Program-made: the position numbers and the translations under genes
From: Rufibacter immobilis
GTDB taxonomy: Bacteria; Bacteroidota; Bacteroidia; Cytophagales; Hymenobacteraceae
Direction of reading: 5' to 3'
NCBI RefSeq assembly: GCF_003721565.1
Contig: NZ_RJJE01000017.1
Location: 1,228,636-1,292,635 of the forward strand
Length of the DNA: 64,000 nt
Part shown: positions 1 to 64,000 of the stretch, piece after piece
How positions within the stretch are numbered: the first letter of the stretch is position 1
How the letters are laid out: each line of letters opens with the position of its first letter
The notes under the pieces: generated by a model
The model's input: only the letters and a program-made list of their open reading frames with translations
The model's database searches: none
What the model was told of the DNA's origin: nothing

Positions 1-1494
1 GAAACCTTCAATACCGTAAGGCAGCTCTAACGTAGCACCACGGTCAGATTTCTCCAACACGGTTGCTTTGTGGGTAGAACCTACAGTGAACACGGTAGCG
101 AAAGTATCCCATGGGTTCTCTTCCAGTTGTTTGTGACCAAGGGCCAGACGACGGGCAGCAGCATCAAGCTCCAGAACCACTACGTCTAATTTGTCACCAA
201 CTTTCACGAACTCAGATGGGTGCTTGATTTTCTTAGTCCAAGACAGGTCAGAAACGTGTACCAGACCGTCTACACCTTCTTCCAGTTCAATGAACAGACC
301 AAAGTTTGTCAGGTTTCTAACCACACCTGTGTGCTTAGTTCCAACGGCATATTTGGTCAATACATCTTCTTTGGTCCAAGGATCTTCGGTCAACTGCTTA
401 ATGCCCAGAGACATTTTGCGGTCGTTACGGTCCATGGTCAACACAACGGCCTCAATCTCGTCACCTTGTTTGATGAAGTCTTGTGGGTTGCGCAGGTGCT
501 GAGACCATGACATTTCTGATACGTGGATCAAGCCTTCTACGCCTGGCATCAGCTCTAAGAACGCACCGTAATCTGCTACGTTCACGATCTTGCCTTTCAC
601 GCGTGAGCCAACTTCCACCTCGGCAGGAAGAGCATCCCAAGGGTGAGCAGTCAATTGCTTCATACCCAAAGAAATACGTTTCTTGTCGTCGTCGAAGTCC
701 AGCACTACCACGTTTACTTTCTGGTCTAGCTCCAACACCTCTTGCGGGTGGTTGATGCGGCCCCATGAAATATCTGTGATGTGGAGTAAGCCGTCTACGC
801 CACCCAGGTCGATGAACACCCCGAAGTTGGTCATGTTCTTGATCACACCTTCCAACACCTGTCCTTTTTCCAGGTTGTTGAGGATAGCGGCACGCTGCTG
901 CTCCAGATCTTTCTCGATCAGGACTTTGTGCGAAACTACTACGTTGTCAAAAGCGGCGTTGATTTTCACCACTTTCACTTCCATTTTCTTACCCACGTAC
1001 ACATCAAAGTCGCGGATAGGTTTCACGTCAATCTGTGAACCTGGTAAGAACGCTTCTACGCCGTAAAGGTCAGTGATCAAACCACCTTTTGTTCTGCGTT
1101 TCACCACGCCTTCCAGAACGGTGTCGTTCTCAAGGGCGCTATAGATTCTTTCCCAAGCTTTTACGATTTTAGCTTTCTTGCGAGACAGGATCAACTGACC
1201 GTTAGGGTCTTCCTGGTCTTCAATGAAAACCTCCACCTCATCACCGATTTTCAGCTCCGGCATGTCACGGAATTCTGATACCGGCACCAGACCATCAGAC
1301 TTAAAGCCGATGTTCAGGATCACGTCGCGGTCAGTGATACCAACTACGGTACCTTTGATCACTTCCTCTTCCTGAACGGTGTTCAGGGTGTCGGCATACA
1401 TTTGTTCCATTTCGGCTCTCTGCGCAGCAGAGTAGCTTCCACCGAAACCCTGAGACTCAAACTGGTCCCAGTTAAAATCATCTACATTTGCCAT
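1..1494 (-). CDS. rpsA: 30S ribosomal protein S1 (C-terminus cut by window edge)
   Basis: Ribosomal protein S1 brings mRNA to the 30S subunit. The reading frame is open from the ATG at 1494 to base 1, giving 498 residues; the C-terminal end lies outside the window. The protein begins MANVDDFNWDQF and carries successive S1 RNA-binding repeats. These can be recognised by repeated motifs such as GVDGLLHITD, GVEGLIHVSEMSW and GVDGLVHVSDLSW, each followed by a DxDxxxxRxSLGxKQL-like strand. This repeat arrangement is typical of full-length Bacteroidota S1. A -7 promoter box lies about 120 bp upstream, leaving a leader of about 110 nt. S1 synthesis is often autoregulated through its leader; that is known for other bacteria and not shown here. 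Confidence 0.97.
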   Translation of the reverse strand, partial: MANVDDFNWDQFESQGFGGSYSAAQRAEMEQMYADTLNTVQEEEVIKGTVVGITDRDVILNIGFKSDGLVPVSEFRDMPELKIGDEVEVFIEDQEDPNGQLILSRKKAKIVKAWERIYSALENDTVLEGVVKRRTKGGLITDLYGVEAFLPGSQIDVKPIRDFDVYVGKKMEVKVVKINAAFDNVVVSHKVLIEKDLEQQRAAILNNLEKGQVLEGVIKNMTNFGVFIDLGGVDGLLHITDISWGRINHPQEVLELDQKVNVVVLDFDDDKKRISLGMKQLTAHPWDALPAEVEVGSRVKGKIVNVADYGAFLELMPGVEGLIHVSEMSWSQHLRNPQDFIKQGDEIEAVVLTMDRNDRKMSLGIKQLTEDPWTKEDVLTKYAVGTKHTGVVRNLTNFGLFIELEEGVDGLVHVSDLSWTKKIKHPSEFVKVGDKLDVVVLELDAAARRLALGHKQLEENPWDTFATVFTVGSTHKATVLEKSDRGATLELPYGIEGF

Positions 1495-1590
1495 ATTGCT
1501 ATGCTGGTTCACTAAAATAACACCAAGTTACAGAACCACTTAACCCGGTGTAGCTTATGTTACATATCCTGTACCCTACCGGAGACAGGA

Positions 1591-1619
1591 GCATTCACCC
1601 TGAATGCGCCGCAAAGGTA
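1591..1619 (-). promoter_or_regulatory. Putative rpsA promoter and leader hairpin
   Basis: On the minus strand TACCTTTG (1619-1612) matches the Bacteroidota -7 consensus TAnnTTTG. No convincing -33 TTTG is seen at the usual spacing. Just downstream, 1591-1607 forms a perfect 7-bp stem (GCATTCA with TGAATGC, GGG loop) close to the expected transcription start. The predicted leader to the rpsA ATG is about 110 nt. Confidence 0.5.
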
Positions 1620-1695
1620 CAAATTTTTCTCTTTTAATCTACTTTCCTGCTCAAATTCCTTGACGCTCAAGCTCCTTGTAATCCGTCGTTCTTCT

Positions 1696-1735
1696 GCGTT
1701 TAGGGGCTGTTTTTGGAAAAACAGCCCCTAAACGC
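1696..1735. repeat. 40-bp palindromic intergenic repeat, copy 1 (symmetric)
   Basis: Perfect inverted repeat: GCGTTTAGGGGCTGTTTTT, a central GG, then its exact reverse complement. Copy 50158-50197 has the identical core. It lies about 200 bp beyond the stop of the HNH gene. Confidence 0.95.
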
Positions 1736-1941
1736 AAATACATGTTCTCTTCTTGGGCAGGCTCTCCAGACTCCGCTATCTGGGGGAGCCCATCAAGTGC
1801 AAGGCTTCCCTTTCCGGGGAGATGGTGATGGAAGTAAACTTATTCTTCACTTGCAGTCTTTTTGAATTTCTTGCTAGAGAAGCACCTCAAATGATTAATT
1901 CTTAGTAAGGCTAACACAGTATGCCCTAATTACAATAGAGA

Positions 1942-2451
1942 TCAGGCCCGCACCCGCTCAGCCAGGAAAGGCATCCAGGCGTGGTCGGTGTCTTGGATGC
2001 CGTCGCGCAGGAAAGAGACGAGGGAAGGCTTGAAGGGCTTGCGGCGCAGCTTCATCTCCACTTCCTCCGGGGTACGGTCGCCTTTGCGGGAATTACAGCG
2101 CGAGCAGGCTGTTATGAGGTTGTACCAGGTGCTCTGCCCACCGCGTGAGCGGGGCAACAGATGGTCTAGCGTCAGGTTTCTGGTGGAGCCGCAGTACTGG
2201 CACTGGTTGCGGTCACGGCGCATGATGTTCTGGCGGGTGAGCGATATTCCTTTATACGGCACCCGCACGTAGCGGTGCAGCCTGATCACCAACGGGCGCG
2301 GGTACGTTTGCCGCACGGTGCGCAGTACATTCAACTGATCTTCCGCAATCAGTTCTGCTTTCTGGAGGTACAACAAGACAAAGGCTTTGTGCAGACTGCA
2401 CGTAGCAATAGCGGAGTAATCTTGATTGAGTAAAAGTACTTTCTCATTCAT
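1942..2451 (-). CDS. HNH endonuclease family protein
   Basis: A 169-residue protein with a classic HNH nuclease domain in its second half. A zinc-binding CQYC pair (C84, C87) is followed by the DH pair (D96, H97), N111, and a second CSRCN cluster (C116, C119, N120). The N-terminal 70 residues (MNEKVLLLNQDYSA) match the extension usual in stand-alone HNH proteins widespread in Bacteroidota. The biological substrate of this family is not established. Nothing nearby (no methylase, intein or phage gene) suggests restriction or mobile-element function, so it is probably a housekeeping or DNA-processing nuclease. The ATG at 2451 is the natural start. Confidence 0.85.
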   Translation of the reverse strand: MNEKVLLLNQDYSAIATCSLHKAFVLLYLQKAELIAEDQLNVLRTVRQTYPRPLVIRLHRYVRVPYKGISLTRQNIMRRDRNQCQYCGSTRNLTLDHLLPRSRGGQSTWYNLITACSRCNSRKGDRTPEEVEMKLRRKPFKPSLVSFLRDGIQDTDHAWMPFLAERVRA

Positions 2452-2547
2452 ACGGGTTCCTGCTCGTTAGATCCTTGAAGTAAGATACGTAAAATAATCT
2501 TACCTTGGGTTTACTAACTGATTTTCAGGCCCTCGTGTTACAGAGAA

Positions 2548-3327
2548 TTAGTCAGGGAGAATGCGTTTGATAATGCGCAGCTTATGGGAGTACCGTTTGC
2601 GGTCGCGGTTATAGATGCCGTGGTGGTCCAGCTGGTCTATGCGCACCTCGCCGGAGGCATGGATGATCTTCTGGTCTTCCAGCACAATGCCCACATGGAT
2701 GATGCGGCCTTCCTCATTGTCAAAGAAAGCGACATCGCCGGGGCGGGTCTGGGCCACGAAATGCACCTCCTGCCCGTGCTCCACCTGCTGGTAGGCATCG
2801 CGGCGCAACTGGTAGCCGCACAAACCATACACCTGCTGCACAAAACCGGAGCAGTCAATCCCGAAGATGGATTTGCCGCCCCACACATACGGCGCCCGCA
2901 TGAACTGCAGCGCCATTTTCTGCAAAAAGTTCTCGCGGTACGGCAGCGCCGGATTGGTAGCCCTACCGTTGTACAGCATCCGTTCCTCCCCCACCCGTAT
3001 GCTCATGCCATCAAAAAAGGGCAAAAGGCTGCCTAGACCTATGGGCGTAACGCAATTGCTGCTGCTCACGGTTTGCACAATGTCCATGGACCGGGCGTGT
3101 TTTCCCTCTTTCCACTCCTGGAAATATGCATCAGAAACCGGAAAGTGCTGCTTGAAGTCAATCCAGCCCTCATAGCCATCTGCCACGTTCCTGATCTGGA
3201 ACCACTTCTCCTGGGTCAGCAGTACCTCATAGCACTCCCCAAAGACCAGCTGGGTGATCTGTTCGCTTTTGTCTGATGGTTCGCGGCGCACGGGCACCAG
3301 GCTCAATTTGCAAATCCCGAAGTTCAA
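2548..3327 (-). CDS. NlpC/P60 family cysteine peptidase with SH3-like N-terminus
   Basis: A 259-residue protein. Residues about 5-60 look like a bacterial SH3 domain (CKLSLVPVRREPSDKSEQ; EGWIDF). Residues about 135-255 form an NlpC/P60 domain with catalytic Cys159 in GIDCSGFV and His211 in IIHVGIV. Family members cut between D-glutamate and the diamino acid of peptidoglycan stem peptides. It resembles YkfC-type gamma-D-Glu-L-diamino acid endopeptidases, which fits the epimerase found 6 kb away, but no signal peptide is visible, which suggests cytoplasmic muropeptide processing. The start is TTG at 3327: an in-frame stop lies two codons upstream and no ATG precedes the SH3 region. Confidence 0.88.
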   Translation of the reverse strand: MNFGICKLSLVPVRREPSDKSEQITQLVFGECYEVLLTQEKWFQIRNVADGYEGWIDFKQHFPVSDAYFQEWKEGKHARSMDIVQTVSSSNCVTPIGLGSLLPFFDGMSIRVGEERMLYNGRATNPALPYRENFLQKMALQFMRAPYVWGGKSIFGIDCSGFVQQVYGLCGYQLRRDAYQQVEHGQEVHFVAQTRPGDVAFFDNEEGRIIHVGIVLEDQKIIHASGEVRIDQLDHHGIYNRDRKRYSHKLRIIKRILPD

Positions 3328-3462
3328 GGGTTATTAGGAATTAAGAACTGAGAATTATGAATTTAAATATCAGCACGCTGCTGGAAACAGGAATAGGGTT
3401 AGGAGATTCGAATTAGATGATGATCCACCCATTCTTAATCCTAATTCTCAATTCCTGATTAA

Positions 3463-3936
3463 TTAATACCGTTCGCGGGCCATTTCGCGCTTCACGTCGC
3501 GCTCTTTAATGTCTTCGCGCTTGTCATAGAGTTTCTTTCCTTTGGCCAGAGCGATTTCCACTTTGGCAAAACCCCGGTCACTGATGAAAAGGCGCGTAGG
3601 AATAATGGTCACCCCTTGCTCCTGGGCTTTGTCGCGGAGCTGCTTCAGCTCGCGCTTGTTCAGGAGCAGCTTGCGGTCGCGGGTGGGTTCGTGGTTGTAA
3701 TGGGTTCCCTCTGTGTATTTGGAGATAGTGACCTGGTGCAGGAACAGCTCATTGCCATGGAATGTGCAGTAGCCGTCTGAAAGGTTCACATTGCCTTCCC
3801 TGATTGATTTGATCTCGGTGCCGCGCAGCATAATGCCGGCGGTGTACTTCACTAGAAACTGATACTCATAGGAGGCCCGCCGGTTAGAGATATTCACCGT
3901 TTTCTGCAGCCTGTCTTTCTCTTTTGATTTCGCCAT
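3463..3936 (-). CDS. smpB: SsrA-binding protein SmpB
   Basis: A 157-residue SmpB, the partner of tmRNA in trans-translation that rescues stalled ribosomes and tags their products for degradation. Recognisable features are the N-terminal beta-barrel sequence (ISNRRASYEYQFL, GTEIKSIREG), the central HNHEPTRDRKLLLN tract, and the basic C-terminal tail LYDKREDIKERD that enters the mRNA channel. Length is normal. Its ATG follows directly on the stop of the hotdog thioesterase gene upstream (zero gap), so the two are probably co-transcribed. The tmRNA gene itself was not seen in this window. Confidence 0.97.
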   Translation of the reverse strand: MAKSKEKDRLQKTVNISNRRASYEYQFLVKYTAGIMLRGTEIKSIREGNVNLSDGYCTFHGNELFLHQVTISKYTEGTHYNHEPTRDRKLLLNKRELKQLRDKAQEQGVTIIPTRLFISDRGFAKVEIALAKGKKLYDKREDIKERDVKREMARERY

Positions 3937-4332
3937 TTAGTTTCTACTGTTCTTCAAAAGTCGGTGGATCTTCTCTTTTTTCAAAATTTTTTGCCCGGTT
4001 TGGCCCGTCGCCACCAGCCGTTCGCCGGCCTTCACCGCTATGTGGCAGTACAGCGCATTGCCGCTCAGGGTTTTGAACGTAGCCTCCACCAGAAGATTTT
4101 CGCCCAGAAAAGCGGGGCTGTGGTGGTCAATGTGCAGCATGGTGCCAATGCCTTCTTCGTCGGGTTCCTTCATGTCCAGCACAAACAGCCTAGATGCCCA
4201 TTCCATGGCCTGCGCCAGGGAAAAAGTAGAGCAGACGGGGTGCACCAACCCTGCTTCGAACTGCGCGAAATCGGCTTGGGTGACAAGTTTATGAAAGGCC
4301 TTGGTGTCTCCTTCCTTGAACGGGTTATGCAT
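3937..4332 (-). CDS. Hotdog-fold thioesterase-like protein
   Basis: A 131-residue protein with the layout of a single hotdog domain. The N-terminal half holds the substrate-helix region (VCSTFSLAQAMEWASRLFVLD), and the C-terminal half has the alternating beta pattern HHSPAFLGENLLVEATF, then ALYCHIAVKAGERLVATGQTGQKIL. The second half recalls fluoroacetyl-CoA thioesterase (FlK)-like proteins, which hydrolyse acyl-CoA thioesters. The substrate cannot be told from sequence. It immediately precedes smpB with no spacer, suggesting one transcript. Its 5' side faces the divergently transcribed serine hydrolase, with about 75 bp between the starts. Confidence 0.7.
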   Translation of the reverse strand: MHNPFKEGDTKAFHKLVTQADFAQFEAGLVHPVCSTFSLAQAMEWASRLFVLDMKEPDEEGIGTMLHIDHHSPAFLGENLLVEATFKTLSGNALYCHIAVKAGERLVATGQTGQKILKKEKIHRLLKNSRN

Positions 4333-4408
4333 AATTATAGAGCATTACAGAACCAAGATTAAGAATTTCTACGCATATTCAGGCCACAATTCCATCATCT
4401 TTCCTGCT

Positions 4409-5674
4409 ATGAAAACACCTCTCCTGTGCCTGCTGCTGGTATGCGTGGGCGCCACCCTGGCCTACAGCCAAACCAAAACCGATAAGTTCCTGACCCAGCT
4501 GCTGCAACAACATTCTGATAAGTTCAAGCGGTTTTTGGAGGCCCCAGACAAGTACAAAATCCAGATCCTCTATACCCAGATAGACCGGGACAAGAACAAC
4601 AAGCCCTCCTTCAAGACCTACCATTACCAGGTAAACGCCGCCCATTATTTTAACCCTGCCAGCACCGTGAAGTTGCCTGCTACGTTGGTGGCGCTGGAGA
4701 AGATTAACCGCCTGAACCTGCCGGGACTCACCAAGGAAACCGTCATGCTCACCGACAGCGCCTACCAAGGACAGACCAAGGTGCTGGAAGACAAAACGTC
4801 GGCCAATGGTTTCCCGTCCATTGCGCACTACATCAAGAAAATCCTGGTCACCAGCGACAATGACGCTTACAATCGTCTGTATGAGTTAATTGGCCAGGAG
4901 CCGCTCAACGAAGAACTCAAAGCCAAGGGGTACAGCAGCATCCGTCTGCCCATACGGCTGGCGCGTTTCCTGCCCATTGAGCTGGACCAGTACACCAACC
5001 CCGTCAGGTTCTTGCAGAACGGTCAGGTGGTTTACCAGCAAGGCCCGGTGAAGAGTAACAAAGACTACAAGAACCCTACTCCTATTCTTATGGGCAAGGG
5101 CAACATGACCAATGATGACAAACTGGTGATGGAACCCCGCGATTTTGCCTATTCCAACACGTTTGCGCTGGAAGACCAGCACCTCATGCTGCGAGCGGTG
5201 CTCTTCCCGGAGACGGTGCCGGCCAAAAACCGTTTTAACCTCACCCCAGAAGATTACCGCTTCCTGTACCAGTACCTGTCGCAGTTGCCCCGCGAAACCG
5301 CTTACCCGCCCTATGACGAGAAAGAATACCCAGATTCGTTTGTGAAGTACCTGCTCTACGGCGGCCCCACCCGCTCTGAACGCATCCCGGAGCACATCCG
5401 GATTTTCAACAAGATTGGCCAGTCGTTCGGGTTCCTGACGGATAACGCCTATGTGGTAGACTTTAAGAATAATGTGGAGTTTATGCTCACTGCCACCGTG
5501 CACGTGAACGAAGACGAGATCTACAACGATGGCAAATATGAATATGACTCGCTGGGCTTCCCGTTCCTGCGGGATTTGGGGCAGGTGGTGTATGAACACG
5601 AGCTGAAGCGCAAACGCCGCCACACGCCTGACCTGAGCAAGTTCAAACTCACGTATGACAAACCCAATCCATAA
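4409..5674 (+). CDS. Class A beta-lactamase-like serine hydrolase, exported
   Basis: From ATG 4409 the protein is 421 residues and begins with a clear signal peptide (MKTPLLCLLLVCVGATLAYS). It shows the serine beta-lactamase/transpeptidase motifs S85-T-V-K88 (in PASTVKLPA) and S149-D-N151 (in LVTSDNDAYNR), as in class A enzymes. The Glu166-type omega loop and KTG motifs are not clear by eye. At 421 residues it is longer than typical class A beta-lactamases (about 290). It may therefore be a periplasmic peptidase or esterase of the 'serine hydrolase' family rather than a resistance enzyme. An earlier in-frame start at 4301 would add 36 residues without signal-peptide character and was rejected. 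A strong hairpin terminator follows. Confidence 0.85.
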   Translation: MKTPLLCLLLVCVGATLAYSQTKTDKFLTQLLQQHSDKFKRFLEAPDKYKIQILYTQIDRDKNNKPSFKTYHYQVNAAHYFNPASTVKLPATLVALEKINRLNLPGLTKETVMLTDSAYQGQTKVLEDKTSANGFPSIAHYIKKILVTSDNDAYNRLYELIGQEPLNEELKAKGYSSIRLPIRLARFLPIELDQYTNPVRFLQNGQVVYQQGPVKSNKDYKNPTPILMGKGNMTNDDKLVMEPRDFAYSNTFALEDQHLMLRAVLFPETVPAKNRFNLTPEDYRFLYQYLSQLPRETAYPPYDEKEYPDSFVKYLLYGGPTRSERIPEHIRIFNKIGQSFGFLTDNAYVVDFKNNVEFMLTATVHVNEDEIYNDGKYEYDSLGFPFLRDLGQVVYEHELKRKRRHTPDLSKFKLTYDKPNP

Positions 5675-5679
5675 CAAGT

Positions 5680-5727
5680 AAAAGGAAAGTCCCCGCCTGA
5701 AGTGCTCAGGCGGGGACTTTCCTTTTA
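5680..5727. terminator. Bidirectional intrinsic terminator
   Basis: A long hairpin with arms AAAGGAAAGTCCCCGCCTGA and its complement around a GTGC loop, flanked by A-rich and T-rich ends. It sits 6 bp after the serine hydrolase stop and 18 bp before the end of the convergent small gene, so it can serve both. Confidence 0.9.
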
Positions 5728-5744
5728 AGACGAATATAACCAGA

Positions 5745-5981
5745 TTAACGGCTGGCGCTGGAGCTGCCGTCTACGTTGCCGCCATCTTCCACGCTGATGT
5801 TTCCTTTACGGCCACCCGCGTTCGGCTTCATGCCTGGGTCCAGTTCATCGTGGCCCGGGTTATCGTTCACATCGTCGGGCAGCGGGAGTTTGCCTACTGC
5901 CTCTGGGGTACGGCCTGGTTCTGCCTGGTTGCTTACAGTATTCTGGTTGTTGTCTAGGTTTTTATTTTTTTCGTCAGCCAT
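5745..5981 (-). CDS. Small hydrophilic protein of unknown function
   Basis: A 78-residue protein that I do not recognise. It is rich in Asn, Asp, Gly, Pro and Lys (MADEKNKNLDNNQNTVSNQ; DDVNDNPGHDELDPGMKPN) and has no hydrophobic stretch, signal peptide or Cys. It is probably intrinsically disordered and cytoplasmic. The reading frame has a normal ATG, ends at the shared terminator 5680-5727, and lacks any better overlapping frame, which supports it as a real gene. Composition resembles stress-related hydrophilic small proteins, but that is only an impression. Confidence 0.6.
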   Translation of the reverse strand: MADEKNKNLDNNQNTVSNQAEPGRTPEAVGKLPLPDDVNDNPGHDELDPGMKPNAGGRKGNISVEDGGNVDGSSSASR

Positions 5982-6076
5982 GGTTTTTCTCTTTTAGGTG
6001 ATGTTACTTTCCTAAACTTTACGGGAAATAGCTGGAAACGGATACCAATCACGCCCCAGCCTCACAACTGCCCTTT

Positions 6077-6116
6077 GCGTTTAGGGGCTGTTTTTCTACA
6101 AATGGCCCCTAAACGC
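6077..6116. repeat. 40-bp palindromic repeat, copy 2 (symmetric)
   Basis: Arms GCGTTTAGGGGCTGTTTTT and AAATGGCCCCTAAACGC. It ends 29 bp beyond the stop of the MBL-fold gene on the minus strand. Confidence 0.9.
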
Positions 6117-6144
6117 ACCGCTCTGTCTTGGTAGATTAAACCAA

Positions 6145-7137
6145 TTACTCAAACAGCAGCGGCTCGCCTATTGCCAGAATCTTCAGTTTACCGGGTATCT
6201 GTCCGGCGGCTTCCATCTTCTGCAACCGGCGCACGGGTTCACCCAGGGGTTCATCAGACAAATCAAAGGTGCCGTAGTGCATGGGCACGAGTGTGTTGCC
6301 GTTCAGATCCCGGTAAGCCTGCACGGCTTCTTCGGGGGTGGTGTGGCTAGGCTTCATGATGAACGCCGGACTATAGGCACCCACCCCTAAAATGCAAGTA
6401 TCAATTTTGGGGAATAGCTTCCTGATTTCCTGGTAATGCCGGTCATACCCAGAGTCGGCACCGAAGTATAGGGTCTGCTTGGGGGTCTGCAGCATAAAAC
6501 TTCCCCACAGGATCTTGTTGTTGTCTGTGAGGCCGCGTTTGTGCCAATGGTAGGTGGGCAGGAAAAACACCTGCGGCTGCTCCTGCGGCACGTTGTACTT
6601 CTGGTACCAGCCCGCCTCCTGAATGGTAATCCCCGGCAACCACTTCTGGATTAACGCCTGCATCTTGAGAGAAGTAAGGACCGTGAAGGAGTGCGTCTGG
6701 CGGAGTTTCTGCAGGCTTTTCTTATCGCAGTGGTCAAAGTGACCGTGCGAAAGCAAGACATAATCCAGCTTAGGAAGTTCCTCCGGTGGCACGGGCAGCG
6801 GCACTTTGCGCTTCATGTAGGAAACCCCGTAAAACACCGGGTCGGTGAGAAACGTCACACCGTTTAACCGGATGAAAAACGTGGCGTGGCCCAGCCAGAC
6901 CATGCCATCTTGTTTGCTTTTCAGAAACTCCCGAGGGTCTGCCATGGGCGGAAGCCAGGCGTCCAGCTTTTTCTCTTCGCGCTGCGGATTTTTCGTGAGC
7001 TGCCACTTGAGGGCCAGCAGCATAGATTGGTTTCCCTGCCCATATTCGCCGGTAAAGCGCCCATTATGCATAGGGTTACCTTGCCAGCCCGGCCTGATGG
7101 TGCGCAAGGCCGGGTTCTTCAATTTCTGATCAGCCAT
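6145..7137 (-). CDS. MBL-fold metallo-hydrolase (NAPE-PLD/UlaG-like)
   Basis: A 330-residue metallo-beta-lactamase-fold protein. The metal-binding signature is H131-G-H133-F-D135-H136 in LLSHGHFDHCD. Downstream are further ligand regions, namely YHWHKRG (about 198), the Asp in FGADSGYD (about 228) and the His in LVPMHYGTFDLS (near 290). The N-terminal WLGHATFFIRLNG and TDPVF elements and the C-terminal PMHYGTF are typical of the N-acyl-phosphatidylethanolamine phospholipase D/UlaG-like subgroup, which hydrolyses phosphoester bonds. The actual substrate is unknown. It has no signal peptide and appears monocistronic; a repeat lies behind it. Confidence 0.88.
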   Translation of the reverse strand: MADQKLKNPALRTIRPGWQGNPMHNGRFTGEYGQGNQSMLLALKWQLTKNPQREEKKLDAWLPPMADPREFLKSKQDGMVWLGHATFFIRLNGVTFLTDPVFYGVSYMKRKVPLPVPPEELPKLDYVLLSHGHFDHCDKKSLQKLRQTHSFTVLTSLKMQALIQKWLPGITIQEAGWYQKYNVPQEQPQVFFLPTYHWHKRGLTDNNKILWGSFMLQTPKQTLYFGADSGYDRHYQEIRKLFPKIDTCILGVGAYSPAFIMKPSHTTPEEAVQAYRDLNGNTLVPMHYGTFDLSDEPLGEPVRRLQKMEAAGQIPGKLKILAIGEPLLFE

Positions 7138-7207
7138 AGAAGGTTTCTACGTGGTGGAGTTCAACGGGTAAGTACGTGAATCTGCCGGCATTTGTAAAGT
7201 GTCGGGC

Positions 7208-7242
7208 AAAAAGAAAAAGCCCGACACCATTTGGCCGGGCTT
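7208..7242 (-). terminator. Intrinsic terminator beyond the SpmA/SpmB-like gene
   Basis: On the minus strand AGCCCG...CGGGCT form a stem followed directly by a T-rich tract (TTTTTCTTTTT). It lies about 70 bp past the stop of the gene at 7310-8542. A second overlapping pairing (GTGTCGGGC with GCCCGACAC, 7199-7227) exists. Confidence 0.7.
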
Positions 7243-7265
7243 TCCTTTTCTGATTATTGATTGAT

Positions 7266-7304
7266 CGTTTAGGGGCTGTTTTTTGAAAAAGAGGCTCTAA
7301 ACGC
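7266..7304. repeat. 40-bp palindromic repeat, copy 3 (mixed arms)
   Basis: The left arm is of the GGGGCT flavour (CGTTTAGGGGCTGTTTTTT). The right arm is of the GAGCC flavour (GAAAAAGAGGCTCTAAACGC), so the arms mismatch in the middle. It lies 5 bp beyond the stop at 7310. Confidence 0.88.
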
Positions 7305-7309
7305 AAGGC

Positions 7310-8542
7310 TTAGTGGAAGAACAGATAGGCCAGGCAGATAGCGGCAATGACACCGGCTAAATCGGCGATGAGGCCGCAGGTAAGCGCGTACCTTGATTTA
7401 CGGACCCCCACGGAGCCAAAATACACCGCCAGAATATAGAACGTAGTCTCCGTTGAGCCTTGAATGGTAGCCGCCACCCGGGCCACAAAGGAATCTACGC
7501 CGTAGGTCTGCATGGCCTCCACCATCAACCCGCGGGCGCCGCTGCCGCTCAGGGGCTTCATGAACGCCACCGGCAAAGCCTTCACAAAGTCTGTGTTCAT
7601 GCCCATCAGCCCAAACAGATAACCCAACCCGTCTACCAACAGGTCCAGCGCCCCAGACACCCTGAACACCCCCACGGCCACCAATATGGCAATCAGGTAA
7701 GGAATGATGGTCACAGCCACGGAGAATCCTTCCTTGGCGCCTTCAATGAACGCCTCGTATACATTCACCTTCCGGATGAGCGCCAGCCCGATAAAGGAAA
7801 CGATGATGCTTAGGAGAATGACGTTACTGGCCACCTGCGAGATGAGTCCGATCTGCTCCTGAGAGATGGTGCTGAAGTAATAGATCAACCCGGCAATAAG
7901 CAGCAGCAAGGAGCCCACATACGCCAGAATGACTTTGTCAAACAGGTTGATGCGCTGGTAAATGGCCACCGTGGTAAGCCCCGCCAACGTGGAAAAGAAC
8001 GTGGCCAGCAGAATGGGAATAAAGATATCTGAAGGATCTGCCGCTCCCATCTGCGCCCGGAACACCATAATGCTGATAGGGATAATGGTTAAGCCCGATG
8101 CATTGAGCACCAGGAACATGATCTGCGCGTTGGAAGCGGTTTCCTTGTCTGGGTTCAGTTCCTGCATCTCCTTCATGGCTTTAAGCCCCAGCGGAGTGGC
8201 GGCGTTGTCCAGCCCCAGCATGTTGGCCGAGAAGTTCATGAGAATGGACCCGAACACGGGGTGGTTCTTGGGCACCTCGGGGAACAGGCGGTTGAAGAAC
8301 GGCCCTACCAGTTTGGCGAAAATAGCGATGATGCCGCCGCGCTCCCCCACTTTCATGAGCCCCAGCCACAGCGTCATGACCCCGGTTAAGCCCAAAGAGA
8401 TTTCGAAGCCGGTCTTGGCGTTGTCAAAAGTGCTGGAGACCATCTTCTGGAAAATCTCAACATCCTGGAAAAAGATGAGCTTAAACAGCGCAATGCAGAA
8501 GGCGATAATGAAAAACGCCGCCCACAGATAATTTAAAACCAT
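7310..8542 (-). CDS. Nucleoside recognition (SpmA-SpmB type) membrane protein
   Basis: A 410-residue polytopic inner-membrane protein with about ten hydrophobic segments. It consists of two nucleoside-recognition (Gate) domains in tandem, corresponding to SpmA followed by SpmB of spore formers fused into one chain. The first half carries the SpmA-like MNFSANMLGLDNAATPLGLK, and the second half carries PLSGSGARGLM and IQGSTETTFY. In Bacteroidota, which do not sporulate, its role is not established; transport of a small molecule across the inner membrane is the likely class. The ATG at 8542 is the only sensible start. The gene appears to be transcribed alone and is followed by a repeat and a terminator. 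Confidence 0.85.
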   Translation of the reverse strand: MVLNYLWAAFFIIAFCIALFKLIFFQDVEIFQKMVSSTFDNAKTGFEISLGLTGVMTLWLGLMKVGERGGIIAIFAKLVGPFFNRLFPEVPKNHPVFGSILMNFSANMLGLDNAATPLGLKAMKEMQELNPDKETASNAQIMFLVLNASGLTIIPISIMVFRAQMGAADPSDIFIPILLATFFSTLAGLTTVAIYQRINLFDKVILAYVGSLLLLIAGLIYYFSTISQEQIGLISQVASNVILLSIIVSFIGLALIRKVNVYEAFIEGAKEGFSVAVTIIPYLIAILVAVGVFRVSGALDLLVDGLGYLFGLMGMNTDFVKALPVAFMKPLSGSGARGLMVEAMQTYGVDSFVARVAATIQGSTETTFYILAVYFGSVGVRKSRYALTCGLIADLAGVIAAICLAYLFFH

Positions 8543-8702
8543 GAAAAAGGGTTTGAGTAGTTTGGTTGAAGCGGGGAAGTTACAAATCTGGAGCAGAATA
8601 ATCGCAAGAGCTCCATACCCAGAAAGGCATTTTCTTTTGGAGCTTTTTCATACCGGTGCGTTCAGGCCAAGGCACGCCAACAGAAAATCTCATGATCATT
8701 TT

Positions 8703-8742
8703 GCGTTTAGGGGCTCTTTTTCAGAAAACGGCCCCTAAACGC
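8703..8742. repeat. 40-bp palindromic repeat, copy 4 (symmetric)
   Basis: Arms GCGTTTAGGGGCTCTTTTT and AAAACGGCCCCTAAACGC, with TT/AA flanks extending the pairing by 2 bp. It abuts the terminator of the epimerase gene. Confidence 0.92.
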
Positions 8743-8743
8743 A

Positions 8744-8778
8744 AAAACCAGTGAAGTTGCAGGAACTTCACTGGTTTT
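8744..8778 (-). terminator. Intrinsic terminator of the epimerase operon
   Basis: Stem of about 14 bp (AAAACCAGTGAAGTT with AACTTCACTGGTTTT) around a 5-6 nt loop, located about 20 bp past the stop at 8797. The T-rich arm end gives an intrinsic terminator on the minus strand. Confidence 0.8.
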
Positions 8779-8796
8779 GCCTTGCCTCAATGACTG

Positions 8797-9876
8797 TTAC
8801 GCGTACTCCGGAATCCGCTCCACGCCCAGGCCGGGTTTGCCGTTGGGGCGCATGATGCCGTTTTCCAGCAGAAAGCCGCCGGTGACCACGTCACGGGCCA
8901 GGTCCAGGCTGCCATCCAGGTCAATGTACTTGGTGTTGGGGCAGGAGAACGCCGCGTGCAGCGCCGCCGAGATGCTCACAATGCTCTCATCATTACAGCC
9001 CCACATGAGGTCAATGTTGGCTTGCTGGGCAATGGACGCAATCTGCCGTCCGGCGTACACGCCCCCGCATTTCATGAGCTTGATGTTGTAGATGCCGCAG
9101 GCGCGCGGCGCCGAAGCCAGCCGGAACGCATCTGACGGGGAGAGCAGTGATTCATCGGCGGCCACCAGGTCTTTCACGGCATCGGGCAGAGCCCGGAGTT
9201 CATCAATGATGCTGGCTTTAAGTGGCTGCTCTATCAGTTCAATGTCTAAGAGGGCGGTTTGGGCGCAGAAACGCTCCAGGTCCTGCGCGGTGTACCCCTG
9301 GTTAGCATCTATCCTTATGTGAACGCGGTCTTGGTACACCTCGCGCAGTTTCACCAGACGCTCCACGTCCTGCTCCACGGTCTGGCCGGTCTTCACCTTG
9401 AGGTGCGTGAAGCCACGGCCCACGTATTCCTCGGCCTCCGCCAGGGTCTCGGCCACGTCTTTGATCCCGATGGTGATGGACGTAGGCAGTGCCTTCAGTC
9501 GCTGGCCCAGAAACGACACCAAGGGCACCTGCAGGTACTTGGAGAACAAATCATGCAGGGCGATGTCCAGGGCGGCGCGGGCGGCGGGGTTGCGGGGCAG
9601 ACGCTGAGGCAACTCATCGCAGAGCAGCTGGAAATGCCGGATGTCCTGCCCAATGAGCCACTCCAGATTTTCGGGCTGCAGCGCGGCCCAGGTCTGGGAC
9701 AAGGCCTCTCCCACTACTTCCTTGCTGGGGTTACCGGCGCCAATGCCGCTCAGTCCGTTTTCCAGGGTGATCTCCACCAGCACGTTCTCCACCGCCGACA
9801 CGGTTTTGAAAGCGATGGTGTAGGGACGGGTTAAATCCAGGTTTGCTTTCCAGACGTTGATCTCTCTGATTTTCAT
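8797..9876 (-). CDS. Enolase-superfamily epimerase (L-Ala-D/L-Glu epimerase or DgcA-like)
   Basis: A 359-residue enolase-superfamily member of the muconate-lactonizing group. Active-site residues are visible in order: K160 and K162 in LKVKTG, metal ligands D190 (IRIDANQGY), E216 (LIEQPL) and D241 (AADES), and K266 in NIKLMKCGG. The C-terminal KYIDLDG motif is typical of dipeptide epimerases, which convert L-Ala-D-Glu to L-Ala-L-Glu during murein recycling. Its start overlaps the stop of the DUF1611 gene by 4 bp (ATGA), so the two are translationally coupled. That pairing is also the one known for DgcA/DgcN, the N-acetyl-D-glutamate racemase and D-glutamate N-acetyltransferase. Sequence alone does not decide between dipeptide and N-acetyl-glutamate as substrate. 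Confidence 0.9.
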   Translation of the reverse strand: MKIREINVWKANLDLTRPYTIAFKTVSAVENVLVEITLENGLSGIGAGNPSKEVVGEALSQTWAALQPENLEWLIGQDIRHFQLLCDELPQRLPRNPAARAALDIALHDLFSKYLQVPLVSFLGQRLKALPTSITIGIKDVAETLAEAEEYVGRGFTHLKVKTGQTVEQDVERLVKLREVYQDRVHIRIDANQGYTAQDLERFCAQTALLDIELIEQPLKASIIDELRALPDAVKDLVAADESLLSPSDAFRLASAPRACGIYNIKLMKCGGVYAGRQIASIAQQANIDLMWGCNDESIVSISAALHAAFSCPNTKYIDLDGSLDLARDVVTGGFLLENGIMRPNGKPGLGVERIPEYA

Positions 9877-10946
9877 ACGCTTGCCACCTCCTTGTTTACT
9901 ATTTCCTTTACCAGGTCAATGATGGGCTCAACGCCATCTTCCAGGGGCAAGACCACCGGCAGCCCCAGTTCTTCCTGGTACTGTCGCTGGTACTCGCGGG
10001 CCTGCTCCAGGGTTAAACCGGCGGTGTTCAGGGTTACGGCCAGCACTTTGGCGCCATATAATTCAATGAGTTGGATCTCTGTGGAGATGGGCGGAATCTT
10101 GAAACCGAGCGCTTCATTGTCGTCAAAGTAAATGCGGGCCGGGGCGTGTTGCAGCACCACGTACTTCACCTGCCCAGACACTAAGTATTCAGAGCCGCAG
10201 GGGCCGCTGGGGTTGCGCAGCGCGGCTTGGCCTTCCACAAAAAACACATCGGGTTGGTGGGTTTCATAGCTGCTCAGGATGGCGTGTTCCAGTTCCCCAG
10301 ACACGAAGTCATTGTAGGTGGAGTCCAGGATGAAGCCCGTGCCCCGCCCCTGCATCCAGCCGGTTTGGCCGGTGAAGATCATCTGGGCTTTGAGACCGGC
10401 GGCCTCGGCGGCCTGAGTGAGCAGGCGGGTGGTGGTGCGCTTGCCCATGCGCACATCGGTCCCCAGAACGGCTACGCGCGGGGCGGGTATGTTTTTGATT
10501 TTGCCGGTCCAGAAATGGAGTTCGCTTTTAGGTTTGGGCTTGCGCACGTCAATGAGCTGCACCCCGTGTTCCTGCGCCAGCACAGATAAATCTGGCATGT
10601 CTGAAAGGTACTCGTGGAGGCCGCTCACAATGTTCATGCCCTGGCGGATGGCCTCAGCAATGGTCTCTTTCATGCTGGCCGGTAGCTTGCCGCCCTTTGG
10701 GGCGATGCCCACCAGACAGTACTGGGCCGTTTCGGGGCTGTTTTTCAGGAAATCGGCTAAATCTGCGTACACGGGGATGCCGCGTTTCTTCCCGTCTACC
10801 ACCTCGCCCGCATCCTGCCCCGCCGACACCGCGTCTATCACGCCCACAATGCGGAAGCGTTCCGTGCCCCTTATTAGGCCGTGGGCAGTCTTGGCCGGGT
10901 ACTGGTTGAGTAAACCATTGGTGAGAATGATGGCGTTTCCATCCAT
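9873..10946 (-). CDS. DUF1611 family protein (DgcN-like N-acetyltransferase candidate)
   Basis: A 357-residue DUF1611 protein. The N-terminal 130 residues form a Rossmann-like domain (FRIVGVIDAVSAGQDAGE; YCLVGIAPKGGKLP). The rest carries a P-loop-like motif VLGTDVRMGKRTTTR, followed by GQTGWMQG, FFVEGQAALRNP and a C-terminal alpha/beta segment. DUF1611 proteins were long uncharacterised. Those encoded next to an enolase-superfamily racemase have been shown in marine proteobacteria and haloarchaea to acetylate D-glutamate (DgcN). The 4-bp overlap with the downstream epimerase supports a joint pathway. The assignment to DgcN is inference from family and context. Confidence 0.82.
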   Translation of the reverse strand: MDGNAIILTNGLLNQYPAKTAHGLIRGTERFRIVGVIDAVSAGQDAGEVVDGKKRGIPVYADLADFLKNSPETAQYCLVGIAPKGGKLPASMKETIAEAIRQGMNIVSGLHEYLSDMPDLSVLAQEHGVQLIDVRKPKPKSELHFWTGKIKNIPAPRVAVLGTDVRMGKRTTTRLLTQAAEAAGLKAQMIFTGQTGWMQGRGTGFILDSTYNDFVSGELEHAILSSYETHQPDVFFVEGQAALRNPSGPCGSEYLVSGQVKYVVLQHAPARIYFDDNEALGFKIPPISTEIQLIELYGAKVLAVTLNTAGLTLEQAREYQRQYQEELGLPVVLPLEDGVEPIIDLVKEIVNKEVASV

Positions 10947-10999
10947 AGTTGTAAAGCTGAGGGTTTAGAAGAATGAGGGAAAAGTAATTATCTGAATTG

Positions 11000-11039
11000 G
11001 CGTTTAGCGGCCGTTTTGGGAAAAAGAGCCGCTAAACGC
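11000..11039. repeat. 40-bp palindromic repeat, copy 5 (GCGGC flavour)
   Basis: Arms GCGTTTAGCGGCCGTTTT and AAAAAGAGCCGCTAAACGC. It ends 7 bp beyond the stop of the M14 peptidase. Confidence 0.9.
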
Positions 11040-11046
11040 ACCGGAG

Positions 11047-12543
11047 TTACAGCACCAGCCCGTGGAAGAGCTCTGGCTTAGGTTTGCTCAGGTCATACAG
11101 AAAGCCGTTGACCACCGCGTAGCGCACCTTCCCGGCCTTGTCTTTGAGCAAAAAATTAGCGGCGCGGGCCAATCCCAGCGCATGGTTCACCCGCCCGGCC
11201 ACCGACAGCACGTTCAAAGGCAGGTCTACGGGGTTGGCATTGAGGGGCAGGTTGCGCACCCGCACGGTGGTATAGCCGGCGGCCAGCAAGTCTTTGGCTT
11301 TGGCGGCGGTGAGGTCAGCGATGTTGTCCAAGGTGGTTTCTGAGACTTTGCCCGGCACCAGGGTAAGCCCCTCGGCGTTGAGTTCTTCGTAGCCATGGAA
11401 CACGCGCATGTCGCCAATCTCGTCAATGGAGCTGCGGTGGTAGAAACCCTGGGGCGTGTTGGCGCTGGCCTCGTTGCGGTTAATGCCCAGGTCCAGCAAA
11501 GTACTGCGGCCGTCCTGCTGGTACCGCACGTTGCGCAGCACGAAATCATAAAGGTAGCGCTCGTTCTGCGGAATCTTGAAGTAGTCTTTGACCTCGTACT
11601 TTTTGTAGCCCTGGTCCCCGATCATCTGCATGGCCGCCAGAATAGCCGCGAAATTCACCTGCCGGATGTACTGCTTCTCGGGGTCTCCGCGGTACCCTCC
11701 AGATTCAATAAGGATAAGGCTGGTGCCCCATTTCTGGATGTTATCGCCGAAGGCGCGGGGTTCATGGTCATCTGAATATTTGGCCACCTGCCCGGGCAGG
11801 AACTGCTGGATGCCTTCGTTCAGCCCCGCAATGGTCCGCATGGCCCGCTCACGCACCTGGTTCACGCTCTGGGCATAGTCATAGGCGGGTGCCAGGAAAG
11901 AAATTGTGGCGGTTTGGGGAGTGGTGCCTACGGTGTAAAGCCGGCTCTGGTCATGCAGGTTAAACCCAAAGTCCGGCTTGAGGCTGTCGCGGAGGCTTTT
12001 GAGCAAGACGGCCTCGGGGCTTTGCAGGCGCAGGGCATCGCGGTTCAGGTCAATGTCCAGCGCGTTGCGGCGGGTGAACCGCTCTGCCCCGTCTGGGTTG
12101 AGCATGGGAATGAAATACAGGGTGTTGTTTTTCAGAATCTCCTGCCGCAGCGGGTTCAAGTCATCTGAGGCCTGAAGAAAGTTGAAGATGTCAAATAAGG
12201 CCATGGTGGCCGTAGACTCATCGCCGTGCATCTGTGACCAGAGCATGATCTTGGTTTTACCGGTGCCGGCTTTCACCAGGTACAGGTCACGGTCTTCCAC
12301 AGATTTACCCACCACCTGCACCTGAAACAGTGGGTTCTGCTTCAGTTTCTCCAGCAAGGGCACTATGTCTTTGTGTTTGAAGCGCCGATGCGTGATGGAA
12401 ACTTCTTTGTATTTGGCGTGATGGTCAAACGCTTGCCGGGCGTTGCGGGCCACGGGGCTGTTCTGCTTGGGGGTGGGATTACTCTGGCACTGGGCCCCTA
12501 CTACGGTCATGAATGAAAGTAAGAAAAGAAAGATTTTCCGCAT
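11047..12543 (-). CDS. M14 family zinc carboxypeptidase, exported
   Basis: From ATG 12543 the protein is 498 residues and starts with a signal peptide (MRKIFLFLLSFMTVVGAQCQ). An in-frame start 17 codons upstream would bury it and was rejected. The M14 zinc site is visible as H-x-x-E in QMHGDESTATM with the later His in NLHDQSR. Substrate-binding NPDGAERFTRRN and DLNRD are also present, and the catalytic Glu is probably that in LILIESGGY. It would remove C-terminal amino acids from peptides, or act on peptidoglycan stem peptides, in the periplasm or outside. It lies upstream of the DUF1611/epimerase pair on the same strand, but a repeat intervenes, so co-transcription is uncertain. Confidence 0.88.
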   Translation of the reverse strand: MRKIFLFLLSFMTVVGAQCQSNPTPKQNSPVARNARQAFDHHAKYKEVSITHRRFKHKDIVPLLEKLKQNPLFQVQVVGKSVEDRDLYLVKAGTGKTKIMLWSQMHGDESTATMALFDIFNFLQASDDLNPLRQEILKNNTLYFIPMLNPDGAERFTRRNALDIDLNRDALRLQSPEAVLLKSLRDSLKPDFGFNLHDQSRLYTVGTTPQTATISFLAPAYDYAQSVNQVRERAMRTIAGLNEGIQQFLPGQVAKYSDDHEPRAFGDNIQKWGTSLILIESGGYRGDPEKQYIRQVNFAAILAAMQMIGDQGYKKYEVKDYFKIPQNERYLYDFVLRNVRYQQDGRSTLLDLGINRNEASANTPQGFYHRSSIDEIGDMRVFHGYEELNAEGLTLVPGKVSETTLDNIADLTAAKAKDLLAAGYTTVRVRNLPLNANPVDLPLNVLSVAGRVNHALGLARAANFLLKDKAGKVRYAVVNGFLYDLSKPKPELFHGLVL

Positions 12544-12856
12544 TATACCACAGGGTTTGAGTGGTGATGGCCGAGACAGCAACAGAAGCGTCATTGCCCC
12601 GCCTATATTTCTGCGGGTAATGTACCCATGAAATCCGGGTTGAGAAAAAACATTTTAAAAAAATTTCTTATTGCACGTATTTCAGCCGCCGGTATGGCAA
12701 CACCTACGCCCTTTTGGTAAAGAAATAGCAGCAAAGGCAGGTTCTGTTTCCTAAGAAGGAGACGAAGGATTTGTAGTATCCCGCAACCAGTATTAGACTA
12801 ATGTTGCGTTTAGAGCCTCTTTTTCCAAAAACGGCCGCTAAACGCAAATCAAGTTT
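12544..12856. other. Intergenic region between M14 peptidase and tsaD
   Basis: 313 bp without a gene. It holds an A/T-rich stretch (about 12640-12675), which may include the M14 gene promoter, and one repeat copy at 12806-12845. I see nothing else. Confidence 0.6.
12806..12845. repeat. 40-bp palindromic repeat, copy 6 (mixed arms)
   Basis: The left arm is of the GAGCC flavour (GCGTTTAGAGCCTCTTTTT). The right arm is of the GCGGC flavour (AAAAACGGCCGCTAAACGC). TT/AA flanks pair. It ends 11 bp beyond the tsaD stop. Confidence 0.9.
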
Positions 12857-13861
12857 TTACACCTTCAGCCGTGGATCTGGGCTGGCGTATTGGCTGGTGA
12901 AATCGCCGGCCAGGTACTGGTAATGGGCGGCCATGGCAATCATGGCGGCGTTATCTGTGCAGTACTCAAAGGCGGGGATGTACACATTCCAGCCGTAGCG
13001 TTTGGCGTAGTCCTGCATGGTGGCCCTCAGCCCAGAGTTAGCCGACACCCCGCCCGCGATGGCGATTTCCTTGATGCCCAGCTCCTTGGCCGCCAACACC
13101 AGTTTTTTCATGAGCGTCTGGATGAGGGCGCTCTGGATACTGGCGCAGATGTCGGGCAGGTTCTGGGGCACGAAGTCTGGCTGGGCGGCAGTATTTTTCT
13201 TCACGAAGTTGAGGATGGAGGTCTTGATGCCGCTGAACGAGTAGTCATACCCGTCCAGGTTCACGATGGGGAACTGAAACCGGTCTGGGTTTCCGGTGGC
13301 CGCCAGTTTGTCCAGCACCGGCCCGCCCGGGTAGGGCAAGCCCAGCAGTTTGGCAGATTTGTCAAACGCTTCGCCCACGGCGTCATCGGTGGTTTGGCCC
13401 AGCACCTCCATGTCCAGGTGGCTGCGCACCAGCACAATCTGGGTGTGGCCGCCGCTCACGGTGAGGCAGAGGAACGGGAAACTGGGTTTAGGATCGTCTA
13501 TGAAATGGGCCAGGATGTGGGCCTGCATGTGGTTCACCTCAATGAGCGGCAAGCCAAGCCCCAGCGCGAACGATTTGGCAAAGGAGCATCCCACCAGCAG
13601 CGCGCCCAAAAGTCCGGGCCCGCGGGTGAAAGCCACCGCATCTAATTGGCTTTTTGCTATATTTGCTTTTTGGAGCGCCTGTGAAACCACCGGGATGATG
13701 TTCTGTTGGTGGGCCCTGGAGGCTAACTCTGGCACCACTCCGCCGTATTGCTCATGGATTGCCTGCGTGGCTACAATGTTTGACAACACGCGGCCGTTCT
13801 GAATAACAGCCGCCGAGGTTTCATCACAAGAAGATTCTATTGCTAAAAGTGTAGGGTTCAT
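12857..13861 (-). CDS. tsaD: tRNA N6-adenosine threonylcarbamoyltransferase TsaD
   Basis: TsaD transfers the threonylcarbamoyl group onto A37 of ANN-decoding tRNAs (t6A synthesis). From ATG 13861 it is 334 residues, the usual length. It begins NPTLLAIESSCDETSAAV, the signature of the ASKHA fold, and carries the metal-binding HMQAHILAHF motif, then GGHTQIVLV and IAGGVSANSGLR. A longer frame from 13921 adds 20 hydrophobic, non-homologous residues that lie antisense inside tamB; it was rejected. Its start codon lies 6 bp from that of the divergent tamB. Confidence 0.97.
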   Translation of the reverse strand: MNPTLLAIESSCDETSAAVIQNGRVLSNIVATQAIHEQYGGVVPELASRAHQQNIIPVVSQALQKANIAKSQLDAVAFTRGPGLLGALLVGCSFAKSFALGLGLPLIEVNHMQAHILAHFIDDPKPSFPFLCLTVSGGHTQIVLVRSHLDMEVLGQTTDDAVGEAFDKSAKLLGLPYPGGPVLDKLAATGNPDRFQFPIVNLDGYDYSFSGIKTSILNFVKKNTAAQPDFVPQNLPDICASIQSALIQTLMKKLVLAAKELGIKEIAIAGGVSANSGLRATMQDYAKRYGWNVYIPAFEYCTDNAAMIAMAAHYQYLAGDFTSQYASPDPRLKV

Positions 13862-13867
13862 ATTCCG

Positions 13868-16800
13868 TTGGAGACGCAAAACCAAGAAGAGACGCAAGAA
13901 AAAAAGAAAAACTACCCGCAAGTTATAGCAAAAGCTCTGTTAAAAATAATTCTGGGCGTGCTTCTGGTGGTGGTAGTGGTGGTGGGAGGCCTTGCCCTGG
14001 CCCTGCGTTTCCCGGCTGTGCAGACCAAGGTGGCCCAGAAAGCGGCCAGTATCCTCTCAGAGACCATCAACCACCAAGTCACCATTGGCCGGGTAGACAT
14101 CCGGTTTTTCAAGAGCGTCCTGTTGCAGCAGGTGCGCGTGCTGGACCGCCAGAAGAAAACCCTCTTCTACATCGGCGAAGCCGATGCCGACATCAGCTTC
14201 TTCAACCTCTTCCAACCCAACAAACTCCACATTGCCTCGCTCACGCTCACGGAGCCCGAGGCCAACCTGATCAAGTACAAGGGCACCGACACCTTGAACA
14301 TGAGCACGTTCATCACGTCACTGGCCAACCTCATCACCAAAGACACTGCTCAGGCCAGCAAACCTTTTGATTTTAAGATTGACGAGCTGGTGCTCAGGAA
14401 CGGCCACTTCACGTACCACAACTACAATGATCCCTTCACGCCCTACGGCGTAGATTACCAGCACCTGGACCTGGAGCGCATCAGCGGGAAGTTCTCTGAG
14501 ATTGACATCAAGGGAGACACCATCCATACCCGCATCACCAGCCTCACCACTATTGACAAAAAATCGAAGACCTACCTCAAGGACCTGGACACGCGCATGA
14601 CCTTCGCCCCCACCTTCTGGGAGTGGGACGAGCTGAACCTACGGGTGAATAACAGCCACCTGGCCCGCTACGTGCGCTTTGACTACAACGTGTTCTGGGA
14701 CTTCAAGGAATTCAACGACAGCATGAACGTGACCGCCACCTTTGACAGCACCTACGTGACCTCAGATGACATTGCCCTTTTTGCCCCGGTCATGAAAGAG
14801 TGGAACGAGAAGGTGCTGCTCTCCGGCAAGGTCAAAGGCAAAGTCAAAAACTTCCGGGCGCAGGACGTAGACATTCGGTACGGGCAGTACACGCATATCA
14901 CCGGAGACATCTCGGCAGACGGCCTGCCCGATTTTAAAAACACCTTCGCAGATCTGGTGCTGGGCCCAAGCTCTATCAATGCCCGTGACATTAAGCACTT
15001 CCTGCCTAAGAATGCCTATGACATGGCCGCGCGGGCGGGCACCGTGAAGTTGGAGGGCGAATTCACCGGGTTCTACAATGACTTTGTGGCCAACGGGAGT
15101 TTCCAGAGTCCGCTGGGCAATATAGTGTCAGACATCAACCTCAAGTTTGACAAGAACAACATTGACCGCTCGGCTTACCGGGGTTACCTCAAAACCAATG
15201 GCTTTGACGTGGGCGGCCTGCTGGGCGACCGGAGTCTGCTGAAGAAAGTAGCCTTGGACGGACGCGTACAGGGGAGTGGTTTCAGCCTGGCCACGGCCCA
15301 ACTGAACATTGACGCTACTATCAACGCCCTCAACCTGAACAACTACAACTTTAGGAACATAGTGGTCAACGCAGATTTGAGCCGCCAGACGTTCAACGGG
15401 GACCTGCGCATCAATGACCCCAATTTAAGCATGGCTACCTCGGGCCAGATCAATTTGCAAAATAACCGCCAGGTGTTTGACCTAAGGGCGAACGTGAAAA
15501 AGGCCAACTTGAAAGCCCTGGGCTTCACGGACCAGGGTATTGTGCTGTCCACCAACGCAGACGTAGATTTCACGGGCATACAACTGGATGAGATTGCCGG
15601 TCTGGCGCAGTTCAAGAACACCCAACTGTCTTATGATGGCAGAACCGTAGCCATTGACTCCCTCACCATTGAATCCCACTTTCATGATGGCATACGGGAG
15701 CTGCACGTGGGCTCAGAGGTCTTGGCGTTACGGGCGGGCGGAGATTTTAAGTACACCACGTTTTTCAAAGACCTGCAAACGCTTTACCAGGAGTACCGCC
15801 TCAACCTGGAGAACAATCCGGTCAAAATCGCGAATTACTACCGCCGCAAGCCACCGGTGGCTCCCGTTCCCTATTCAGTAGACTTGGAAGTTCACTTACG
15901 GCACCTTGACCCTGTACTGCAGACCTTTGCCCCCGCCCTCTCTATCTCAGACTTTTCCACTTTAGAGGGTACTTTCCGTCAGGGGCCAACCTCTGTTCTG
16001 TCGTTCGTGAGCCAGATGGACACCATCCGGTACGGTAGCAACGCTTTCTACCAAAATAACTTCGAACTCAACTTTTCCAAGCTCTGGAACCACCCAGATG
16101 TACTGGCCAACGCCATTGTTACCTCAGATCGGCAGCTTTTAGGCGGTGCGGGTGATACGGAGAAGCTTTATGTGGAAAGTGTCTGGAATGAGCGCCTCAT
16201 CAGTTTTTCCAGCAACATTGCCCAGACCGGCACCACCAACCGCGCCAACATTAGCGGGAACGTGTCCTTTGAGCAGGACCAGATTCAGATTGTCTTCAAC
16301 CGGTCTAACATCAACGTTCTGGATAAAGTCTGGGCTATCTCGCCCAACAACACCATTGTACTGGACGGCAGCACCATCCGATTTGAGAATGTCACTTTCT
16401 CCAACGGGCCGCAGAGCATCAATATCTTTGGGATTCTGTCTAAGAACCCGGAAGACCTGCTTACGGTGAATTTAACTGATTTCAGGCTGGAAAACCTCAA
16501 CCCGCTCCTTCCCGACCAAATCAACGGCCGCCTTAACGGCGAAATGCAGTTGCGTGACCTGTATAATGAACCGAAGTTCACCTCTACCCTGGCGGTAGAT
16601 ACATTCATGCTGGACCAGCAGTTGATAGGAAACATTGCGGGCACCACCAACTGGGACAACCCCCACAAGCGCATGAACGTGAACCTGGGCATCAGCCGCG
16701 AAACCAAGAAAGTGCTTTCGCTTACTGGTACTTATACCCCTTCCGGTGGCAACCAGGAACTGGACCTACTGGCGGTTCTGGATGATGCCCAACTCAAACT

Positions 16801-18460
16801 GGTGGAGCCTGTGCTAAAAACCATCATGTCTGATCTGGGCGGTACCATGGACGGACGGGTTCGGATTTCCGGAAAACTAACGGGCCCAATCCTGAAAGGC
16901 TCTGTCATGGTAACCGATGGTGCCTTTGTCTTCAACTACCTCAATACCAAGTATACGTTCTCAGACCGCGTCTTCTTCACAGAAAATGACATCTCCTTCC
17001 AGAACGTAAGGATACGGGACATCTATAACAACACGGCCATCCTGAACGGGGGTATCTTCCACGATGGGTTCAGCAACATGGTGCTGGACCTGCGGGCACG
17101 CTTTAGCCGGTTCATGGTCTTGAACACCACCCGTGCGGATAACCCTATGTACTTTGGCACCGCCTTCGCCACCGGTGAGGTAACCGCGTTGGGCTCCACG
17201 TCAAACCTACAGGTGAACATCACGGCCCGTTCTGAGGAGAAAACCAGCATCTCGGTTCCCTTAGACAACACCACGGCGCTGGAACGGCAGAATTTTGTTT
17301 CGTTCGTGAACAACAACCCCGCTAAAAGGGACTCCACCGTCACAGACACCCTGGTGGTCAGAAAAGAGGCGGACCTGAGCGGCATTAGACTTAACTTCAA
17401 CCTGGAAGTAAACGAGAATGCCTACCTGGAACTGATCTTTGACGAACGCACCGGTGACATCATCAGGGGCCGGGGCCGGGGAAATATCCGCATGGAAATT
17501 GACACGCGCGGCGAGTTTGCCATGTACGGGAACTATGAGATTGTGCAGGGGCGCTACAACTTTACGCTGTTGGGGGTCATCAACAAAGAATTTAACGTGC
17601 GCCCGGGCGGCACGGTGACCTTCAACGGAGACCCGCTGGAAGGGCTCCTGAACATCACGGCAGAATATACCCAGCGGGTGTCGCTGGAACCCATCTTAGC
17701 CAACCTGGATGCGCAGCAGCGGCAATCTGCGGCGGCCCGGTCACGGTACCCGGTAACGGCGGTAATGGATTTGGATGGTCCGCTTACCACGCCGCAGATT
17801 CGCCTGAACCTGGAGTTCAATGACACGCCCAGCCTGCTGGAAGACCAGATCACCCGCTACCTCAACAACATCAGGAATGACGAACAGGAGCTAAACCGGC
17901 AGGTCTTCTCACTGCTGGCCTTCAAGCGTCTCTCTGCCCAGGACGAGTTTCAGGTAGGCATAGGCGTGGGCGATTTGGGCAGCAGCGTGGGCGAGCTGTT
18001 CTCCAACCAGCTCAGTTACTGGCTGTCGCAGATAGACACCAACCTGGAGGTAGACATTGGGGTGAGCGGCTACGGAGACCAGGTGCTGGATGACGTGCAG
18101 TTGCGCCTGAGCTACACCTTCCTGGAAGGCCGCCTGAAAGTAACCCGCGAAGGCAGCGTGAACAACAACCGCTTTGGCAACAACCGCTCCACCGCCGCCG
18201 GCGACTGGGCCGTGGAATATTACCTGAGCAAGAGTGGCCAATTGCGTCTGCGGGCCACTTATGAAACCACCCCGCGGGACTTTGAGGCCAATGCCACGGC
18301 CAGCCGCCAGACGGTGAGCGTGCTGCACCAGGCCAACTTTGACCGTTTCGGGGAGCTCTTCCGCCGCCGTAGGCTGAGCAAACGCGCGCAGAGAGCCGCA
18401 GAGCGTGAACGCATGCTCCGCATTGAAGACGATGCTCCTACCCCCCGCCAAAACCTTTAA
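13868..18460 (+). CDS. tamB: Translocation/assembly module TamB-like protein (DUF490)
   Basis: A 1530-residue AsmA/TamB-type protein. It has one N-terminal membrane anchor (about residues 24-46, IILGVLLVVVVVVGGLALAL) after a charged cytoplasmic head. A very long periplasmic region of beta-taco repeats follows, and the C-terminal TamB (DUF490) domain is at about 1100-1490 (IRGRGRGNIRMEIDTRGEFAMYGNY; FNVRPGGTVTFNGDPLEG). TamB-like proteins span the periplasm and take part in outer-membrane protein assembly or lipid transport. The start is probably TTG 13868. No ATG is available, the upstream frame closes at 13844, and only ATT 13862 would be an alternative. Pairing with tsaD in divergent orientation appears conserved in related Bacteroidota. 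Confidence 0.93.
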   Translation: METQNQEETQEKKKNYPQVIAKALLKIILGVLLVVVVVVGGLALALRFPAVQTKVAQKAASILSETINHQVTIGRVDIRFFKSVLLQQVRVLDRQKKTLFYIGEADADISFFNLFQPNKLHIASLTLTEPEANLIKYKGTDTLNMSTFITSLANLITKDTAQASKPFDFKIDELVLRNGHFTYHNYNDPFTPYGVDYQHLDLERISGKFSEIDIKGDTIHTRITSLTTIDKKSKTYLKDLDTRMTFAPTFWEWDELNLRVNNSHLARYVRFDYNVFWDFKEFNDSMNVTATFDSTYVTSDDIALFAPVMKEWNEKVLLSGKVKGKVKNFRAQDVDIRYGQYTHITGDISADGLPDFKNTFADLVLGPSSINARDIKHFLPKNAYDMAARAGTVKLEGEFTGFYNDFVANGSFQSPLGNIVSDINLKFDKNNIDRSAYRGYLKTNGFDVGGLLGDRSLLKKVALDGRVQGSGFSLATAQLNIDATINALNLNNYNFRNIVVNADLSRQTFNGDLRINDPNLSMATSGQINLQNNRQVFDLRANVKKANLKALGFTDQGIVLSTNADVDFTGIQLDEIAGLAQFKNTQLSYDGRTVAIDSLTIESHFHDGIRELHVGSEVLALRAGGDFKYTTFFKDLQTLYQEYRLNLENNPVKIANYYRRKPPVAPVPYSVDLEVHLRHLDPVLQTFAPALSISDFSTLEGTFRQGPTSVLSFVSQMDTIRYGSNAFYQNNFELNFSKLWNHPDVLANAIVTSDRQLLGGAGDTEKLYVESVWNERLISFSSNIAQTGTTNRANISGNVSFEQDQIQIVFNRSNINVLDKVWAISPNNTIVLDGSTIRFENVTFSNGPQSINIFGILSKNPEDLLTVNLTDFRLENLNPLLPDQINGRLNGEMQLRDLYNEPKFTSTLAVDTFMLDQQLIGNIAGTTNWDNPHKRMNVNLGISRETKKVLSLTGTYTPSGGNQELDLLAVLDDAQLKLVEPVLKTIMSDLGGTMDGRVRISGKLTGPILKGSVMVTDGAFVFNYLNTKYTFSDRVFFTENDISFQNVRIRDIYNNTAILNGGIFHDGFSNMVLDLRARFSRFMVLNTTRADNPMYFGTAFATGEVTALGSTSNLQVNITARSEEKTSISVPLDNTTALERQNFVSFVNNNPAKRDSTVTDTLVVRKEADLSGIRLNFNLEVNENAYLELIFDERTGDIIRGRGRGNIRMEIDTRGEFAMYGNYEIVQGRYNFTLLGVINKEFNVRPGGTVTFNGDPLEGLLNITAEYTQRVSLEPILANLDAQQRQSAAARSRYPVTAVMDLDGPLTTPQIRLNLEFNDTPSLLEDQITRYLNNIRNDEQELNRQVFSLLAFKRLSAQDEFQVGIGVGDLGSSVGELFSNQLSYWLSQIDTNLEVDIGVSGYGDQVLDDVQLRLSYTFLEGRLKVTREGSVNNNRFGNNRSTAAGDWAVEYYLSKSGQLRLRATYETTPRDFEANATASRQTVSVLHQANFDRFGELFRRRRLSKRAQRAAERERMLRIEDDAPTPRQNL

Positions 18461-18462
18461 GT

Positions 18463-18502
18463 GCGTTTAGGGGCTGTTTTTCTAAAAACAGCTCCTAAAC
18501 GC
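18463..18502. repeat. 40-bp palindromic repeat, copy 7 (symmetric)
   Basis: Arms GCGTTTAGGGGCTGTTTTT and AAAAACAGCTCCTAAACGC, with GT/AC flanks pairing. It starts 3 bp after the tamB stop codon. Confidence 0.93.
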
Positions 18503-18865
18503 ACAGACTCTCCGTTGTGAAACGGTCTGTTTCCCATTGAAGAAACTTCCCCTTAGCCCCTATGACCAAATAGGCAAAACTTAACGTTAGCCATCCAGCT
18601 ACCCTTTTCACCTCCGCTAGCAGATAGTCCGGTTAAATCATATTGTCAGGTTTTAATCAACTATAAATTCCCCGAACTATTTAAATAATTCGTCCGCAAA
18701 CTTTCCCGGCATATTTTATTTAAACCATTAGTTTATAGAGCTTAGCTACATCTTTCCTATAGCAAATCACATCGCTACCTCATAACACACAAAAAGGTTG
18801 CATTAAATTAGAAAGTTTATATAACTTGCTTTAAACATTACAACCTATTACTCTGCATTGTTCTA

Positions 18866-18873
18866 TAAATTTG
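18866..18873 (+). promoter_or_regulatory. Putative -7 promoter box
   Basis: TAAATTTG matches the TAnnTTTG box of Bacteroidota promoters, 65 bp before the TTG start at 18938. No clear -33 TTTG lies at the expected distance. Confidence 0.35.
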
Positions 18874-18937
18874 CATTGACAACCAAAGTAACCAAGGTGG
18901 TGACGCACTGGGTTGTTTTCTATGGCAGACCAGGTAT

Positions 18938-20767
18938 TTGAAAACAATTTTTACGCTCCTCTTCAGTAGTTTCCTTACGTTTACTGCTTTTGCCCAGTCC
19001 GGCATTCAAGTTCCGCAACTCACAGGCTTTGACGCCACCATTCGGCAATTTGTGAGCCGTTGGAAGGTGACCGGTGCTTCGGTGGCCGTGGCTAAAGACG
19101 GCAAATTGATCTACGCCCGTGGTTTCGGCCATGCCGATGTAGCCAAAACTACGCCCCTGCAACCCCATAGCCTGATGCGGGTAGCCAGTGTGTCTAAGGT
19201 TGTAACGGCCGTAGCCATCATGAAACTGGTGCAGGACGGGCAGCTTAGCCTTACCCATCCTGTCTTCGGCCCAAAGGGTTACTTAAAGAATACCTACTAC
19301 ACGCAAGGCGTTACCGATTCCCGTTTATACCACATAACGGTGCAGCATTTGCTGGAACATACAGCCGGCTGGGACCGCACCGTTGGCTGCGATGGGTACT
19401 CTAACTGTGATCCCATTGATTTTCCTCTGCACGTGGCTCAGGCCATGAAAGCCCGTAACCCCGTAGCCGATTCTACCCTCATTCGTTTCATGCTGTTGAA
19501 GGGACTCAACTTTACTCCCGGCGCCAGGTATGCCTACTCCAATACCGGCTATCTCATCCTGGGGAAAGTATTGGAAGCAGTGACCAATGAACCTTATGAG
19601 CAATGGGTGCAGGAGCATCTACTTCAACCCAGCGGGGTTCTGGAAGCACATTTAGGCCATAATTTACTTTCTCAAAAACAGGAACGCGAGACAGAATACA
19701 AAAGTGATTACAAAATGGCCTCTTGCTATGGAACCAATGAGCAAGTGCCAACCGCGTATGGCGGTTTTAACCTGGAAGCGATGAACGCCCACGGGGGCTG
19801 GGTCTTCTCGGCCCGTGATCTCCTGCGCTTGGTGCATAGTATTGACGGCTTCGCCTCCCAACCCGATCTGCTGGACCAGCATACCTTGGCCAGTATGGTG
19901 GAACCATCTGCGGTAAACCCCTGGCGGGCCAAAGGTTGGCAAGTGAACCGCAACAACAACTGGTGGCACAGCGGCTGTCTGGACGGTACCACCAGCTATC
20001 TGGTACGCACCAGCGGCGGCTTTACCTGGGCGATCCTGCTGAACAATTACCAAGCCTCTGACCAGTTCTGGGAAGAAGTGGATAACCTGGGGTGGAACTG
20101 CCTCAGTACTGTCAGCACATGGCCAGAGCATGATCTTTTTCCGCCTACTGTCAATGCACAGAATCTTAGCGCCATTTCCGTTGATTCAGTTACTACCCAG
20201 ATCAACTGGCTTTCTGGAAACGGCAACCGCCGCCTGGTCTTGATGAAGGCCGATGAACCTATTGCCGCCTTCCCTCTGGATGGCACCCACTATACCCCCA
20301 ATGCCACGTACGGAGCGGGAACCCGGCTTCCTGACGGCTCTTTTGTGGTGGCAGATGAACGGAACTCCTCCACGGTAGTGCGCGTGCCAGATCAGGCAAG
20401 AAAGTATTTTGTGCGGGTGGTGGAGTATTACGAGAATCAGGCTACAGGCAATAAGCCTATATATACCTTAGAAGGGAACCCCACCCTGATCCTGAACAAC
20501 AACAATGTGGTTGTCCAGGAGGCTCCTTCGGCGCCAACTAATGCGTTACTGTTCTACCCCAACCCCGTCACTACAGAACTGCGGGTGCAGGGCCTCCCCG
20601 AGGCGGTACTCTATGAGATAAGAAATGCACAAAGCGTCAGCGTCCAGACCGGGCAGCTGGTACCGGGGCAGGCAATTCTTACCCAAGGATTTTCGCCTGG
20701 TCTTTATTTCTTCCGTTTCCGTGATGCGCAGGGCAAAGAAAATGTACACCGCTTTGTGAAACTGTAG
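18938..20767 (+). CDS. Serine hydrolase (class C beta-lactamase fold) with T9SS sorting domain
   Basis: A 609-residue secreted protein with three parts. It has a signal peptide (MKTIFTLLFSSFLTFTAFAQ) and a beta-lactamase/PBP-like domain at about 25-385. That domain contains the catalytic S-x-x-K in VASVSKVVTA, the Y-S-N motif in YAYSNTGY, and an HSG triad replacing KTG in WWHSGCLDG. The C-terminal type A T9SS sorting domain (about 535-609) contains LFYPNPVTTELRV and GLYFFRF. It is probably an extracellular peptidase or esterase exported by the type IX system. The start is TTG 18938; ATG 18922 is in another frame. Confidence 0.9.
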   Translation: MKTIFTLLFSSFLTFTAFAQSGIQVPQLTGFDATIRQFVSRWKVTGASVAVAKDGKLIYARGFGHADVAKTTPLQPHSLMRVASVSKVVTAVAIMKLVQDGQLSLTHPVFGPKGYLKNTYYTQGVTDSRLYHITVQHLLEHTAGWDRTVGCDGYSNCDPIDFPLHVAQAMKARNPVADSTLIRFMLLKGLNFTPGARYAYSNTGYLILGKVLEAVTNEPYEQWVQEHLLQPSGVLEAHLGHNLLSQKQERETEYKSDYKMASCYGTNEQVPTAYGGFNLEAMNAHGGWVFSARDLLRLVHSIDGFASQPDLLDQHTLASMVEPSAVNPWRAKGWQVNRNNNWWHSGCLDGTTSYLVRTSGGFTWAILLNNYQASDQFWEEVDNLGWNCLSTVSTWPEHDLFPPTVNAQNLSAISVDSVTTQINWLSGNGNRRLVLMKADEPIAAFPLDGTHYTPNATYGAGTRLPDGSFVVADERNSSTVVRVPDQARKYFVRVVEYYENQATGNKPIYTLEGNPTLILNNNNVVVQEAPSAPTNALLFYPNPVTTELRVQGLPEAVLYEIRNAQSVSVQTGQLVPGQAILTQGFSPGLYFFRFRDAQGKENVHRFVKL

Positions 20768-20884
20768 CAATGGGTTCCCTGTCCAATAAGTACAATATTC
20801 CTCTCCTCTAATGAGTTCAGTAAGCGGTAGCCCAGGAATGGCTTCCTTTGGGCTATCTTGGGCAAAAGTCCTTGGACACGTTCC

Positions 20885-20924
20885 ATTTAGCGGCTCTTTT
20901 TCTTAAATCAGGCGAAAAACGCGC
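20885..20924. repeat. Asymmetric subtype repeat, copy 8
   Basis: Read on the minus strand it matches the asymmetric subtype: CGTTTTTCGCCTGATTTAAG followed by AAAAAGAGCCGCTAAAT. The pairing is imperfect. It lies about 120 bp after the serine hydrolase stop. Confidence 0.75.
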
Positions 20925-20953
20925 TGGGCCCCGTGCTTCTTCTAAATAATTAC

Positions 20954-20961
20954 TATTTTTG
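20954..20961 (+). promoter_or_regulatory. Putative ftsX operon -7 box
   Basis: TATTTTTG fits TAnnTTTG and lies 15 bp before the ftsX ATG at 20977, implying a very short leader. No -33 element was identified. Confidence 0.4.
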
Positions 20962-20976
20962 CCGGCACACGTACCT

Positions 20977-21876
20977 ATGGCTACTAAACCGCTCAAACAT
21001 ACCCGTAAGAAAAAACTGGGCAATTACCCTCACACCATGGTGATCTTCAGCATCACGTTGGCGCTGTTTGTGATTGGCTTGTTTGGCCTTCTCCTCATCC
21101 ATGCCGGCAAGCTCTCTAACCTGGTGAAACAGAACATGGAAGTGCAGGTGTATCTGGAAAGGGAGCTCACGCCGCTGGCCGTGGAGAAACTACGGAAGAC
21201 CCTGGCCCGCAAGGAGTACATCGCCTACGAGGAAAATAAACCGCAGGTGACCTTTTTCTCCAAAGAAGACGGAGCCCGTGAGTTCATTGACGAGAGCGGC
21301 GAAGACTTCCTTACCTTTTTGGGCGAAAACCCGCTGCGGGATGCTTTCATTCTGCGCATCAACGCTGAATTTGCCACCTCTGAGCAGCTGAAGCAGATCC
21401 AGCAGGACCTTCAGAACACCGAGGGCGTGTACGAGGTAGACTACGTGGAGAGCCTCATTGACTCCATCAACCATAACCTGAAACGGGTGAGCATCTTACT
21501 CTTGGCCTTTGCGGGTATTCTGGTGGTGGTGGTGATCATCCTGATTAACAATACCATTAAACTGGCACTTTTCTCCCAGCGCTTCCTCATCAGAAGCATG
21601 CAGCTGGTGGGGGCCACTTCCTTTTTCATTCAGCGCCCTTTCCTCAACAGAGCCATTTTCCAGGGTTTGGTGAGCGGGGCTCTGGCGTCGGTGCTTCTGT
21701 TTGCCCTTCTCCAGTACGCCTACCATGAAATTGCGGAGCTGTACTTATTGCGCGATGAGCAACAGATGATCATCCTCATGGTTTCGATTCTTCTGCTGGG
21801 GGGCATATTGGGCTTTTTCTCTTCCTACCGCGCCGTAAAGAAGTACCTCAGATCCTCCCTTGACGATTTATACTAA
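20977..21876 (+). CDS. ftsX: Cell division ABC transporter permease FtsX
   Basis: From ATG 20977 the protein is 299 residues. FtsX is the membrane partner of FtsE in the division complex that controls peptidoglycan hydrolases. It has the family topology: a cytoplasmic basic head (HTRKKKLGNYPHT), a first membrane helix (about 20-42), a periplasmic domain (VQVYLERELTPLAVEKL; FFSKEDGAREF), then three helices near residues 177-197, 227-247 and 262-285. The C-terminal cytoplasmic tail ends RAVKKYLRSSLDDLY. No ftsE lies beside it, which is usual in Bacteroidota. It opens a tight operon with DUF3098, uppP, truB and ribF. Confidence 0.95.
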   Translation: MATKPLKHTRKKKLGNYPHTMVIFSITLALFVIGLFGLLLIHAGKLSNLVKQNMEVQVYLERELTPLAVEKLRKTLARKEYIAYEENKPQVTFFSKEDGAREFIDESGEDFLTFLGENPLRDAFILRINAEFATSEQLKQIQQDLQNTEGVYEVDYVESLIDSINHNLKRVSILLLAFAGILVVVVIILINNTIKLALFSQRFLIRSMQLVGATSFFIQRPFLNRAIFQGLVSGALASVLLFALLQYAYHEIAELYLLRDEQQMIILMVSILLLGGILGFFSSYRAVKKYLRSSLDDLY

Positions 21877-21890
21877 GAAATATCTCCCGT

Positions 21891-22112
21891 ATGGAAAATA
21901 AAAACCCCACCAACCTCTCGTTTGGCAAGCGCAATTACCAGATCATGGTACTAGGCCTTGTAGTAATGGCTGTAGGTTTCATTCTCATGGCCATGGACTC
22001 CCAGCCGTATGGCTACGGGTTCCTGGGCCTTACCCTGGGTCCAATTGTTTTGGTGATTGGTTTTGTTATTCAGTTTTTCGCCATTCTGGCTAAACCCCGC
22101 AAAGACGTTTAG
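21891..22112 (+). CDS. DUF3098 family small membrane protein
   Basis: A 73-residue protein with two predicted membrane helices (about 17-37 and 45-66). These surround the family motif MAMDSQPYGYGFLGLTLGPIVLVIGF. It belongs to DUF3098, found almost only in Bacteroidota between ftsX and uppP. Its function is unknown; the fixed neighbourhood suggests a role in cell division or envelope synthesis. It starts 14 bp after ftsX, and its stop directly precedes the uppP ATG. Confidence 0.88.
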   Translation: MENKNPTNLSFGKRNYQIMVLGLVVMAVGFILMAMDSQPYGYGFLGLTLGPIVLVIGFVIQFFAILAKPRKDV

Positions 22113-22955
22113 ATGAGTATTTGGCAAGCCATCATCCTGGCCGTTGTAGAAGGATTAACAGAATTCTTACCGGTTTCCTCCACCGGACACATGGTTATCG
22201 CTTCTAGCCTCATGGGCATCAGTGCCTTTGAGTTCACGAAAATGTTTACCGTCACTATTCAGTTTGGGGCCATTTTATCTGTAGTGGTACTGTACTGGAA
22301 GCGGTTCATCAATTCCTTTGACTTCTACAAGAAGCTGCTGGTGGCGGTTATTCCGGCCCTGGCCATTGGCTTTGTGCTTAAAGATTTCGTAGACGCCATG
22401 TTGGAACGGGTAGAAGTGGTGGCGGTGAGTCTTCTTCTGGGAGGGATTCTCCTCATCTTCGTGGACCGCTGGTTCAAAGAAAAGGAAAACCCGGTCACTA
22501 CCCCCAGCTACCGTAATGCCTTCATCATTGGCTTGTTCCAATGCATTGCCATGATTCCCGGTGTTTCCCGCTCGGCGTCTTCCATCATTGGCGGACTCAC
22601 CCAGCGCATGACGCGCAAATCTGCCGCCGAGTTCTCTTTTTTCATGGCAGTGCCCACCATGCTGGCCGCAGCCACCTATACCGTTCTCACTGACTTACTG
22701 CACCTGGAGATTTCTGACATCCTGAAGTTCAACCTTCCTAAGATACAGACTGGTTTTGGCGCCATTACGGCTCAGGAGTGGCAGGCGTTAGCGATTGGCA
22801 ATGTGGTAGCGTTCTTAGTGGCCATGGCCGCTATTAAATTCTTTGTGGGCTTCCTGACAAAATACGGCTTTAAGCTGTTTGGATACTACCGTATTGTTGT
22901 AGGCTTGGTGATTCTACTGTTGATGGCCATGGGAGTTGAAATTCAATTAGTGTAA
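22113..22955 (+). CDS. uppP: Undecaprenyl-diphosphatase UppP (BacA)
   Basis: A 280-residue integral membrane enzyme that recycles undecaprenyl pyrophosphate to the monophosphate carrier used in peptidoglycan and polysaccharide synthesis. Both active-site signatures are intact: [16 protein letters not shown] near the N-terminus and [13 protein letters not shown] at about 150. About eight hydrophobic segments match the family. It can confer bacitracin tolerance when overproduced. The stop codon overlaps the truB start by one base (TAATG). Confidence 0.97.
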
Positions 22956-23665
22956 TGCAAGAAACTCCTTATGACTTTGAGGCAGGGGCCATTCTGTTGA
23001 TCAACAAACCCCTCACTTGGACCTCCTTTGATGTGGTGAAGAAAACCAAGTTTGCTTTACGCATCAAGAAAATTGGGCATGCCGGTACTTTAGATCCGCT
23101 GGCGACTGGCCTTTTGATCTTGTGCACCGGCAAGTTCACCAAACGCATTGAAGAGATTCAGGTGCAGGAGAAAGAATACACCGGCACGTTTGTGCTGGGC
23201 CACACCACCCCTTCCTTTGACCTGGAAACGGAAGTAGACAGCACCGCTCCCACAGAACATCTCACTCCGGAAATGCTGTGCGAGGCCGCCAATTCTTTTA
23301 TGGGTGAAATAGACCAGACACCGCCCATTTACTCGGCGGTAAAGATCAACGGTGAACGGGCCTACGCCCTTGCCCGGCGCGGCGAAGAGGCAGAAATCAA
23401 ATCCAAGCGGGTTACCATCAAGCAATTTGACTTAACGTCTGTTGAAGGAAACCAAGTTGGTTTTAGAGTAGTATGCTCCAAAGGAACGTACATCCGCAGC
23501 CTGGCCCGCGATTTTGGCGCTAAACTAGGCTGTGGTGCTTATCTGTCCAAACTGGAACGTACCCGCATTGGAGACTACCGCCTGGAAGATGCCATGTCCT
23601 TAGACCAATTACCGGAACTCCGCGAAAAACAAGGGTTGCACCATGATCGTCATCCAGGAGCTTAG
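22955..23665 (+). CDS. truB: tRNA pseudouridine(55) synthase TruB
   Basis: A 236-residue TruB that makes pseudouridine 55 in the T-arm of tRNA. The catalytic Asp lies in KIGHAGTLDPLATGLL, and the family motifs KEYTGTF, QTPPIYSAVKINGERAYALAR and SKGTYIRSLARDFG are all present. It lacks an extended C-terminal PUA domain, as do many Bacteroidota homologues. It overlaps uppP by 1 bp and ribF by 23 bp. The association truB-ribF is common in bacteria. Confidence 0.97.
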   Translation: MQETPYDFEAGAILLINKPLTWTSFDVVKKTKFALRIKKIGHAGTLDPLATGLLILCTGKFTKRIEEIQVQEKEYTGTFVLGHTTPSFDLETEVDSTAPTEHLTPEMLCEAANSFMGEIDQTPPIYSAVKINGERAYALARRGEEAEIKSKRVTIKQFDLTSVEGNQVGFRVVCSKGTYIRSLARDFGAKLGCGAYLSKLERTRIGDYRLEDAMSLDQLPELREKQGLHHDRHPGA

Positions 23666-24569
23666 CCAATTCCCCTCCCTCTCCCATGCCGTGGTTACTT
23701 CCGGCACGTTTGACGGCGTACACATTGGGCACCAGAAAATCCTTTCCAGATTAACGGAAACCGCCCGGCAGAGCAATGGGCAGAGCGTGGTCATTACCTA
23801 TTGGCCGCACCCGCGTACGGTTCTAAAACCCGAGGATGATTCTCTGCGCCTGCTTTCCACCATTGAGGAACGGATTGAGGCGCTCCGGCAGTTTGGGGTG
23901 GATTATCTGCTGCTGCTCCCTTTTACCCGTGCGTTTGCCCAGCTTTCCTCAGAAGAATACATCCAGCAGATTCTGATTAAGGCCATCAACACCAAGAAAC
24001 TGGTGATTGGCTATGACCACCGCTTCGGGAAGAACCGTGAGGGAGGCTTTGACTATTTGCAACAGCACGCCCAGCGCTACGGGTTTGAGGTAGAGGAAAT
24101 TCCCAGACAGGACATTGATGCCGTGGGTGTGAGCTCCAGCAAAATCAGAACCGCCCTGGAAAATGGTGATGTGACTACCGCCGCTCGCTATCTGGGCCGC
24201 CCCTACTCCCTTACTGGAACGGTGGTGCAGGGCAGGCAGCTTGGCCGCACCTTGGGGTACCCCACCGCCAACCTGGAGCCCAAAGAGAAGCTGAAACTGG
24301 TACCCGCCCAGGGAATCTACGCTGTACAGGTGCAAACCCCAACTGGCCTTTATAAGGGAATGCTGAGCATAGGCACCAACCCAACCGTGAACGGCACCCA
24401 CCAAACCATAGAAGTCAACCTGTTTGATTTTTCTGAAGACCTTTATGGACAGGAGATCACGCTGCTTTTTATCTCTTACCTAAGGGCAGAGCAGAAGTTT
24501 GACGGATTACAGGCACTCATCCATCAATTAGAACTGGACAAGGCCTCTGCCTTACAAGTGTTAGGATAA
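23643..24569 (+). CDS. ribF: Bifunctional riboflavin kinase/FAD synthetase
   Basis: A 308-residue RibF that converts riboflavin to FMN and then to FAD. The N-terminal adenylyltransferase domain has SGTFDGVHIGHQKIL and, later, YDHRFGKNREGG and GVSSSKIRTAL. The C-terminal flavokinase domain has VVQGRQLGRTLGYPTANL and SIGTNPTVNG. Length is standard. It is the last gene of the ftsX operon and overlaps truB by 23 bp, so translation is probably coupled. Confidence 0.97.
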   Translation: MIVIQELSQFPSLSHAVVTSGTFDGVHIGHQKILSRLTETARQSNGQSVVITYWPHPRTVLKPEDDSLRLLSTIEERIEALRQFGVDYLLLLPFTRAFAQLSSEEYIQQILIKAINTKKLVIGYDHRFGKNREGGFDYLQQHAQRYGFEVEEIPRQDIDAVGVSSSKIRTALENGDVTTAARYLGRPYSLTGTVVQGRQLGRTLGYPTANLEPKEKLKLVPAQGIYAVQVQTPTGLYKGMLSIGTNPTVNGTHQTIEVNLFDFSEDLYGQEITLLFISYLRAEQKFDGLQALIHQLELDKASALQVLG

Positions 24570-24660
24570 ATCAGGTAAATCCGTAACTTCACCTCGGGCT
24601 TTTACGCAAAAGGCAGAAGGAGACGGGCCCGTTTCTGGTTTTACCTAACACAAGAGGTCT

Positions 24661-25065
24661 ATGTTCAGAAGTATCCTTTCTGTACTGGGTGGTGCCGCCG
24701 TGGGAGTTTTCACCATCAGTCTGGTGCAATTCCTGAGTCACCAGCTATATCCGCTGCCCACTAATTCCAACCCCAATGATCCGCAGGCCATGGCTACGTT
24801 CATGACCAACGCGCCGGTTGCCGCTTTGCTTCTGGTATTGCTCGCCTATGCGCTGGGGGCATTCTTTGGAGGCATGGTGGCCGCCCGCTACGCTACTGCG
24901 CGCCCGGTTTTACACGCTTTGCTGGTGGGAGCCCTGCTTCTAGTGGCCGGAATTGCCAATCTCGTGCAAATCCCGCATCCGCTTTGGTTCACCGTTATAT
25001 CACTGGCAATATACCTGCCCATGGCGTTCTTTGGAGGCATGATGTCCATGCGGCGTATGCCCTGA
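24661..25065 (+). CDS. Small four-helix membrane protein of unknown function
   Basis: A 134-residue protein with four hydrophobic segments (about 5-25, 57-77, 84-103 and 110-130). There is a short extracytoplasmic loop after the first helix (YPLPTNSNPNDPQAMATFMTN), and Gly-rich helix ends (GAFFGGMVAARYA; FFGGMMSMRRM). It resembles small uncharacterised membrane proteins common in Bacteroidota; no catalytic residues are evident. It is separated from ribF by 91 bp and is followed 8 bp later by a repeat, so it may have its own transcript. Confidence 0.7.
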   Translation: MFRSILSVLGGAAVGVFTISLVQFLSHQLYPLPTNSNPNDPQAMATFMTNAPVAALLLVLLAYALGAFFGGMVAARYATARPVLHALLVGALLLVAGIANLVQIPHPLWFTVISLAIYLPMAFFGGMMSMRRMP

Positions 25066-25073
25066 AGTGGCAT

Positions 25074-25113
25074 GCGTTTAGGGCCCTATTTTCAAAAAAG
25101 AGCCCCTAAACGC
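25074..25113. repeat. 40-bp palindromic repeat, copy 9 (symmetric)
   Basis: Arms GCGTTTAGGGCCCTATTTT and AAAAAAGAGCCCCTAAACGC, with AT/AT flanks extending the pairing by 2 bp. It begins 8 bp after the stop at 25065. Confidence 0.92.
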
Positions 25114-25186
25114 ATACTGTTGGCGGTGACCATATCCTTATTCAATTGTATTCAACCATTTTTTCACCTTTCATTCACTGAGTTCT

Positions 25187-25885
25187 ATGATCAATAAAGT
25201 GGTTCAAGATGCTGCTTCGGCCTGTGCGGATATACCGGATGGGGCAATCCTTATGTTAGGAGGCTTCGGTCTCTGCGGCATCCCAGAGAATGCCATCAAT
25301 GAAATCCTGCGCCGGGGTACCAAAAACCTCACCTGCATCTCCAATAATGCCGGGGTAGATGACTTTGGGATAGGTTTGCTGTTGCAGCAGCGGCAGGTTA
25401 AGAAAATGATTTCGAGCTATGTAGGCGAAAACGCCGAGTTTGAGCGTCAGCTCCTCTCGGGGGAGCTGGAGGTGGACCTGATTCCGCAGGGTACGCTGGC
25501 CGAACGCATCAGAGCCGGTGGCGCCGGCATTCCGGCTTTCTTCACGCCCGCCGGCTATGGCACTGAGATTGGCGAAGGCAAGGAGAGCCGCGAGTTCAAC
25601 GGGAAAATGTACCTGATGGAAACCTGGCTCCAAGCCGATTTTGCGCTGGTGAAAGCCTGGAAAGGTGACACCGCCGGCAACCTCATCTACAAAGGTACCG
25701 CCCGCAACTTTAACCCCATGATGGCCGCTGCCGGTAAAATCACCATTGCCGAAGTGGAGGAACTGGTTCCCGTGGGCGAACTGGACCCCAACATGATCCA
25801 CACCCCCGGCATATACGTCCAGCGTATTTTCCAGGGAAAAGACTATGAGAAACGGATTGAGCAGCGCACGGTGCGGCAAGCATAA
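25187..25885 (+). CDS. scoA: 3-oxoacid CoA-transferase subunit A
   Basis: A 232-residue alpha subunit of succinyl-CoA:3-ketoacid CoA-transferase, which moves CoA between succinate and acetoacetate in ketone-body or branched-chain catabolism. Family motifs are [46 protein letters not shown]-like sequence at about 100, and [10 protein letters not shown]. The catalytic Glu lies in subunit B. Unlike the usual overlapping arrangement, subunit B starts 154 bp downstream. Confidence 0.95.
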
Positions 25886-26039
25886 TCAGCGTATCTAAAT
25901 AAAAGGTGAGGATGAAAGATCCTTATCACTAAAATTGAACGCAATTGCTTAGCATAATGAATTGGCAAGGGAAAGAGTGACAGCAAAGGCACTGATGCCA
26001 AATGCAGTCCCCTTCCTCTAATCTTAAAATATAGAAACT

Positions 26040-26696
26040 ATGGCTTTAGATAAACACGGCATTGCCAAAAGAATTGCGCAGGAACTGCAAGAGGGTTATT
26101 ATGTGAACCTGGGGATCGGGATTCCTACATTGGTGGCTAATTACATCCCAGAGGGAATGAATGTGGTGCTACAGAGCGAAAACGGCCTCCTGGGCATGGG
26201 TCCCTTCCCTACTGAGGAGGAAGTAGACCCAGACCTCATCAACGCAGGCAAGCAGACAGTTACCACCCTCCCCGGCTCCGCTATTTTCAGCTCGGCGGAG
26301 AGCTTCGCGATGATCAGAGGCGAGCACGTGCACCTCACCATCCTAGGGGCCATGGAAGTGTCTGAACGCGGCGACATCGCCAATTGGAAAATACCGGGTA
26401 AAATGGTGAAAGGCATGGGCGGCGCCATGGATCTGGTGGCTTCGGCAAAGAACATTATTGTGGCCATGCAGCACACTTCCAAAGACGGGCAGTCAAAGCT
26501 CCTGAAGGAGTGCAGCCTGCCCATCACGGGCCTGCAGTGCGTGAAGAAAATAGTGACGGACCTGGCGGTGCTGGAGGTAACCGAAGACGGGTTCCGCCTA
26601 CTGGAGCGGGCCCCGGGCGTAACGGTAGAACAGATACAGGCGGCCACAGAAGGAAAACTGCGGGTAGAAGGGGATATTCCGGAAATTAATGTGTGA
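26040..26696 (+). CDS. scoB: 3-oxoacid CoA-transferase subunit B
   Basis: A 218-residue beta subunit carrying the catalytic glutamate in [12 protein letters not shown], which forms the enzyme-CoA thioester. Other family motifs are [41 protein letters not shown] and [14 protein letters not shown]. It forms a heterotetramer with subunit A encoded 154 bp upstream. A repeat lies 50 bp beyond the stop. Confidence 0.96.
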
Positions 26697-26746
26697 TAAC
26701 TTGTGTTACACAAACGGCAAAAGGCTCCCGCTGTAGAGTCTTTTGA

Positions 26747-26784
26747 CGTTTAGAGCCTCTTTTTGAAAAAAAAGCCCCTAAACG
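26747..26784. repeat. 40-bp palindromic repeat, copy 10 (mixed arms)
   Basis: The left arm is of the GAGCC flavour (CGTTTAGAGCCTCTTTTT). The right arm is of the GGGGC flavour (AAAAAAAAGCCCCTAAACG). It lies 50 bp after scoB. Confidence 0.88.
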
Positions 26785-26809
26785 CCGTATACAGTTCATG
26801 GCAGCATGG

Positions 26810-26841
26810 CTTGCCCTGCTGCGGTGGCTTTCCTAACTTTG
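26810..26841 (+). promoter_or_regulatory. Putative promoter of the GNAT-nitrilase gene
   Basis: CTTG (26810-26813) and TAACTTTG (26834-26841) are spaced by 20 bp, close to the Bacteroidota TTTG-N19-TAnnTTTG pattern. The leader to ATG 26944 would be about 95 nt. Confidence 0.5.
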
Positions 26842-26943
26842 AACAAATGCTGTTCCTGCTGGCTGGTAGTAGAGTTCCGCTGAGCTTTATCTCTCGGTAC
26901 TACATCCTGCTACAGTGCGCATTTGGTAAATTCCCTATACAAC

Positions 26944-28497
26944 ATGAGTGAAAATACAGAACACAAATTAATATTACGTCCCCTCACCCCCGCCGACTAC
27001 AAGGAAGTAAAACAGATCATGGAGTTGGTATACACCAACATTGGCGGCTCCTGGACTCAGAAAGAATTCAGTTCCCTGCTTAAACGCTTCCCAGACGGTC
27101 AGCTGTGCATTGAAGACAAAGGCCGGGTGGTAGCTGCCGCCCTAAGCTTAATTGTAGACTACTCTGAGTACGGAGACAAACACACCTATGAGCAGATTGT
27201 GGGCGGCGGAAAATTTGATACCCATGACGATGACGGCGATACCCTCTACGGGGTAGATGTGTTTGTGCACCCAGAGTACCGCAACCTTCGTTTGGGCCGC
27301 CGTTTATATGACGCGCGTAAAGAACTTTGCGAAAACCTGAACCTGCGGGGCATCATTCTGGGGGGCCGAATCCCGGGCTACAAAGAGTATGCTGACCGTA
27401 TGACGCCGGGCAAGTACATTGAGCAGGTGCGCAACAAGGAAATCTATGATCCCATTCTCACGTTCCAGCTCAGCAATGGCTTCCACGTCCGGAAAATCAT
27501 CAGAGGCTATATGCCTCAGGACAAGGAATCCAAGGCCTATGCTTCTCTGCTGGAGTGGATCAACGTGTACCATGAAGAAAAGGAAACGCTGGTGGGCGGG
27601 ACCAAAAAAGTGGTGCGTATTGGGGTAATTCAGTGGCAGATGCGTCAGATGAACTCTCTGGAAGACTTTGAACAGCAGATTGAGTTCTTCGTGGACACCG
27701 TGAGCTCCTACAAAGCCGACATGGTCATGTTCCCGGAGTTTTTCAATGCCCCGCTCATGGCTTTAACCGATGAGAAATCCCCCTCGGCGGCCATCAGAAA
27801 ACTGGCCGATTACACAGACGGAATCAGGGAGAAGCTCATCCATTTGGCGCTTTCGTACAACATCAACATCATTGCCGGCAGCATGCCGGAGTATATTGAC
27901 AACAAGCTGCACAACGTGAGCTACCTCTGTAGAAGAGACGGCACCTATGACAAGCAGTACAAGCTGCACGTAACCCCAGACGAAGCCCATTACTGGGGAA
28001 TGCGCGGCGGCAACAAACTGAATGTCTTTGACACAGACTTCGGGAAGATTGGCATCCTGATCTGCTATGACGTGGAATTCCCCGAGCTGGCCCGTATGCT
28101 CTCTGACCAGGACATGAAGATCCTCTTTGTGCCGTACCAGACCGATACCAAAAACGCCTACCTCCGCGTGCGGCACTGCGCTCAGGCGCGGGCCATTGAG
28201 AATGAGTGCTACGTAGCCATCACGGGCAGCGTGGGCAACTTGCCCCGGGTAGAGAACATGGACATCCAGTATTCGCAGTCGGCGGTATTCTCGCCTTCAG
28301 ACGTGGCGTTCCCGCATGATGCCATCATTGCCGAGGCCACGCCCAATACCGAGATGACCCTCATCGCCGATTTGGACCTGGACCTGCTCAAAGACCTGAA
28401 CACCACCGGCAGCGTACGTAACCTGAGAGACCGGCGCAAGGACCTCTACAACCTGAGCTGGCTGCACCAGAAAGAAGACGATTTAACCGAGATTTAA
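26944..28497 (+). CDS. Fusion of GNAT acetyltransferase and carbon-nitrogen hydrolase
   Basis: From ATG 26944 the protein is 517 residues. Residues about 8-210 are a GNAT N-acetyltransferase domain (VDVFVHPEYRNLRLGRRLYDARKEL holds the acetyl-CoA site). Residues about 225-500 are a nitrilase-superfamily amidohydrolase with its Glu-Lys-Cys triad: MFPEFFN, YDKQYKLHVTPDE and ILICYDVEFPE. The fusion is known and conserved in Bacteroidota and some other bacteria; its substrate has not been established to my knowledge. It may acetylate and hydrolyse an amine or amide metabolite. The frame extends 7 codons further upstream, but the ATG before SENTEHK is preferred. A perfect palindrome starts 2 bp after the stop. 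Confidence 0.93.
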   Translation: MSENTEHKLILRPLTPADYKEVKQIMELVYTNIGGSWTQKEFSSLLKRFPDGQLCIEDKGRVVAAALSLIVDYSEYGDKHTYEQIVGGGKFDTHDDDGDTLYGVDVFVHPEYRNLRLGRRLYDARKELCENLNLRGIILGGRIPGYKEYADRMTPGKYIEQVRNKEIYDPILTFQLSNGFHVRKIIRGYMPQDKESKAYASLLEWINVYHEEKETLVGGTKKVVRIGVIQWQMRQMNSLEDFEQQIEFFVDTVSSYKADMVMFPEFFNAPLMALTDEKSPSAAIRKLADYTDGIREKLIHLALSYNINIIAGSMPEYIDNKLHNVSYLCRRDGTYDKQYKLHVTPDEAHYWGMRGGNKLNVFDTDFGKIGILICYDVEFPELARMLSDQDMKILFVPYQTDTKNAYLRVRHCAQARAIENECYVAITGSVGNLPRVENMDIQYSQSAVFSPSDVAFPHDAIIAEATPNTEMTLIADLDLDLLKDLNTTGSVRNLRDRRKDLYNLSWLHQKEDDLTEI

Positions 28498-28498
28498 G

Positions 28499-28564
28499 AA
28501 AAAGAGCCCCTAAACAGGAAAGGCCGGTATGTATACCGGCCTTTCCTGTTTAGGGGCTCTTTTT
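28499..28564. terminator. 66-bp palindrome: terminator fused to repeat half-sites
   Basis: Two 32-bp arms are exact reverse complements around a central GT. From outside in: AAAAAGAGCCCCTAAAC, then AGGAAAGGCCGGTAT. The stem ends in T5 on the plus strand, so it is a good terminator for the gene ending at 28497. The outer parts are repeat half-sites facing outward, the reverse of their usual order. Confidence 0.88.
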
Positions 28565-28584
28565 CCAGAATTGGCCCCAAACTA
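28549..28584. repeat. Palindromic repeat, copy 11 (degenerate right arm)
   Basis: GTTTAGGGGCTCTTTTT then CCAGAATTGGCCCCAAAC: a normal repeat whose right arm is partly decayed. It shares its left arm with the 66-bp palindrome. Confidence 0.75.
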
Positions 28585-28599
28585 ACCTATCGTTTCGCT

Positions 28600-29508
28600 T
28601 CAAAGTGAGGCCTTCTTCCGGCGTTTATCTATCCATAAGGCTACCAAAAAAGCGACAAGGCATCCAATGGTACCTCCAACCAACAAGTATTTTTTGAGGA
28701 TAGGAGCTGTGGGGTGTATCATGGGGGCAAAGCCCACTACCACCTGCACCGTTTCCAGTTCCTTCAATTCGGCCTCCAGCTTGCTCATGTCTTCAAGCAT
28801 GAGCGTACTTTGTCTGTATAATCCGCTCGGATCTAAAGGCTCACCATACACAAACCCGTTCACTGGCCCCCGCGTGGTGGCTGAAGCCCTTACCAGACTG
28901 TCTATAGTAGCAATGTCCTGTTTCAGTTTGGTAATCTGCTGCTCTAATTGCTCTTTCCTAGCCTGTGTTCTTTTGGCAAAATAAACGTTCTGGCCAAGGT
29001 AGGACTGTAGCGCCTTTTGCAGCGGAATGAAGAGTGTGTTATCGTAAACTTCTGCTTTTACCTGAAACGGTGCCCCTTCCAGCACGCTATCTTCCTCAAT
29101 CTTCTCTTCCTCCAGATTCAGGAAAGTAAGCGACTTAATCTGTGCCGACTGCTCTACCCCCAGCTTCAGTTCAGCGTTCAGGACAGCATGATTCCCATCC
29201 CTCACCAGGTCGGCAAGCCGGTTTATTTCGGCTTTGAAGTATTCATTTCTGATGTTGCCAGGAAGCAGAGTGGCGGAAGAGGTATAATAGGGTCTTTCTC
29301 TGGTAAAGAGATAGTAGCTTATTCCCATCACCAAGGCTATCAGAAGCAAGATGAGTGGCAAATACCTCACCAGTACACCCAGTGCGTACTTACACCACGC
29401 CCTGAACCCGTGGATGCCATTCCTGATCCAGTGAAGTACTTCTCTAAGGTCTACTTCGTCAGAATAATCAGGTTTGTAGGGGTGCTGTTCTTTGATCTCT
29501 TGCGGCAT
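28600..29508 (-). CDS. Wzz-like polysaccharide chain-length determinant protein
   Basis: A 302-residue inner-membrane protein with Wzz/co-polymerase architecture. It has a cytoplasmic head, a first membrane helix at about 49-69 (YLPLILLLIALVMGISYYLF), and a long periplasmic region with coiled-coil character (RKEQLEQQITKLKQDIATID; MLEDMSKLEAELKELETV). A second helix lies at about 275-293 before a short basic tail (DKRRKKASL). Such proteins set the chain length of O-antigen or exopolysaccharide. It is transcribed away from, and sits at the left border of, the polysaccharide cluster, so it is very likely part of it. Confidence 0.82.
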   Translation of the reverse strand: MPQEIKEQHPYKPDYSDEVDLREVLHWIRNGIHGFRAWCKYALGVLVRYLPLILLLIALVMGISYYLFTRERPYYTSSATLLPGNIRNEYFKAEINRLADLVRDGNHAVLNAELKLGVEQSAQIKSLTFLNLEEEKIEEDSVLEGAPFQVKAEVYDNTLFIPLQKALQSYLGQNVYFAKRTQARKEQLEQQITKLKQDIATIDSLVRASATTRGPVNGFVYGEPLDPSGLYRQSTLMLEDMSKLEAELKELETVQVVVGFAPMIHPTAPILKKYLLVGGTIGCLVAFLVALWIDKRRKKASL

Positions 29509-29627
29509 AAGCGGTAAAAATGGCCCTGTAAAGATGTGAAATAAACAGGTTCTGCAAAAACCAATGCAGAAACTTAACTGGTAGATTGCCTGAGTCCATT
29601 AGGTATAATAAGCCCTTTCGTTTGAAA

Positions 29628-31148
29628 ATGGGCCAGCGTTTGGTTTCTTTGTACAGATTAACGCATCCACTTAAACGCGATTATCTTCCCGTATGGCGGA
29701 GCTTCCCTAACCACTCACAAATGTTCTTAAAAGGAATTTATTGGGACTTCTTGGAAAAATTCCTTAATCAAGGCATTGGATTATTAGTATCGGTCATTTT
29801 GGCCCGTATTTTAACTCCGGAAGATTTTGGGCTTATTGGCATGGTGATGGCCATTGTGAGCTTTGCCCAGGTATTTATAGACATGGGGTTCAGTACCGCA
29901 CTGGTACAGAAACAAGACATCTCTGAGGAGCAATATGCTACCGTTTTCTACCTGAATATTGGGATAGGTATTTTTCTTACAGTACTGGTTTTCTCTCTCT
30001 CTGGTGTCATCTCTGCCTTCTACAAAGAACCCATTCTTTCGCCACTGGTCAAAGGCATTTCGCCTCTTTTCCTCATTAATTCCCTCACCCTTATCCAAAC
30101 AGCCAAATATTTAAAGGAAATCAATCTTAAGCCCCTCACTATCTACCGGGGAGTGGCGGTTACCATCTCTGGCATTGTAGGTATTGGCATGGCCTATTCC
30201 AACTTTGGGGTATGGAGTTTGGTTGGGCAAGTTTTGCTCAATGCGATAGCTTTCACGCTGCTGGTCTGGCTTCTTTCTCCTTGGCGCCCCATGCGCTATT
30301 TCAATCTGGCATCTATTGGGGCTTTATGGAACTACGGCTCTAAGATCTTTCTTCCCAGCCTTATTGAGAATCTGTTCAGCAGGCTGGATGTTTTTATCAT
30401 TGGCAAATTGTTCAGCGCCCACTCTCTGGGGTACTACACCAGAGCGCAGTCTTTGAATAACATCGTGATCCAATACAGTTCGGCAAGCCTTACAAGGGTC
30501 TTTTTCTCTGTGGTGAGCAAACACCAGCAAGATACAGGAAGAGTGGTAGAAGTATACCAAAATGCGCTGATTGCCGTTTCATTCTTAGCCTTCGGTTTAA
30601 TGGGGATTTTGTTTGTAAGCGCAGAGAACATCATTTTGCTGTTGTTTACAGAAAAGTGGGTGGCATCTATAGATTACTTCAGAATTATGCTTTTAAGCGC
30701 CTACGCCTATCCGCTCAGCTCCATTATGGTGAATGTGATTAGTGGCCGCGGAAACTCCAGCGCATTCCTCCGGCTAGACATCCTGAAAAAGACACTGCTA
30801 CTCTTGGTGTTTATCATTGGTTTTCAAATCAGTATCAAAGCTTTTCTGTATGGATTTGCGCTTTTCTCTTTTCTGTCTGTGCTGCTGAACATGTATTTTG
30901 TTAGTCGTGAAATACAGCTATCCATGATGAAACAGCTTGGCATGGTATTGCCTTATCTTCTAGTAGCCATCATCTCTGGTGTTTCGGCGGCGCTGCTGCA
31001 AGCCTATCTCCCACTCCCAAGGGTCCTGCAATTTCTTGTGGAGGCGGGCACAGTAGCCATCGTTTACCTGTTGTTGAATCTACTCCTCAATACAAAGGCG
31101 TTTCGCCTCCTGAAAGGGAAGTTTATGAGATCAACTGATAAACCTTAA
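29628..31148 (+). CDS. Polysaccharide flippase, Wzx/WzxC (MOP superfamily)
   Basis: A protein of about 506 residues with roughly 12-14 hydrophobic segments. It belongs to the MOP-superfamily lipopolysaccharide exporters (WzxC-like), with LIGMVMAIVSFAQVFIDMGF and the FSRLDVFIIGKLFSAHSLGYYTRAQSL region typical of the family. It would flip undecaprenyl-linked oligosaccharide units to the periplasm. The start is uncertain. The frame is open from TTG 29586; ATG 29628 is given here; ATG 29721 (FLKGIYWDFLEKFLNQG) fits most closely where homologues usually begin. Confidence 0.88.
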   Translation: MGQRLVSLYRLTHPLKRDYLPVWRSFPNHSQMFLKGIYWDFLEKFLNQGIGLLVSVILARILTPEDFGLIGMVMAIVSFAQVFIDMGFSTALVQKQDISEEQYATVFYLNIGIGIFLTVLVFSLSGVISAFYKEPILSPLVKGISPLFLINSLTLIQTAKYLKEINLKPLTIYRGVAVTISGIVGIGMAYSNFGVWSLVGQVLLNAIAFTLLVWLLSPWRPMRYFNLASIGALWNYGSKIFLPSLIENLFSRLDVFIIGKLFSAHSLGYYTRAQSLNNIVIQYSSASLTRVFFSVVSKHQQDTGRVVEVYQNALIAVSFLAFGLMGILFVSAENIILLLFTEKWVASIDYFRIMLLSAYAYPLSSIMVNVISGRGNSSAFLRLDILKKTLLLLVFIIGFQISIKAFLYGFALFSFLSVLLNMYFVSREIQLSMMKQLGMVLPYLLVAIISGVSAALLQAYLPLPRVLQFLVEAGTVAIVYLLLNLLLNTKAFRLLKGKFMRSTDKP

Positions 31149-31237
31149 CCGAAAAGTTGATACTTGGACAATCTCTAACAGTAGTTCCTACTGATCTTTG
31201 TTGAACTTGACCTATCACCGACCATCCCCGTTTCTAG

Positions 31238-32011
31238 ATGTTACAGAAGCTTAAAAATATTGTCTACTCAGCCTCCGCCACGTTCCTCCCCCCAAAAAAG
31301 GAATGCCCGGTCTGCGGAAATAAAGTCTATCGGTTCAAGCCGCTTTCGCCTAGCTTTTTGCTTAACTATAAGAAATATGGGTGGCCCTATTCTCTAGATG
31401 ATTTGGAGACGCTCAATGTTGCTTCCTATGAGTGCCCTAAATGCGGCTGTTCAGACAGAGACCGGCTGTATGCACTGTATTTTAACAAAGCCTTGTCTCC
31501 TGCTAAAACCTACCAATTGCTAGACATAGCCCCTGCTGCCAGTTTACGACACTTTCTACAAAGAAAAAGCAACATAAACTACCGGTCTGCCGATCTCTTC
31601 ATGGAAGATGTAGATGACAAAGTAGACTTGACCAACATGCACCTGTACCCTGACAATTGGTTTGATATCTTTGTCTGCTCCCACGTGCTGGAACACGTAC
31701 CTGATGACCGGAAGGCAATGCAGGAACTCTATAGGGTTCTAAAGCCCGGGGGTTGGGGGATTGCCATGGTACCCATTCTGCTCTCTTTACCTGAAACGGA
31801 TGAAGATCCTACTCTGCAGGATGTGCAGGAAAGGTGGCGTAGATTCGGGCAGGATGACCACGTCCGACAATATGCAAAGCACAGCTTTATAAACCGGCTA
31901 CAGCAAACGGGTTTCCACGTGCAGGAAGTTAACATTACAGATTTTACAGCGCAGGATTTTATTACCTATGGTATCCATCCGCGTTCTGTTCTCTACATAG
32001 TATCTAAATAG
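31238..32011 (+). CDS. SAM-dependent methyltransferase with N-terminal zinc ribbon
   Basis: A 257-residue protein. The N-terminal part has two Cys pairs, CPVCG (about 24-28) and CPKCGCSDRDRLY (about 67), that probably bind zinc. The rest is a class I methyltransferase fold, with LLDIAPAASLRHFL near motif I and the HVLEHVPDDRKAMQELYRVLKPGG block typical of Methyltransf_11 proteins. Within the polysaccharide locus it probably methylates a sugar residue or a polymer end. The substrate cannot be deduced. It stands 90 bp after the flippase on the same strand. Confidence 0.82.
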   Translation: MLQKLKNIVYSASATFLPPKKECPVCGNKVYRFKPLSPSFLLNYKKYGWPYSLDDLETLNVASYECPKCGCSDRDRLYALYFNKALSPAKTYQLLDIAPAASLRHFLQRKSNINYRSADLFMEDVDDKVDLTNMHLYPDNWFDIFVCSHVLEHVPDDRKAMQELYRVLKPGGWGIAMVPILLSLPETDEDPTLQDVQERWRRFGQDDHVRQYAKHSFINRLQQTGFHVQEVNITDFTAQDFITYGIHPRSVLYIVSK

Positions 32012-32148
32012 CAATGATAAACGTAACAAAGCCTTTTCTCCCTCCACAGGAAGAATATTATAGTAGATGAAAAGAGAGTCGAAATTTCCTTTTAGTGATC
32101 TTAAGCTTTCTTTTTTTCTAATCCTGCAATTACAAATGCCTACAAACT

Positions 32149-32200
32149 CGGTTTGCGTTTAGGGGTTATTTTTTCAAAAACGGCCCCTAAACGCAAACCG
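32149..32200. repeat. Palindromic repeat, copy 12, with 6-bp paired flanks
   Basis: The core at 32155-32194 has arms GCGTTTAGGGGTTATTTTTT and AAAAACGGCCCCTAAACGC. The flanks CGGTTT and AAACCG extend the stem to 52 bp overall. It is 140 bp beyond the methyltransferase stop. Confidence 0.92.
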
Positions 32201-32259
32201 GATTATTTGCCCATTTATCGCATTGGGCAGCAATAAGCACAACAACAGACTAACTACGT

Positions 32260-33207
32260 ATGACTCCAAAAGTAAGCGTCTGCATGATCACCTATAACCA
32301 TGCCGCCTATATTGCCCAAGCCATTGAAGGGGTACTCATGCAGAAGACAGACTTTACGGTAGAGCTGGTGATTGGGGAAGATTGCTCCACAGATGCTACC
32401 CGTTCCATCATCTCCGCTTACCAGAAGGCCTACCCAGATAAGATCAAACTCCTTTTACCGGAGCACAATCTGGGCATGATGAAAAATTTCCTGAATACAC
32501 TCTCAGCCTGTGATGGAGAATATGTGGCTTTCTGTGACGGCGATGATTACTGGACAGAGCCCCTAAAACTTCAGAAACAAGTTGATTTCTTAGACTCGCA
32601 CCCAGATTTTGCCATCTCCTTCCATAGAGCCCTTATTCTCCACGAGTCCACTGGGCAAACAGAGTTCTCCAACAAAGGCCAAAAATCTGTTTCTTCTGTG
32701 ACGGACTTGTTTAAGGAAAACTTTATCTGCACCACAACCACCGTTTACCGGAACAGGCCATTTTCTTACTACCCAACTTTTCTAGAGCAGGCAGCAGTGG
32801 GCGACTGGACGCTTCACGTACTAAATGCCGCCACGGGGAAGATTGGCTTTATGGAAGACACCATGGCGGCTTACCGGTTACATCAGGGAGGCACAATGGC
32901 CTCCACCAATGCTTCTTATGCCAAGTTGAAGACAATGCTCCACCAGAACATTAAAACCTTTGCTTCGCTAGACACCTTCCTGCACTACAAATACCATAAA
33001 GAAATCAAAGAACTTATTGCAGGTTTCTACAAGCATCTGGTTATTAGTAATCTGCGCGAAAAGCAGAAAGCAGCATCTGTAAAAAACTGTTTACAGATGC
33101 TAAAAAATAGACCTGTGATCAAATCTGCAGCCCTTCTTTTGCTGGTTATCTTTGCTCCAAGCACTACAGCACTGCATCTGTTGCAGAGACCATCTTCAGA
33201 CCAGTAA
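32260..33207 (+). CDS. Glycosyltransferase family 2
   Basis: A 315-residue GT-A fold glycosyltransferase. It starts KVSVCMITYNHAAYIAQAIEGVL, has the nucleotide-sugar Asp in GEDCSTDATR, and carries the DxD metal site CDGDDYW with the following W-T-EPLKLQKQV segment. Family 2 members of this type add sugars to lipid-linked oligosaccharide on the cytoplasmic side. A repeat, not a promoter consensus, lies directly upstream. Donor and acceptor sugars are unknown. Confidence 0.9.
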   Translation: MTPKVSVCMITYNHAAYIAQAIEGVLMQKTDFTVELVIGEDCSTDATRSIISAYQKAYPDKIKLLLPEHNLGMMKNFLNTLSACDGEYVAFCDGDDYWTEPLKLQKQVDFLDSHPDFAISFHRALILHESTGQTEFSNKGQKSVSSVTDLFKENFICTTTTVYRNRPFSYYPTFLEQAAVGDWTLHVLNAATGKIGFMEDTMAAYRLHQGGTMASTNASYAKLKTMLHQNIKTFASLDTFLHYKYHKEIKELIAGFYKHLVISNLREKQKAASVKNCLQMLKNRPVIKSAALLLLVIFAPSTTALHLLQRPSSDQ

Positions 33208-33240
33208 AAACCACCCGCCATTCAATCCCTTTACAGAGTT

Positions 33241-34182
33241 ATGGAAGAATTGCCTTTGATTTCTGTGGTCATGGCTACCTACAATGGGGCTCGGTTTCTT
33301 ACAGAGCAATTGGAATCCATTTACGGGCAGACCTATAGGAACATAGAAATCATTGTGTGCGATGACCAGTCTTCTGACGGTACTCCTGACATTCTTGAGA
33401 GGTTTTCGCGCAGCCATGGGTTAGTATATTCTATCAATCCAACCAAGCTAGGGGTGGTACAAAATTTTGCCAAAGCCTTGACTCTGGCAAAAGGGGACTA
33501 TGTAGCTTTAGCTGACCAGGACGATGTTTGGTTGCCCCAAAAGCTGTCTTTGAGTTTAAAAAAGCTTAGAACTCTGGAGCAAGACAGCTCAACAAACACT
33601 CCGGCATTGGTGTTCAGTGATCTGACGGTGGTTGACCAGGAGTTAAAACACCTCCATCCCTCCTATTGGAAATACATGAAGCTAAACCCTGATAACGTTA
33701 AGCTGAATAGGGTGTTAGTAGAGAATGTAGTCACGGGGTGTACTGTTCTCATGAACAGGGCAACCGTACAATTAGCCATACCCATTGCTCCAGAAGCAAT
33801 GATGCATGATGCCTGGCTCTTGATGACTGCATCCTGTTTTGGTAAGGTAGATTATCTCTCCACTCCCACCGTCTTATACAGACAACACGCAGCTAACGTA
33901 GTGGGAGCACGCTCTATGAACCTAAGATCTAAATTCGATAGCGGAGTAATTAAGATCAGGAACAATAAATTTGGATTGTTAAATGAAGAAATCAACCAAG
34001 CAAATGCTTTCTACAAGCGCCACAGAGGCAAATTGGAGTGCTGTGCTGAGCAGAGAAATCTATTAGAGCAGTTCATCTCCTTGAAGAAGATGAGCTTTTG
34101 GAAAAAGAAACTGATACTTTTGCGGTATTCCTTCTTCAGCAATACGTTTTTTAAAAGCCTGAATGTTCTACTACGGGCATAG
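33241..34182 (+). CDS. Glycosyltransferase family 2
   Basis: A 313-residue GT2 enzyme. It begins LPLISVVMATYNGARFLTEQL, followed by CDDQSSDGTPDIL and the DxD region LADQDDVWLPQKL. The order resembles rhamnosyl- or galactofuranosyltransferase-like enzymes of O-antigen clusters, often with WLL-type sequence after about residue 195 (MHDAWLLMTASCFG). It follows the previous GT2 by 33 bp and precedes the next by about 20 bp, so all are probably in one operon. Confidence 0.9.
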   Translation: MEELPLISVVMATYNGARFLTEQLESIYGQTYRNIEIIVCDDQSSDGTPDILERFSRSHGLVYSINPTKLGVVQNFAKALTLAKGDYVALADQDDVWLPQKLSLSLKKLRTLEQDSSTNTPALVFSDLTVVDQELKHLHPSYWKYMKLNPDNVKLNRVLVENVVTGCTVLMNRATVQLAIPIAPEAMMHDAWLLMTASCFGKVDYLSTPTVLYRQHAANVVGARSMNLRSKFDSGVIKIRNNKFGLLNEEINQANAFYKRHRGKLECCAEQRNLLEQFISLKKMSFWKKKLILLRYSFFSNTFFKSLNVLLRA

Positions 34183-34202
34183 CAGGTTCCTTGGCTTTCT
34201 CT

Positions 34203-35201
34203 ATGGTATCTACCCCTAAAATTTACACAATTATTGTCAACTACAAGAGCTGGCAAGACACTGTGGAATGTATTGAAAGTCTTCTAAAAATTAAGTACGC
34301 CAATAATCAAATCATTGTCATAGACAACGCCTCTCCCAACAATGCGTTTGAGGCATTAATCAACTGGGCATCTGATTACTGGACGCACGAACCAGACGCA
34401 TTCGCTATTATTCCTGCAGAATACCAGGAAAGTAGCGTACCTCCAACTCATACTTTCCCAAATGCCAAACTGCTTTTATATAGATCTTCCATTAATGGGG
34501 GGTTTGCCGCGGGAAATAACATAGGCATCCGATTTGCGCTTTACCGAAACGACTTTGACTTCCTGTGGTTATTGAACAATGATACTGTGGCAGACAAAGA
34601 CAGTCTTCCTGAGTTGGTGAAGGCCGCTATTTTAGCCATTAGTACGGGAAGAAAGATTGGAATGTGGGGTTCAAAACTCCTTTATTACCAGGAGCCCTCT
34701 AAAGTGCAAGCCATTGGCGGCAAGCTTAATTTAGCCACGCTTACCACCTCCCACATTGCAGAAGGTTGGGAAGACAATTCTACCGCGCTTCCGCAGGCAA
34801 TAGACCCTGATTATATAGTTGGGGCCTCCATGTTCATCAGTAAAGACTTTATTGACGAAGTGGGATTGATGGATGAAACCTATTTCCTGTATTTTGAGGA
34901 ATTAGACTGGGCTCAACGAGGCAAACGCCGCGGCTTTGGCTTAGGCTATGTCCCGCTGAGCAGAGTATTCCATAAAGAAGGTAAGACAATAGGTTCCAGT
35001 TCCTCCGGAGCCGGGAAAAGTGATTTGGCAGATTTCCATGGCCTTAGAAGCAAAATAATCTTTTTCAGGAAGTTTTATCCTGAGAGAACTGTCCAACTTT
35101 ATGCCTCTCTGCTTACTTCTGCCTGTTTGCGTTTAGCCAGATTACAATTTAAGAGGGGGGCAGCAGTTTTTCAATTGATGTGGCGCACAAAAAACATATG
35201 A
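34203..35201 (+). CDS. Glycosyltransferase family 2 (rhamnosyltransferase-like)
   Basis: A 332-residue protein from ATG 34203 (a TTG four codons earlier is possible). It has IYTIIVNYKSWQDTVECIESLL, VIDNASPNN, the NGGFAAGNNIGIRFA motif and the metal site LWLLNNDTVADKDSL, a set typical of WcaA/RfbF-like rhamnosyltransferases. The GASMFISKDFIDEVGLMDE and FLYFEELDWAQRGK motifs form the acceptor-side catalytic region. The stop overlaps the following polymerase gene by 4 bp (ATGA). Confidence 0.92.
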   Translation: MVSTPKIYTIIVNYKSWQDTVECIESLLKIKYANNQIIVIDNASPNNAFEALINWASDYWTHEPDAFAIIPAEYQESSVPPTHTFPNAKLLLYRSSINGGFAAGNNIGIRFALYRNDFDFLWLLNNDTVADKDSLPELVKAAILAISTGRKIGMWGSKLLYYQEPSKVQAIGGKLNLATLTTSHIAEGWEDNSTALPQAIDPDYIVGASMFISKDFIDEVGLMDETYFLYFEELDWAQRGKRRGFGLGYVPLSRVFHKEGKTIGSSSSGAGKSDLADFHGLRSKIIFFRKFYPERTVQLYASLLTSACLRLARLQFKRGAAVFQLMWRTKNI

Positions 35202-36502
35202 CCTTTTCCTCTAGAATATCCATCGCTTATGTGTTGGTTATCGCACTGCTGGTAACAATACTGTGTAGTGGTTTTATTACCAATTTCCTTTCCTTCTCCC
35301 ACTTGAATCTAGCCACTCTGCTAATTGATTGGCTTATTGCCCTTGTTCTGCTACACTTCTTTACCGGGCTTTTCTTTGCCTATTACAGAGGTCAGAAAAT
35401 AAGGCGGTCACAGCTTATTGCACTGGGAATTTGGTTACTTCTGTTATTTACGACCATACTTAAGCTACTTTTTATAGATGCTAACCCGATGCTTGAAAAG
35501 CTATTGGGGTTAAGAAATAATTTGATTTATAGTTGCCTGTTTCTTTACCTGCCCTTCTTTTTGAGAAGGGAAGATAGAATTCGAACCTGCATTACTGTGA
35601 TTCTCTTCGTTGGAACATTGCTTTGCCTTTTTGCCTTATTTCAATTCACTTTTTCCTCCAGTCTGCCAATGCCATACCTGGTGTTAAGAGGGGAAAGCAC
35701 TTTTGGATTTTACGGAACTGAAATTGTAAGACCTACAGCCCTCCTAGGCAATACAATTATCTTCTCCAGTTTCACCGTTATTCTGGCTACCATTACTTTA
35801 TCTAGGTACATGTTTACCAGAAACAAAGTATATCTGGTCCTTTTATTACTGATTCTTCTAACAAACATCCTCACCTTCACCAGAGCTGCATTGGTCGGTT
35901 TTTTTCTCTCTGGAGCCACTGTTTTGATTCTCCAGTACGGGCGTTTCACATTAGTTTATTTAATCAAAGCGTTTTCAATGCTCCTGCTCCTTCTTGTGCT
36001 CACTGTTAGCCTTGGCAGTTATTTTAAAGACACGTTTCTGGTACAAAGAATTACTGGTCAAGATGCCAGCTCTATTTCATCTACAGAAGGTCACTACACT
36101 CAAATCAGTAGTTCTTTAGACTATTTTCAAAGAAATTTATGGACCGGAGTGGGAACTGGATCGCAGGGACCCAGTAGCAGCCCTGAGCGGGTGGTTATCA
36201 CCGACGGCTATTGGTTCCAGCTGTTGATGGAGAACGGGCTTCCGTTGAGCATTCTATATCTATCTTCTTTTATTTTAAGTTTCTTTTACACCCTCCGGCT
36301 CTTTTTCATAACTCATGATTTGTCCCTCAGGCAGCTTTGCCTGTGCTTCCTTGGCTGTAGTGCATACTTTTACGCGGCCAGTTTCTTGAATTCAGCTATT
36401 GCCGGAAAAGTAAATTTCATCCTCTACTGGATGATCTTTGGTTTTGTCCTTGCCCAACGTGCCATTCTAAAAGAACGTGAGAAATGCCTTCCATTGCGAT
36501 AG
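35198..36502 (+). CDS. O-antigen polymerase/ligase family protein (Wzy-like, first copy)
   Basis: A 434-residue polytopic membrane protein from ATG 35198, with about 11-12 hydrophobic segments. The Wzy_C/O-antigen ligase region contains LTFTRAALVGFFLSG and a periplasmic loop after about residue 285 with GVGTGSQGPSSSPERVV. In such clusters one protein of this family polymerises repeat units (Wzy) and another may ligate the product. It overlaps the upstream GT2 by 4 bp and the next GT by 19 bp. A GTG at 35180 would be an alternative start. Confidence 0.82.
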   Translation: MTFSSRISIAYVLVIALLVTILCSGFITNFLSFSHLNLATLLIDWLIALVLLHFFTGLFFAYYRGQKIRRSQLIALGIWLLLLFTTILKLLFIDANPMLEKLLGLRNNLIYSCLFLYLPFFLRREDRIRTCITVILFVGTLLCLFALFQFTFSSSLPMPYLVLRGESTFGFYGTEIVRPTALLGNTIIFSSFTVILATITLSRYMFTRNKVYLVLLLLILLTNILTFTRAALVGFFLSGATVLILQYGRFTLVYLIKAFSMLLLLLVLTVSLGSYFKDTFLVQRITGQDASSISSTEGHYTQISSSLDYFQRNLWTGVGTGSQGPSSSPERVVITDGYWFQLLMENGLPLSILYLSSFILSFFYTLRLFFITHDLSLRQLCLCFLGCSAYFYAASFLNSAIAGKVNFILYWMIFGFVLAQRAILKEREKCLPLR

Positions 36503-37605
36503 ATGCTAGAATGCTCAATGCTTCAGGAATTGGCGTTTATCTGAAGCATATTCTACCGGCGTTATGCCTTGAGTTTAAGGTGCAGGTAATGGGAAATGAG
36601 CAGGAGATAGAGCAATTTGAATGGGCAAAGCAGGTTTCTGTTATTCCCTTGAATGCGCCAATTTATTCAGTGAAAGAACAATGGAAACTCTATCAAAAAG
36701 TCCCTGCCTGTGATTTGTTTTGGTCACCGCACTACAACATTCCCCTCCTCCCCATCAAGGCTAAAAAGAGAGTGGTCACCATTCATGACACATTCCACCT
36801 TGCATACAAGCATACACTCAACTTTACGCAGAAGACCTATGCCAGCCTGTTTTTAAATGCGGCTGTCCGAATGGCAGACCAAGTACTTACCGTCTCCCGT
36901 TTCTCTGAGCAGGAAATCATCAAATACACCCGCTGTTCACCAGAGAAACTCAGTGTCATCTACAATGGCGTGGATAGAACTTGTTTCACTGAAGGGATTT
37001 CATTGTCTGAAAATGCAGACCTGAGACAAGAACTGCCAAACCTGCCAGAAAAATACATACTTTTTGTAGGTAACGTAAAGCCTCACAAGAATTTAATCAC
37101 ATTGCTGAGGGCTTATTCATCGCTTTCGCTTTGTTTGCAGCAGGAATACCATTTAGTGATTGTCGGCCAGAAAGATGGTTTTCTGACCCCTGACCAAGAG
37201 ATTTTCCACGTACTGGAAAAGCAACCACAACTCAAAAAATTTGTGCACTTCACGGGTTTTGTGCCAGATAAACTTTTGCCCGTGCTCTATAATTGCGCAT
37301 CTTTGTCGGTTTTTCCTTCCCTATATGAAGGATTTGGCATGCCTCCCTTAGAAGCCATGGCCTGTGGCTGCCCCGTGGTGGCAGCTAGGTCGGCCAGTAT
37401 TCCGGAAGTATGCGCAGACGCTGTTTTGTACTTTAATCCACTACAGGCATCTGAACTAACCATTCAGATGGAGCGTGTTTTGCAAAACGTGGAGTTACAG
37501 ATGGCTCTGGCGGAAAAAGGCAGAGAGCAGTGTGCAAAATTTTCCTGGGAAGCCGCAGCCAGCCAACACGTGCGTATTTTCAAAGAGCTGGTCACCTCTC
37601 CTTGA
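36484..37605 (+). CDS. Glycosyltransferase family 4 (GT-B fold)
   Basis: A 373-residue GT-B glycosyltransferase. The N-terminal part starts IAIDARMLNASGIGVYLKHIL. The C-terminal donor domain has YILFVGNVKPHKNLITLLRAY, and the EX7E-type motif appears in FPSLYEGFGMPPLEAMACGCPVV. It resembles mannosyl- and other hexosyltransferases that act on lipid-linked sugars. It overlaps the 3' end of the upstream polymerase gene by 19 bp. Confidence 0.92.
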   Translation: MPSIAIDARMLNASGIGVYLKHILPALCLEFKVQVMGNEQEIEQFEWAKQVSVIPLNAPIYSVKEQWKLYQKVPACDLFWSPHYNIPLLPIKAKKRVVTIHDTFHLAYKHTLNFTQKTYASLFLNAAVRMADQVLTVSRFSEQEIIKYTRCSPEKLSVIYNGVDRTCFTEGISLSENADLRQELPNLPEKYILFVGNVKPHKNLITLLRAYSSLSLCLQQEYHLVIVGQKDGFLTPDQEIFHVLEKQPQLKKFVHFTGFVPDKLLPVLYNCASLSVFPSLYEGFGMPPLEAMACGCPVVAARSASIPEVCADAVLYFNPLQASELTIQMERVLQNVELQMALAEKGREQCAKFSWEAAASQHVRIFKELVTSP

Positions 37606-37670
37606 TTAATAAATTTGAATTTTCATTTCTTCCGCCACAAGGGAAGAAACAAGATTAAAAGCTTTTCTCT

Positions 37671-38786
37671 GTGAAAGTAGCAATTGTACATGAATGGTTT
37701 GTGGATTACTCTGGCTCAGAAAGAGTGGTAGAGCAGTTATTGCAGGTATACCCGCATGCCGACCTTTTTGCAGTGATAGATTTCATGCCCCAACCGCTCC
37801 AGCAGCACATCCAACATAAATCAGTTACCACTACTTTCATCCAAAAACTCCCGTTTGCCCGTAACCATTATAGAAATTATCTATTCCTGATGCCGTTGGC
37901 CATTGAGCAGTTGGATGTGTCTTCCTATGATGTAGTCATCTCCAGTAGCCATGCCGTAGCCAAAGGAGTATTAACGCACGCAAGTCAACTGCACATTTGT
38001 TACTGTCACTCTCCAGCCCGCTATGCCTGGGATCTGTACCACCAATACTTAAATGAGACTGGCTTACGGAGCAGTTTCAAGGGTTTTCTGGCTAAACTCG
38101 TGCTGCACCGTTTCAGGAACTGGGACGCCGCTTCCGCCCAAAGGGTAGACTTTTTCATTGCCAATTCAAAGTATATAGGGCGTAGAATCAAAAAGAACTA
38201 CGGGAAAGATTCAGTGGTCATCTATCCGCCGGTAGCCATAGAAAACTACGCCTTATCCCCTGCCAAGGGTGATTATTACTTTACGGCCTCCAGAATGGTT
38301 CCTTACAAACGCATTGACCTTATTGTAGAAGCGTTCTCTGCGATGCCAGACAAAAAACTAATCGTGATAGGCGAAGGCCCTGACTTTGAGAAGGTAAAAG
38401 AGCTGGCGGGTGCTAATGTAACATTGCTCGGGTACCAGCCTTATGACGTATTACGGACCCACATGCAGCAGGCCAGAGCGTTTGTCTTTGCTGCCGAGGA
38501 AGACTTTGGAATTACTCCCGTGGAGGCACAGGCTTGCGGAACCCCAGTCATTGCGCTCGCCAAAGGTGGCGCCTTGGAGACGGTCACGTCAGAAACCGGT
38601 GTTTTCTTTGATACCCAAGATAAAAACAGCATTATAGAGGCCGTACAAAGATTTGAGGAAAAGGAGTCTTCTTTCAACCCACAGTTAATCCGGAAATCAG
38701 TAGAGAAATTCAATCAGATTAGATTCAGAGACGAACTACGGCAATTTGTTATGGAAAAATACCATGAATTTAGGCAAAGCTTATAG
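37671..38786 (+). CDS. Glycosyltransferase family 4 (GT-B fold)
   Basis: A 371-residue GT-B enzyme beginning at GTG 37671: KVAIVHEWFVDYSGSERVVEQL. The donor domain contains YYFTASRMVPYKRIDLIVEAF and FAAEEDFGITPVEAQACGTPVIALAKGG, which is the EX7E motif region. The N-terminal HEWF and GSERV motif and the CHSPARYAWDLY segment recall WbaZ-like mannosyltransferases. It overlaps the next membrane protein gene by 23 bp. Confidence 0.92.
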   Translation: MKVAIVHEWFVDYSGSERVVEQLLQVYPHADLFAVIDFMPQPLQQHIQHKSVTTTFIQKLPFARNHYRNYLFLMPLAIEQLDVSSYDVVISSSHAVAKGVLTHASQLHICYCHSPARYAWDLYHQYLNETGLRSSFKGFLAKLVLHRFRNWDAASAQRVDFFIANSKYIGRRIKKNYGKDSVVIYPPVAIENYALSPAKGDYYFTASRMVPYKRIDLIVEAFSAMPDKKLIVIGEGPDFEKVKELAGANVTLLGYQPYDVLRTHMQQARAFVFAAEEDFGITPVEAQACGTPVIALAKGGALETVTSETGVFFDTQDKNSIIEAVQRFEEKESSFNPQLIRKSVEKFNQIRFRDELRQFVMEKYHEFRQSL

Positions 38787-40026
38787 CCAGGGAGAAGATA
38801 AGCTATCTAGCATTTATATTCTTCTCCTCTACCTTTATGCCTTTTCTCTTCCGCTTAGGTTTAACCTGAAGGGAATCCTGCTACTGGTGCTCATTGGGCT
38901 GTTTCTCTGGCGGTCTTTCCAGAAGCAAGTGCACTGGAGGTCCATTTTCCAAAACGCTACCTTCAGAATTTTAAGTGCCTATTTACTGCTGTGTGGCATA
39001 TCTATGCTAGTGAGCGCGTCTCCCCAAAAGGCAGTACGGTTTGTGACCTTACAAGCCATGCTTCCGGTGCTGACAGTTTTGTTTTACCGCCAACTTTCCC
39101 GGCGACAGGTCCATAACACTTTGTTTGCCTTTACTTTTAGCTGCTTTCTGCTGTCATTGCACTCCTTGTACGTGATTGGCATGGAATATTCCAGAGAAGA
39201 AGTAGGCCGTCTTGCGCCGTTTCCCAACATTGACTGGAACTATATTTCCCATTTTATGCCTCATCGGGCAGATTTCCATGCCCCCTATTACAGCTTTTAT
39301 ATAGGTGTCTGCTTAATTATCCACTCTTATTTCCTGTTTAACACCTCGTTCATCCGCCAGCGGAAAGACTTTTTCCTACATCTTTTTCTGTTTCTTTACT
39401 TTTTCGCTTTCCAGGCGCTGCTAGCCTCCAGAACAGCCTTGGTAGCCACCGTCTTTTTTATGGCGTTGGTGGCTCTGTATCTTTCTGTGAGAGCCGGAAA
39501 GTACGTTCTGGTTCTAGCCGTGATTCTTGTCACTGTGAGCAGCAGCCTGCTGGTCTACCAGAATGTGTCTTACTTGAAGAAAAAAATCAGCACGGGCACT
39601 GGAGTGAGCCAAAGGGAAATAATGTGGCGCTCTGCCATTGATCTTATTGGGGAGCACCCGATGCTGGGCACTGGCACCGGAGACATAGAAGAGGCACTGG
39701 TAACAAAATACCGGCAATACCACTTCCAGGAGGGGGTAGACGTTAGGCTTGATGCCCACAATCAGTACCTGATGCACGGGGCTTCAATGGGCTTGATGGG
39801 CGCCTTTATGCTTCTGCTCCTTTTCCTGCATCTGCTCTTGAAAGCATACCACACCAAAGATTATATCTTGTTTACAGTTGTGGCAGTCTTTGCTATCTGT
39901 TGCATCACCGAGTCTATGTTGCAGAGAAGAGATGGTACGCTACTATTCGCCTTTATGGCTGCTCTATTGCTTTTTGCTCCCAAAGAGCATATTTCCTCTG
40001 CAACACCTGCTGCATCTAAATCATAA
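38764..40026 (+). CDS. O-antigen ligase family protein (second copy)
   Basis: A 420-residue polytopic membrane protein from ATG 38764. The Wzy_C domain is visible with LASRTALVATVFFMAL and the periplasmic loop ending GTGTGDIEEAL and DAHNQYLMHGASMGLMG. The H-NQYL element is the hallmark of O-antigen ligases (WaaL) and some polymerases. The polysaccharide locus thus has two proteins of this superfamily. This one, with the HNQYL motif, is the better ligase candidate, but that is inference. It is the last gene of the cluster and is followed by two repeats. Confidence 0.85.
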   Translation: MNLGKAYSQGEDKLSSIYILLLYLYAFSLPLRFNLKGILLLVLIGLFLWRSFQKQVHWRSIFQNATFRILSAYLLLCGISMLVSASPQKAVRFVTLQAMLPVLTVLFYRQLSRRQVHNTLFAFTFSCFLLSLHSLYVIGMEYSREEVGRLAPFPNIDWNYISHFMPHRADFHAPYYSFYIGVCLIIHSYFLFNTSFIRQRKDFFLHLFLFLYFFAFQALLASRTALVATVFFMALVALYLSVRAGKYVLVLAVILVTVSSSLLVYQNVSYLKKKISTGTGVSQREIMWRSAIDLIGEHPMLGTGTGDIEEALVTKYRQYHFQEGVDVRLDAHNQYLMHGASMGLMGAFMLLLLFLHLLLKAYHTKDYILFTVVAVFAICCITESMLQRRDGTLLFAFMAALLLFAPKEHISSATPAASKS

Positions 40027-40046
40027 GTTCACAGCACATATGTACT

Positions 40047-40102
40047 GTAGGCTTGCGTTTAGCGGCTATTTTTTCAAAAATAGCCGCTAAACGCAAGCCT
40101 AC
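40047..40102. repeat. Palindromic repeat, copy 13, with 8-bp paired flanks
   Basis: The core at 40055-40094 has arms GCGTTTAGCGGCTATTTTTT and AAAAATAGCCGCTAAACGC. The flanks GTAGGCTT and AAGCCTAC extend it to 56 bp, with a mismatch only at the centre. It lies 20 bp after the ligase-like gene. Confidence 0.95.
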
Positions 40103-40168
40103 TTTTCCTCATCGGGAAGAGAAAAATACATTTGCTCTATAATATTTTCCCAAATTTTGTACGATGCT

Positions 40169-40220
40169 TCATGTGCGTTTAGCGGCTGTTTTTCTGAAAA
40201 CAGCCGCTAAACGCACATGA
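40169..40220. repeat. Palindromic repeat, copy 14, with 6-bp paired flanks
   Basis: The core at 40175-40214 has arms GCGTTTAGCGGCTGTTTTT and AAAACAGCCGCTAAACGC. The flanks TCATGT and ACATGA extend the stem. It is only 66 bp from copy 13 and of the same GCGGC flavour. Confidence 0.95.
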
Positions 40221-40251
40221 GGCACAAGGCTCAACTCATCCCTGAATTTGC

Positions 40252-40259
40252 TATCTTCG
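40252..40259 (+). promoter_or_regulatory. Putative hisS -7 box
   Basis: TATCTTCG is one base from TAnnTTTG and lies 20 bp before the hisS ATG. No -33 element is clear. Confidence 0.35.
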
Positions 40260-40278
40260 CGGCGTTAGTATTTTCAGC

Positions 40279-41649
40279 ATGAGCAAAGACAAACCTTCAA
40301 TCCCCAAGGGCACCCGTGATTTTGGGCCCGCCACGGTGGTGAAACGTAATTATATTTTCTCCGTCATCCGGAGCACCTTTGAGAAATTTGGGTTTCTACC
40401 GCTTGAGACGCCCGCCATGGAGAACCTCTCGGTGCTGACCGGCAAATACGGCGATGAGGGTGACCAGTTGATCTTCAAGATCCTGAACTCCGGTGATTTC
40501 CTAAGCAAAGTATCGGGGCAGGACATAGAACAAGGCTATAAGCCACTCACCCGCAAAATCTCTGAGAAAGCCCTGCGCTATGACCTCACCGTGCCTTTCG
40601 CCCGCTACGTGGTCATGAACCGCAATGACATCGCCTTCCCCTTCAAACGCTATCAGATACAGCCCGTGTGGCGCGCAGACCGTCCGCAGCGGGGCCGCTA
40701 CCGCGAGTTCTTCCAGTGCGATGCCGATGTGGTGGGCACCAATTCCCTGTTGTGCGAAGCTGAGATTATCCTGATGATGGACGAAGTACTCAGCACACTG
40801 GGCCTAGATGACTTCACCATCAAATTCAACCACCGGGGCTTATTGGCGGGTATTGCCGAGGCTATTGGGGCCAACGGGCGCGAGGCTGATCTCTGCGTGG
40901 CCATTGACAAGCTGGACAAAATAGGCCAGGACGCCGTAAACCAGGAACTGTTGCAGAAAGGCTTTACAGAAGACGCTATTTCTAACCTGCAACCAGTCTT
41001 CGCTTTAACCGGCGACATTGCTGATTTACTGCCGCAGTTAGACACCCTGCTCCAGAATTCTGCTGAAGGGCAGCGAGGGTTGCAGGACATCCGCGGGATG
41101 TTGTCTTACCTGGAGAGCTTCACCGTGCAGAAAGCTAAGATACAGCTGGATGTTACCTTAGCCCGGGGCCTCTCCTATTACACCGGCTGTATTTTTGAGG
41201 TGAAAGTGAACAACGTGCAGATGGGCAGCATCAGTGGCGGTGGCCGCTATGACAACCTAACGGGCATGTTCGGGTTACCGGGTGTGTCTGGGGTGGGTTT
41301 TTCCTTTGGCGTAGACCGCATCTTTGACGTTCTGGAGGAACTGAACCTGTTCCCGCAGGAAAGCCAGACCATTACCCAGGTGCTCATCTCCAACTTTGAT
41401 GAAGCTTCCATGCGCTACTCCCTGCCGGTATTGCAGGCACTGCGCGCCGCCGGTATCTCCACGGAGTTATACCCAGAAGCCGCCAAGCTGAAAAAGCAGA
41501 TGGCTTACGCCGATCAGAAGAGAATCCCGTACGTGCTGCTCATTGGTTCAGAGGAAATGGAGAGCGGCAACCTGAACCTGCGCAACATGCGCACCGGCTC
41601 ACAGCAGAGTTTACCCTTGGCAGACATTCTTCAACAGTTGCAGAAATAA
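40279..41649 (+). CDS. hisS: Histidine-tRNA ligase
   Basis: A 456-residue class II aminoacyl-tRNA synthetase that charges tRNA-His. Motif 2 is FKRYQIQPVWRADRPQRGRYREFFQCD. The histidine-specific motifs are LARGLSYYTGCIFEV and GSISGGGRYDNLTGMFG, with GVGFSFGVDRIF as motif 3. The C-terminal anticodon-binding domain starts near QTITQVLISNFDE. Length is usual for Bacteroidota. It is followed 8 bp later by histidine ammonia-lyase, so histidine use in translation and its breakdown appear to be co-transcribed. Confidence 0.97.
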   Translation: MSKDKPSIPKGTRDFGPATVVKRNYIFSVIRSTFEKFGFLPLETPAMENLSVLTGKYGDEGDQLIFKILNSGDFLSKVSGQDIEQGYKPLTRKISEKALRYDLTVPFARYVVMNRNDIAFPFKRYQIQPVWRADRPQRGRYREFFQCDADVVGTNSLLCEAEIILMMDEVLSTLGLDDFTIKFNHRGLLAGIAEAIGANGREADLCVAIDKLDKIGQDAVNQELLQKGFTEDAISNLQPVFALTGDIADLLPQLDTLLQNSAEGQRGLQDIRGMLSYLESFTVQKAKIQLDVTLARGLSYYTGCIFEVKVNNVQMGSISGGGRYDNLTGMFGLPGVSGVGFSFGVDRIFDVLEELNLFPQESQTITQVLISNFDEASMRYSLPVLQALRAAGISTELYPEAAKLKKQMAYADQKRIPYVLLIGSEEMESGNLNLRNMRTGSQQSLPLADILQQLQK

Positions 41650-41657
41650 ATATAGTT

Positions 41658-43163
41658 ATGGCGCATGAGCACCTGATTTCCCTGACTCCCCTCACCCTTG
41701 ATGAGGTCAAGAAGATCTTGCAAGGCCACACCACGCTGGCTCTTTCTGAGGAGGTGGAACAGCGGATTGTGCGCAGCCATGACTACCTGCACCATCACTT
41801 GAAAGCCGCGCCAAATCCGGTGTATGGCATCAACACCGGGTTTGGCGCGCTTTGCAACACTTCCATTTCGCCAGATCACCTGGAAGCCCTGCAACGCAAC
41901 CTCATGATGTCACACGCCTGCGGAACCGGGGAAGAAGTCCCCGCCGAGGTGGTGAAACTCATGCTTTTCCTCAAGGTGCAGTCTCTGGGCTACGGCTACA
42001 GCGGCGTACAACTGACCACCGTGCACCGTCTGCTTTCGTTCTTCAACCGGGACATATACCCCGTGGTGTACCAGCAAGGTTCCTTGGGGGCCAGCGGCGA
42101 TTTGGCTCCTTTGGCCCATCTTTGCCTGCCCCTGATTGGTTTAGGGGAAGTACGGTTTCAGGAATTCAAACTGAAAGGCCACGAACTACTGGAAATTTTC
42201 AGCTGGGAGCCCATCCGGTTACAGGCGAAGGAAGGGCTGGCGCTCCTGAACGGCACCCAACTAATGTCGGCGTACGGGTCTGTGATTTGTCTTAAGGCCA
42301 GACAGCTTTCCGTAGCCGCCGATGTAGTGGCCGCCCTCTCTCTGGAAGCTTTTGATGGGCTAAAGGCTCCTTTTTCGGCCCAGATCCATCAGGTAAGGCC
42401 ACATACTGGACAGATTAAATCGGCGGCGCGCATTTTGCAGTTGCTGGCAGACAGCGAACTCCAGCAGCAGCCCAAGCAACAGGTGCAGGACCCTTATTCC
42501 TTCCGGTGCGTCCCGCAGGTGCATGGCGCCAGTTTAGATGCCCTGGCCTACGCCGAACAAGTCTTCACCACTGAGATCAACTCAGTGACCGACAATCCTA
42601 ATATTTTCCCCGATGAGGAACTGATTCTCTCCGGCGGGAACTTCCACGGGCAGCCGCTGGCCCTGGCGCTTGATTTCCTGAGCATCGCCTTGGCGGAATG
42701 GGGCAGCATCTCGGAACGGCGCACTTTTCAATTGATTTCGGGGCAGCGGGGCTTGCCGCAGTTTCTAATCCAGGAGCCTGGCCTTAACTCGGGTTTTATG
42801 ATTCCGCAATACACGGCTGCTTCCATCGTTAGCCAGAATAAGCAGTTATGTACCCCGGCCAGTGTAGATTCCATTGTCTCGTCCAACGGGCAGGAAGACC
42901 ACGTGAGCATGGGCGCCAACGCCGCCACCAAAGCGTACCAGGTGGTGCAGAACGTGGAGCGCATTCTGGCCATTGAACTGATGGTGGCCGTGCAGGCGCT
43001 GGAGTTTAGGCGGCCACTGCGCACTTCGCCGGTACTGGAGAAACTGGTGGCCGCGTACAGAATGCAGGTGGCACCGCTGGAACAGGACCGCGTGCTGCAC
43101 CCAGACATGGAGAAGAGCATCAGATTTATCCAGAACTTTCCTTTTGAAGAATTATTGACGTGA
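41658..43163 (+). CDS. hutH: Histidine ammonia-lyase
   Basis: A 501-residue aromatic amino acid lyase that deaminates L-histidine to urocanate. The MIO cofactor triad A145-S146-G147 is present in GSLGASGDLAPLAHL. The active-site Tyr lies in NPVYGINTGFGAL, and the later NGTQLMSAYG and SVTDNPNIF motifs match HutH. No hutU, hutI or hutG lies nearby. The family also includes tyrosine and phenylalanine lyases and aminomutases, so substrate should be treated as likely histidine rather than proven. The stop overlaps the next gene by 4 bp. Confidence 0.9.
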   Translation: MAHEHLISLTPLTLDEVKKILQGHTTLALSEEVEQRIVRSHDYLHHHLKAAPNPVYGINTGFGALCNTSISPDHLEALQRNLMMSHACGTGEEVPAEVVKLMLFLKVQSLGYGYSGVQLTTVHRLLSFFNRDIYPVVYQQGSLGASGDLAPLAHLCLPLIGLGEVRFQEFKLKGHELLEIFSWEPIRLQAKEGLALLNGTQLMSAYGSVICLKARQLSVAADVVAALSLEAFDGLKAPFSAQIHQVRPHTGQIKSAARILQLLADSELQQQPKQQVQDPYSFRCVPQVHGASLDALAYAEQVFTTEINSVTDNPNIFPDEELILSGGNFHGQPLALALDFLSIALAEWGSISERRTFQLISGQRGLPQFLIQEPGLNSGFMIPQYTAASIVSQNKQLCTPASVDSIVSSNGQEDHVSMGANAATKAYQVVQNVERILAIELMVAVQALEFRRPLRTSPVLEKLVAAYRMQVAPLEQDRVLHPDMEKSIRFIQNFPFEELLT

Positions 43164-44806
43164 AAATACGGGTTCTAGTAACGTTCATCTGGTGTTTAAG
43201 CAGCCTCAGCGCATGGGCGCAGGATTTTCTAGCCTATAATGAACGGAACCAACCTGTAACCGTGCTTTGCGTGGGGGAACGTATTACTTTCAGAGACAAT
43301 ACCCCAAGAAGCAACGACCCTAACTTCTCAGAATTCTACGATTTTGACGCCGATGATAACCAAGAGAAGTTTGAAGACCCGGTACATGTGTTCACCATAC
43401 CCGGCGAATACACGGTAACGCAGCTCGCCTACGGATATGAGCAGCGACAACGCACTTTCACGGTGAAAGCCAATGCCCCGGCTACGTCCCCGGTACTACA
43501 GAAGCTTACCCTGCTACCAACCGGAATTGAGCTGCAACTGAATACCTCTGGGGTAAATGACCTGGTTCTGGAGAGGGCTTCCTCTTCTTCCGGTACGTTC
43601 ACAGTCATCCAAACACTCACGGCAGTACCTCAGGGTGAAAGCCCGCACCTCCTTTCCATAGATCCTAATGCCGGTTGTTACCGGGTACGGGTTACCAATA
43701 CGTGCTCAGGACGGCAAGATATTGTCTCTTCCACGGTGTGTAGCCAAGCACTATTTGTAACTGCTGGTAACCGCGTGAACCAACTTTCCTGGGCCGCTAA
43801 TGCCAGTTCAGGTTCTGTTAGCTCGTACCAACTGCTTCGGGGTGGTCAGCCCTACAAAACCTTCCTCAATACTCAAACCTCCTTCACAGACACAGAAGTG
43901 GCCTGCGGCCGATTGTACACCTACCAGTTGGTGGCACTGCTGCCAAACAACGTGCAAAGTGCCTCGGTACCGGTACAGGTAGAAACACAGGGCTCCACTC
44001 CCCCGGCTGCTCCTTTTTTGGTCGCCAGCTTTGATTTACAGAACAGGGTAATGCTGCAGACGGTGGTACCCGACCAGGAAACCTTCAAAGAACAGACCAT
44101 CTACCGGAGCCAGGGAAACGCTGGTTTTGCCCAGATTTCAGAAAAACAGTCCCTAAACGCCCTAGACTCCACTTCCCCTGCGCTTTCGGCACCGCTCTGC
44201 TACCAAGCAACGTATACAGATTCCTGCTCCCAAACCTCGGGGCGCAGTAACAGTGCCTGTCCGGCCATTCTAACCGCTACCTTTCAGGCGGAGGGGAGTG
44301 TGCAGCTCACCTGGAATGCTTATGAAGGTTTCCCTGCCGGGGTGGGAACGCAGACCCTGGAGTTGCTGGACGAGCAGGGACAGGTATATTGGAGCACTCC
44401 CGTGACCGGGCAATCGTACCTGGATGAAAAGCCGCAGACTACGTACCAGCGCTTAACGTACCGGTTATTGTCAAAAGCCCAGGATGGTTCTTACCAGAGT
44501 TACTCCAACACCGCCACGGCAGACCAAGCCTTTCAATTCCACTTCCCCACGGCCTTCAGCCCCAATGCCGATGGCCTGAACGATGTCTTCAGACCGGTGG
44601 GTTCTCCCTTCGCCTCCTCCTTCACCTTGCAGGTACTCAACCGCTGGGGGCAGATCATCTTTGAAAGCAAAGACCCCAAAAATGGCTGGGACGGCACCTA
44701 CCAAGGCAAACCCGCCCCGCCCGAAACCTACCTCTTCCGCATGGAAGCCAAAGATGTGAACGGCAAACGCATCACCCAGAAAGGCACCGTTACCTTGGTG
44801 AAATAG
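43160..44806 (+). CDS. Secreted protein with gliding-motility (T9SS type B) C-terminal domain
   Basis: A 548-residue secreted protein from GTG 43160 (overlap GTGA with hutH). The signal peptide is KIRVLVTFIWCLSSLSAWAQ. A PKD-like domain (about 30-105, VCVGERITF; HVFTIPGEYTVTQ) is followed by fibronectin III-like modules. The type B sorting domain ends the chain: FPTAFSPNADGLNDVFRP, LQVLNRWGQIIFES and GWDGTYQGKPAPPETY. It is probably a cell-surface adhesin-like cargo of the type IX system. Residues about 321-334 are encoded by a partial repeat element (44120-44160). Confidence 0.9.
   Translation: MKIRVLVTFIWCLSSLSAWAQDFLAYNERNQPVTVLCVGERITFRDNTPRSNDPNFSEFYDFDADDNQEKFEDPVHVFTIPGEYTVTQLAYGYEQRQRTFTVKANAPATSPVLQKLTLLPTGIELQLNTSGVNDLVLERASSSSGTFTVIQTLTAVPQGESPHLLSIDPNAGCYRVRVTNTCSGRQDIVSSTVCSQALFVTAGNRVNQLSWAANASSGSVSSYQLLRGGQPYKTFLNTQTSFTDTEVACGRLYTYQLVALLPNNVQSASVPVQVETQGSTPPAAPFLVASFDLQNRVMLQTVVPDQETFKEQTIYRSQGNAGFAQISEKQSLNALDSTSPALSAPLCYQATYTDSCSQTSGRSNSACPAILTATFQAEGSVQLTWNAYEGFPAGVGTQTLELLDEQGQVYWSTPVTGQSYLDEKPQTTYQRLTYRLLSKAQDGSYQSYSNTATADQAFQFHFPTAFSPNADGLNDVFRPVGSPFASSFTLQVLNRWGQIIFESKDPKNGWDGTYQGKPAPPETYLFRMEAKDVNGKRITQKGTVTLVK
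44120..44160 (+). repeat. Asymmetric repeat copy embedded in coding sequence
   Basis: GCTGGTTTTGCCCAGATTTC, then AGAAAAACAGTCCCTAAACGC minus one mismatch to the standard half-site. It is translated in frame as part of the T9SS cargo protein (around AQISEKQSLNA) and is the only copy found inside a gene. Confidence 0.8.
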
Positions 44807-44845
44807 CGCTTAGGGGCTACTTTTAGAAAAACAGGCTCTAAACGC
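44806..44845. repeat. Palindromic repeat, copy 15 (mixed arms)
   Basis: Arms GCGCTTAGGGGCTACTTTT and GAAAAACAGGCTCTAAACGC. The last base of the TAG stop of the upstream gene is the first base of the repeat. Confidence 0.88.
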
Positions 44846-44911
44846 AAAGCTTGTGCATTACCCGGTACCTGCATGGGCTACTTTCACTTCCTCTATTCCC
44901 GCAAAATGGTG

Positions 44912-44919
44912 TACTTTTG
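44912..44919 (+). promoter_or_regulatory. Putative ybaB -7 box
   Basis: TACTTTTG matches TAnnTTTG about 78 bp before the ATG at 44997. No -33 element is evident. Confidence 0.4.
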
Positions 44920-44996
44920 GCCCTGGAAGCGGACACGGAATATCTATGGGCCCGGTTTTCGCGTTAAGCTAGATAAACCTAAAAAAGGAGACAGTT

Positions 44997-45332
44997 ATGT
45001 TTGACATGTTCGGGATGATGAACAAGGTGAAAGAGATGCAGGCCAAGATGAAAGAGGCCCAGGACAATCTCAAGCACATTAGAGTAACCGCGGAGGCCGG
45101 CGGCGGCATGGTGCAGGCCACGGTTAGCGGCGAACGCCGATTGCTGAAAGTGGAGTTCGATGAATCGCTCATGAACCCCAACGATAAAGAGATGCTGGCA
45201 GATTTAGTGGTGGCGGCCGTGAACAAAGCCCTGGACGAAGCCGGAGAACGGGCCAAAGAAGAAATGAAGAAGCACACCGAAGGCATGTTACCCAACATTC
45301 CGGGCCTAGATCTGAGCAGCTTTGGCTTATAG
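44997..45332 (+). CDS. YbaB/EbfC family nucleoid-associated protein
   Basis: A 111-residue DNA-binding protein of the YbaB/EbfC family. The typical start FDMFGMMNKVKEMQAKMKEAQ is a Met/Lys-rich helix. VTAEAGGGMVQATVSGERRLLKVEFD and DLVVAAVNKAL are the core family motifs. Homodimers bind DNA with little sequence preference. Its end overlaps the following glycosyltransferase gene by 11 bp. It is not in the usual dnaX-recR context. Confidence 0.93.
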   Translation: MFDMFGMMNKVKEMQAKMKEAQDNLKHIRVTAEAGGGMVQATVSGERRLLKVEFDESLMNPNDKEMLADLVVAAVNKALDEAGERAKEEMKKHTEGMLPNIPGLDLSSFGL

Positions 45333-46374
45333 AACGCCTACGGTAGCGGTGGTCATCCTGAACTGGAACGGCCGCCGCTGGCTGGAACAGTTCCTGCCCT
45401 CGGTGTTGCAGCACAGCCCCACGGCCCAAGTCATTGTGGCCGACAATGCCTCCTCAGATGACTCTGTTCCGTTCCTGAAGCAAAAGTATCCGGAGGTGCC
45501 CTTGATCCTGCTGCCGGAAAACTACGGTTTCTGCGAAGGCTATAACCAGGCGCTGCGGCAGGTGGAGGCAGAGTATTTCGTGCTGCTCAACTCAGACGTG
45601 GAAGTAACCCCCAACTGGCTGGACCCTTTGGTGACGTTGCTGGAACAGAATCCTCAGATTGCCGCCTGCCAACCAAAGATCAAATCCTTCCACCAACGGT
45701 CTCACTTTGAATATGCCGGCGCGGCGGGCGGTTTTCTGGACGCCTATGGCTATCCTTTCTGCCGCGGTCGGCTGTTTGACACGCTGGAGGAAGACCAAGG
45801 CCAGTATGATGACGTACGTCCGGTTTTCTGGGCCACGGGGGCTTGTCTGTTCATCAGGGCCAGTGCCTATTGGCAAGCCGGAGGTCTGGAAAAGGAATTC
45901 TTCGCGCACATGGAGGAGATTGACCTTTGCTGGCGCCTGCAGAACCTGGGCTACCAGATCTACTACCACGGGCAAAGTACAGTGTACCACGTGGGCGGCG
46001 GCACCTTACCCAAGGCTAATCCCAGAAAGACCTTTCTTAATTTCAGGAACGGGGCGGCTCTGCTCTACAAGAATTTGGCCCCGCAGGAACTGAATCAGAT
46101 TCTGTACACCCGGCTGGTGCTGGACGGTGTGGCGGCGGCGCAGTATTTCCTGAAAGGCGAATGGAAAGAGGTACAGGCTATTTACAAGGCCCACCGGCAG
46201 TTCTTTGCGGGCCAGAAGTACTGGAAAACCAGGAGGCAGGAAGCAAGCGTGCAGAAACCCACCCGCCTGCTTATGGGCTGGGTGCCCCAAAGCGTGGTGT
46301 GGCAGTATTTTGTGAAAGGGAAAAAGACGTTCTCGGCCTTAGACATCCCAGACCGTACTCCGCTCCCGGCGTAG
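45322..46374 (+). CDS. Glycosyltransferase family 2
   Basis: A 350-residue GT2 protein starting at TTG 45322, within the ybaB end. It has PTVAVVILNWNGRRWLEQFL, IVADNASSDDSVPFL, NYGFCEGYNQALR and the metal site LLNSDVEVTPNWL. The GACLFIRASAYWQAGGLEKEFFAHMEEIDLCWR block is typical of rhamnosyltransferase-like GT2 enzymes found next to ybaB or in cell-wall glycan synthesis in Bacteroidota. Its 3' end overlaps the convergent PspC gene by 36 bp. Confidence 0.9.
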   Translation: MAYRTPTVAVVILNWNGRRWLEQFLPSVLQHSPTAQVIVADNASSDDSVPFLKQKYPEVPLILLPENYGFCEGYNQALRQVEAEYFVLLNSDVEVTPNWLDPLVTLLEQNPQIAACQPKIKSFHQRSHFEYAGAAGGFLDAYGYPFCRGRLFDTLEEDQGQYDDVRPVFWATGACLFIRASAYWQAGGLEKEFFAHMEEIDLCWRLQNLGYQIYYHGQSTVYHVGGGTLPKANPRKTFLNFRNGAALLYKNLAPQELNQILYTRLVLDGVAAAQYFLKGEWKEVQAIYKAHRQFFAGQKYWKTRRQEASVQKPTRLLMGWVPQSVVWQYFVKGKKTFSALDIPDRTPLPA

Positions 46375-46557
46375 GTGCTTTCTCACGTTCAGCCAGAAAG
46401 CCAGCACCAGGTACACCAACAACGGCGACCCGAACGTTAGAAACGAAAGGTAGATGAAATACAGCCTGATGCTGCTGGTGGCTAACCCTAACTTTTCGCC
46501 TAGTTTGGTGCACACCCCAAAGGCTTGGGTTTCCAGGAAGTGCTGTACGTTTTTCAT
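46339..46557 (-). CDS. PspC domain-containing protein
   Basis: From ATG 46557 this is a 72-residue protein. A PspC domain is visible: the Gly/Lys-rich VCTKLGEKLGLATSSIRLYFI, then one long hydrophobic segment (YLSFLTFGSPLLVYLVLAFWL) and a basic end. PspC-type proteins are involved in membrane stress responses. The frame is open a further 25 codons upstream, but that part has no family similarity. The gene's 3' end lies antisense inside the last 36 bp of the glycosyltransferase gene. Confidence 0.8.
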   Translation of the reverse strand: MKNVQHFLETQAFGVCTKLGEKLGLATSSIRLYFIYLSFLTFGSPLLVYLVLAFWLNVRKHLRRERSTVWDV

Positions 46558-46679
46558 GGTTTGAAAAGTTAAACCCCTTTGATACCTAAATTTACAAATT
46601 CTCCCGTAACTTTCCTCTTGGAAACGATTCACATTTGAAACTGGTAACGTTCATATACGTTTCTTGTTGTTATTAAGAT

Positions 46680-48470
46680 ATGCCGCTAGCTTTTCCCCGT
46701 CTTTTCCCTCTATATAGTATCCTCACCGCTTCTCTTGTTCTTTCAGGGTGCACGTTGTCCAGAATGGCCAAAAAAGCCGAGAAAGGCCAAACCATTACGG
46801 CGCAACCCCAGGTTTTGATGCTGCGCGGGAATCAGGTGCCGGTGGAAGTGCAGGCCCAGTTACCCAAGAACCTGCTCCGCAACGACTACCGCTACGGCAT
46901 ACGGGTATATTACAAGGCAGACAAGGGCGTGGAAGAACACGTAGGCTCCCTGGGCTTCGATTTTGGGAACTACGGTTTTGACAACGGCAAGCCCACCATG
47001 CGCAGCACCTTCTCATTTCCCTACTCCCCTTCCAAGATACGGGGGCAGCTGATGGCGCAGGGCGTGGTGTCAGATGCCAAGGGCCGGAAGAAATACACCA
47101 AACCCAAAGCCATTGCGCAAGGCATCCTCACCACCTCCCAACTGACCCAGACGGTATTCGCGCCGGCGTATGCGCCCGAAGAGTTTAAGAACGAAGCTCC
47201 CGGCCCTTTGCGCTTCCCTATCTATTTTGACCAGGGACTGGCTACGCTTCGGCATGGGTACGGCACCAATCTGCAGTTGCTGGAGGAGTTCATCCGGTCC
47301 AACCAGAAGACGCACAAAATAGAGATCCTTTCCACGCATTCGCCAGATTCCCTGGAAACCACCACCCGCAACCTGGCCGCCCGCCGGGCCGTGGCCGTGG
47401 AGCGGTTCATCAAGCAGAAAATAGAAACGGAGGCGTACAACAACTCCGTGGCCAAAATTAAGTTCGACCTGCGCACGCTCCAGCAGAACTGGACCGCGTT
47501 TTTGGGTAGAGTGCAGAATTCGGCGCTGCCCGAAGCCCAGGTGCAGCAGATCCTGGACATTGTGAACGGCCGCGGAAGCTTTCTGGAGAAGGAGAGAAAG
47601 TTGCAGGCCCTGCCCGCCTACGATTACATCCAGATGTACGTGTACCCGGTGTTGCGCTACACCGAGGTGACCGTGGAATACCAGCCCAACCTGCGCCGCG
47701 ACTACGAAATTTACCTGCTGGCCAAGAAAGTGGTGGAGAACCGGGCCAACGCCGATGTGCTCACCGCCGAGGAAATGCAGTACGCCGCCACCCTCACCCC
47801 GCTTTTAGCCGAGAAAAAACGTATCTATGAGTCTGCCGTGGAAACGTACATGAACTGGCAGTCGCTCAACAATCTGGGCATGGTCTACTATGAGCAGGCG
47901 CAAAAAGAACTCAAGCCTAAGGTTCGGCAAGCTCTGTTGGAGAACGCCATCCTGAACCTGCGCTACGCCGCCCACCGCAAACCCACCGCCCAGCAGTTCT
48001 ACAACCTGGCGGTAGCCCACCACCAGCACGGCGATCCGCTGGAGGCCCTGCAAAGCTATGACTACGCCATTAGGCTAGGCGGTCCGCTGCCCATCCTGCA
48101 ACAGGTGTTCACAGACAAAGCCGCCCTGGAACTGAGCATTGGGCAATATGATGACGCCGTGGGCAGCCTTTCCTACGCCGGCAAAGGCTACGCGGCCCAG
48201 TTCAACATGACGCTCCTGTATTTCCTGAAGGAGAACTACGAGGGTGCCGCTGCGCTGGGGCAGAAACTGCTGGAAGAATACCCCCATGACGCCAACACCC
48301 ACTACCTCATGGCCGTGATCAGCGCCCGCAGCCAAAACGAGGAAAGCATGGCCCTGCACCTGAAACAAGCCATCAAAGCCAAGCCCGCCCTGGCCGGCAA
48401 AGCCATAGACGATCTGGAGTTCCAGCAGTACCACAAGTCGGCGGCGTTTGCCCAAGCCATGAAACCATAG
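46680..48470 (+). CDS. Outer-membrane lipoprotein with OmpA-like and TPR regions
   Basis: A 596-residue protein with a lipoprotein signal (LVLSGC, Cys24). Residues about 45-165 form a beta-rich N-terminal region. Residues about 180-300 resemble an OmpA-like peptidoglycan-associating domain (FPIYFDQGLATLR; TTRNLAARRAVAVERFI), although the helix bearing the usual Asp/Arg pair is only partly recognisable. Residues about 395-590 show tetratricopeptide-like helices (NLGMVYYEQAQKEL; YNLAVAHHQHGDPLEALQSYDYAI). It probably anchors to the outer membrane and organises envelope complexes. No certain family name; it recalls PorE-like or OmpA/TPR proteins but lacks a visible beta-propeller. Confidence 0.7.
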   Translation: MPLAFPRLFPLYSILTASLVLSGCTLSRMAKKAEKGQTITAQPQVLMLRGNQVPVEVQAQLPKNLLRNDYRYGIRVYYKADKGVEEHVGSLGFDFGNYGFDNGKPTMRSTFSFPYSPSKIRGQLMAQGVVSDAKGRKKYTKPKAIAQGILTTSQLTQTVFAPAYAPEEFKNEAPGPLRFPIYFDQGLATLRHGYGTNLQLLEEFIRSNQKTHKIEILSTHSPDSLETTTRNLAARRAVAVERFIKQKIETEAYNNSVAKIKFDLRTLQQNWTAFLGRVQNSALPEAQVQQILDIVNGRGSFLEKERKLQALPAYDYIQMYVYPVLRYTEVTVEYQPNLRRDYEIYLLAKKVVENRANADVLTAEEMQYAATLTPLLAEKKRIYESAVETYMNWQSLNNLGMVYYEQAQKELKPKVRQALLENAILNLRYAAHRKPTAQQFYNLAVAHHQHGDPLEALQSYDYAIRLGGPLPILQQVFTDKAALELSIGQYDDAVGSLSYAGKGYAAQFNMTLLYFLKENYEGAAALGQKLLEEYPHDANTHYLMAVISARSQNEESMALHLKQAIKAKPALAGKAIDDLEFQQYHKSAAFAQAMKP

Positions 48471-48473
48471 AGC

Positions 48474-48510
48474 CGTTTAGGGGCTGTTTTTGGAAAAACG
48501 GCCCCTAAAC
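48474..48510. repeat. Palindromic repeat, copy 16 (symmetric)
   Basis: Arms CGTTTAGGGGCTGTTTTT and AAAAACGGCCCCTAAAC around GG. It begins 4 bp after the lipoprotein gene stop. The right end lacks the CG. Confidence 0.9.
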
Positions 48511-48555
48511 ATAATCCCGCAGATACTTCACCCCAAACCGAGATGCGTTTTTTTA

Positions 48556-48585
48556 TTTGTGGCGCATGTCTTAATTTTACCTTTT
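48556..48585 (+). promoter_or_regulatory. Putative pdhB promoter
   Basis: TTTG (48556-48559), an 18-bp spacer, then TACCTTTT (48578-48585), one base from TAnnTTTG. The leader to ATG 48610 would be about 20 nt. This is the best -33/-7 pair in the window. Confidence 0.55.
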
Positions 48586-48609
48586 AGATAGACGTAGAAA
48601 AATCTTACT

Positions 48610-49593
48610 ATGCGAACTATACAATTCAGAGAGGCATTGCGTGAGGCAATGAGCGAAGAAATGCGCCGCGACCCAAAGGTGTTCCTGATGGGCGAGGAAG
48701 TTGCCCAATACAATGGTGCCTACAAAGTAAGCCAAGGCATGCTGGACGAGTTTGGTCCTGAGCGCGTGATTGATACCCCCATTGCTGAGCTGGGTTTTGC
48801 CGGTATAGGCGTGGGAGCGGCCATGAACGGTCTTCGCCCTATCATTGAGTTCATGACCTTCAACTTCTCATTGGTAGCCATTGACCAGGTGATCAACTCC
48901 GCGGCTAAGATGATGTCCATGTCTGGCGGGCAGTACTCCTGCCCTATGGTGTTCAGAGGACCAACCGGTAACGCCGGCATGCTGTCTTCCCAGCACTCTC
49001 AGAACTTTGAAAACTGGTACGCCAACACCCCAGGCTTGAAAGTAGTAGTACCCTCCAACCCATATGACGCCAAAGGTCTTATGAAGACCGCCATCCGCGA
49101 CAACGACCCAGTGATCTTCATGGAGTCTGAGTTGATGTACGGCGATAAAGGCGAAGTTCCGGAGGAAGAATACCTGATTCCTATCGGCGTAGCCGATACC
49201 AAGCGCAAAGGAAATGACGTAACCATCGTTTCCTTCGGGAAAATGGTGAAACTAGCGCTTCAGGCCGCTGAGGAATTAGCCAAAGACGGCGTGGACGCTG
49301 AGGTGATCGACCTTCGTTCCGTACGTCCTATTGACTACAACGCTATTATTGAGTCTGTGAAGCGCACTAACCGTCTGGTGGTGGTGGAAGAGGCGTGGCC
49401 ATTGGCTTCCATCTCTTCTGAGATTGCTTTCCACGTGCAGCACCAGGCCTTTGACTTCTTAGACGCTCCGGTGAAACGCGTCACCTGCCGCGACGTTCCG
49501 CTTCCGTACGCCCCTACCCTCATTGAGGCGTCTCTGCCAAACGTGCAGCGCATCATGCAGGCGGTAAAAGAAGTAACTTACGCAAAAGCCTAA
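48610..49593 (+). CDS. pdhB: Pyruvate dehydrogenase E1 component, beta subunit
   Basis: A 327-residue beta subunit of the alpha2beta2-type E1 of pyruvate dehydrogenase, which decarboxylates pyruvate with thiamine diphosphate. Family motifs are [55 protein letters not shown] and [14 protein letters not shown]. The C-terminal transketolase domain has [12 protein letters not shown] and [16 protein letters not shown]-like sequence. The alpha subunit and E2 are not in this window. A strong terminator follows the gene. Confidence 0.96.
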
Positions 49594-49615
49594 GCGCCCA
49601 GCGCAATAAAACCGG

Positions 49616-49653
49616 GAGCCGACCATTCTATTATTGGTCGGCTCTTGTTTTTA
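49616..49653 (+). terminator. Intrinsic terminator of pdhB
   Basis: The stem GAGCCGACCA with TGGTCGGCTC, loop about 9 nt, is followed by TTGTTTTT. It lies 23 bp after the pdhB stop. Confidence 0.9.
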
Positions 49654-49655
49654 AG

Positions 49656-49695
49656 GTGTTTTGGGCCTGATTTCAGAAAAAGAGCCTCTAAACGG
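49656..49695. repeat. Asymmetric subtype repeat, copy 17
   Basis: GTGTTTTGGGCCTGATTTC, then AGAAAAAGAGCCTCTAAACG. The left arm is the GTTTTnGGC type and pairs only partly with the right arm. Confidence 0.82.
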
Positions 49696-49697
49696 GA

Positions 49698-50120
49698 ATG
49701 ATTCAGAAAATGCTGAAGATAAAATTTTTGGCGGCCGTACTGCTGGCGGGTGCCCTGAGCGCTTGTACAGAGACATCCAAGCTGGAGGAGGTGGTGATGC
49801 CGGTAGCCGTTGAGGAAACGGCGGGCTTTCCAAGGCAGCCCATCAAAACCGATACCACTTATACCTTGCGGGTGCTCTATAGGCCAGAGAACGGCTGTGG
49901 GCGTTTTGCCCGCCTAGACTCTGTGCTGGAAAACCCCAATAAGAGGCTCATGACGGTTTTTGCCGCCTACCCCGTTGAAGGCCAGGAAGCCATCTGTTCA
50001 GACCAAGCCAGGTTGATCTCGGTCTCGTTCAAGTTTAGGGCACAGGAACCAGGTAAATATTATTTCCATTTCTGGCAGTCTAGTGGCACTGTTCTGATAG
50101 ACTCTTTGGAAGCGCGGTAA
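49698..50120 (+). CDS. Putative lipoprotein of unknown function
   Basis: A 140-residue protein with a lipoprotein signal: FLAAVLLAGALSAC, lipidated Cys near residue 23. The mature part has two Cys (in ENGCGRFARLD and QEAICSDQARL) that could form a disulfide, and beta-strand-rich sequence (DTTYTLRVLYRP; SVSFKFRAQEPGKYYFHFW). I do not recognise a family. ATG 49698 is used; ATG 49710 (LKIKF) would also keep the signal. A 66-bp palindrome lies just beyond it, between it and a convergent methyltransferase gene. Confidence 0.65.
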   Translation: MIQKMLKIKFLAAVLLAGALSACTETSKLEEVVMPVAVEETAGFPRQPIKTDTTYTLRVLYRPENGCGRFARLDSVLENPNKRLMTVFAAYPVEGQEAICSDQARLISVSFKFRAQEPGKYYFHFWQSSGTVLIDSLEAR

Positions 50121-50144
50121 TACCTGTTTCTCCGTCCTCTTATA

Positions 50145-50210
50145 AAACGAATCTCCTGCGTTTAGGGGCTGTTTTTGGAAAAACAGCCCCTAAACGCAGG
50201 AGATTCGTTT
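50145..50210. repeat. Palindromic repeat, copy 18, with 13-bp paired flanks
   Basis: The core at 50158-50197 equals copy 1 exactly. The flanks AAACGAATCTCCT and AGGAGATTCGTTT are perfect complements, giving two 32-bp arms around a central GG. It sits between two convergent genes, 25 bp and 12 bp from their stops. Confidence 0.96.
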
Positions 50211-50221
50211 GCTTTGATACC

Positions 50222-50944
50222 TTATGCTAATTGCAGGCGCGCGATGTAGTGGTCGTCTTCTTCCTGTAAAAGTAGTTCGGCGGTGAAACCGGCTTCCTCA
50301 GCGTATTGCTGCAAGAGGTCAAAATCAATGAACAGCCAAGGGAAAGGGGCACCCCGCTCCTGCCCAAACGCCATCATGTAAATAAGCTCACCATAATAGG
50401 CGCCATTCAGGTCCAGCACGACAGAGCCGTCCTCCTCCTGGTACAGGTAAAGAATATCAGAAGACTCCAGCAGCATCTGCCCGCCTGGGGCGAGCCATTT
50501 TTTGCAGGTGGCCAGAAAATGGGGCAGATTTTCCAGCGTACCCGCCAGGCCAATGCCGTTCATAAGGAGCAGCAGCGTGTCATGGGGAGTCGCCGGCAAG
50601 GAGAAAAAATCGCCTTCCAGCACTTTCTTGACACCCCGCTCTCTCTGCACCGCACAGGCCAGCGGTGAAATCTCCAGCGCAGTTACGTCCAGCCCTCTCT
50701 CCTGGAGCGCCAGCGCATGTGAACCGGCTCCGGCGCCAATGTCCAGCACCCGTCCCCGCGCCAGACCAAGGGCAAACTGCTCCCGCTCCGGCATTTCACT
50801 CTCTTCCCTGAACAGGTAGGCCGCCGGCAGTTCATCGGCCTCCAGTTGGTCGGCATACACGGTGACCGCTGCTTTTTTGTTTCCGGCCCAGTACGCGCTA
50901 ATGGCACGGCCCATTGGGTCTGGTAGCTTCTTTTCCATAATCAT
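50222..50944 (-). CDS. Class I SAM-dependent methyltransferase
   Basis: From ATG 50944 a 240-residue protein; ATG 50938 is almost as good, and the frame stays open to 51136 without further homology. The SAM-binding motif I is GRVLDIGAGAGSHALALQ, followed by VTALEISPLACAVQRERG and the acidic loop FLATCKKWLAPGGQMLLESS. It is a small-molecule methyltransferase of the Methyltransf_25 type; its substrate is unknown. It stands alone on the minus strand, convergent with the lipoprotein gene and divergent from the signalling cluster. Confidence 0.85.
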   Translation of the reverse strand: MIMEKKLPDPMGRAISAYWAGNKKAAVTVYADQLEADELPAAYLFREESEMPEREQFALGLARGRVLDIGAGAGSHALALQERGLDVTALEISPLACAVQRERGVKKVLEGDFFSLPATPHDTLLLLMNGIGLAGTLENLPHFLATCKKWLAPGGQMLLESSDILYLYQEEDGSVVLDLNGAYYGELIYMMAFGQERGAPFPWLFIDFDLLQQYAEEAGFTAELLLQEEDDHYIARLQLA

Positions 50945-51165
50945 GAGTTGCGAGGCAAAAGTAGTGATTCTTCGCCATTCCTGTGGCTGCATGAAATAAA
51001 GGGCAGAAAAGGCAACTAAAATTACTTTATCGTGTAATAAGAGCCATTCATCGAAATTTTGCCCTCCCGGGCGATCTTTATCACCAACTTTAATCTTATG
51101 TCTGCTGTGAGCTTCCTTTGACCAGGCAGAATTCACGCATCTGACACTTATACCCCATAAGCCAC

Positions 51166-52383
51166 GTGCAAAATATTATTCAAGATTCAAACGCAGAGGC
51201 CCTCCGTCTGGAGAGTCTTGCTTCATACCATATATTAGATACTGAAAGAGAAGAGGCCTTTAATGATCTTGTAAATCTCGCGGCATCTATTTTCAAGGTT
51301 CCCATTGCCATGATTTCCTTCATGGATGCCGAGCGCCAGTGGGTGAAAGCCAACACGGGACCTGAGATAAAGGAATTGGCGCGGGAGCTATCCTTCTGCA
51401 ACCCTACCCTTGAGAGCGACGACATCCACGAAATCCCAGATACCCGTTTATCTTTCCGTTTTGCAGAAAATCCGGTAGTCACTGCAGAAAATGGTATCCG
51501 GTTTTACGCCGGGGCTCCTCTGATCACTAAAACTGGCTACCGTATTGGAACCCTCTGTATTCTGGACATGCACCCCCGCTCGCTTACCCCAGAGGAACGG
51601 GTAATGCTCCGGACACTGGCCGATCAGGTAATGCCCCGTCTGGACCTGTACCAGCAGGAACGGGAACTGGAGAAGAAAACCCAAAGCACTTTAGCCTACG
51701 CCAAAAAACTGGATGACTACCGGGCAGAATTAGAACAGATAGCTTATGCCGTAGCCCATGAGCTGAAATCACCGCTGAGGGCCATCAACAACTTGGCAGA
51801 ATGGGTTTCTGAAGAACTGGACGATTGCGCCTCCTCTGAAATTAGGAAAAAACTCTCCCTGATGCGGGACCGGGTACTCCGCCTGGAGAATTTGTTCAAT
51901 GGTCTGCTTGACCTTGCCAAAGTTAGTAGAGGGATTGCTGGTCCACAGGAGGTGAACACGTATAAGATGGTTTCCCAACTGGTGGCATCACTCCAGAAGA
52001 AGCATCCCTTCACGGCTTCGGTGTCTTACATGCTCCCCACTATCTTGGCTGAGAAAACGGCTTTGGAGACTGTTTTTCTGCATCTTCTTAAAAATGCGGT
52101 AGAACATAACCCGCAGGAAGATCTCAAAATTGAAGTAGGATATGAGTTGACACCAGACAAAATGCACCAATTCTACATTCAGGACAATGGAACTGGCATA
52201 GCACCCGCCTACCATGAGCAAATCTTTGGAATATTCAAAACTATCCATAACCAAGACAGACAGAACAATACAGGCATAGGCTTAACTTTAGTGCGTAAAA
52301 TAGTAAGGGAAAGAGAAGCCAGGGTATGGGTAGAATCTACAGAAAATACAGGAACAAGATTTTATTTTACATGGCCAGTCTAA
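51166..52383 (+). CDS. GAF-domain sensor histidine kinase
   Basis: A 405-residue cytoplasmic kinase beginning at GTG 51166. Residues about 10-160 are a GAF domain (VNLAASIFKVPIAMISFMDAERQWVKA; FYAGAPLITKTGYRIGTLCI). A coiled coil (about 160-190) leads to the HisKA region with phospho-acceptor H198 in YAVAHELKSPLRAINNLAEW. The HATPase domain follows with N-box FLHLLKNAVEHNP, DNGTGI and a GIGLTLV box. It lacks membrane segments. It shares the LRAINNLAEW box with the next two kinases and stands first in a same-strand signalling cluster. Confidence 0.93.
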   Translation: MQNIIQDSNAEALRLESLASYHILDTEREEAFNDLVNLAASIFKVPIAMISFMDAERQWVKANTGPEIKELARELSFCNPTLESDDIHEIPDTRLSFRFAENPVVTAENGIRFYAGAPLITKTGYRIGTLCILDMHPRSLTPEERVMLRTLADQVMPRLDLYQQERELEKKTQSTLAYAKKLDDYRAELEQIAYAVAHELKSPLRAINNLAEWVSEELDDCASSEIRKKLSLMRDRVLRLENLFNGLLDLAKVSRGIAGPQEVNTYKMVSQLVASLQKKHPFTASVSYMLPTILAEKTALETVFLHLLKNAVEHNPQEDLKIEVGYELTPDKMHQFYIQDNGTGIAPAYHEQIFGIFKTIHNQDRQNNTGIGLTLVRKIVREREARVWVESTENTGTRFYFTWPV

Positions 52384-52471
52384 AAATAGGAGAAATATAA
52401 TATTGCTTCCTGTTCATCTTGTATCTTTACCCTGCCGCAAAACCGGTATTTCTCCGCAACAGGGAAGCACT

Positions 52472-53983
52472 ATGAAATTAATTACCACCATTTACCTTGC
52501 CATAGGCATCGTTTTGGTTATGCTCAGTATTGTTACATTTGGGTACATACAGCAAACCAAAGAAGTAAAACAGAGCATTGCAGAGGTATTAGAAACGTCT
52601 AATATTATTCGCGAAAGCGAGCAAGCCCAAAAATTAATCATTGACATGGAGACTGGGTTGCGCGGGTACCTGCTCACAGGTAGAAAGGTTTTTCTGGAGC
52701 CTTATGACGCAGGAAAAGTCACTTTTGCCCAAACCATAGCGCGTTTAGACTCCATCACCAAAGATTATAAGGTGCAGAACCAGCTGGTGCGTGACATAAA
52801 AGATATTGCTACACACTGGCAAACCACGTTCTCTGAGCCTTTGATCAAAAGCAGGGCCTCCTCCCATTTAGGCCACAGCTTCAAAGCACATTATGATTCT
52901 GTCTATTCCAACACGGTTCTGCTTGGCGTTGGCAAGGGCATTATGGACAAAGCCCGTAACAAATTTGACCTCCTGGAGAAGGAGGAGGAGTTATTGCAGG
53001 CCTCACGGCTTAAAGAACTGGATTCCTCCTTACAATTAACCAATATTGTTGCTATTGGGCTTACCCTTCTTTCTATTGCCATTGGTGGTTTCTTAGCCTA
53101 TGTACTGGGGAGAACCATCAGGAACCGTTTCCAGCGCATGAACAATCTGGCCCTCAGCATTGCCCAAGGGAAATATGATGTATCACTCACAGACCACAAG
53201 CACGATGAGATCAGTGGTTTAACCCATTCCTTGAACATCATGGCCGAAAAGTTGCAAAGCAGTTTCACGCACCTTACCAAGGTGAACCAGGAGCTGGACC
53301 AATTTGCCTACGTAGTTTCCCATGACCTGAAGGCACCTTTAAGAGCCATCAACAACCTGGCCGAGTGGATTGAGGAAGATTTGCAGACCGATGACAAGGA
53401 AATCCTCCAGAACTTCTCCACGCTCAGGGGCCGGGTGCACCGCATGGAAAACCTGATTAACGGAATACTGGAGTATTCTCGCATCGGCCGCAAAGCCTTA
53501 CCAACCAGTACTTTTTCGGTGCAGGACATGCTGAAGGAAGTACTGGAGAATCTGGCTCCGCCTGCCTCCTTCACCGTGAAAGCCTCCACGGAGCTTCCCG
53601 TCATTACTGCAGAACGCACGTTGTTCTACCAAGTGCTTTCCAATTTGCTCAGCAACGCCTTTAAATACCACCACACCCAACAGGGCAATATTGAAATAAG
53701 GGCGAAGGAGCTACCCAGCCATTACCTCTTTGAGGTACAGGACGACGGCCCGGGCATTCCTAAAGAATATCAGCAAAAGGTTTTCACCATTTTTCAGACC
53801 ATGGAAGCCCGTGACGTGAAAGAAAGTACCGGCGTAGGACTCTCCATTGTGAAGAAAATCGTAGAGGAAAAAGGTGGCCAGATCTGGATAGATTCAGACG
53901 GAAGCTCAGGCACTACCTTTCTCTTCACCTGGCCCAAATCTCACGCACTTACTTCTACTCCCCCAAAAACTTCTGCATCATGA
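52472..53983 (+). CDS. CHASE3-type membrane sensor histidine kinase
   Basis: From ATG 52472 a 503-residue kinase with membrane helix 1 (about 4-24) and a CHASE3 sensor domain (about 30-185, with the family motif IDMETGLRGYLLTG). Membrane helix 2 is at about 191-213, followed by a HAMP linker (about 214-265). The HisKA region has H284 in YVVSHDLKAPLRAINNLAEW, and the HATPase domain has SNLLSNAFKYH, DDGPGIP and TGVGLSIV. CHASE3 domains bind unknown extracytoplasmic signals. The ATG at 53980 of the next kinase overlaps its stop (ATGA), so expression is coupled. Confidence 0.94.
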   Translation: MKLITTIYLAIGIVLVMLSIVTFGYIQQTKEVKQSIAEVLETSNIIRESEQAQKLIIDMETGLRGYLLTGRKVFLEPYDAGKVTFAQTIARLDSITKDYKVQNQLVRDIKDIATHWQTTFSEPLIKSRASSHLGHSFKAHYDSVYSNTVLLGVGKGIMDKARNKFDLLEKEEELLQASRLKELDSSLQLTNIVAIGLTLLSIAIGGFLAYVLGRTIRNRFQRMNNLALSIAQGKYDVSLTDHKHDEISGLTHSLNIMAEKLQSSFTHLTKVNQELDQFAYVVSHDLKAPLRAINNLAEWIEEDLQTDDKEILQNFSTLRGRVHRMENLINGILEYSRIGRKALPTSTFSVQDMLKEVLENLAPPASFTVKASTELPVITAERTLFYQVLSNLLSNAFKYHHTQQGNIEIRAKELPSHYLFEVQDDGPGIPKEYQQKVFTIFQTMEARDVKESTGVGLSIVKKIVEEKGGQIWIDSDGSSGTTFLFTWPKSHALTSTPPKTSAS

Positions 53984-54708
53984 AGAAAGAACTGACCTGC
54001 GAACAACAGCTGGAAGACCTGAAACAAGAGTATGAGGAGTTTGCCTACATTGTCTCCCATGACTTAAAAGCCCCCTTGCGGGCCATTAGCAACCTCAGCG
54101 GCTGGATCAAAGAAGATTTAGGTGACCAGATGGACGAAGATGTCCAAAACAACATCTTACTGCTCCAGAACCGGGCAGAGCGTTTAGAACGCATGATCAA
54201 CGGCCTTCTCACCTTCTCCCGCATTCCCAGAATGGATCTGGAAGTACGAGAGGTAAATGTAGAGAGCTTGGTGGCTGAAATTTCCGCCACCTTCAGAGAA
54301 ACCTATCAGGCAGAGGTGCACACTTCCGCCTTGCCCACCTTCACCACTTATTCAAAAAAGTTGGAGACGGTCTTACACCACTTAGTGCAAAATGCCGTAA
54401 AATTTAACGTGCGCGAGACTCCGCAGGTATGGGTGGAAGCTTCTGAGCAAGAGGATGCCTTTGTGTTCACGGTATGCGATAATGGGATGGGCATTCCGGC
54501 AGATATACAGGAAAAGGTCTTCAAGATGTTTTATACCGTGCAGCCCAAAGACAAAGAAGAGAATCTGGGAGTGGGCCTCACCATCTGCAGAAAGATAGTG
54601 CAGTTCGTGGGCGGGGATATCACCCTTACTTCTACCCCTGAAATAGGAACGGAAGTACAGGTTTACTGGCCCAAACACGTCAATACACCGGCTACTCAAA
54701 ATTTATAA
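53980..54708 (+). CDS. Stand-alone histidine kinase core, no sensor domain
   Basis: A 242-residue kinase consisting only of a short coiled-coil lead (KKELTCEQQLEDLKQEYEE), HisKA with H27 in YIVSHDLKAPLRAISNLSGW, and an HATPase domain (LHHLVQNAVKFN, DNGMGIP, GVGLTIC). It lacks any input domain and starts inside the stop of the upstream CHASE3 kinase (ATGA). It closely resembles the C-terminal half of that kinase, so it looks like a duplicated core, possibly working as a partner or subunit in a heteromeric kinase. Two Rcp1-type receivers follow. Confidence 0.92.
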   Translation: MKKELTCEQQLEDLKQEYEEFAYIVSHDLKAPLRAISNLSGWIKEDLGDQMDEDVQNNILLLQNRAERLERMINGLLTFSRIPRMDLEVREVNVESLVAEISATFRETYQAEVHTSALPTFTTYSKKLETVLHHLVQNAVKFNVRETPQVWVEASEQEDAFVFTVCDNGMGIPADIQEKVFKMFYTVQPKDKEENLGVGLTICRKIVQFVGGDITLTSTPEIGTEVQVYWPKHVNTPATQNL

Positions 54709-54797
54709 TAACAGAATACTCTTTAATTTAAACCTAGCTCAAAAGCGAAGAACCCAGACAAATGAAGTTCTGTTGGCAGCGAGTTATACAGCAAACT

Positions 54798-55211
54798 ATG
54801 GAAGAGAAAGTAGTGAATATTTTGCTCGTGGAAGATGACGAGGTAGATATCATGAATGTGCAGCGGGCATTCAGAAAAAATAACATCAACAATCCCTTAC
54901 ACGTGGCCCATAACGGGCTGGAGGCGCTTGAAATGCTACGTTCAGGCTCTGTTCCCATGCCCCCCATCATTATCCTGGACATTAACATGCCTAAGATGAA
55001 TGGGATTGAGTTTCTGCAGGAAATACGCAAAGACCCGGCCCTGAACCGCCTGAGTGTATTTGTCATGACCACCTCCAATGAAGACAGCGACAAGATAAAT
55101 GCCTATAACCTGAACGTTGCCGGTTATATCTTAAAGCCACTGTCTTTTGAGAAATTCCTTTCTGCGGTGGCTACTTTAGACAGGTACTGGAAATTATGTG
55201 AGCGCCCTTGA
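54798..55211 (+). CDS. Response regulator, single receiver domain (Rcp1-type)
   Basis: From ATG 54798 a 137-residue protein that is only a receiver domain. Acidic residues are intact in LLVEDDEVD, and the phospho-acceptor Asp is in IIILDINMPKMNG. The Thr is in VFVMTTSNEDSD and the Lys in YILKPLSF. It is of the Rcp1 type usual as output of phytochrome-like kinases with the LRAINNL box, and it has no output domain of its own. It probably passes phosphate on to the HPt domain of the hybrid kinase downstream, or signals by protein contact. The frame extends 12 codons upstream without homology. Confidence 0.94.
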   Translation: MEEKVVNILLVEDDEVDIMNVQRAFRKNNINNPLHVAHNGLEALEMLRSGSVPMPPIIILDINMPKMNGIEFLQEIRKDPALNRLSVFVMTTSNEDSDKINAYNLNVAGYILKPLSFEKFLSAVATLDRYWKLCERP

Positions 55212-55274
55212 GCAGACTCATATTAATTTGCTATTTTTAATGGTCCTTTGCCTTTAACCTCAACTTTTACTGTC

Positions 55275-55703
55275 TTGCAAAGCAAACAAGTCCACATTCT
55301 GCTGGTGGAAGATGATCCATTGGATGTAGCCACTATCACCGGTGCCTTACATGACCGTGAGGGCGAAACGGTTATTCATGTGGCGCATGATGCGGAAAAA
55401 GCACTGGACATGCTACAGGGAAATGGGCAGCCTGCCCTCGTCCCTACCCCCCAGATCATACTGCTCAACCTTAAATCATCAGAGCAAGATAGCATGTCTT
55501 TCCTGAAGGAGCTAAGGCAAGACAGCCGCCTGCGGTTTTGCAGCGTATTCATCATGACAAACCAAAGCACCAAGGAAGACATCCAGAAAGCATATAGCTT
55601 CAATGTAGCCGGCTATATCATTAAACCTATTCAGCATGATTCTTTCTTAGAGTGCCTGGCAACCCTTCATTCTTACTGGAATCTGATTGAACTCCCTTAC
55701 TAG
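55275..55703 (+). CDS. Degenerate receiver protein (phospho-acceptor Asp replaced by Asn)
   Basis: A receiver-domain protein of 142 residues if translation begins at TTG 55275, chosen because it aligns with its paralogue at 54798; TTG 55248 would add 9 residues. It keeps LLVEDDPLD, the Thr in VFIMTNQS and the Lys in YIIKPIQ, and it aligns with the upstream receiver over its whole length. The phospho-acceptor position is Asn65, in IILLNLKSSEQDS, where the paralogue has ILDINMPKMNG; codon AAC is at 55467-55469. It is therefore a pseudo-receiver unlikely to accept phosphate normally. Its 3' end overlaps the hybrid kinase start by 17 bp. Confidence 0.9.
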   Translation: MQSKQVHILLVEDDPLDVATITGALHDREGETVIHVAHDAEKALDMLQGNGQPALVPTPQIILLNLKSSEQDSMSFLKELRQDSRLRFCSVFIMTNQSTKEDIQKAYSFNVAGYIIKPIQHDSFLECLATLHSYWNLIELPY

Positions 55704-58047
55704 TAACCGTCCTAGCCCAGAACCTAAGGTCAGACTGCTCATTGTTGATGACGATGAAGTAGACCGCATGATCATTAAACGGTCGTTGCGTACGGCCAAG
55801 GTGGAGGCCACTGTGCAGACTGCCGCGTTGGGAGCAGAAGCCCTGGAGGCACTGGAGCAGGAAACTTTTGACTTCATCTTCATTGACTTCATGCTACCCG
55901 ACATGAACGGGCTGGAGTTGCTGCAGATCATACGGGAAAAAGGCATTACCACCCCCGTGCAGGTCGTGACTTCGCAGGGCGATGAACGCATTGCCGTGGA
56001 AGCCATGAAGACTGGGGCCTCAGACTATTTGCCTAAAACTCTGCTTACCCCAGAAGGTATTTCGCAGAGCATCAGGTCGGCTATCAGGCTGCACAGAATT
56101 GAGCAGGAGCGGCTGCAGACGCAGGAGCAACTAGCCACCACGCAGAAGCAGCTGGACACGGTGATCAGCGGGGCGCCTATCATCCTGTGGGCCACTGATC
56201 AGGATGGAATCATCACCATGAGCCGGGGCAATGGCCTCTCGCTCATTGGCAAACGAGACGGAGAGTCGGTGGGGCGGTCTATTTTTGAGGCCTATGAGAA
56301 TTATCCGCCAGTTATTTCCTGCGTACGCCGCACGTTAAAGGGGAGCCAGTCTAAGTGCACCGTCAATTTGCAAGGCGTTTGGCTAGACAGCCTTTTCCTG
56401 CCCTTAACCAATGCGTCTGGGGAGCCCAACGGCATCATTGGTGTTTGTTATGATATTACCGAGCGCATCCTTATTGAGGAGGAGCTGAAGAAAGCCAAAG
56501 ACGAAGCCTTGAGCATGGCCCAGGTGAAGGAGCAGTTCCTAGCCAACATGAGCCATGAGATCAGAACCCCCATGAACGGGATTTTAGGGTTGACTGAAGT
56601 CCTCAGCAAGACCCCCCTCAACGAGCAACAGAAAGAATACTTGGGGGGTATCCAAACCTCGGCCAGCAACCTCATGGTCATCATCAATGACCTGCTGGAC
56701 TTCTCTAAAATAGAGGCCGGCAAAATCACGTTTGAGTACATTCCCTTTGATTTAAGGAAACAGCTAAAACAACTGCTGGACATTCTGGACATTAAAGCCA
56801 GGGAGCGCCAAAACTCGCTGAAGCTTCTCTTCGATGATGCCATCCCGCAGGTGGTGGAAGGAGATCCGTTCAGGCTGAGCCAGATTCTGAACAACCTCAT
56901 TGGCAACGCAATCAAGTTCACAGAAAAGGGATTTGTACGCCTGAACGTGGAGGTGTTGGCCCAGGAGGGGGATCTGTTCCAGATTGAATTCACGGTGAAA
57001 GACACTGGCATTGGTATTCCGGAAGAGAAACTGAGTTCCATCTTTGAGAAATTTACCCAGGGCAGCAACGACACCAGCCGTAAATTTGGGGGGACCGGCC
57101 TGGGTTTGTCCATTGCCAAAGAGCTAATAGAGGCCCAAGGCGGGCGTATAACCGTAGAAAGTGAATTGGGCAGAGGCAGCATATTTCGGTTTGTGCTTCC
57201 GTTTAAGAAAGTAGACGAGTCTCAGGAACAGCCCGCGCTTTCCTCTCCCCTGCCCGGATATAACCCAAAATTACTGCGCAACGCCAGAATATTGCTGGTA
57301 GAAGACAATTCCATTAACCAACTGCTGGTAAATAAAATATTGCGTGACCAAGGCATTCATGTTTCTATTGCCAACAACGGGCACGAGGCCATAGCGCTGC
57401 TGCAGGAACACTCATTCCACCTGATCTTGATGGACATGCAAATGCCTGAGATGGACGGTTATGAAGCCATGCAGTATATTAGGGGACAAATGCCCGCCCA
57501 CAAAGACATTCCCATCATTGCCTTAACCGCCCATGCATCAAAAGGAGAAGTGGGTAAATGTCTGGAAGCCGGGGCTAATTCTTTCATCTCCAAACCATTC
57601 AAGGCAGATGAGCTGTTGAATGAGATCTCTGCGTTACTGCATTTTGCCGAATTTAAGCAACCTATGGCCGCTGTACCTGCTGAGGCAAACGGCGTAACCG
57701 TTGACCTGACCTATCTGAAGCACTTTGCCAACGGAAACACTGACTTCATGCAGGATATTCTGCATCTTTTCATTGAGCAGACACCAGGACAAGTACAGGA
57801 ACTTGCCATAGCCATTTCTGCCGGAAACTGGCCGGAAACCAGAACCATTGCCCATAAGATAAAACCGTCGCTGGCCTTGGTGGGTATTCAGAAACTGGAA
57901 GACCTGAACTACAACATTGAACAATCTGCACTTCACCTTTCCAACTTGGATAAACTCCCGCTGCTGGTGCAGCAAATGACAACGCTGGTGAATCAATCTA
58001 TTGCCCAGCTACGGCTAGAACTGGAACGGCTGCAGAAAGAATCATAA
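55687..58047 (+). CDS. Hybrid histidine kinase REC-PAS-HK-REC-HPt
   Basis: A 786-residue phosphorelay protein starting at TTG 55687. Domain order: receiver 1 (about 15-135, Asp67 in FIDFMLPDMNG), PAS (about 150-260) and HisKA with H290 in LANMSHEIRTPMNGIL. HATPase follows (N-box NNLIGNAIKF, DTGIGIP, GTGLGLSI). Receiver 2 (about 532-652, Asp583 in LILMDMQMPEMDG) and a C-terminal HPt domain (His723 in IAHKIKPSLALVG) complete it. All phosphate-carrying residues appear intact, so it can run a full His-Asp-His-Asp relay. It is the last gene of the cluster, and its N-terminal receiver could take phosphate from the upstream kinases. Confidence 0.95.
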   Translation: MNSLTSNRPSPEPKVRLLIVDDDEVDRMIIKRSLRTAKVEATVQTAALGAEALEALEQETFDFIFIDFMLPDMNGLELLQIIREKGITTPVQVVTSQGDERIAVEAMKTGASDYLPKTLLTPEGISQSIRSAIRLHRIEQERLQTQEQLATTQKQLDTVISGAPIILWATDQDGIITMSRGNGLSLIGKRDGESVGRSIFEAYENYPPVISCVRRTLKGSQSKCTVNLQGVWLDSLFLPLTNASGEPNGIIGVCYDITERILIEEELKKAKDEALSMAQVKEQFLANMSHEIRTPMNGILGLTEVLSKTPLNEQQKEYLGGIQTSASNLMVIINDLLDFSKIEAGKITFEYIPFDLRKQLKQLLDILDIKARERQNSLKLLFDDAIPQVVEGDPFRLSQILNNLIGNAIKFTEKGFVRLNVEVLAQEGDLFQIEFTVKDTGIGIPEEKLSSIFEKFTQGSNDTSRKFGGTGLGLSIAKELIEAQGGRITVESELGRGSIFRFVLPFKKVDESQEQPALSSPLPGYNPKLLRNARILLVEDNSINQLLVNKILRDQGIHVSIANNGHEAIALLQEHSFHLILMDMQMPEMDGYEAMQYIRGQMPAHKDIPIIALTAHASKGEVGKCLEAGANSFISKPFKADELLNEISALLHFAEFKQPMAAVPAEANGVTVDLTYLKHFANGNTDFMQDILHLFIEQTPGQVQELAIAISAGNWPETRTIAHKIKPSLALVGIQKLEDLNYNIEQSALHLSNLDKLPLLVQQMTTLVNQSIAQLRLELERLQKES

Positions 58048-58055
58048 GCAAGTAT

Positions 58056-58097
58056 TCTGTTTTCAGGCTTTTTTGAGAAAAATGGCCGCTAAACGCA
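58056..58097. repeat. Asymmetric subtype repeat, copy 19
   Basis: TCTGTTTTCAGGCTTTTTTG, then AGAAAAATGGCCGCTAAACG. It begins about 9 bp after the hybrid kinase stop. Confidence 0.78.
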
Positions 58098-58114
58098 CTT
58101 AACCATCGGTCACT

Positions 58115-58636
58115 ATGCAAGCTCACTTACATGCCTTCTTCCAGCAACTGGAACAGCAACGCCAGGAATTCAGTGAGTGGGTAGTAAATGCCCCGGACAG
58201 CAGACAGCATCACGTGCCCCAGCCGGGACAGTGGTCGGCGGCGCAGTTGTTGTACCACCTGGCGCAGGTAGACCAGCAGGTGATCTTGGGGCTGGAGAAA
58301 AGGCTGGCCAGCGGCAAAGCGTTGAGACCGGTTAGAACCAGCACCCGCATCAAGTCTTTTCTCCTGAATCTGTTTTTGCGGCTGCCCATTAAGTTTAAGG
58401 CCCCACCTGCGGTAAGGGAAGTGCCGGAACAGGTAGAGGTGCCAGAGGTGGTGCAGCAATGGCAAGACATGCGCGCGCGGTTGCACCAGATCCTCCTCAG
58501 TTACCCAGAACACCAGCTAGACAAAGAGATTTTCTTCCATCCTAGATCAGGTATGCTAACCCTTCCCCAGACCCTCCGGTTTATGGTGGAGCACACAGAA
58601 CACCACCGCCGGCAAATGAAGCGGCTACTTTCTTAA
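58115..58636 (+). CDS. DinB-like/YfiT family metalloprotein
   Basis: A 173-residue four-helix bundle protein of the DinB/YfiT superfamily. The metal-binding His triad appears as the His in LLYHLAQVDQ (about 47) and those near the C-terminus in MVEHTEHHRRQMKRL. The QPGQWSAAQLLYHL segment is typical. Some members are thiol S-transferases (for example bacillithiol- or mycothiol-dependent), but the role here is not known. It follows a repeat and appears to be a single gene. Confidence 0.85.
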   Translation: MQAHLHAFFQQLEQQRQEFSEWVVNAPDSRQHHVPQPGQWSAAQLLYHLAQVDQQVILGLEKRLASGKALRPVRTSTRIKSFLLNLFLRLPIKFKAPPAVREVPEQVEVPEVVQQWQDMRARLHQILLSYPEHQLDKEIFFHPRSGMLTLPQTLRFMVEHTEHHRRQMKRLLS

Positions 58637-58647
58637 GTTTGCTTTCT

Positions 58648-58655
58648 TATCTTTG
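58648..58655 (+). promoter_or_regulatory. Putative nucleoside deaminase -7 box
   Basis: TATCTTTG matches TAnnTTTG, 50 bp before ATG 58705, and overlaps the end region of the DinB-like gene. No -33 element is seen at the usual distance. Confidence 0.45.
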
Positions 58656-58704
58656 CAGCCGTTTTGCCGTAACGTTTGTTGCGTCCTATTAAACCTGCAT
58701 AATT

Positions 58705-59193
58705 ATGTCAACAGCTGCTGCCACTCCCAATCCGGAATTCATGCGTGAAGCCATTCGCCTTTCTATTGACAAAATGAAGGAAGGCAAGGGCGGTCCGTTC
58801 GGGGCCGTGGTGGTGAAAGACGGTAAAATTATTGCCCGGGGCTTCAACAATGTTACCTCCAGCAACGACCCCACCGCCCACGCCGAGGTAGACGCCATCC
58901 GGAAAGCTTGCGCCGCCTTGGGCACCTTCCAGCTCACCGGCTGCGAGCTCTACACCAGCTGCGAACCCTGCCCCATGTGTTTGGGCGCCATCTACTGGGC
59001 CCGCTTCGACCGGGTTTTTTACGGCAACACCAAGGCAGACGCCGCCGCCATTGGCTTTGATGATGCCTTCATCTACGAGGAACTGGAACTGCCCCTCCAC
59101 TCCCGCTCCCTGCCCATGCGTCAGTTTCTGCCTGAAGAAGCCCTGGAAGGTTTCAAAGAATGGGAAAGGCTGGAAGGCAAAACCGAGTACTAA
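58705..59193 (+). CDS. Nucleoside/guanine deaminase (CDA superfamily)
   Basis: A 162-residue deaminase of the cytidine deaminase superfamily. The zinc ligands and catalytic Glu lie in PTAHAEVDAIRKA (H-A-E) and CEPCPMCLGAIYWA (P-C-x-x-C). The overall sequence (GKGGPFGAVVVKDGKIIARG; YGNTKADAAAIGFDD) resembles guanine deaminase GuaD of Bacillus more than TadA. The likely reaction is guanine to xanthine. Length is standard for this group. Confidence 0.92.
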   Translation: MSTAAATPNPEFMREAIRLSIDKMKEGKGGPFGAVVVKDGKIIARGFNNVTSSNDPTAHAEVDAIRKACAALGTFQLTGCELYTSCEPCPMCLGAIYWARFDRVFYGNTKADAAAIGFDDAFIYEELELPLHSRSLPMRQFLPEEALEGFKEWERLEGKTEY

Positions 59194-59273
59194 CCACTGC
59201 TTGATGAAGCAAAGCTTTGGATGATCAATTGGGGCTCTGTCACTCTTTTGCCTACAATCTGCTGAGCCCTTTG

Positions 59274-59313
59274 CTGTTTCAGGCATTATTCCAGAAAAAG
59301 AGCCGCTAAACGC
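59274..59313. repeat. Asymmetric subtype repeat, copy 20
   Basis: CTGTTTCAGGCATTATTCC, then AGAAAAAGAGCCGCTAAACG. It is about 80 bp after the deaminase stop. Confidence 0.78.
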
Positions 59314-59380
59314 AAACGGCTACTTGACAGCCTAAAGCCGCCTTCCTCCGTAGTATCTTACCATACCCACCCCTGATACT

Positions 59381-60139
59381 ATGGAAAACAAACACACATT
59401 CCTTGTCTGCTCCCTGGCCTCGCTTCTGCTTTTGGGTTGCGGGGGCAACAACACAGATTCTTACGTGAAAGCCCCGGGCGGCGAGAAAACGGCTAAAACC
59501 AAAGTACTGGAAGCTGGTGCCGATGTGCTGCAAAAGAAAACACCACTCTCCAAGATAGATGCCTACCTAAACGGCTTCCATTTCTACAACGGCAATTTGC
59601 AGGGCCAGATGGAGGCGCACCACTACGTAACCCAGCTAAACGAAGATCTGCACCAGGCCGTGATGTATGACGGTAACGGCCCCGACGCCAAACTGATGGG
59701 CGTGGAGTACATAATCTCTGAGCGCCTGTTCAAGAAGCTGCCCCTGGAAGAACGCAAGCTCTGGCACAGCCATCACCATGAGGTAAAATCAGGAACGCTC
59801 ATTGCGCCGGGTATCCCTGATGTGGCCGAGCACGAGCTCATGGAGAAACTAGTGAGCACCTACGGCAAAATCATCCACACCTGGCACACCGACCGTGATC
59901 TGGAACTCCCCTTCGGCAGTCCCATGGTTATGATGGGCTTCACCAAAGACGGTCAGCTGAACCAGGAATTAGTGGCAGACCGAGATAAACGTTTTAACGT
60001 CTCCACTGCTGAGAAAAGAAAACAGCGCGAAGATATTCCCATGCCCAAAGTAGTGGAAGGAGCCAACGCCTGGGAACAAGGCGAAGTGCGCCAACTCCAG
60101 ATCACCAACAAATATGAAGCGCCGGAACACCAACACTAG
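59381..60139 (+). CDS. DUF1264 (OBAP-like) lipoprotein
   Basis: A 252-residue protein with a lipobox (LLLLGCGG, Cys near 20). The rest matches DUF1264: HHYVTQLNEDLHQAVMYDG, LMGVEYIISERLFKKLPLEER, HSHHHEVKSGTLIAPGIPD and YGKIIHTWHTDR. The family is best known from plant oil-body-associated proteins (OBAP); bacterial members are uncharacterised. The many His (HHHE; HTWHTDR) might bind metal, which is inference. It appears monocistronic. Confidence 0.88.
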   Translation: MENKHTFLVCSLASLLLLGCGGNNTDSYVKAPGGEKTAKTKVLEAGADVLQKKTPLSKIDAYLNGFHFYNGNLQGQMEAHHYVTQLNEDLHQAVMYDGNGPDAKLMGVEYIISERLFKKLPLEERKLWHSHHHEVKSGTLIAPGIPDVAEHELMEKLVSTYGKIIHTWHTDRDLELPFGSPMVMMGFTKDGQLNQELVADRDKRFNVSTAEKRKQREDIPMPKVVEGANAWEQGEVRQLQITNKYEAPEHQH

Positions 60140-60252
60140 AGGTGAATTAAGAATTAAGAATTGAGAATGGGAAATTAAGAATAGTGGGTGATAATAAAGC
60201 TCTTATCCTATTTTGATAAGTAACCCAGGCACAACCTTGTGTTTTGACGCTT

Positions 60253-60398
60253 TCCGTCCCCCTTGGAAGGGGGTAGGGGGATGACACAGGCCGTAGAAGA
60301 TGCAACTGCTAATATTAAGTGCTAGAGAAAAATGCCTTTCGGGAATGTACAACTCTGCACGAGTAATCATCCCCCTACCCCCTTCCAAGGGGGACGGA
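60253..60398. repeat. 32-bp perfect inverted repeat with 82-bp spacer
   Basis: The left arm 60253-60284 and the right arm 60367-60398 are exact reverse complements. Each arm is itself nearly palindromic around CCCCCTTGGAAGGGGG, followed by TAGGGGGATGA on the left. The 82-bp interior shows no reading frame. A similar GC-rich motif is common between genes in Bacteroidota as far as I know. Confidence 0.93.
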
Positions 60399-60438
60399 AC
60401 GCGTACACATAATTTCTAAATTCAGGCTCAAAGAAGTC

Positions 60439-60480
60439 CCTGTTTTTGGCTTGATTTAGCGAAAACAGCCCCTAAACAGG
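60439..60480. repeat. Asymmetric subtype repeat, copy 21
   Basis: CCTGTTTTTGGCTTGATTTA, then GCGAAAACAGCCCCTAAACAGG. Its right end is shared with the ffh terminator stem. Confidence 0.8.
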
Positions 60481-60515
60481 AATGCCCGAACCAACTAAGA
60501 TTCGGGCATTCCTGT
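60476..60515 (-). terminator. Intrinsic terminator of ffh
   Basis: A 15-bp perfect stem (ACAGGAATGCCCGAA with TTCGGGCATTCCTGT), loop 10 nt, 25 bp past the ffh stop. On the minus strand the stem is followed by TTAGGGGCTGTTTT from the abutting repeat instead of a pure T-tract. Confidence 0.8.
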
Positions 60516-60539
60516 GAAAACAAGTAAAAGTTTAAAGTT

Positions 60540-61877
60540 CTAGCGGCGGCCCATCATGCTGCCCAGTTTAGCCAGACCTCCTTTGGTACCGGCCATTTTG
60601 TTCATGCTGCGCATCATCTTACGCATGTCGTTGAACTGTTTCATGAGGTTGTTCACTTGCTGGATGGTGGTACCGGAACCTTTGGCGATGCGGTTACGGC
60701 GGCTACCGCTGATCATGTCTGGGTTCTGGCGCTCTTCCTTGGTCATGGATTTGATGATGGCCTCAATAGGTTTGAAGGCGCTTTCGTCAATCTCCACGTC
60801 TTTCAGCATTTTGCTCACGCCCGGGATCATGCCCACCAGGTCTTTGATATCACCCATTCGCTTGATCTGCTCTAACTGTGACAGGAAGTCATCAAAGTTA
60901 AACTGGTTCTTGCGGATGTTCTTGTTGATCCGTTTGGCTTCTTCCTCGTCAAAGGACTGCTGGGCGCGCTCCACCAAAGAGATCACGTCACCCATCCCCA
61001 AGATACGCTGGGCCATCCGGTCTGGGTAGAACAGGTCCAGGGCTTCCATTTTCTCACCGGTAGAGATGAACTTGATGGGTTTCTCCACCACGGCTCTAAT
61101 GGAAAGCGCCGCTCCACCGCGGGAGTCACCGTCCAGTTTGGTCAATACCACGCCGTCAAAGTTGATGCGGTCATTGAACGCTTTGGCAGTGTTCACGGCA
61201 TCTTGTCCGGTCATGGAGTCTACCACAAACAGGGTCTCGGTAGGCTTGATGGCTTCTTTCACGTTGTAGATTTCGCGCATCATTTCCTCGTCCACGGCCA
61301 AACGTCCGGCGGTGTCAATGATCACTACTTTCTTACCGGTTTTCTTGGCGTGCTCTACGGCGTTGCGGGCAATTTGAACCGGGTCTTTAGACTCACGCTC
61401 GGCGTAGAACTCAACGCCCACCTGCTCAGCGAGCACGTTCAGCTGGTCAATAGCCGCGGGGCGGTACACGTCACAGGCGGCAACCATCACGCCTTTACCC
61501 TGTTTCTTCAGGAAATTGGCCAGTTTACCGGTGAACGTGGTTTTACCAGACCCTTGCAGACCGGCAATAAGCACAATGGCGGGAGAACCGTTGATGTTGA
61601 TGTCTTTTTTCTCGCCACCCATCAGCTCGGTGAGCTCCTCGTGCACGATCTTCACCATCAGCTGACCCGGCGAAACGGCAATCAAGACATCGCGGCCCAT
61701 GGCTTCGTCCTTGATCTTGTCGGTCACGGTTTTAGCCACTTTATAGTTCACGTCGGCGTCTACCAATGCGCGGCGCACCTCTTTGATAGTCTGGGCTACG
61801 TTGATTTCAGTGATGCTGCCCTGCCCTTTCAGGGTTTTGAAGGCACGGTCTAGCTTGTTACTTAAATTCTCAAACAT
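60540..61877 (-). CDS. ffh: Signal recognition particle protein Ffh
   Basis: A 445-residue SRP54 homologue that binds 4.5S RNA and signal sequences of nascent membrane proteins and targets them to FtsY. The N and G domains are present: GLQGSGKTTFTGKLA is the P-loop, DTAGR is G3, and TKLDGDSRGG is G4 and G5. The M domain (about 325-445) contains the SRP RNA-binding helix (GSRRNRIAKGSG) and a Met-rich groove (MRKMMRSMNKMAG). The ATG at 61877 is normal. The gene for SRP RNA was not found nearby. Confidence 0.98.
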   Translation of the reverse strand: MFENLSNKLDRAFKTLKGQGSITEINVAQTIKEVRRALVDADVNYKVAKTVTDKIKDEAMGRDVLIAVSPGQLMVKIVHEELTELMGGEKKDININGSPAIVLIAGLQGSGKTTFTGKLANFLKKQGKGVMVAACDVYRPAAIDQLNVLAEQVGVEFYAERESKDPVQIARNAVEHAKKTGKKVVIIDTAGRLAVDEEMMREIYNVKEAIKPTETLFVVDSMTGQDAVNTAKAFNDRINFDGVVLTKLDGDSRGGAALSIRAVVEKPIKFISTGEKMEALDLFYPDRMAQRILGMGDVISLVERAQQSFDEEEAKRINKNIRKNQFNFDDFLSQLEQIKRMGDIKDLVGMIPGVSKMLKDVEIDESAFKPIEAIIKSMTKEERQNPDMISGSRRNRIAKGSGTTIQQVNNLMKQFNDMRKMMRSMNKMAGTKGGLAKLGSMMGRR

Positions 61878-61923
61878 GTGCAGTATATGACTGAGTTATG
61901 TAAATTTCAATGGATGACAAAGA

Positions 61924-61931
61924 CAAAAATA
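61924..61931 (-). promoter_or_regulatory. Putative ffh -7 box
   Basis: On the minus strand TATTTTTG fits TAnnTTTG, with a leader of about 40 nt to the ffh ATG. No -33 TTTG was found at the usual spacing. Confidence 0.4.
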
Positions 61932-62010
61932 CGCAGAATTTGCGGAAGTTCACCATCTTTTAACCAGAGGTACGTATATTCGGACTTAACTATGAAAAGG
62001 TGAGCGCCGC

Positions 62011-62050
62011 GCGTTTAGCGGCTCTTTTTCCGGAAACAAGCTAAAACTGG
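62011..62050. repeat. Asymmetric subtype repeat, copy 22, in a divergent promoter region
   Basis: GCGTTTAGCGGCTCTTTTT followed by CCGGAAACAAGCTAAAACTGG; on the minus strand this is the asymmetric subtype. It is the only copy that lies upstream of both flanking genes instead of behind a stop codon. Confidence 0.8.
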
Positions 62051-62094
62051 TTTCCGTTCGCTCACTTACACCCAATACCAGAAGCAGAACACCT

Positions 62095-63414
62095 TTGAAA
62101 TCAACCGGCCCACATACTCCTCAACCTGCATTGCTCATCACGTATTACTGGCCCCCATCGGGCGGAGCTGGGGTGCAGCGCTGCCTTAAGTTTGTGAAGC
62201 ACCTCCCAGAGTTTGGCATTGCCCCTACCGTAGTCACCGTTGATGACCGGCAGGCCTCTTACCCGGTCCTGGACCCTTCGCTCAACGCTGAGGTGCCCGC
62301 CGGGGTAAACGTGATCCGGACGGGCACCCGCGAGCCTTTTGAGTTCTACAAGAAAATCACGGGCAAGAAAGACATCCCGTTCGGGGGGTTTGCCAATACC
62401 GGCCAGGAAACCTGGAAGCAGAAGCTGTTCAAGTTCCTGCGGGGCAATCTGTTCATCCCAGACCCGCGCGTGGGCTGGAACCGGTACGCCTACGCCGCCG
62501 CCAAGAAAGCGATTCAGGCGGGGGGCATCAAAGCGGTGGTCACTTCCAGTCCGCCCCATTCCACCCAACTCGTAGGCCTGAAGCTCAAAAAGCAGCTGGG
62601 CATCAGGTGGATTGCCGACATGCGCGACCCCTGGACCGACATCTATTATTACCAGGACCTGAACCACACCGCACTGGCCCAGAAGCTGGACGCCAAATAC
62701 GAGCGCGATGTGCTGGAACACGCCGATGCCGTGGTAGTGGTCTCTGAGGACATGAAACGCCTGTTCCTGAACAAATCCACCACGCTAGATCCGCACAAAA
62801 TCCACGTGATTCCCAACGGTTATGACGAGGACGATTTCGTGCATCCGTCTGCGCCTTCTACTGAGGAGTTCATCATTACCTACACCGGTACCCTCACCGA
62901 GGCCTATAACGTGGAAGGTTTCTTTCAGGCGCTCTGCGAAACCGTGACCCGCAACCCTTTGCTGCGGTACCGCCTGCGGTTTGTGGGAAAGGTGTCGCAG
63001 GAGATTAAGCGGCAGATTGAAGAAGCCGGCTTGCCTCTCATCACGGAGTATATTGACTACGTGCCCCACGAGGAATCCATCAAATACCTCATGGCCAGCA
63101 CCGTATTGCTGATGGCCATTCCGGACGTGCCCAACAACTTCGGGATTCTCACCGGCAAGCTGTTTGAGTACCTGGCCGCCAATAAACCCATCATCTGCAT
63201 TGGCCCCATCCACGGCGACGCCGATAAGATTCTGGATGAGTGCGGCGCGGGGCGGGTTTTCCATTACTCGGGCTATGCCCTTATTCTGGATTACCTCATG
63301 CAACTGAGCAAAACCTGGAAGATCAATACCAATCTGGACCTGCCCAGCATCAACTACACGCAGTATTCGCGCCGCTCCCTCACGGAACAGCTGGCAAAAC
63401 TGCTGGTAAAATAA
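62095..63414 (+). CDS. Glycosyltransferase (GT-B fold, family 4-like)
   Basis: A 439-residue GT-B glycosyltransferase starting at TTG 62095. The N-terminal nucleotide-fold domain has ALLITYYWPPSGGAGVQRCLKF. The linker has RWIADMRDPWTDIYYY. The C-terminal domain has HVIPNGYDEDDF, FIITYTGTLTEAYN and GKLFEYLAANKPIICIGP, typical of glycosyltransferases of the FlaR/WbuB-like group in Bacteroidota. It is probably part of an exopolysaccharide or cell-surface glycan set that continues beyond the right edge, since a polysaccharide deacetylase gene follows. Confidence 0.88.
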   Translation: MKSTGPHTPQPALLITYYWPPSGGAGVQRCLKFVKHLPEFGIAPTVVTVDDRQASYPVLDPSLNAEVPAGVNVIRTGTREPFEFYKKITGKKDIPFGGFANTGQETWKQKLFKFLRGNLFIPDPRVGWNRYAYAAAKKAIQAGGIKAVVTSSPPHSTQLVGLKLKKQLGIRWIADMRDPWTDIYYYQDLNHTALAQKLDAKYERDVLEHADAVVVVSEDMKRLFLNKSTTLDPHKIHVIPNGYDEDDFVHPSAPSTEEFIITYTGTLTEAYNVEGFFQALCETVTRNPLLRYRLRFVGKVSQEIKRQIEEAGLPLITEYIDYVPHEESIKYLMASTVLLMAIPDVPNNFGILTGKLFEYLAANKPIICIGPIHGDADKILDECGAGRVFHYSGYALILDYLMQLSKTWKINTNLDLPSINYTQYSRRSLTEQLAKLLVK

Positions 63415-63418
63415 CGTT

Positions 63419-63458
63419 GCGTTTAGGGGCCGTTTTTCCAAAAACAGCCCCTAAACGC
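63419..63458. repeat. Palindromic repeat, copy 23 (symmetric)
   Basis: Arms GCGTTTAGGGGCCGTTTTT and AAAAACAGCCCCTAAACGC around CC. It begins 5 bp after the glycosyltransferase stop. Confidence 0.94.
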
Positions 63459-63492
63459 ATACCATAACCGGAAAGAGCTTCGTTTTCTCCCC

Positions 63493-64000
63493 GTGAACAG
63501 CATTTTTGACTACGTCCTTTTCCATTTCCAGCGCCTCTACCATTTGCCCTCTCCCCTGGAGATCAGCTACGGGTTAGACGGCCGGAGCCGGGTTCAGGTC
63601 ACGCGCACCACCAGCACGTTTTTTGAGCGGCAGCAAGCCAAACCGGTGCAGACCGTCTGGAAAGAATGGCACGGCAGCAACCTCACCCTCTTCTTTGATG
63701 AAAGCCCAGACCAACCCTGGTTTACCCAAACGGAACAGGGGCACGTAGTGGTGCACTATGATCTGGTGGCCTCGGCGTTTTACCTGTTGAGCGGCTGGCA
63801 GGAATTTTACGGTCCGGAACGCGATTCATTTGGCCGCTATCCTTATAAAGCCTCGCAGCAGGCCCGCCACCGGTTCATCACCAAACCGCTGGTCAATTAT
63901 TACCTGGACATTCTGCGGGAAGCCGTTGCCCTCGCTTATGGGCAGGAGATTTTGCCCCGAAGCTGGAACGGAAAACCGTTTGCCACCTGCCTCACGCATG
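63493..64000 (+). CDS. Polysaccharide deacetylase family protein (3' end cut by window edge)
   Basis: The frame from GTG 63493 is open to the right edge (169 codons). The visible part begins NSIFDYVLFHFQRLYHLPSP. It then shows the DUF7033-like region common before NodB-type deacetylase domains in Bacteroidota: YDLVASAFYLLSGWQEFY, DSFGRYPYKASQQARH and KPLVNYYLDILREAV. It ends just as the deacetylase motif would begin (FATCLTH), where homologues continue D-VD. It would remove acetyl groups from a surface polysaccharide, which agrees with the glycosyltransferase gene upstream. Confidence 0.78.
   Translation, partial: MNSIFDYVLFHFQRLYHLPSPLEISYGLDGRSRVQVTRTTSTFFERQQAKPVQTVWKEWHGSNLTLFFDESPDQPWFTQTEQGHVVVHYDLVASAFYLLSGWQEFYGPERDSFGRYPYKASQQARHRFITKPLVNYYLDILREAVALAYGQEILPRSWNGKPFATCLTH

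Follow-up and report, generated by a model that had tools for sequence, protein, structure and literature searches.

A dense 40-bp dyad in Rufibacter immobilis looks like a DNA site read by a protein

What is the palindromic repeat that recurs throughout the DNA of Rufibacter immobilis, and does it behave as a mobile repeat, an RNA signal or a site read as DNA? The stretch analyzed here, called the window, comprises 64,000 nucleotides (contig NZ_RJJE01000017.1, positions 1,228,636 to 1,292,635). A sequence-only reading had reported 23 intergenic copies of a palindrome of about 40 bp and had likened them to the REP/BIME elements mobilized by RAYT transposases. The repeats are real and abundant beyond chance: the window gave 39 half-site matches with up to three mismatches versus 0.03 expected (100 shuffles), and a strict palindrome pattern had 422 matches genome-wide versus none for the reversed control pattern. 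Scanning the window with a matrix (at least 16 bits) gave 26 copies of the 40-bp unit, of which 24 are extragenic and two intragenic (10727 and 44121), compared with the 23 first listed. Across 764 kb, which takes in the window and makes up 16% of the genome, we found 339 copies, and the extrapolated copy number is about 2,100 per genome (2,116), or about one per 2.3 kb. The repeat family is larger and older than had first been stated. No Rfam family matched the window at the gathering score, no description of the element was found in the open-licence literature on Rufibacter or on palindromic and intergenic repeats of Hymenobacter, and none was given in the titles and abstracts among the matches listed for Bacteroidetes repeats and terminators.

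The unit consists of two inverted 19-bp halves around a 2-bp center. The copies formerly called asymmetric were resolved as a conserved half (A) joined to a degenerate half (B) with the spacing unchanged, and the orientation of asymmetric copies was unbiased (20 versus 16). Single halves are nearly absent, as 427 of 442 strong A halves had a partner at exactly 2 bp. The halves are bimodal for dialect and reach the new dialect independently, given that AA, AB and BB copies numbered 153, 156 and 30 versus 157, 147 and 34 expected. The A/T block lies within the stem, as had been noted, and the element is not a textbook terminator. The features of the window are listed below; all are copies of the 40-bp element unless otherwise described, and strand is given for the terminator.

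1696..1735: AA, perfect palindrome (half-site search, matrix scan)
6077..6116: AA (half-site search, matrix scan)
7265..7304: AA (half-site search, matrix scan)
8703..8742: AA (half-site search, matrix scan)
10727..10766: weak element-like sequence within a DUF1611 gene; may be a coincidence kept by the protein sequence
11000..11039: AA; corresponding gap carries the element in 7/7 congeners
12806..12845: AA (matrix scan)
18463..18502: AA, stop codon 2 bp before (matrix scan)
20883..20922: one A and one B half (matrix scan)
25074..25113: AA; corresponding gap carries the element in 7/7 congeners
26746..26785: AA (matrix scan)
28478..28517: B+A, overlaps a gene end; with the 28546 copy flanks an ordinary terminator hairpin
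28546..28585: A+B, on the opposite side of that hairpin
32155..32194: AA (matrix scan)
40055..40094: AA, flanking inverted repeat
40175..40214: AA, flanking inverted repeat
44121..44160: internal to the gene for a CHU_C (type IX secretion signal) protein; the congeners examined have element-like sequence at the corresponding place
44806..44845: AA, overlaps the last base of a gene (matrix scan)
48473..48512: AA, stop codon 2 bp before; corresponding gap occupied in 7/7 congeners
49616..49652, + strand: ordinary intrinsic terminator shortly before the 49656 element (by eye)
49656..49695: B+A, directly after the terminator, next called start 2 bp on; gap occupied in 7/7 congeners
50145..50210: composite, inverted repeat of about 13 bp around the 50158 element
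50158..50197: AA, perfect palindrome (half-site search, matrix scan)
58057..58096: B+A (matrix scan)
59274..59313: B+A (matrix scan)
60440..60479: B+A (matrix scan)
62011..62050: A+B, divergent gap upstream of a glycosyltransferase gene; gap occupied in 7/7 congeners
63419..63458: AA, stop codon 4 bp before (matrix scan)

The bias to gene ends seen in the first reading held: 23 of the 24 extragenic window copies either overlap a gene end or share their gap with at least one, the sole divergent-gap copy being that at 62011. Genes were delimited with a purpose-made caller. In the 764 kb, convergent gaps held 72 of the 339 copies (40.2 expected by length), tandem gaps 203 (191.3 expected) and divergent gaps 30 (73.6 expected); 16 of the remainder were within called genes and 18 were unassigned or partly overlapped a gene. 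Copies were carried by 74% of convergent, 57% of tandem and 32% of divergent gaps, and the median distance to a stop codon was 29 bp versus 67 bp for random places in matching gaps.

All 16 genomes belonging to the genus contain a degenerate form of the element, and none of 188 genomes representing five further genera in the family does. When a gap carried a copy in R. immobilis the congener gap was occupied in 106 of 116 scored cells, versus 7 of 100 cells when it did not (nominal Fisher p 3e-40), and many of the orthologous occupied gaps are nearly equal in length between congeners. Turnover is low and copies have been retained throughout the depth of the genus, with the consensus rewritten in place, species by species, to give dialects.

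Some copies lie inside genes. At 28 bits or more there were six coding copies versus 0.0 in synonymous shuffles, and two enzyme genes have an internal copy at identical codons in 11 of 11 congeners. In the single coding case aligned to other genera, length at the site differs by no more than one residue in four outgroups, and hence that copy looks like a product of substitution rather than insertion. The 10727 sequence scored 21–29 bits in seven congeners, and 0.8 to 1.2 such places are expected per 274 kb at 18–22 bits; this copy may be coincidental and owe its retention to conservation of the protein.

REP/BIME elements are located at gene 3' ends. The high copy number, palindromic form and mostly extragenic location of the element would suit a REP/RAYT-like or MITE-like mobile repeat, and the R. 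immobilis genome encodes one Y1 protein (PF01797) with copies 333 bp before and 517 bp after the matched domain. This speaks for the first reading, although the copies lie hundreds of bases outside the gene, and another palindrome (GGGATT...AATCCC) is closer upstream of it. Six Y1 loci gave a mixed result: within about 520 bp, three had copies on both sides, one on a single side and two on neither, these last two having no copy within 1.4 kb. Against mobility, the same gaps are occupied across the genus, no insertion of element length is seen in the one coding copy examined, and congener G006 has the family (33 copies in 86 kb) with no match to PF01797. Positions that differ between related genomes, as expected of MITEs, were not seen; positions are conserved between species. 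According to the RAYT paper (PMC2817692) REPs have a GTAG-type head, and none is visible in the element consensus. The element shares with REP/BIME/REPIN sequences, as portrayed in two papers (PMC3733652, PMC2817692), a short palindromic form, high copy number and mostly extragenic location, but differs in being conserved in position across the genus, rewritten in place, independent of Y1 in G006 and devoid of a GTAG head. The REP/BIME analogy with RAYT mobilization is not supported, given the genus-wide occupancy and G006. We rejected a mobile origin on the orthologous positions and consider it very improbable; the RAYT link is unsupported, though copies lie near Y1 genes at several loci.

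An RNA hairpin acting as an intrinsic terminator or 3'-end stabilizer would account for the closeness to stop codons. In 33 of 212 occupied convergent or tandem gaps of R. immobilis an inverted repeat surrounds the copy and there is no separate terminator, and in the gap at 50120–50221 differing outer stems enclose the element in six species (five congeners plus R. immobilis). Canonical terminators were found in 24 of 60 convergent gaps with a copy versus 15 of 20 without in R. immobilis, and in 8 of 18 versus 13 of 17 in congeners (p 0.09); in a stricter scan covering 364 kb the counts were 7/33 versus 7/11. In convergent gaps, copies and canonical terminators are partly mutually exclusive, but the difference shrinks when nested hairpins are counted as terminators (38/60 here and 11/18 in congeners, with a copy). 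In tandem gaps, however, terminator frequency was equal (33/152 with a copy, 25/116 without). A T run within 20 nt followed 25 of 110 tandem copies of congeners on the sense side versus 6 on the antisense side (p 0.0003), but R. immobilis lacked this excess (31 versus 28 of 203).

Arm pairing gave a similarly divided picture. Own arms paired better than swapped arms in four of six congeners tested (z 2.4 to 3.0) and in the AA copies of R. immobilis (z 6.8), and own-arm folds were 1.1 to 2.4 kcal/mol lower in six of seven sets. The gain was only 0.2 to 0.7 of 19 pairs, with none in G013; the value pooled over congeners (z 9.5) mixes in dialect differences, and the non-AA copies of G000 had fewer own than swapped pairs (z -6.4) owing to the procedure by which they were selected. 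Moreover, arm mismatches showed no strand bias, with G.U not in excess over C.A (211 versus 206 in R. immobilis, 171 versus 155 in congeners). ARAGORN accepts G.U pairs by design, and hence the control on 13 tRNAs (19 versus 0) was partly circular; strict terminators were uninformative as they lack such mismatches, and relaxed terminators gave a weak signal (25 versus 14, p 0.11). The arm coupling and the T runs of congeners put part of the family under an RNA-type constraint, and we accept an RNA role for the subset of copies nested in terminator-like hairpins. As the main function it was rejected on the small arm coupling, the lack of a G.U excess and the copies that sit within enzymes, and we regard it as improbable. 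Bidirectional intrinsic terminators are likewise near-palindromic and found at convergent gene ends, and some copies nest inside them, but the T/A tracts of the element lie within the dyad rather than after it and its arms have no G.U excess. Taken together, the orthologous positions, in-place rewriting, absence of strand bias and retained enzyme-gene copies argue against both REP/RAYT-like mobility and a terminator as the main function. The element has the look of a DNA site that a protein reads, not of a jumping repeat or of a stop signal in RNA.

Similarity could also arise from a mutational process alone (quasi-palindrome template switching or short-tract conversion) acting on functionless dispersed sequence. 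Consistent with this, halves are bimodal for dialect, and unique flanking inverted repeats (extension score at least 6) were found at 19 of 78 AA copies and 0 of 79 others (control 0.2%). Template switching, however, can make a single palindrome perfect but cannot produce an identical new consensus at sites that are unlinked; the conversion of halves to A was independent and copies last for the depth of the genus, and we give this explanation little credence. A more serious possibility, almost as likely as an uptake tag, is that the element is bound inside the cell by a dimeric nucleoid or boundary protein specific to the genus, serving chromosome organization, supercoil relief or a transcription boundary at unit ends. 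The strict dyad with its fixed spacing, the graded occupancy of convergent, tandem and divergent gaps, the retained orthologous positions and the unbiased mismatches all suit such a protein. Copies located midway along enzyme genes fit a boundary role poorly, and a consensus change in place at most sites would be hard for a regulator of fixed specificity. The information per site, 26–53 bits (a value inflated because the hits were matrix-selected), also far exceeds the roughly 11 bits that would address 2,100 sites, which we read as favoring drive over ordinary regulator sites.

We tentatively favor, at somewhat below an even chance and by analogy, a DNA-level two-fold recognition tag of the DNA uptake signal (DUS) type, kept where sequence varies freely. 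A putative dimeric protein would read each copy as DNA, contacting the two half-sites across the center, and the cell would maintain its roughly 2,100 tags for a required density rather than for an effect on each gene; the protein reader, its dimeric nature and the density requirement are the parts that we infer. Copies would persist behind genes, around or inside terminator hairpins and in variable protein linkers. If tagged DNA were preferentially taken up or recombined, copies would be held near the current consensus, and each species would thereby drift to its own dialect in place. R. columbina, also of the Bacteroidota, favors its own DNA in transformation according to one report (PMC7965970). 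Against an uptake tag, no T2SSE (PilB/PilT, PF00437) ATPase scored above the cut-off in the R. immobilis genome (one sub-threshold match, 19.8 bits), and uptake by Neisseria and Haemophilus uses type IV pili. Low turnover also counts against it, as does copy spacing that was not significantly even (variance/mean 0.67, P 0.07; 95 of 500 permutations). Convergent enrichment and divergent depletion would also be expected from a gene-end function.

DUS are also found singly, as motifs of about 10–12 bases. The DUS/USS of Neisseriaceae and Pasteurellaceae share with the element thousands of copies, dialects, intragenic copies and inverted pairs at terminators (for DUS, from PMC3630211). The element differs in being an obligate 40-bp dyad with singles nearly absent, in another phylum and with the pilus ATPase not above cut-off. 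The cyanobacterial HIP1 is likewise a very abundant clade-linked palindrome of uncertain function, but it is an 8-mer linked to methyltransferases, whereas the element is 40 bp, degenerate and mostly extragenic, and its consensus differs from the HIP1 octamer GCGATCGC. Rickettsia palindromic elements are longer, inserted, and also found in frame within genes. Those palindromes resemble the element in also lying within genes, but the Rufibacter coding copy examined shows no insertion. That the element is a new kind of genomic self-tag, an obligate 40-bp dyad read by an apparently pilus-less uptake or recombination system and rewritten with its reader, even altering host enzymes, seems to us possible, though less likely than not.

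Some two thousand dispersed sites, fixed in place for the life of the genus while their spelling shifts, would exemplify the coevolution of a genome with its putative reader. No earlier uptake tag appears to be known in Bacteroidota; if the uptake role is true, this would be the first such tag there and of new geometry, and if not, a new genome-wide architectural site.

Two minor observations concern the window. The congeners' gene that matches the one at about 41102 has a weak element-like place that is absent in R. immobilis, and in the copies at 28478 and 28546, which surround a terminator hairpin, the halves stand in inside-out order.

The half-site GCGTTTAGGGGCTGTTTTT, with up to three mismatches allowed, occurs 39 times in the window versus 0.03 expected. 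Alignment of the copies gave a unit length of 40 bp (two inverted 19-bp halves around a 2-bp centre), and among the 79 copies of a 364-kb sample whose halves are both conserved, 78 matched it exactly. An enlarged 764-kb sample contained 339 copies, or about 2,116 per genome by extrapolation from the 16% of the genome read. The sequence-only reading had set apart some copies as asymmetric; these exist and were resolved as one conserved half (A) plus one degenerate half (B, roughly CTGTTTTRGGCCTGATTTC). The state of one half is independent of that of the other, AA, AB and BB copies numbering 153, 156 and 30 versus 157, 147 and 34 expected. Spacing is strict, a partner being present at exactly 2 bp for 427 of 442 strong A halves; partners that also scored at spacings of 1 and 3 (12 and 61 of 220) are attributed to a shifted register within the T run. 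Information per site is 26-53 bits, somewhat inflated in these matrix-selected samples, where 11 bits would suffice to pick out 2,100 sites. Genes were those given by a home-made caller, which seems to have missed a gene in at least one gap, 35201-35668, judging by a length that is near constant in all species.

Genome-wide, the half-site pattern CGTTTAGSGGCYNTTTT matched 835 + 823 places. It is nearly private to this genome, with 0-81 places in each of 15 congeners (zero in three of them) and just one match across 23 other genomes. Scanning with a 40-mer matrix detected the degenerate element at 3.3-7.3 per 10 kb in the 14 congeners sampled (six of them as a pool), where shuffled sequence gave almost none. 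No place reached 16 bits in 240 kb from seven genomes of other genera of the family or in 100 kb from the order. The degenerate pattern matched 16 of 204 family genomes, namely the 16 of the genus (7-485 places each), and was absent from all 188 outside it; the reversed control gave 0. Among 395 phylum-wide genomes, a set including no other congener, the sole match was the genome studied here, and in a collection with species names, where at least 80 loci matched, those listed were all from Rufibacter or Sabulibacter ruber. The half-site consensus is species-specific (gcGTTTaggGgCtgTTTTt here, ccGTTTtgggcCtGTTTTc in congener G005, tCGTTTTTgGccTgTTTtc in congener G013) and looser in congeners G004, G008, G014 and G015. 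The 40-mer pattern also matched one 39-kb viral contig, IMGVR_UViG_2839759663_000002 (L247:1275-1310), perhaps a Rufibacter prophage region.

The positions of the copies are conserved. When the window was set against its syntenic counterparts in seven congeners (aligned segments sharing about 63-91% DNA identity), 41 gaps between genes gave 287 cells, of which 216 were scorable. The congener also had a copy in 106 of 116 cells where the gap bears one here, versus 7 of 100 where it does not (Fisher odds ratio 141; p 3e-40, nominal given that cells share ancestry), the scanning matrix having drawn its training set partly from the congeners, some of these loci among them. Taken per gap with at least three scorable congeners, 17 of 17 occupied gaps had a copy in most congeners and 15 of 15 empty gaps in few. 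Gap lengths are often near-identical (window 49593-49697 is 101-105 bp in all eight genomes), and others differ between species. Thus the A dialect overwrote sites already present rather than arriving by insertion. For the gene that begins near 48649, nine outgroup loci were available; seven were readable beyond the stop codon, and by eye each of these had an ordinary terminator-like hairpin and none had the element.

Copies also lie within genes: at 28 bits or more, six places in 274 kb of coding sequence versus 0.0 in synonymous shuffles. Pfam confirmed an aminotransferase, a chorismate-binding enzyme, a CHU_C protein and a DUF1611 protein as hosts; one further host gene had no Pfam family. 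All 11 congeners tested have the copy at identical codons in the aminotransferase and chorismate-binding genes, scoring 18-51 bits (the maximum over 13 offsets, which was offset 0 in 21 of 22 cases), the weakest being those of G015 (18.1 and 19.5 bits) and G008 (22.8 and 26.5 bits). The local dialect is visible by eye in G005, G006 and G013. Four outgroup sequences lack the chorismate-binding gene copy (-27 to -40 bits). The stretch is nearly equal in length, although one outgroup lacks a single residue at the site and another lacks two about 15 residues upstream of it, and thus this copy arose by substitution. The peptide tracks the DNA spelling. In 16 coding copies, A halves make up only 13 of 32, below the overall 68%, as expected under protein constraint.

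Were RNA pairing conserved, a G.U excess over C.A would be expected in the sense strand. None was found between the arms, either here (G.U versus C.A, 211/206) or in congeners (171/155). Of the controls, which were limited, tRNA stems gave 19 versus 0, the tRNAs having been called with G.U allowed, and terminator hairpins had too few mismatches. Folding energies of sense and antisense strands are equal, and orientation behind genes is balanced (A-first 20, B-first 16). Own arms nevertheless paired better than swapped arms in five of six congeners, the gain being 0.2-0.7 of 19 pairs (z 2.4-3.0 in four, 0.8 in G015; no advantage in G013), and by 0.6 pairs in AA copies here (z 6.8); in six of the seven sets own-arm folding energies were lower by 1.1-2.4 kcal/mol. 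Among 110 congener tandem copies, 25 were followed by a T run on the sense side versus 6 on the other (p 0.0003), the values here being 31 versus 28 of 203. We read the pairing gain and the congener T runs as a subset nested in hairpins. Inverted repeats of unique sequence, at an extension score of at least 6, flank 19 of 78 AA copies and 0 of 79 others (control 0.2%), and in congeners extended flanks likewise accompany high palindromicity. At window 50120-50221, in six species, an enclosing stem carries the element at its tip, the stem varying in sequence by species and ending in a T run in several. Such cases are read as intrinsic terminators enclosing a copy, and template switching may contribute too. 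In G014, whose copies are otherwise loose, three of four highly palindromic copies (loci L069 and L070) are enclosed by stems that score 11-15 for extension, a good place for separating the two processes. Canonical terminators were present in 24 of 60 convergent gaps with a copy versus 15 of 20 without; tandem gaps showed no such deficit (33/152 versus 25/116). The window had no Rfam match.

The analogy to REP/BIME elements mobilised by RAYT transposases was not supported; G006 has no Y1 match yet carries 33 copies in 86 kb. The single Y1 transposase gene of this genome does have copies nearby, 333 and 517 bp from the Y1 domain, but GGGATT-type palindromes lie closer. Across six Y1 loci, copies within about 520 bp were on both sides at three, on one side at one and on neither at two. 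The GGGATT...AATCCC palindromes with CTGTCA at L034:9450-9600, which adjoin this sole Y1 transposase gene, are possibly its own REP-like repeats. The element is probably not of the REP/RAYT type, a known Rfam RNA or a canonical terminator.

Independent halves, strict spacing and strand symmetry fit our inference that a protein would read the two half-sites of each copy. What such reading might serve is a tentative matter: our analysis leans, at well short of even confidence, to an uptake-type self-tag, and an architecture or boundary protein internal to the cell is nearly as likely a reader. The element resembles DNA uptake sequences in its information excess, dialects and tolerance-driven placement; PMC3630211 describes dialects, in-gene copies and inverted pairs at terminators for these sequences. 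Against uptake, the element is almost never single, and no pilus ATPase scored above cut-off in this genome. Within the Bacteroidota, PMC7965970 reports Riemerella columbina as competent with a preference for its own DNA and F. johnsoniae as having possible T4P-type components, and PMC8459023 lists ComEC, DprA, a SusC/RagA outer-membrane protein and a helix-hairpin-helix protein from an R. anatipestifer screen.

The window also contains other repeats. A dispersed repeat of another kind, about 150 bp long with CCCCCTTGGAAGGGGG arms, lies at 60247-60404 and has further matches in all eight congeners searched, and a short AT-rich GAATTAAGAATT-type repeat at 60144-60182 occurs a second time at 3338.
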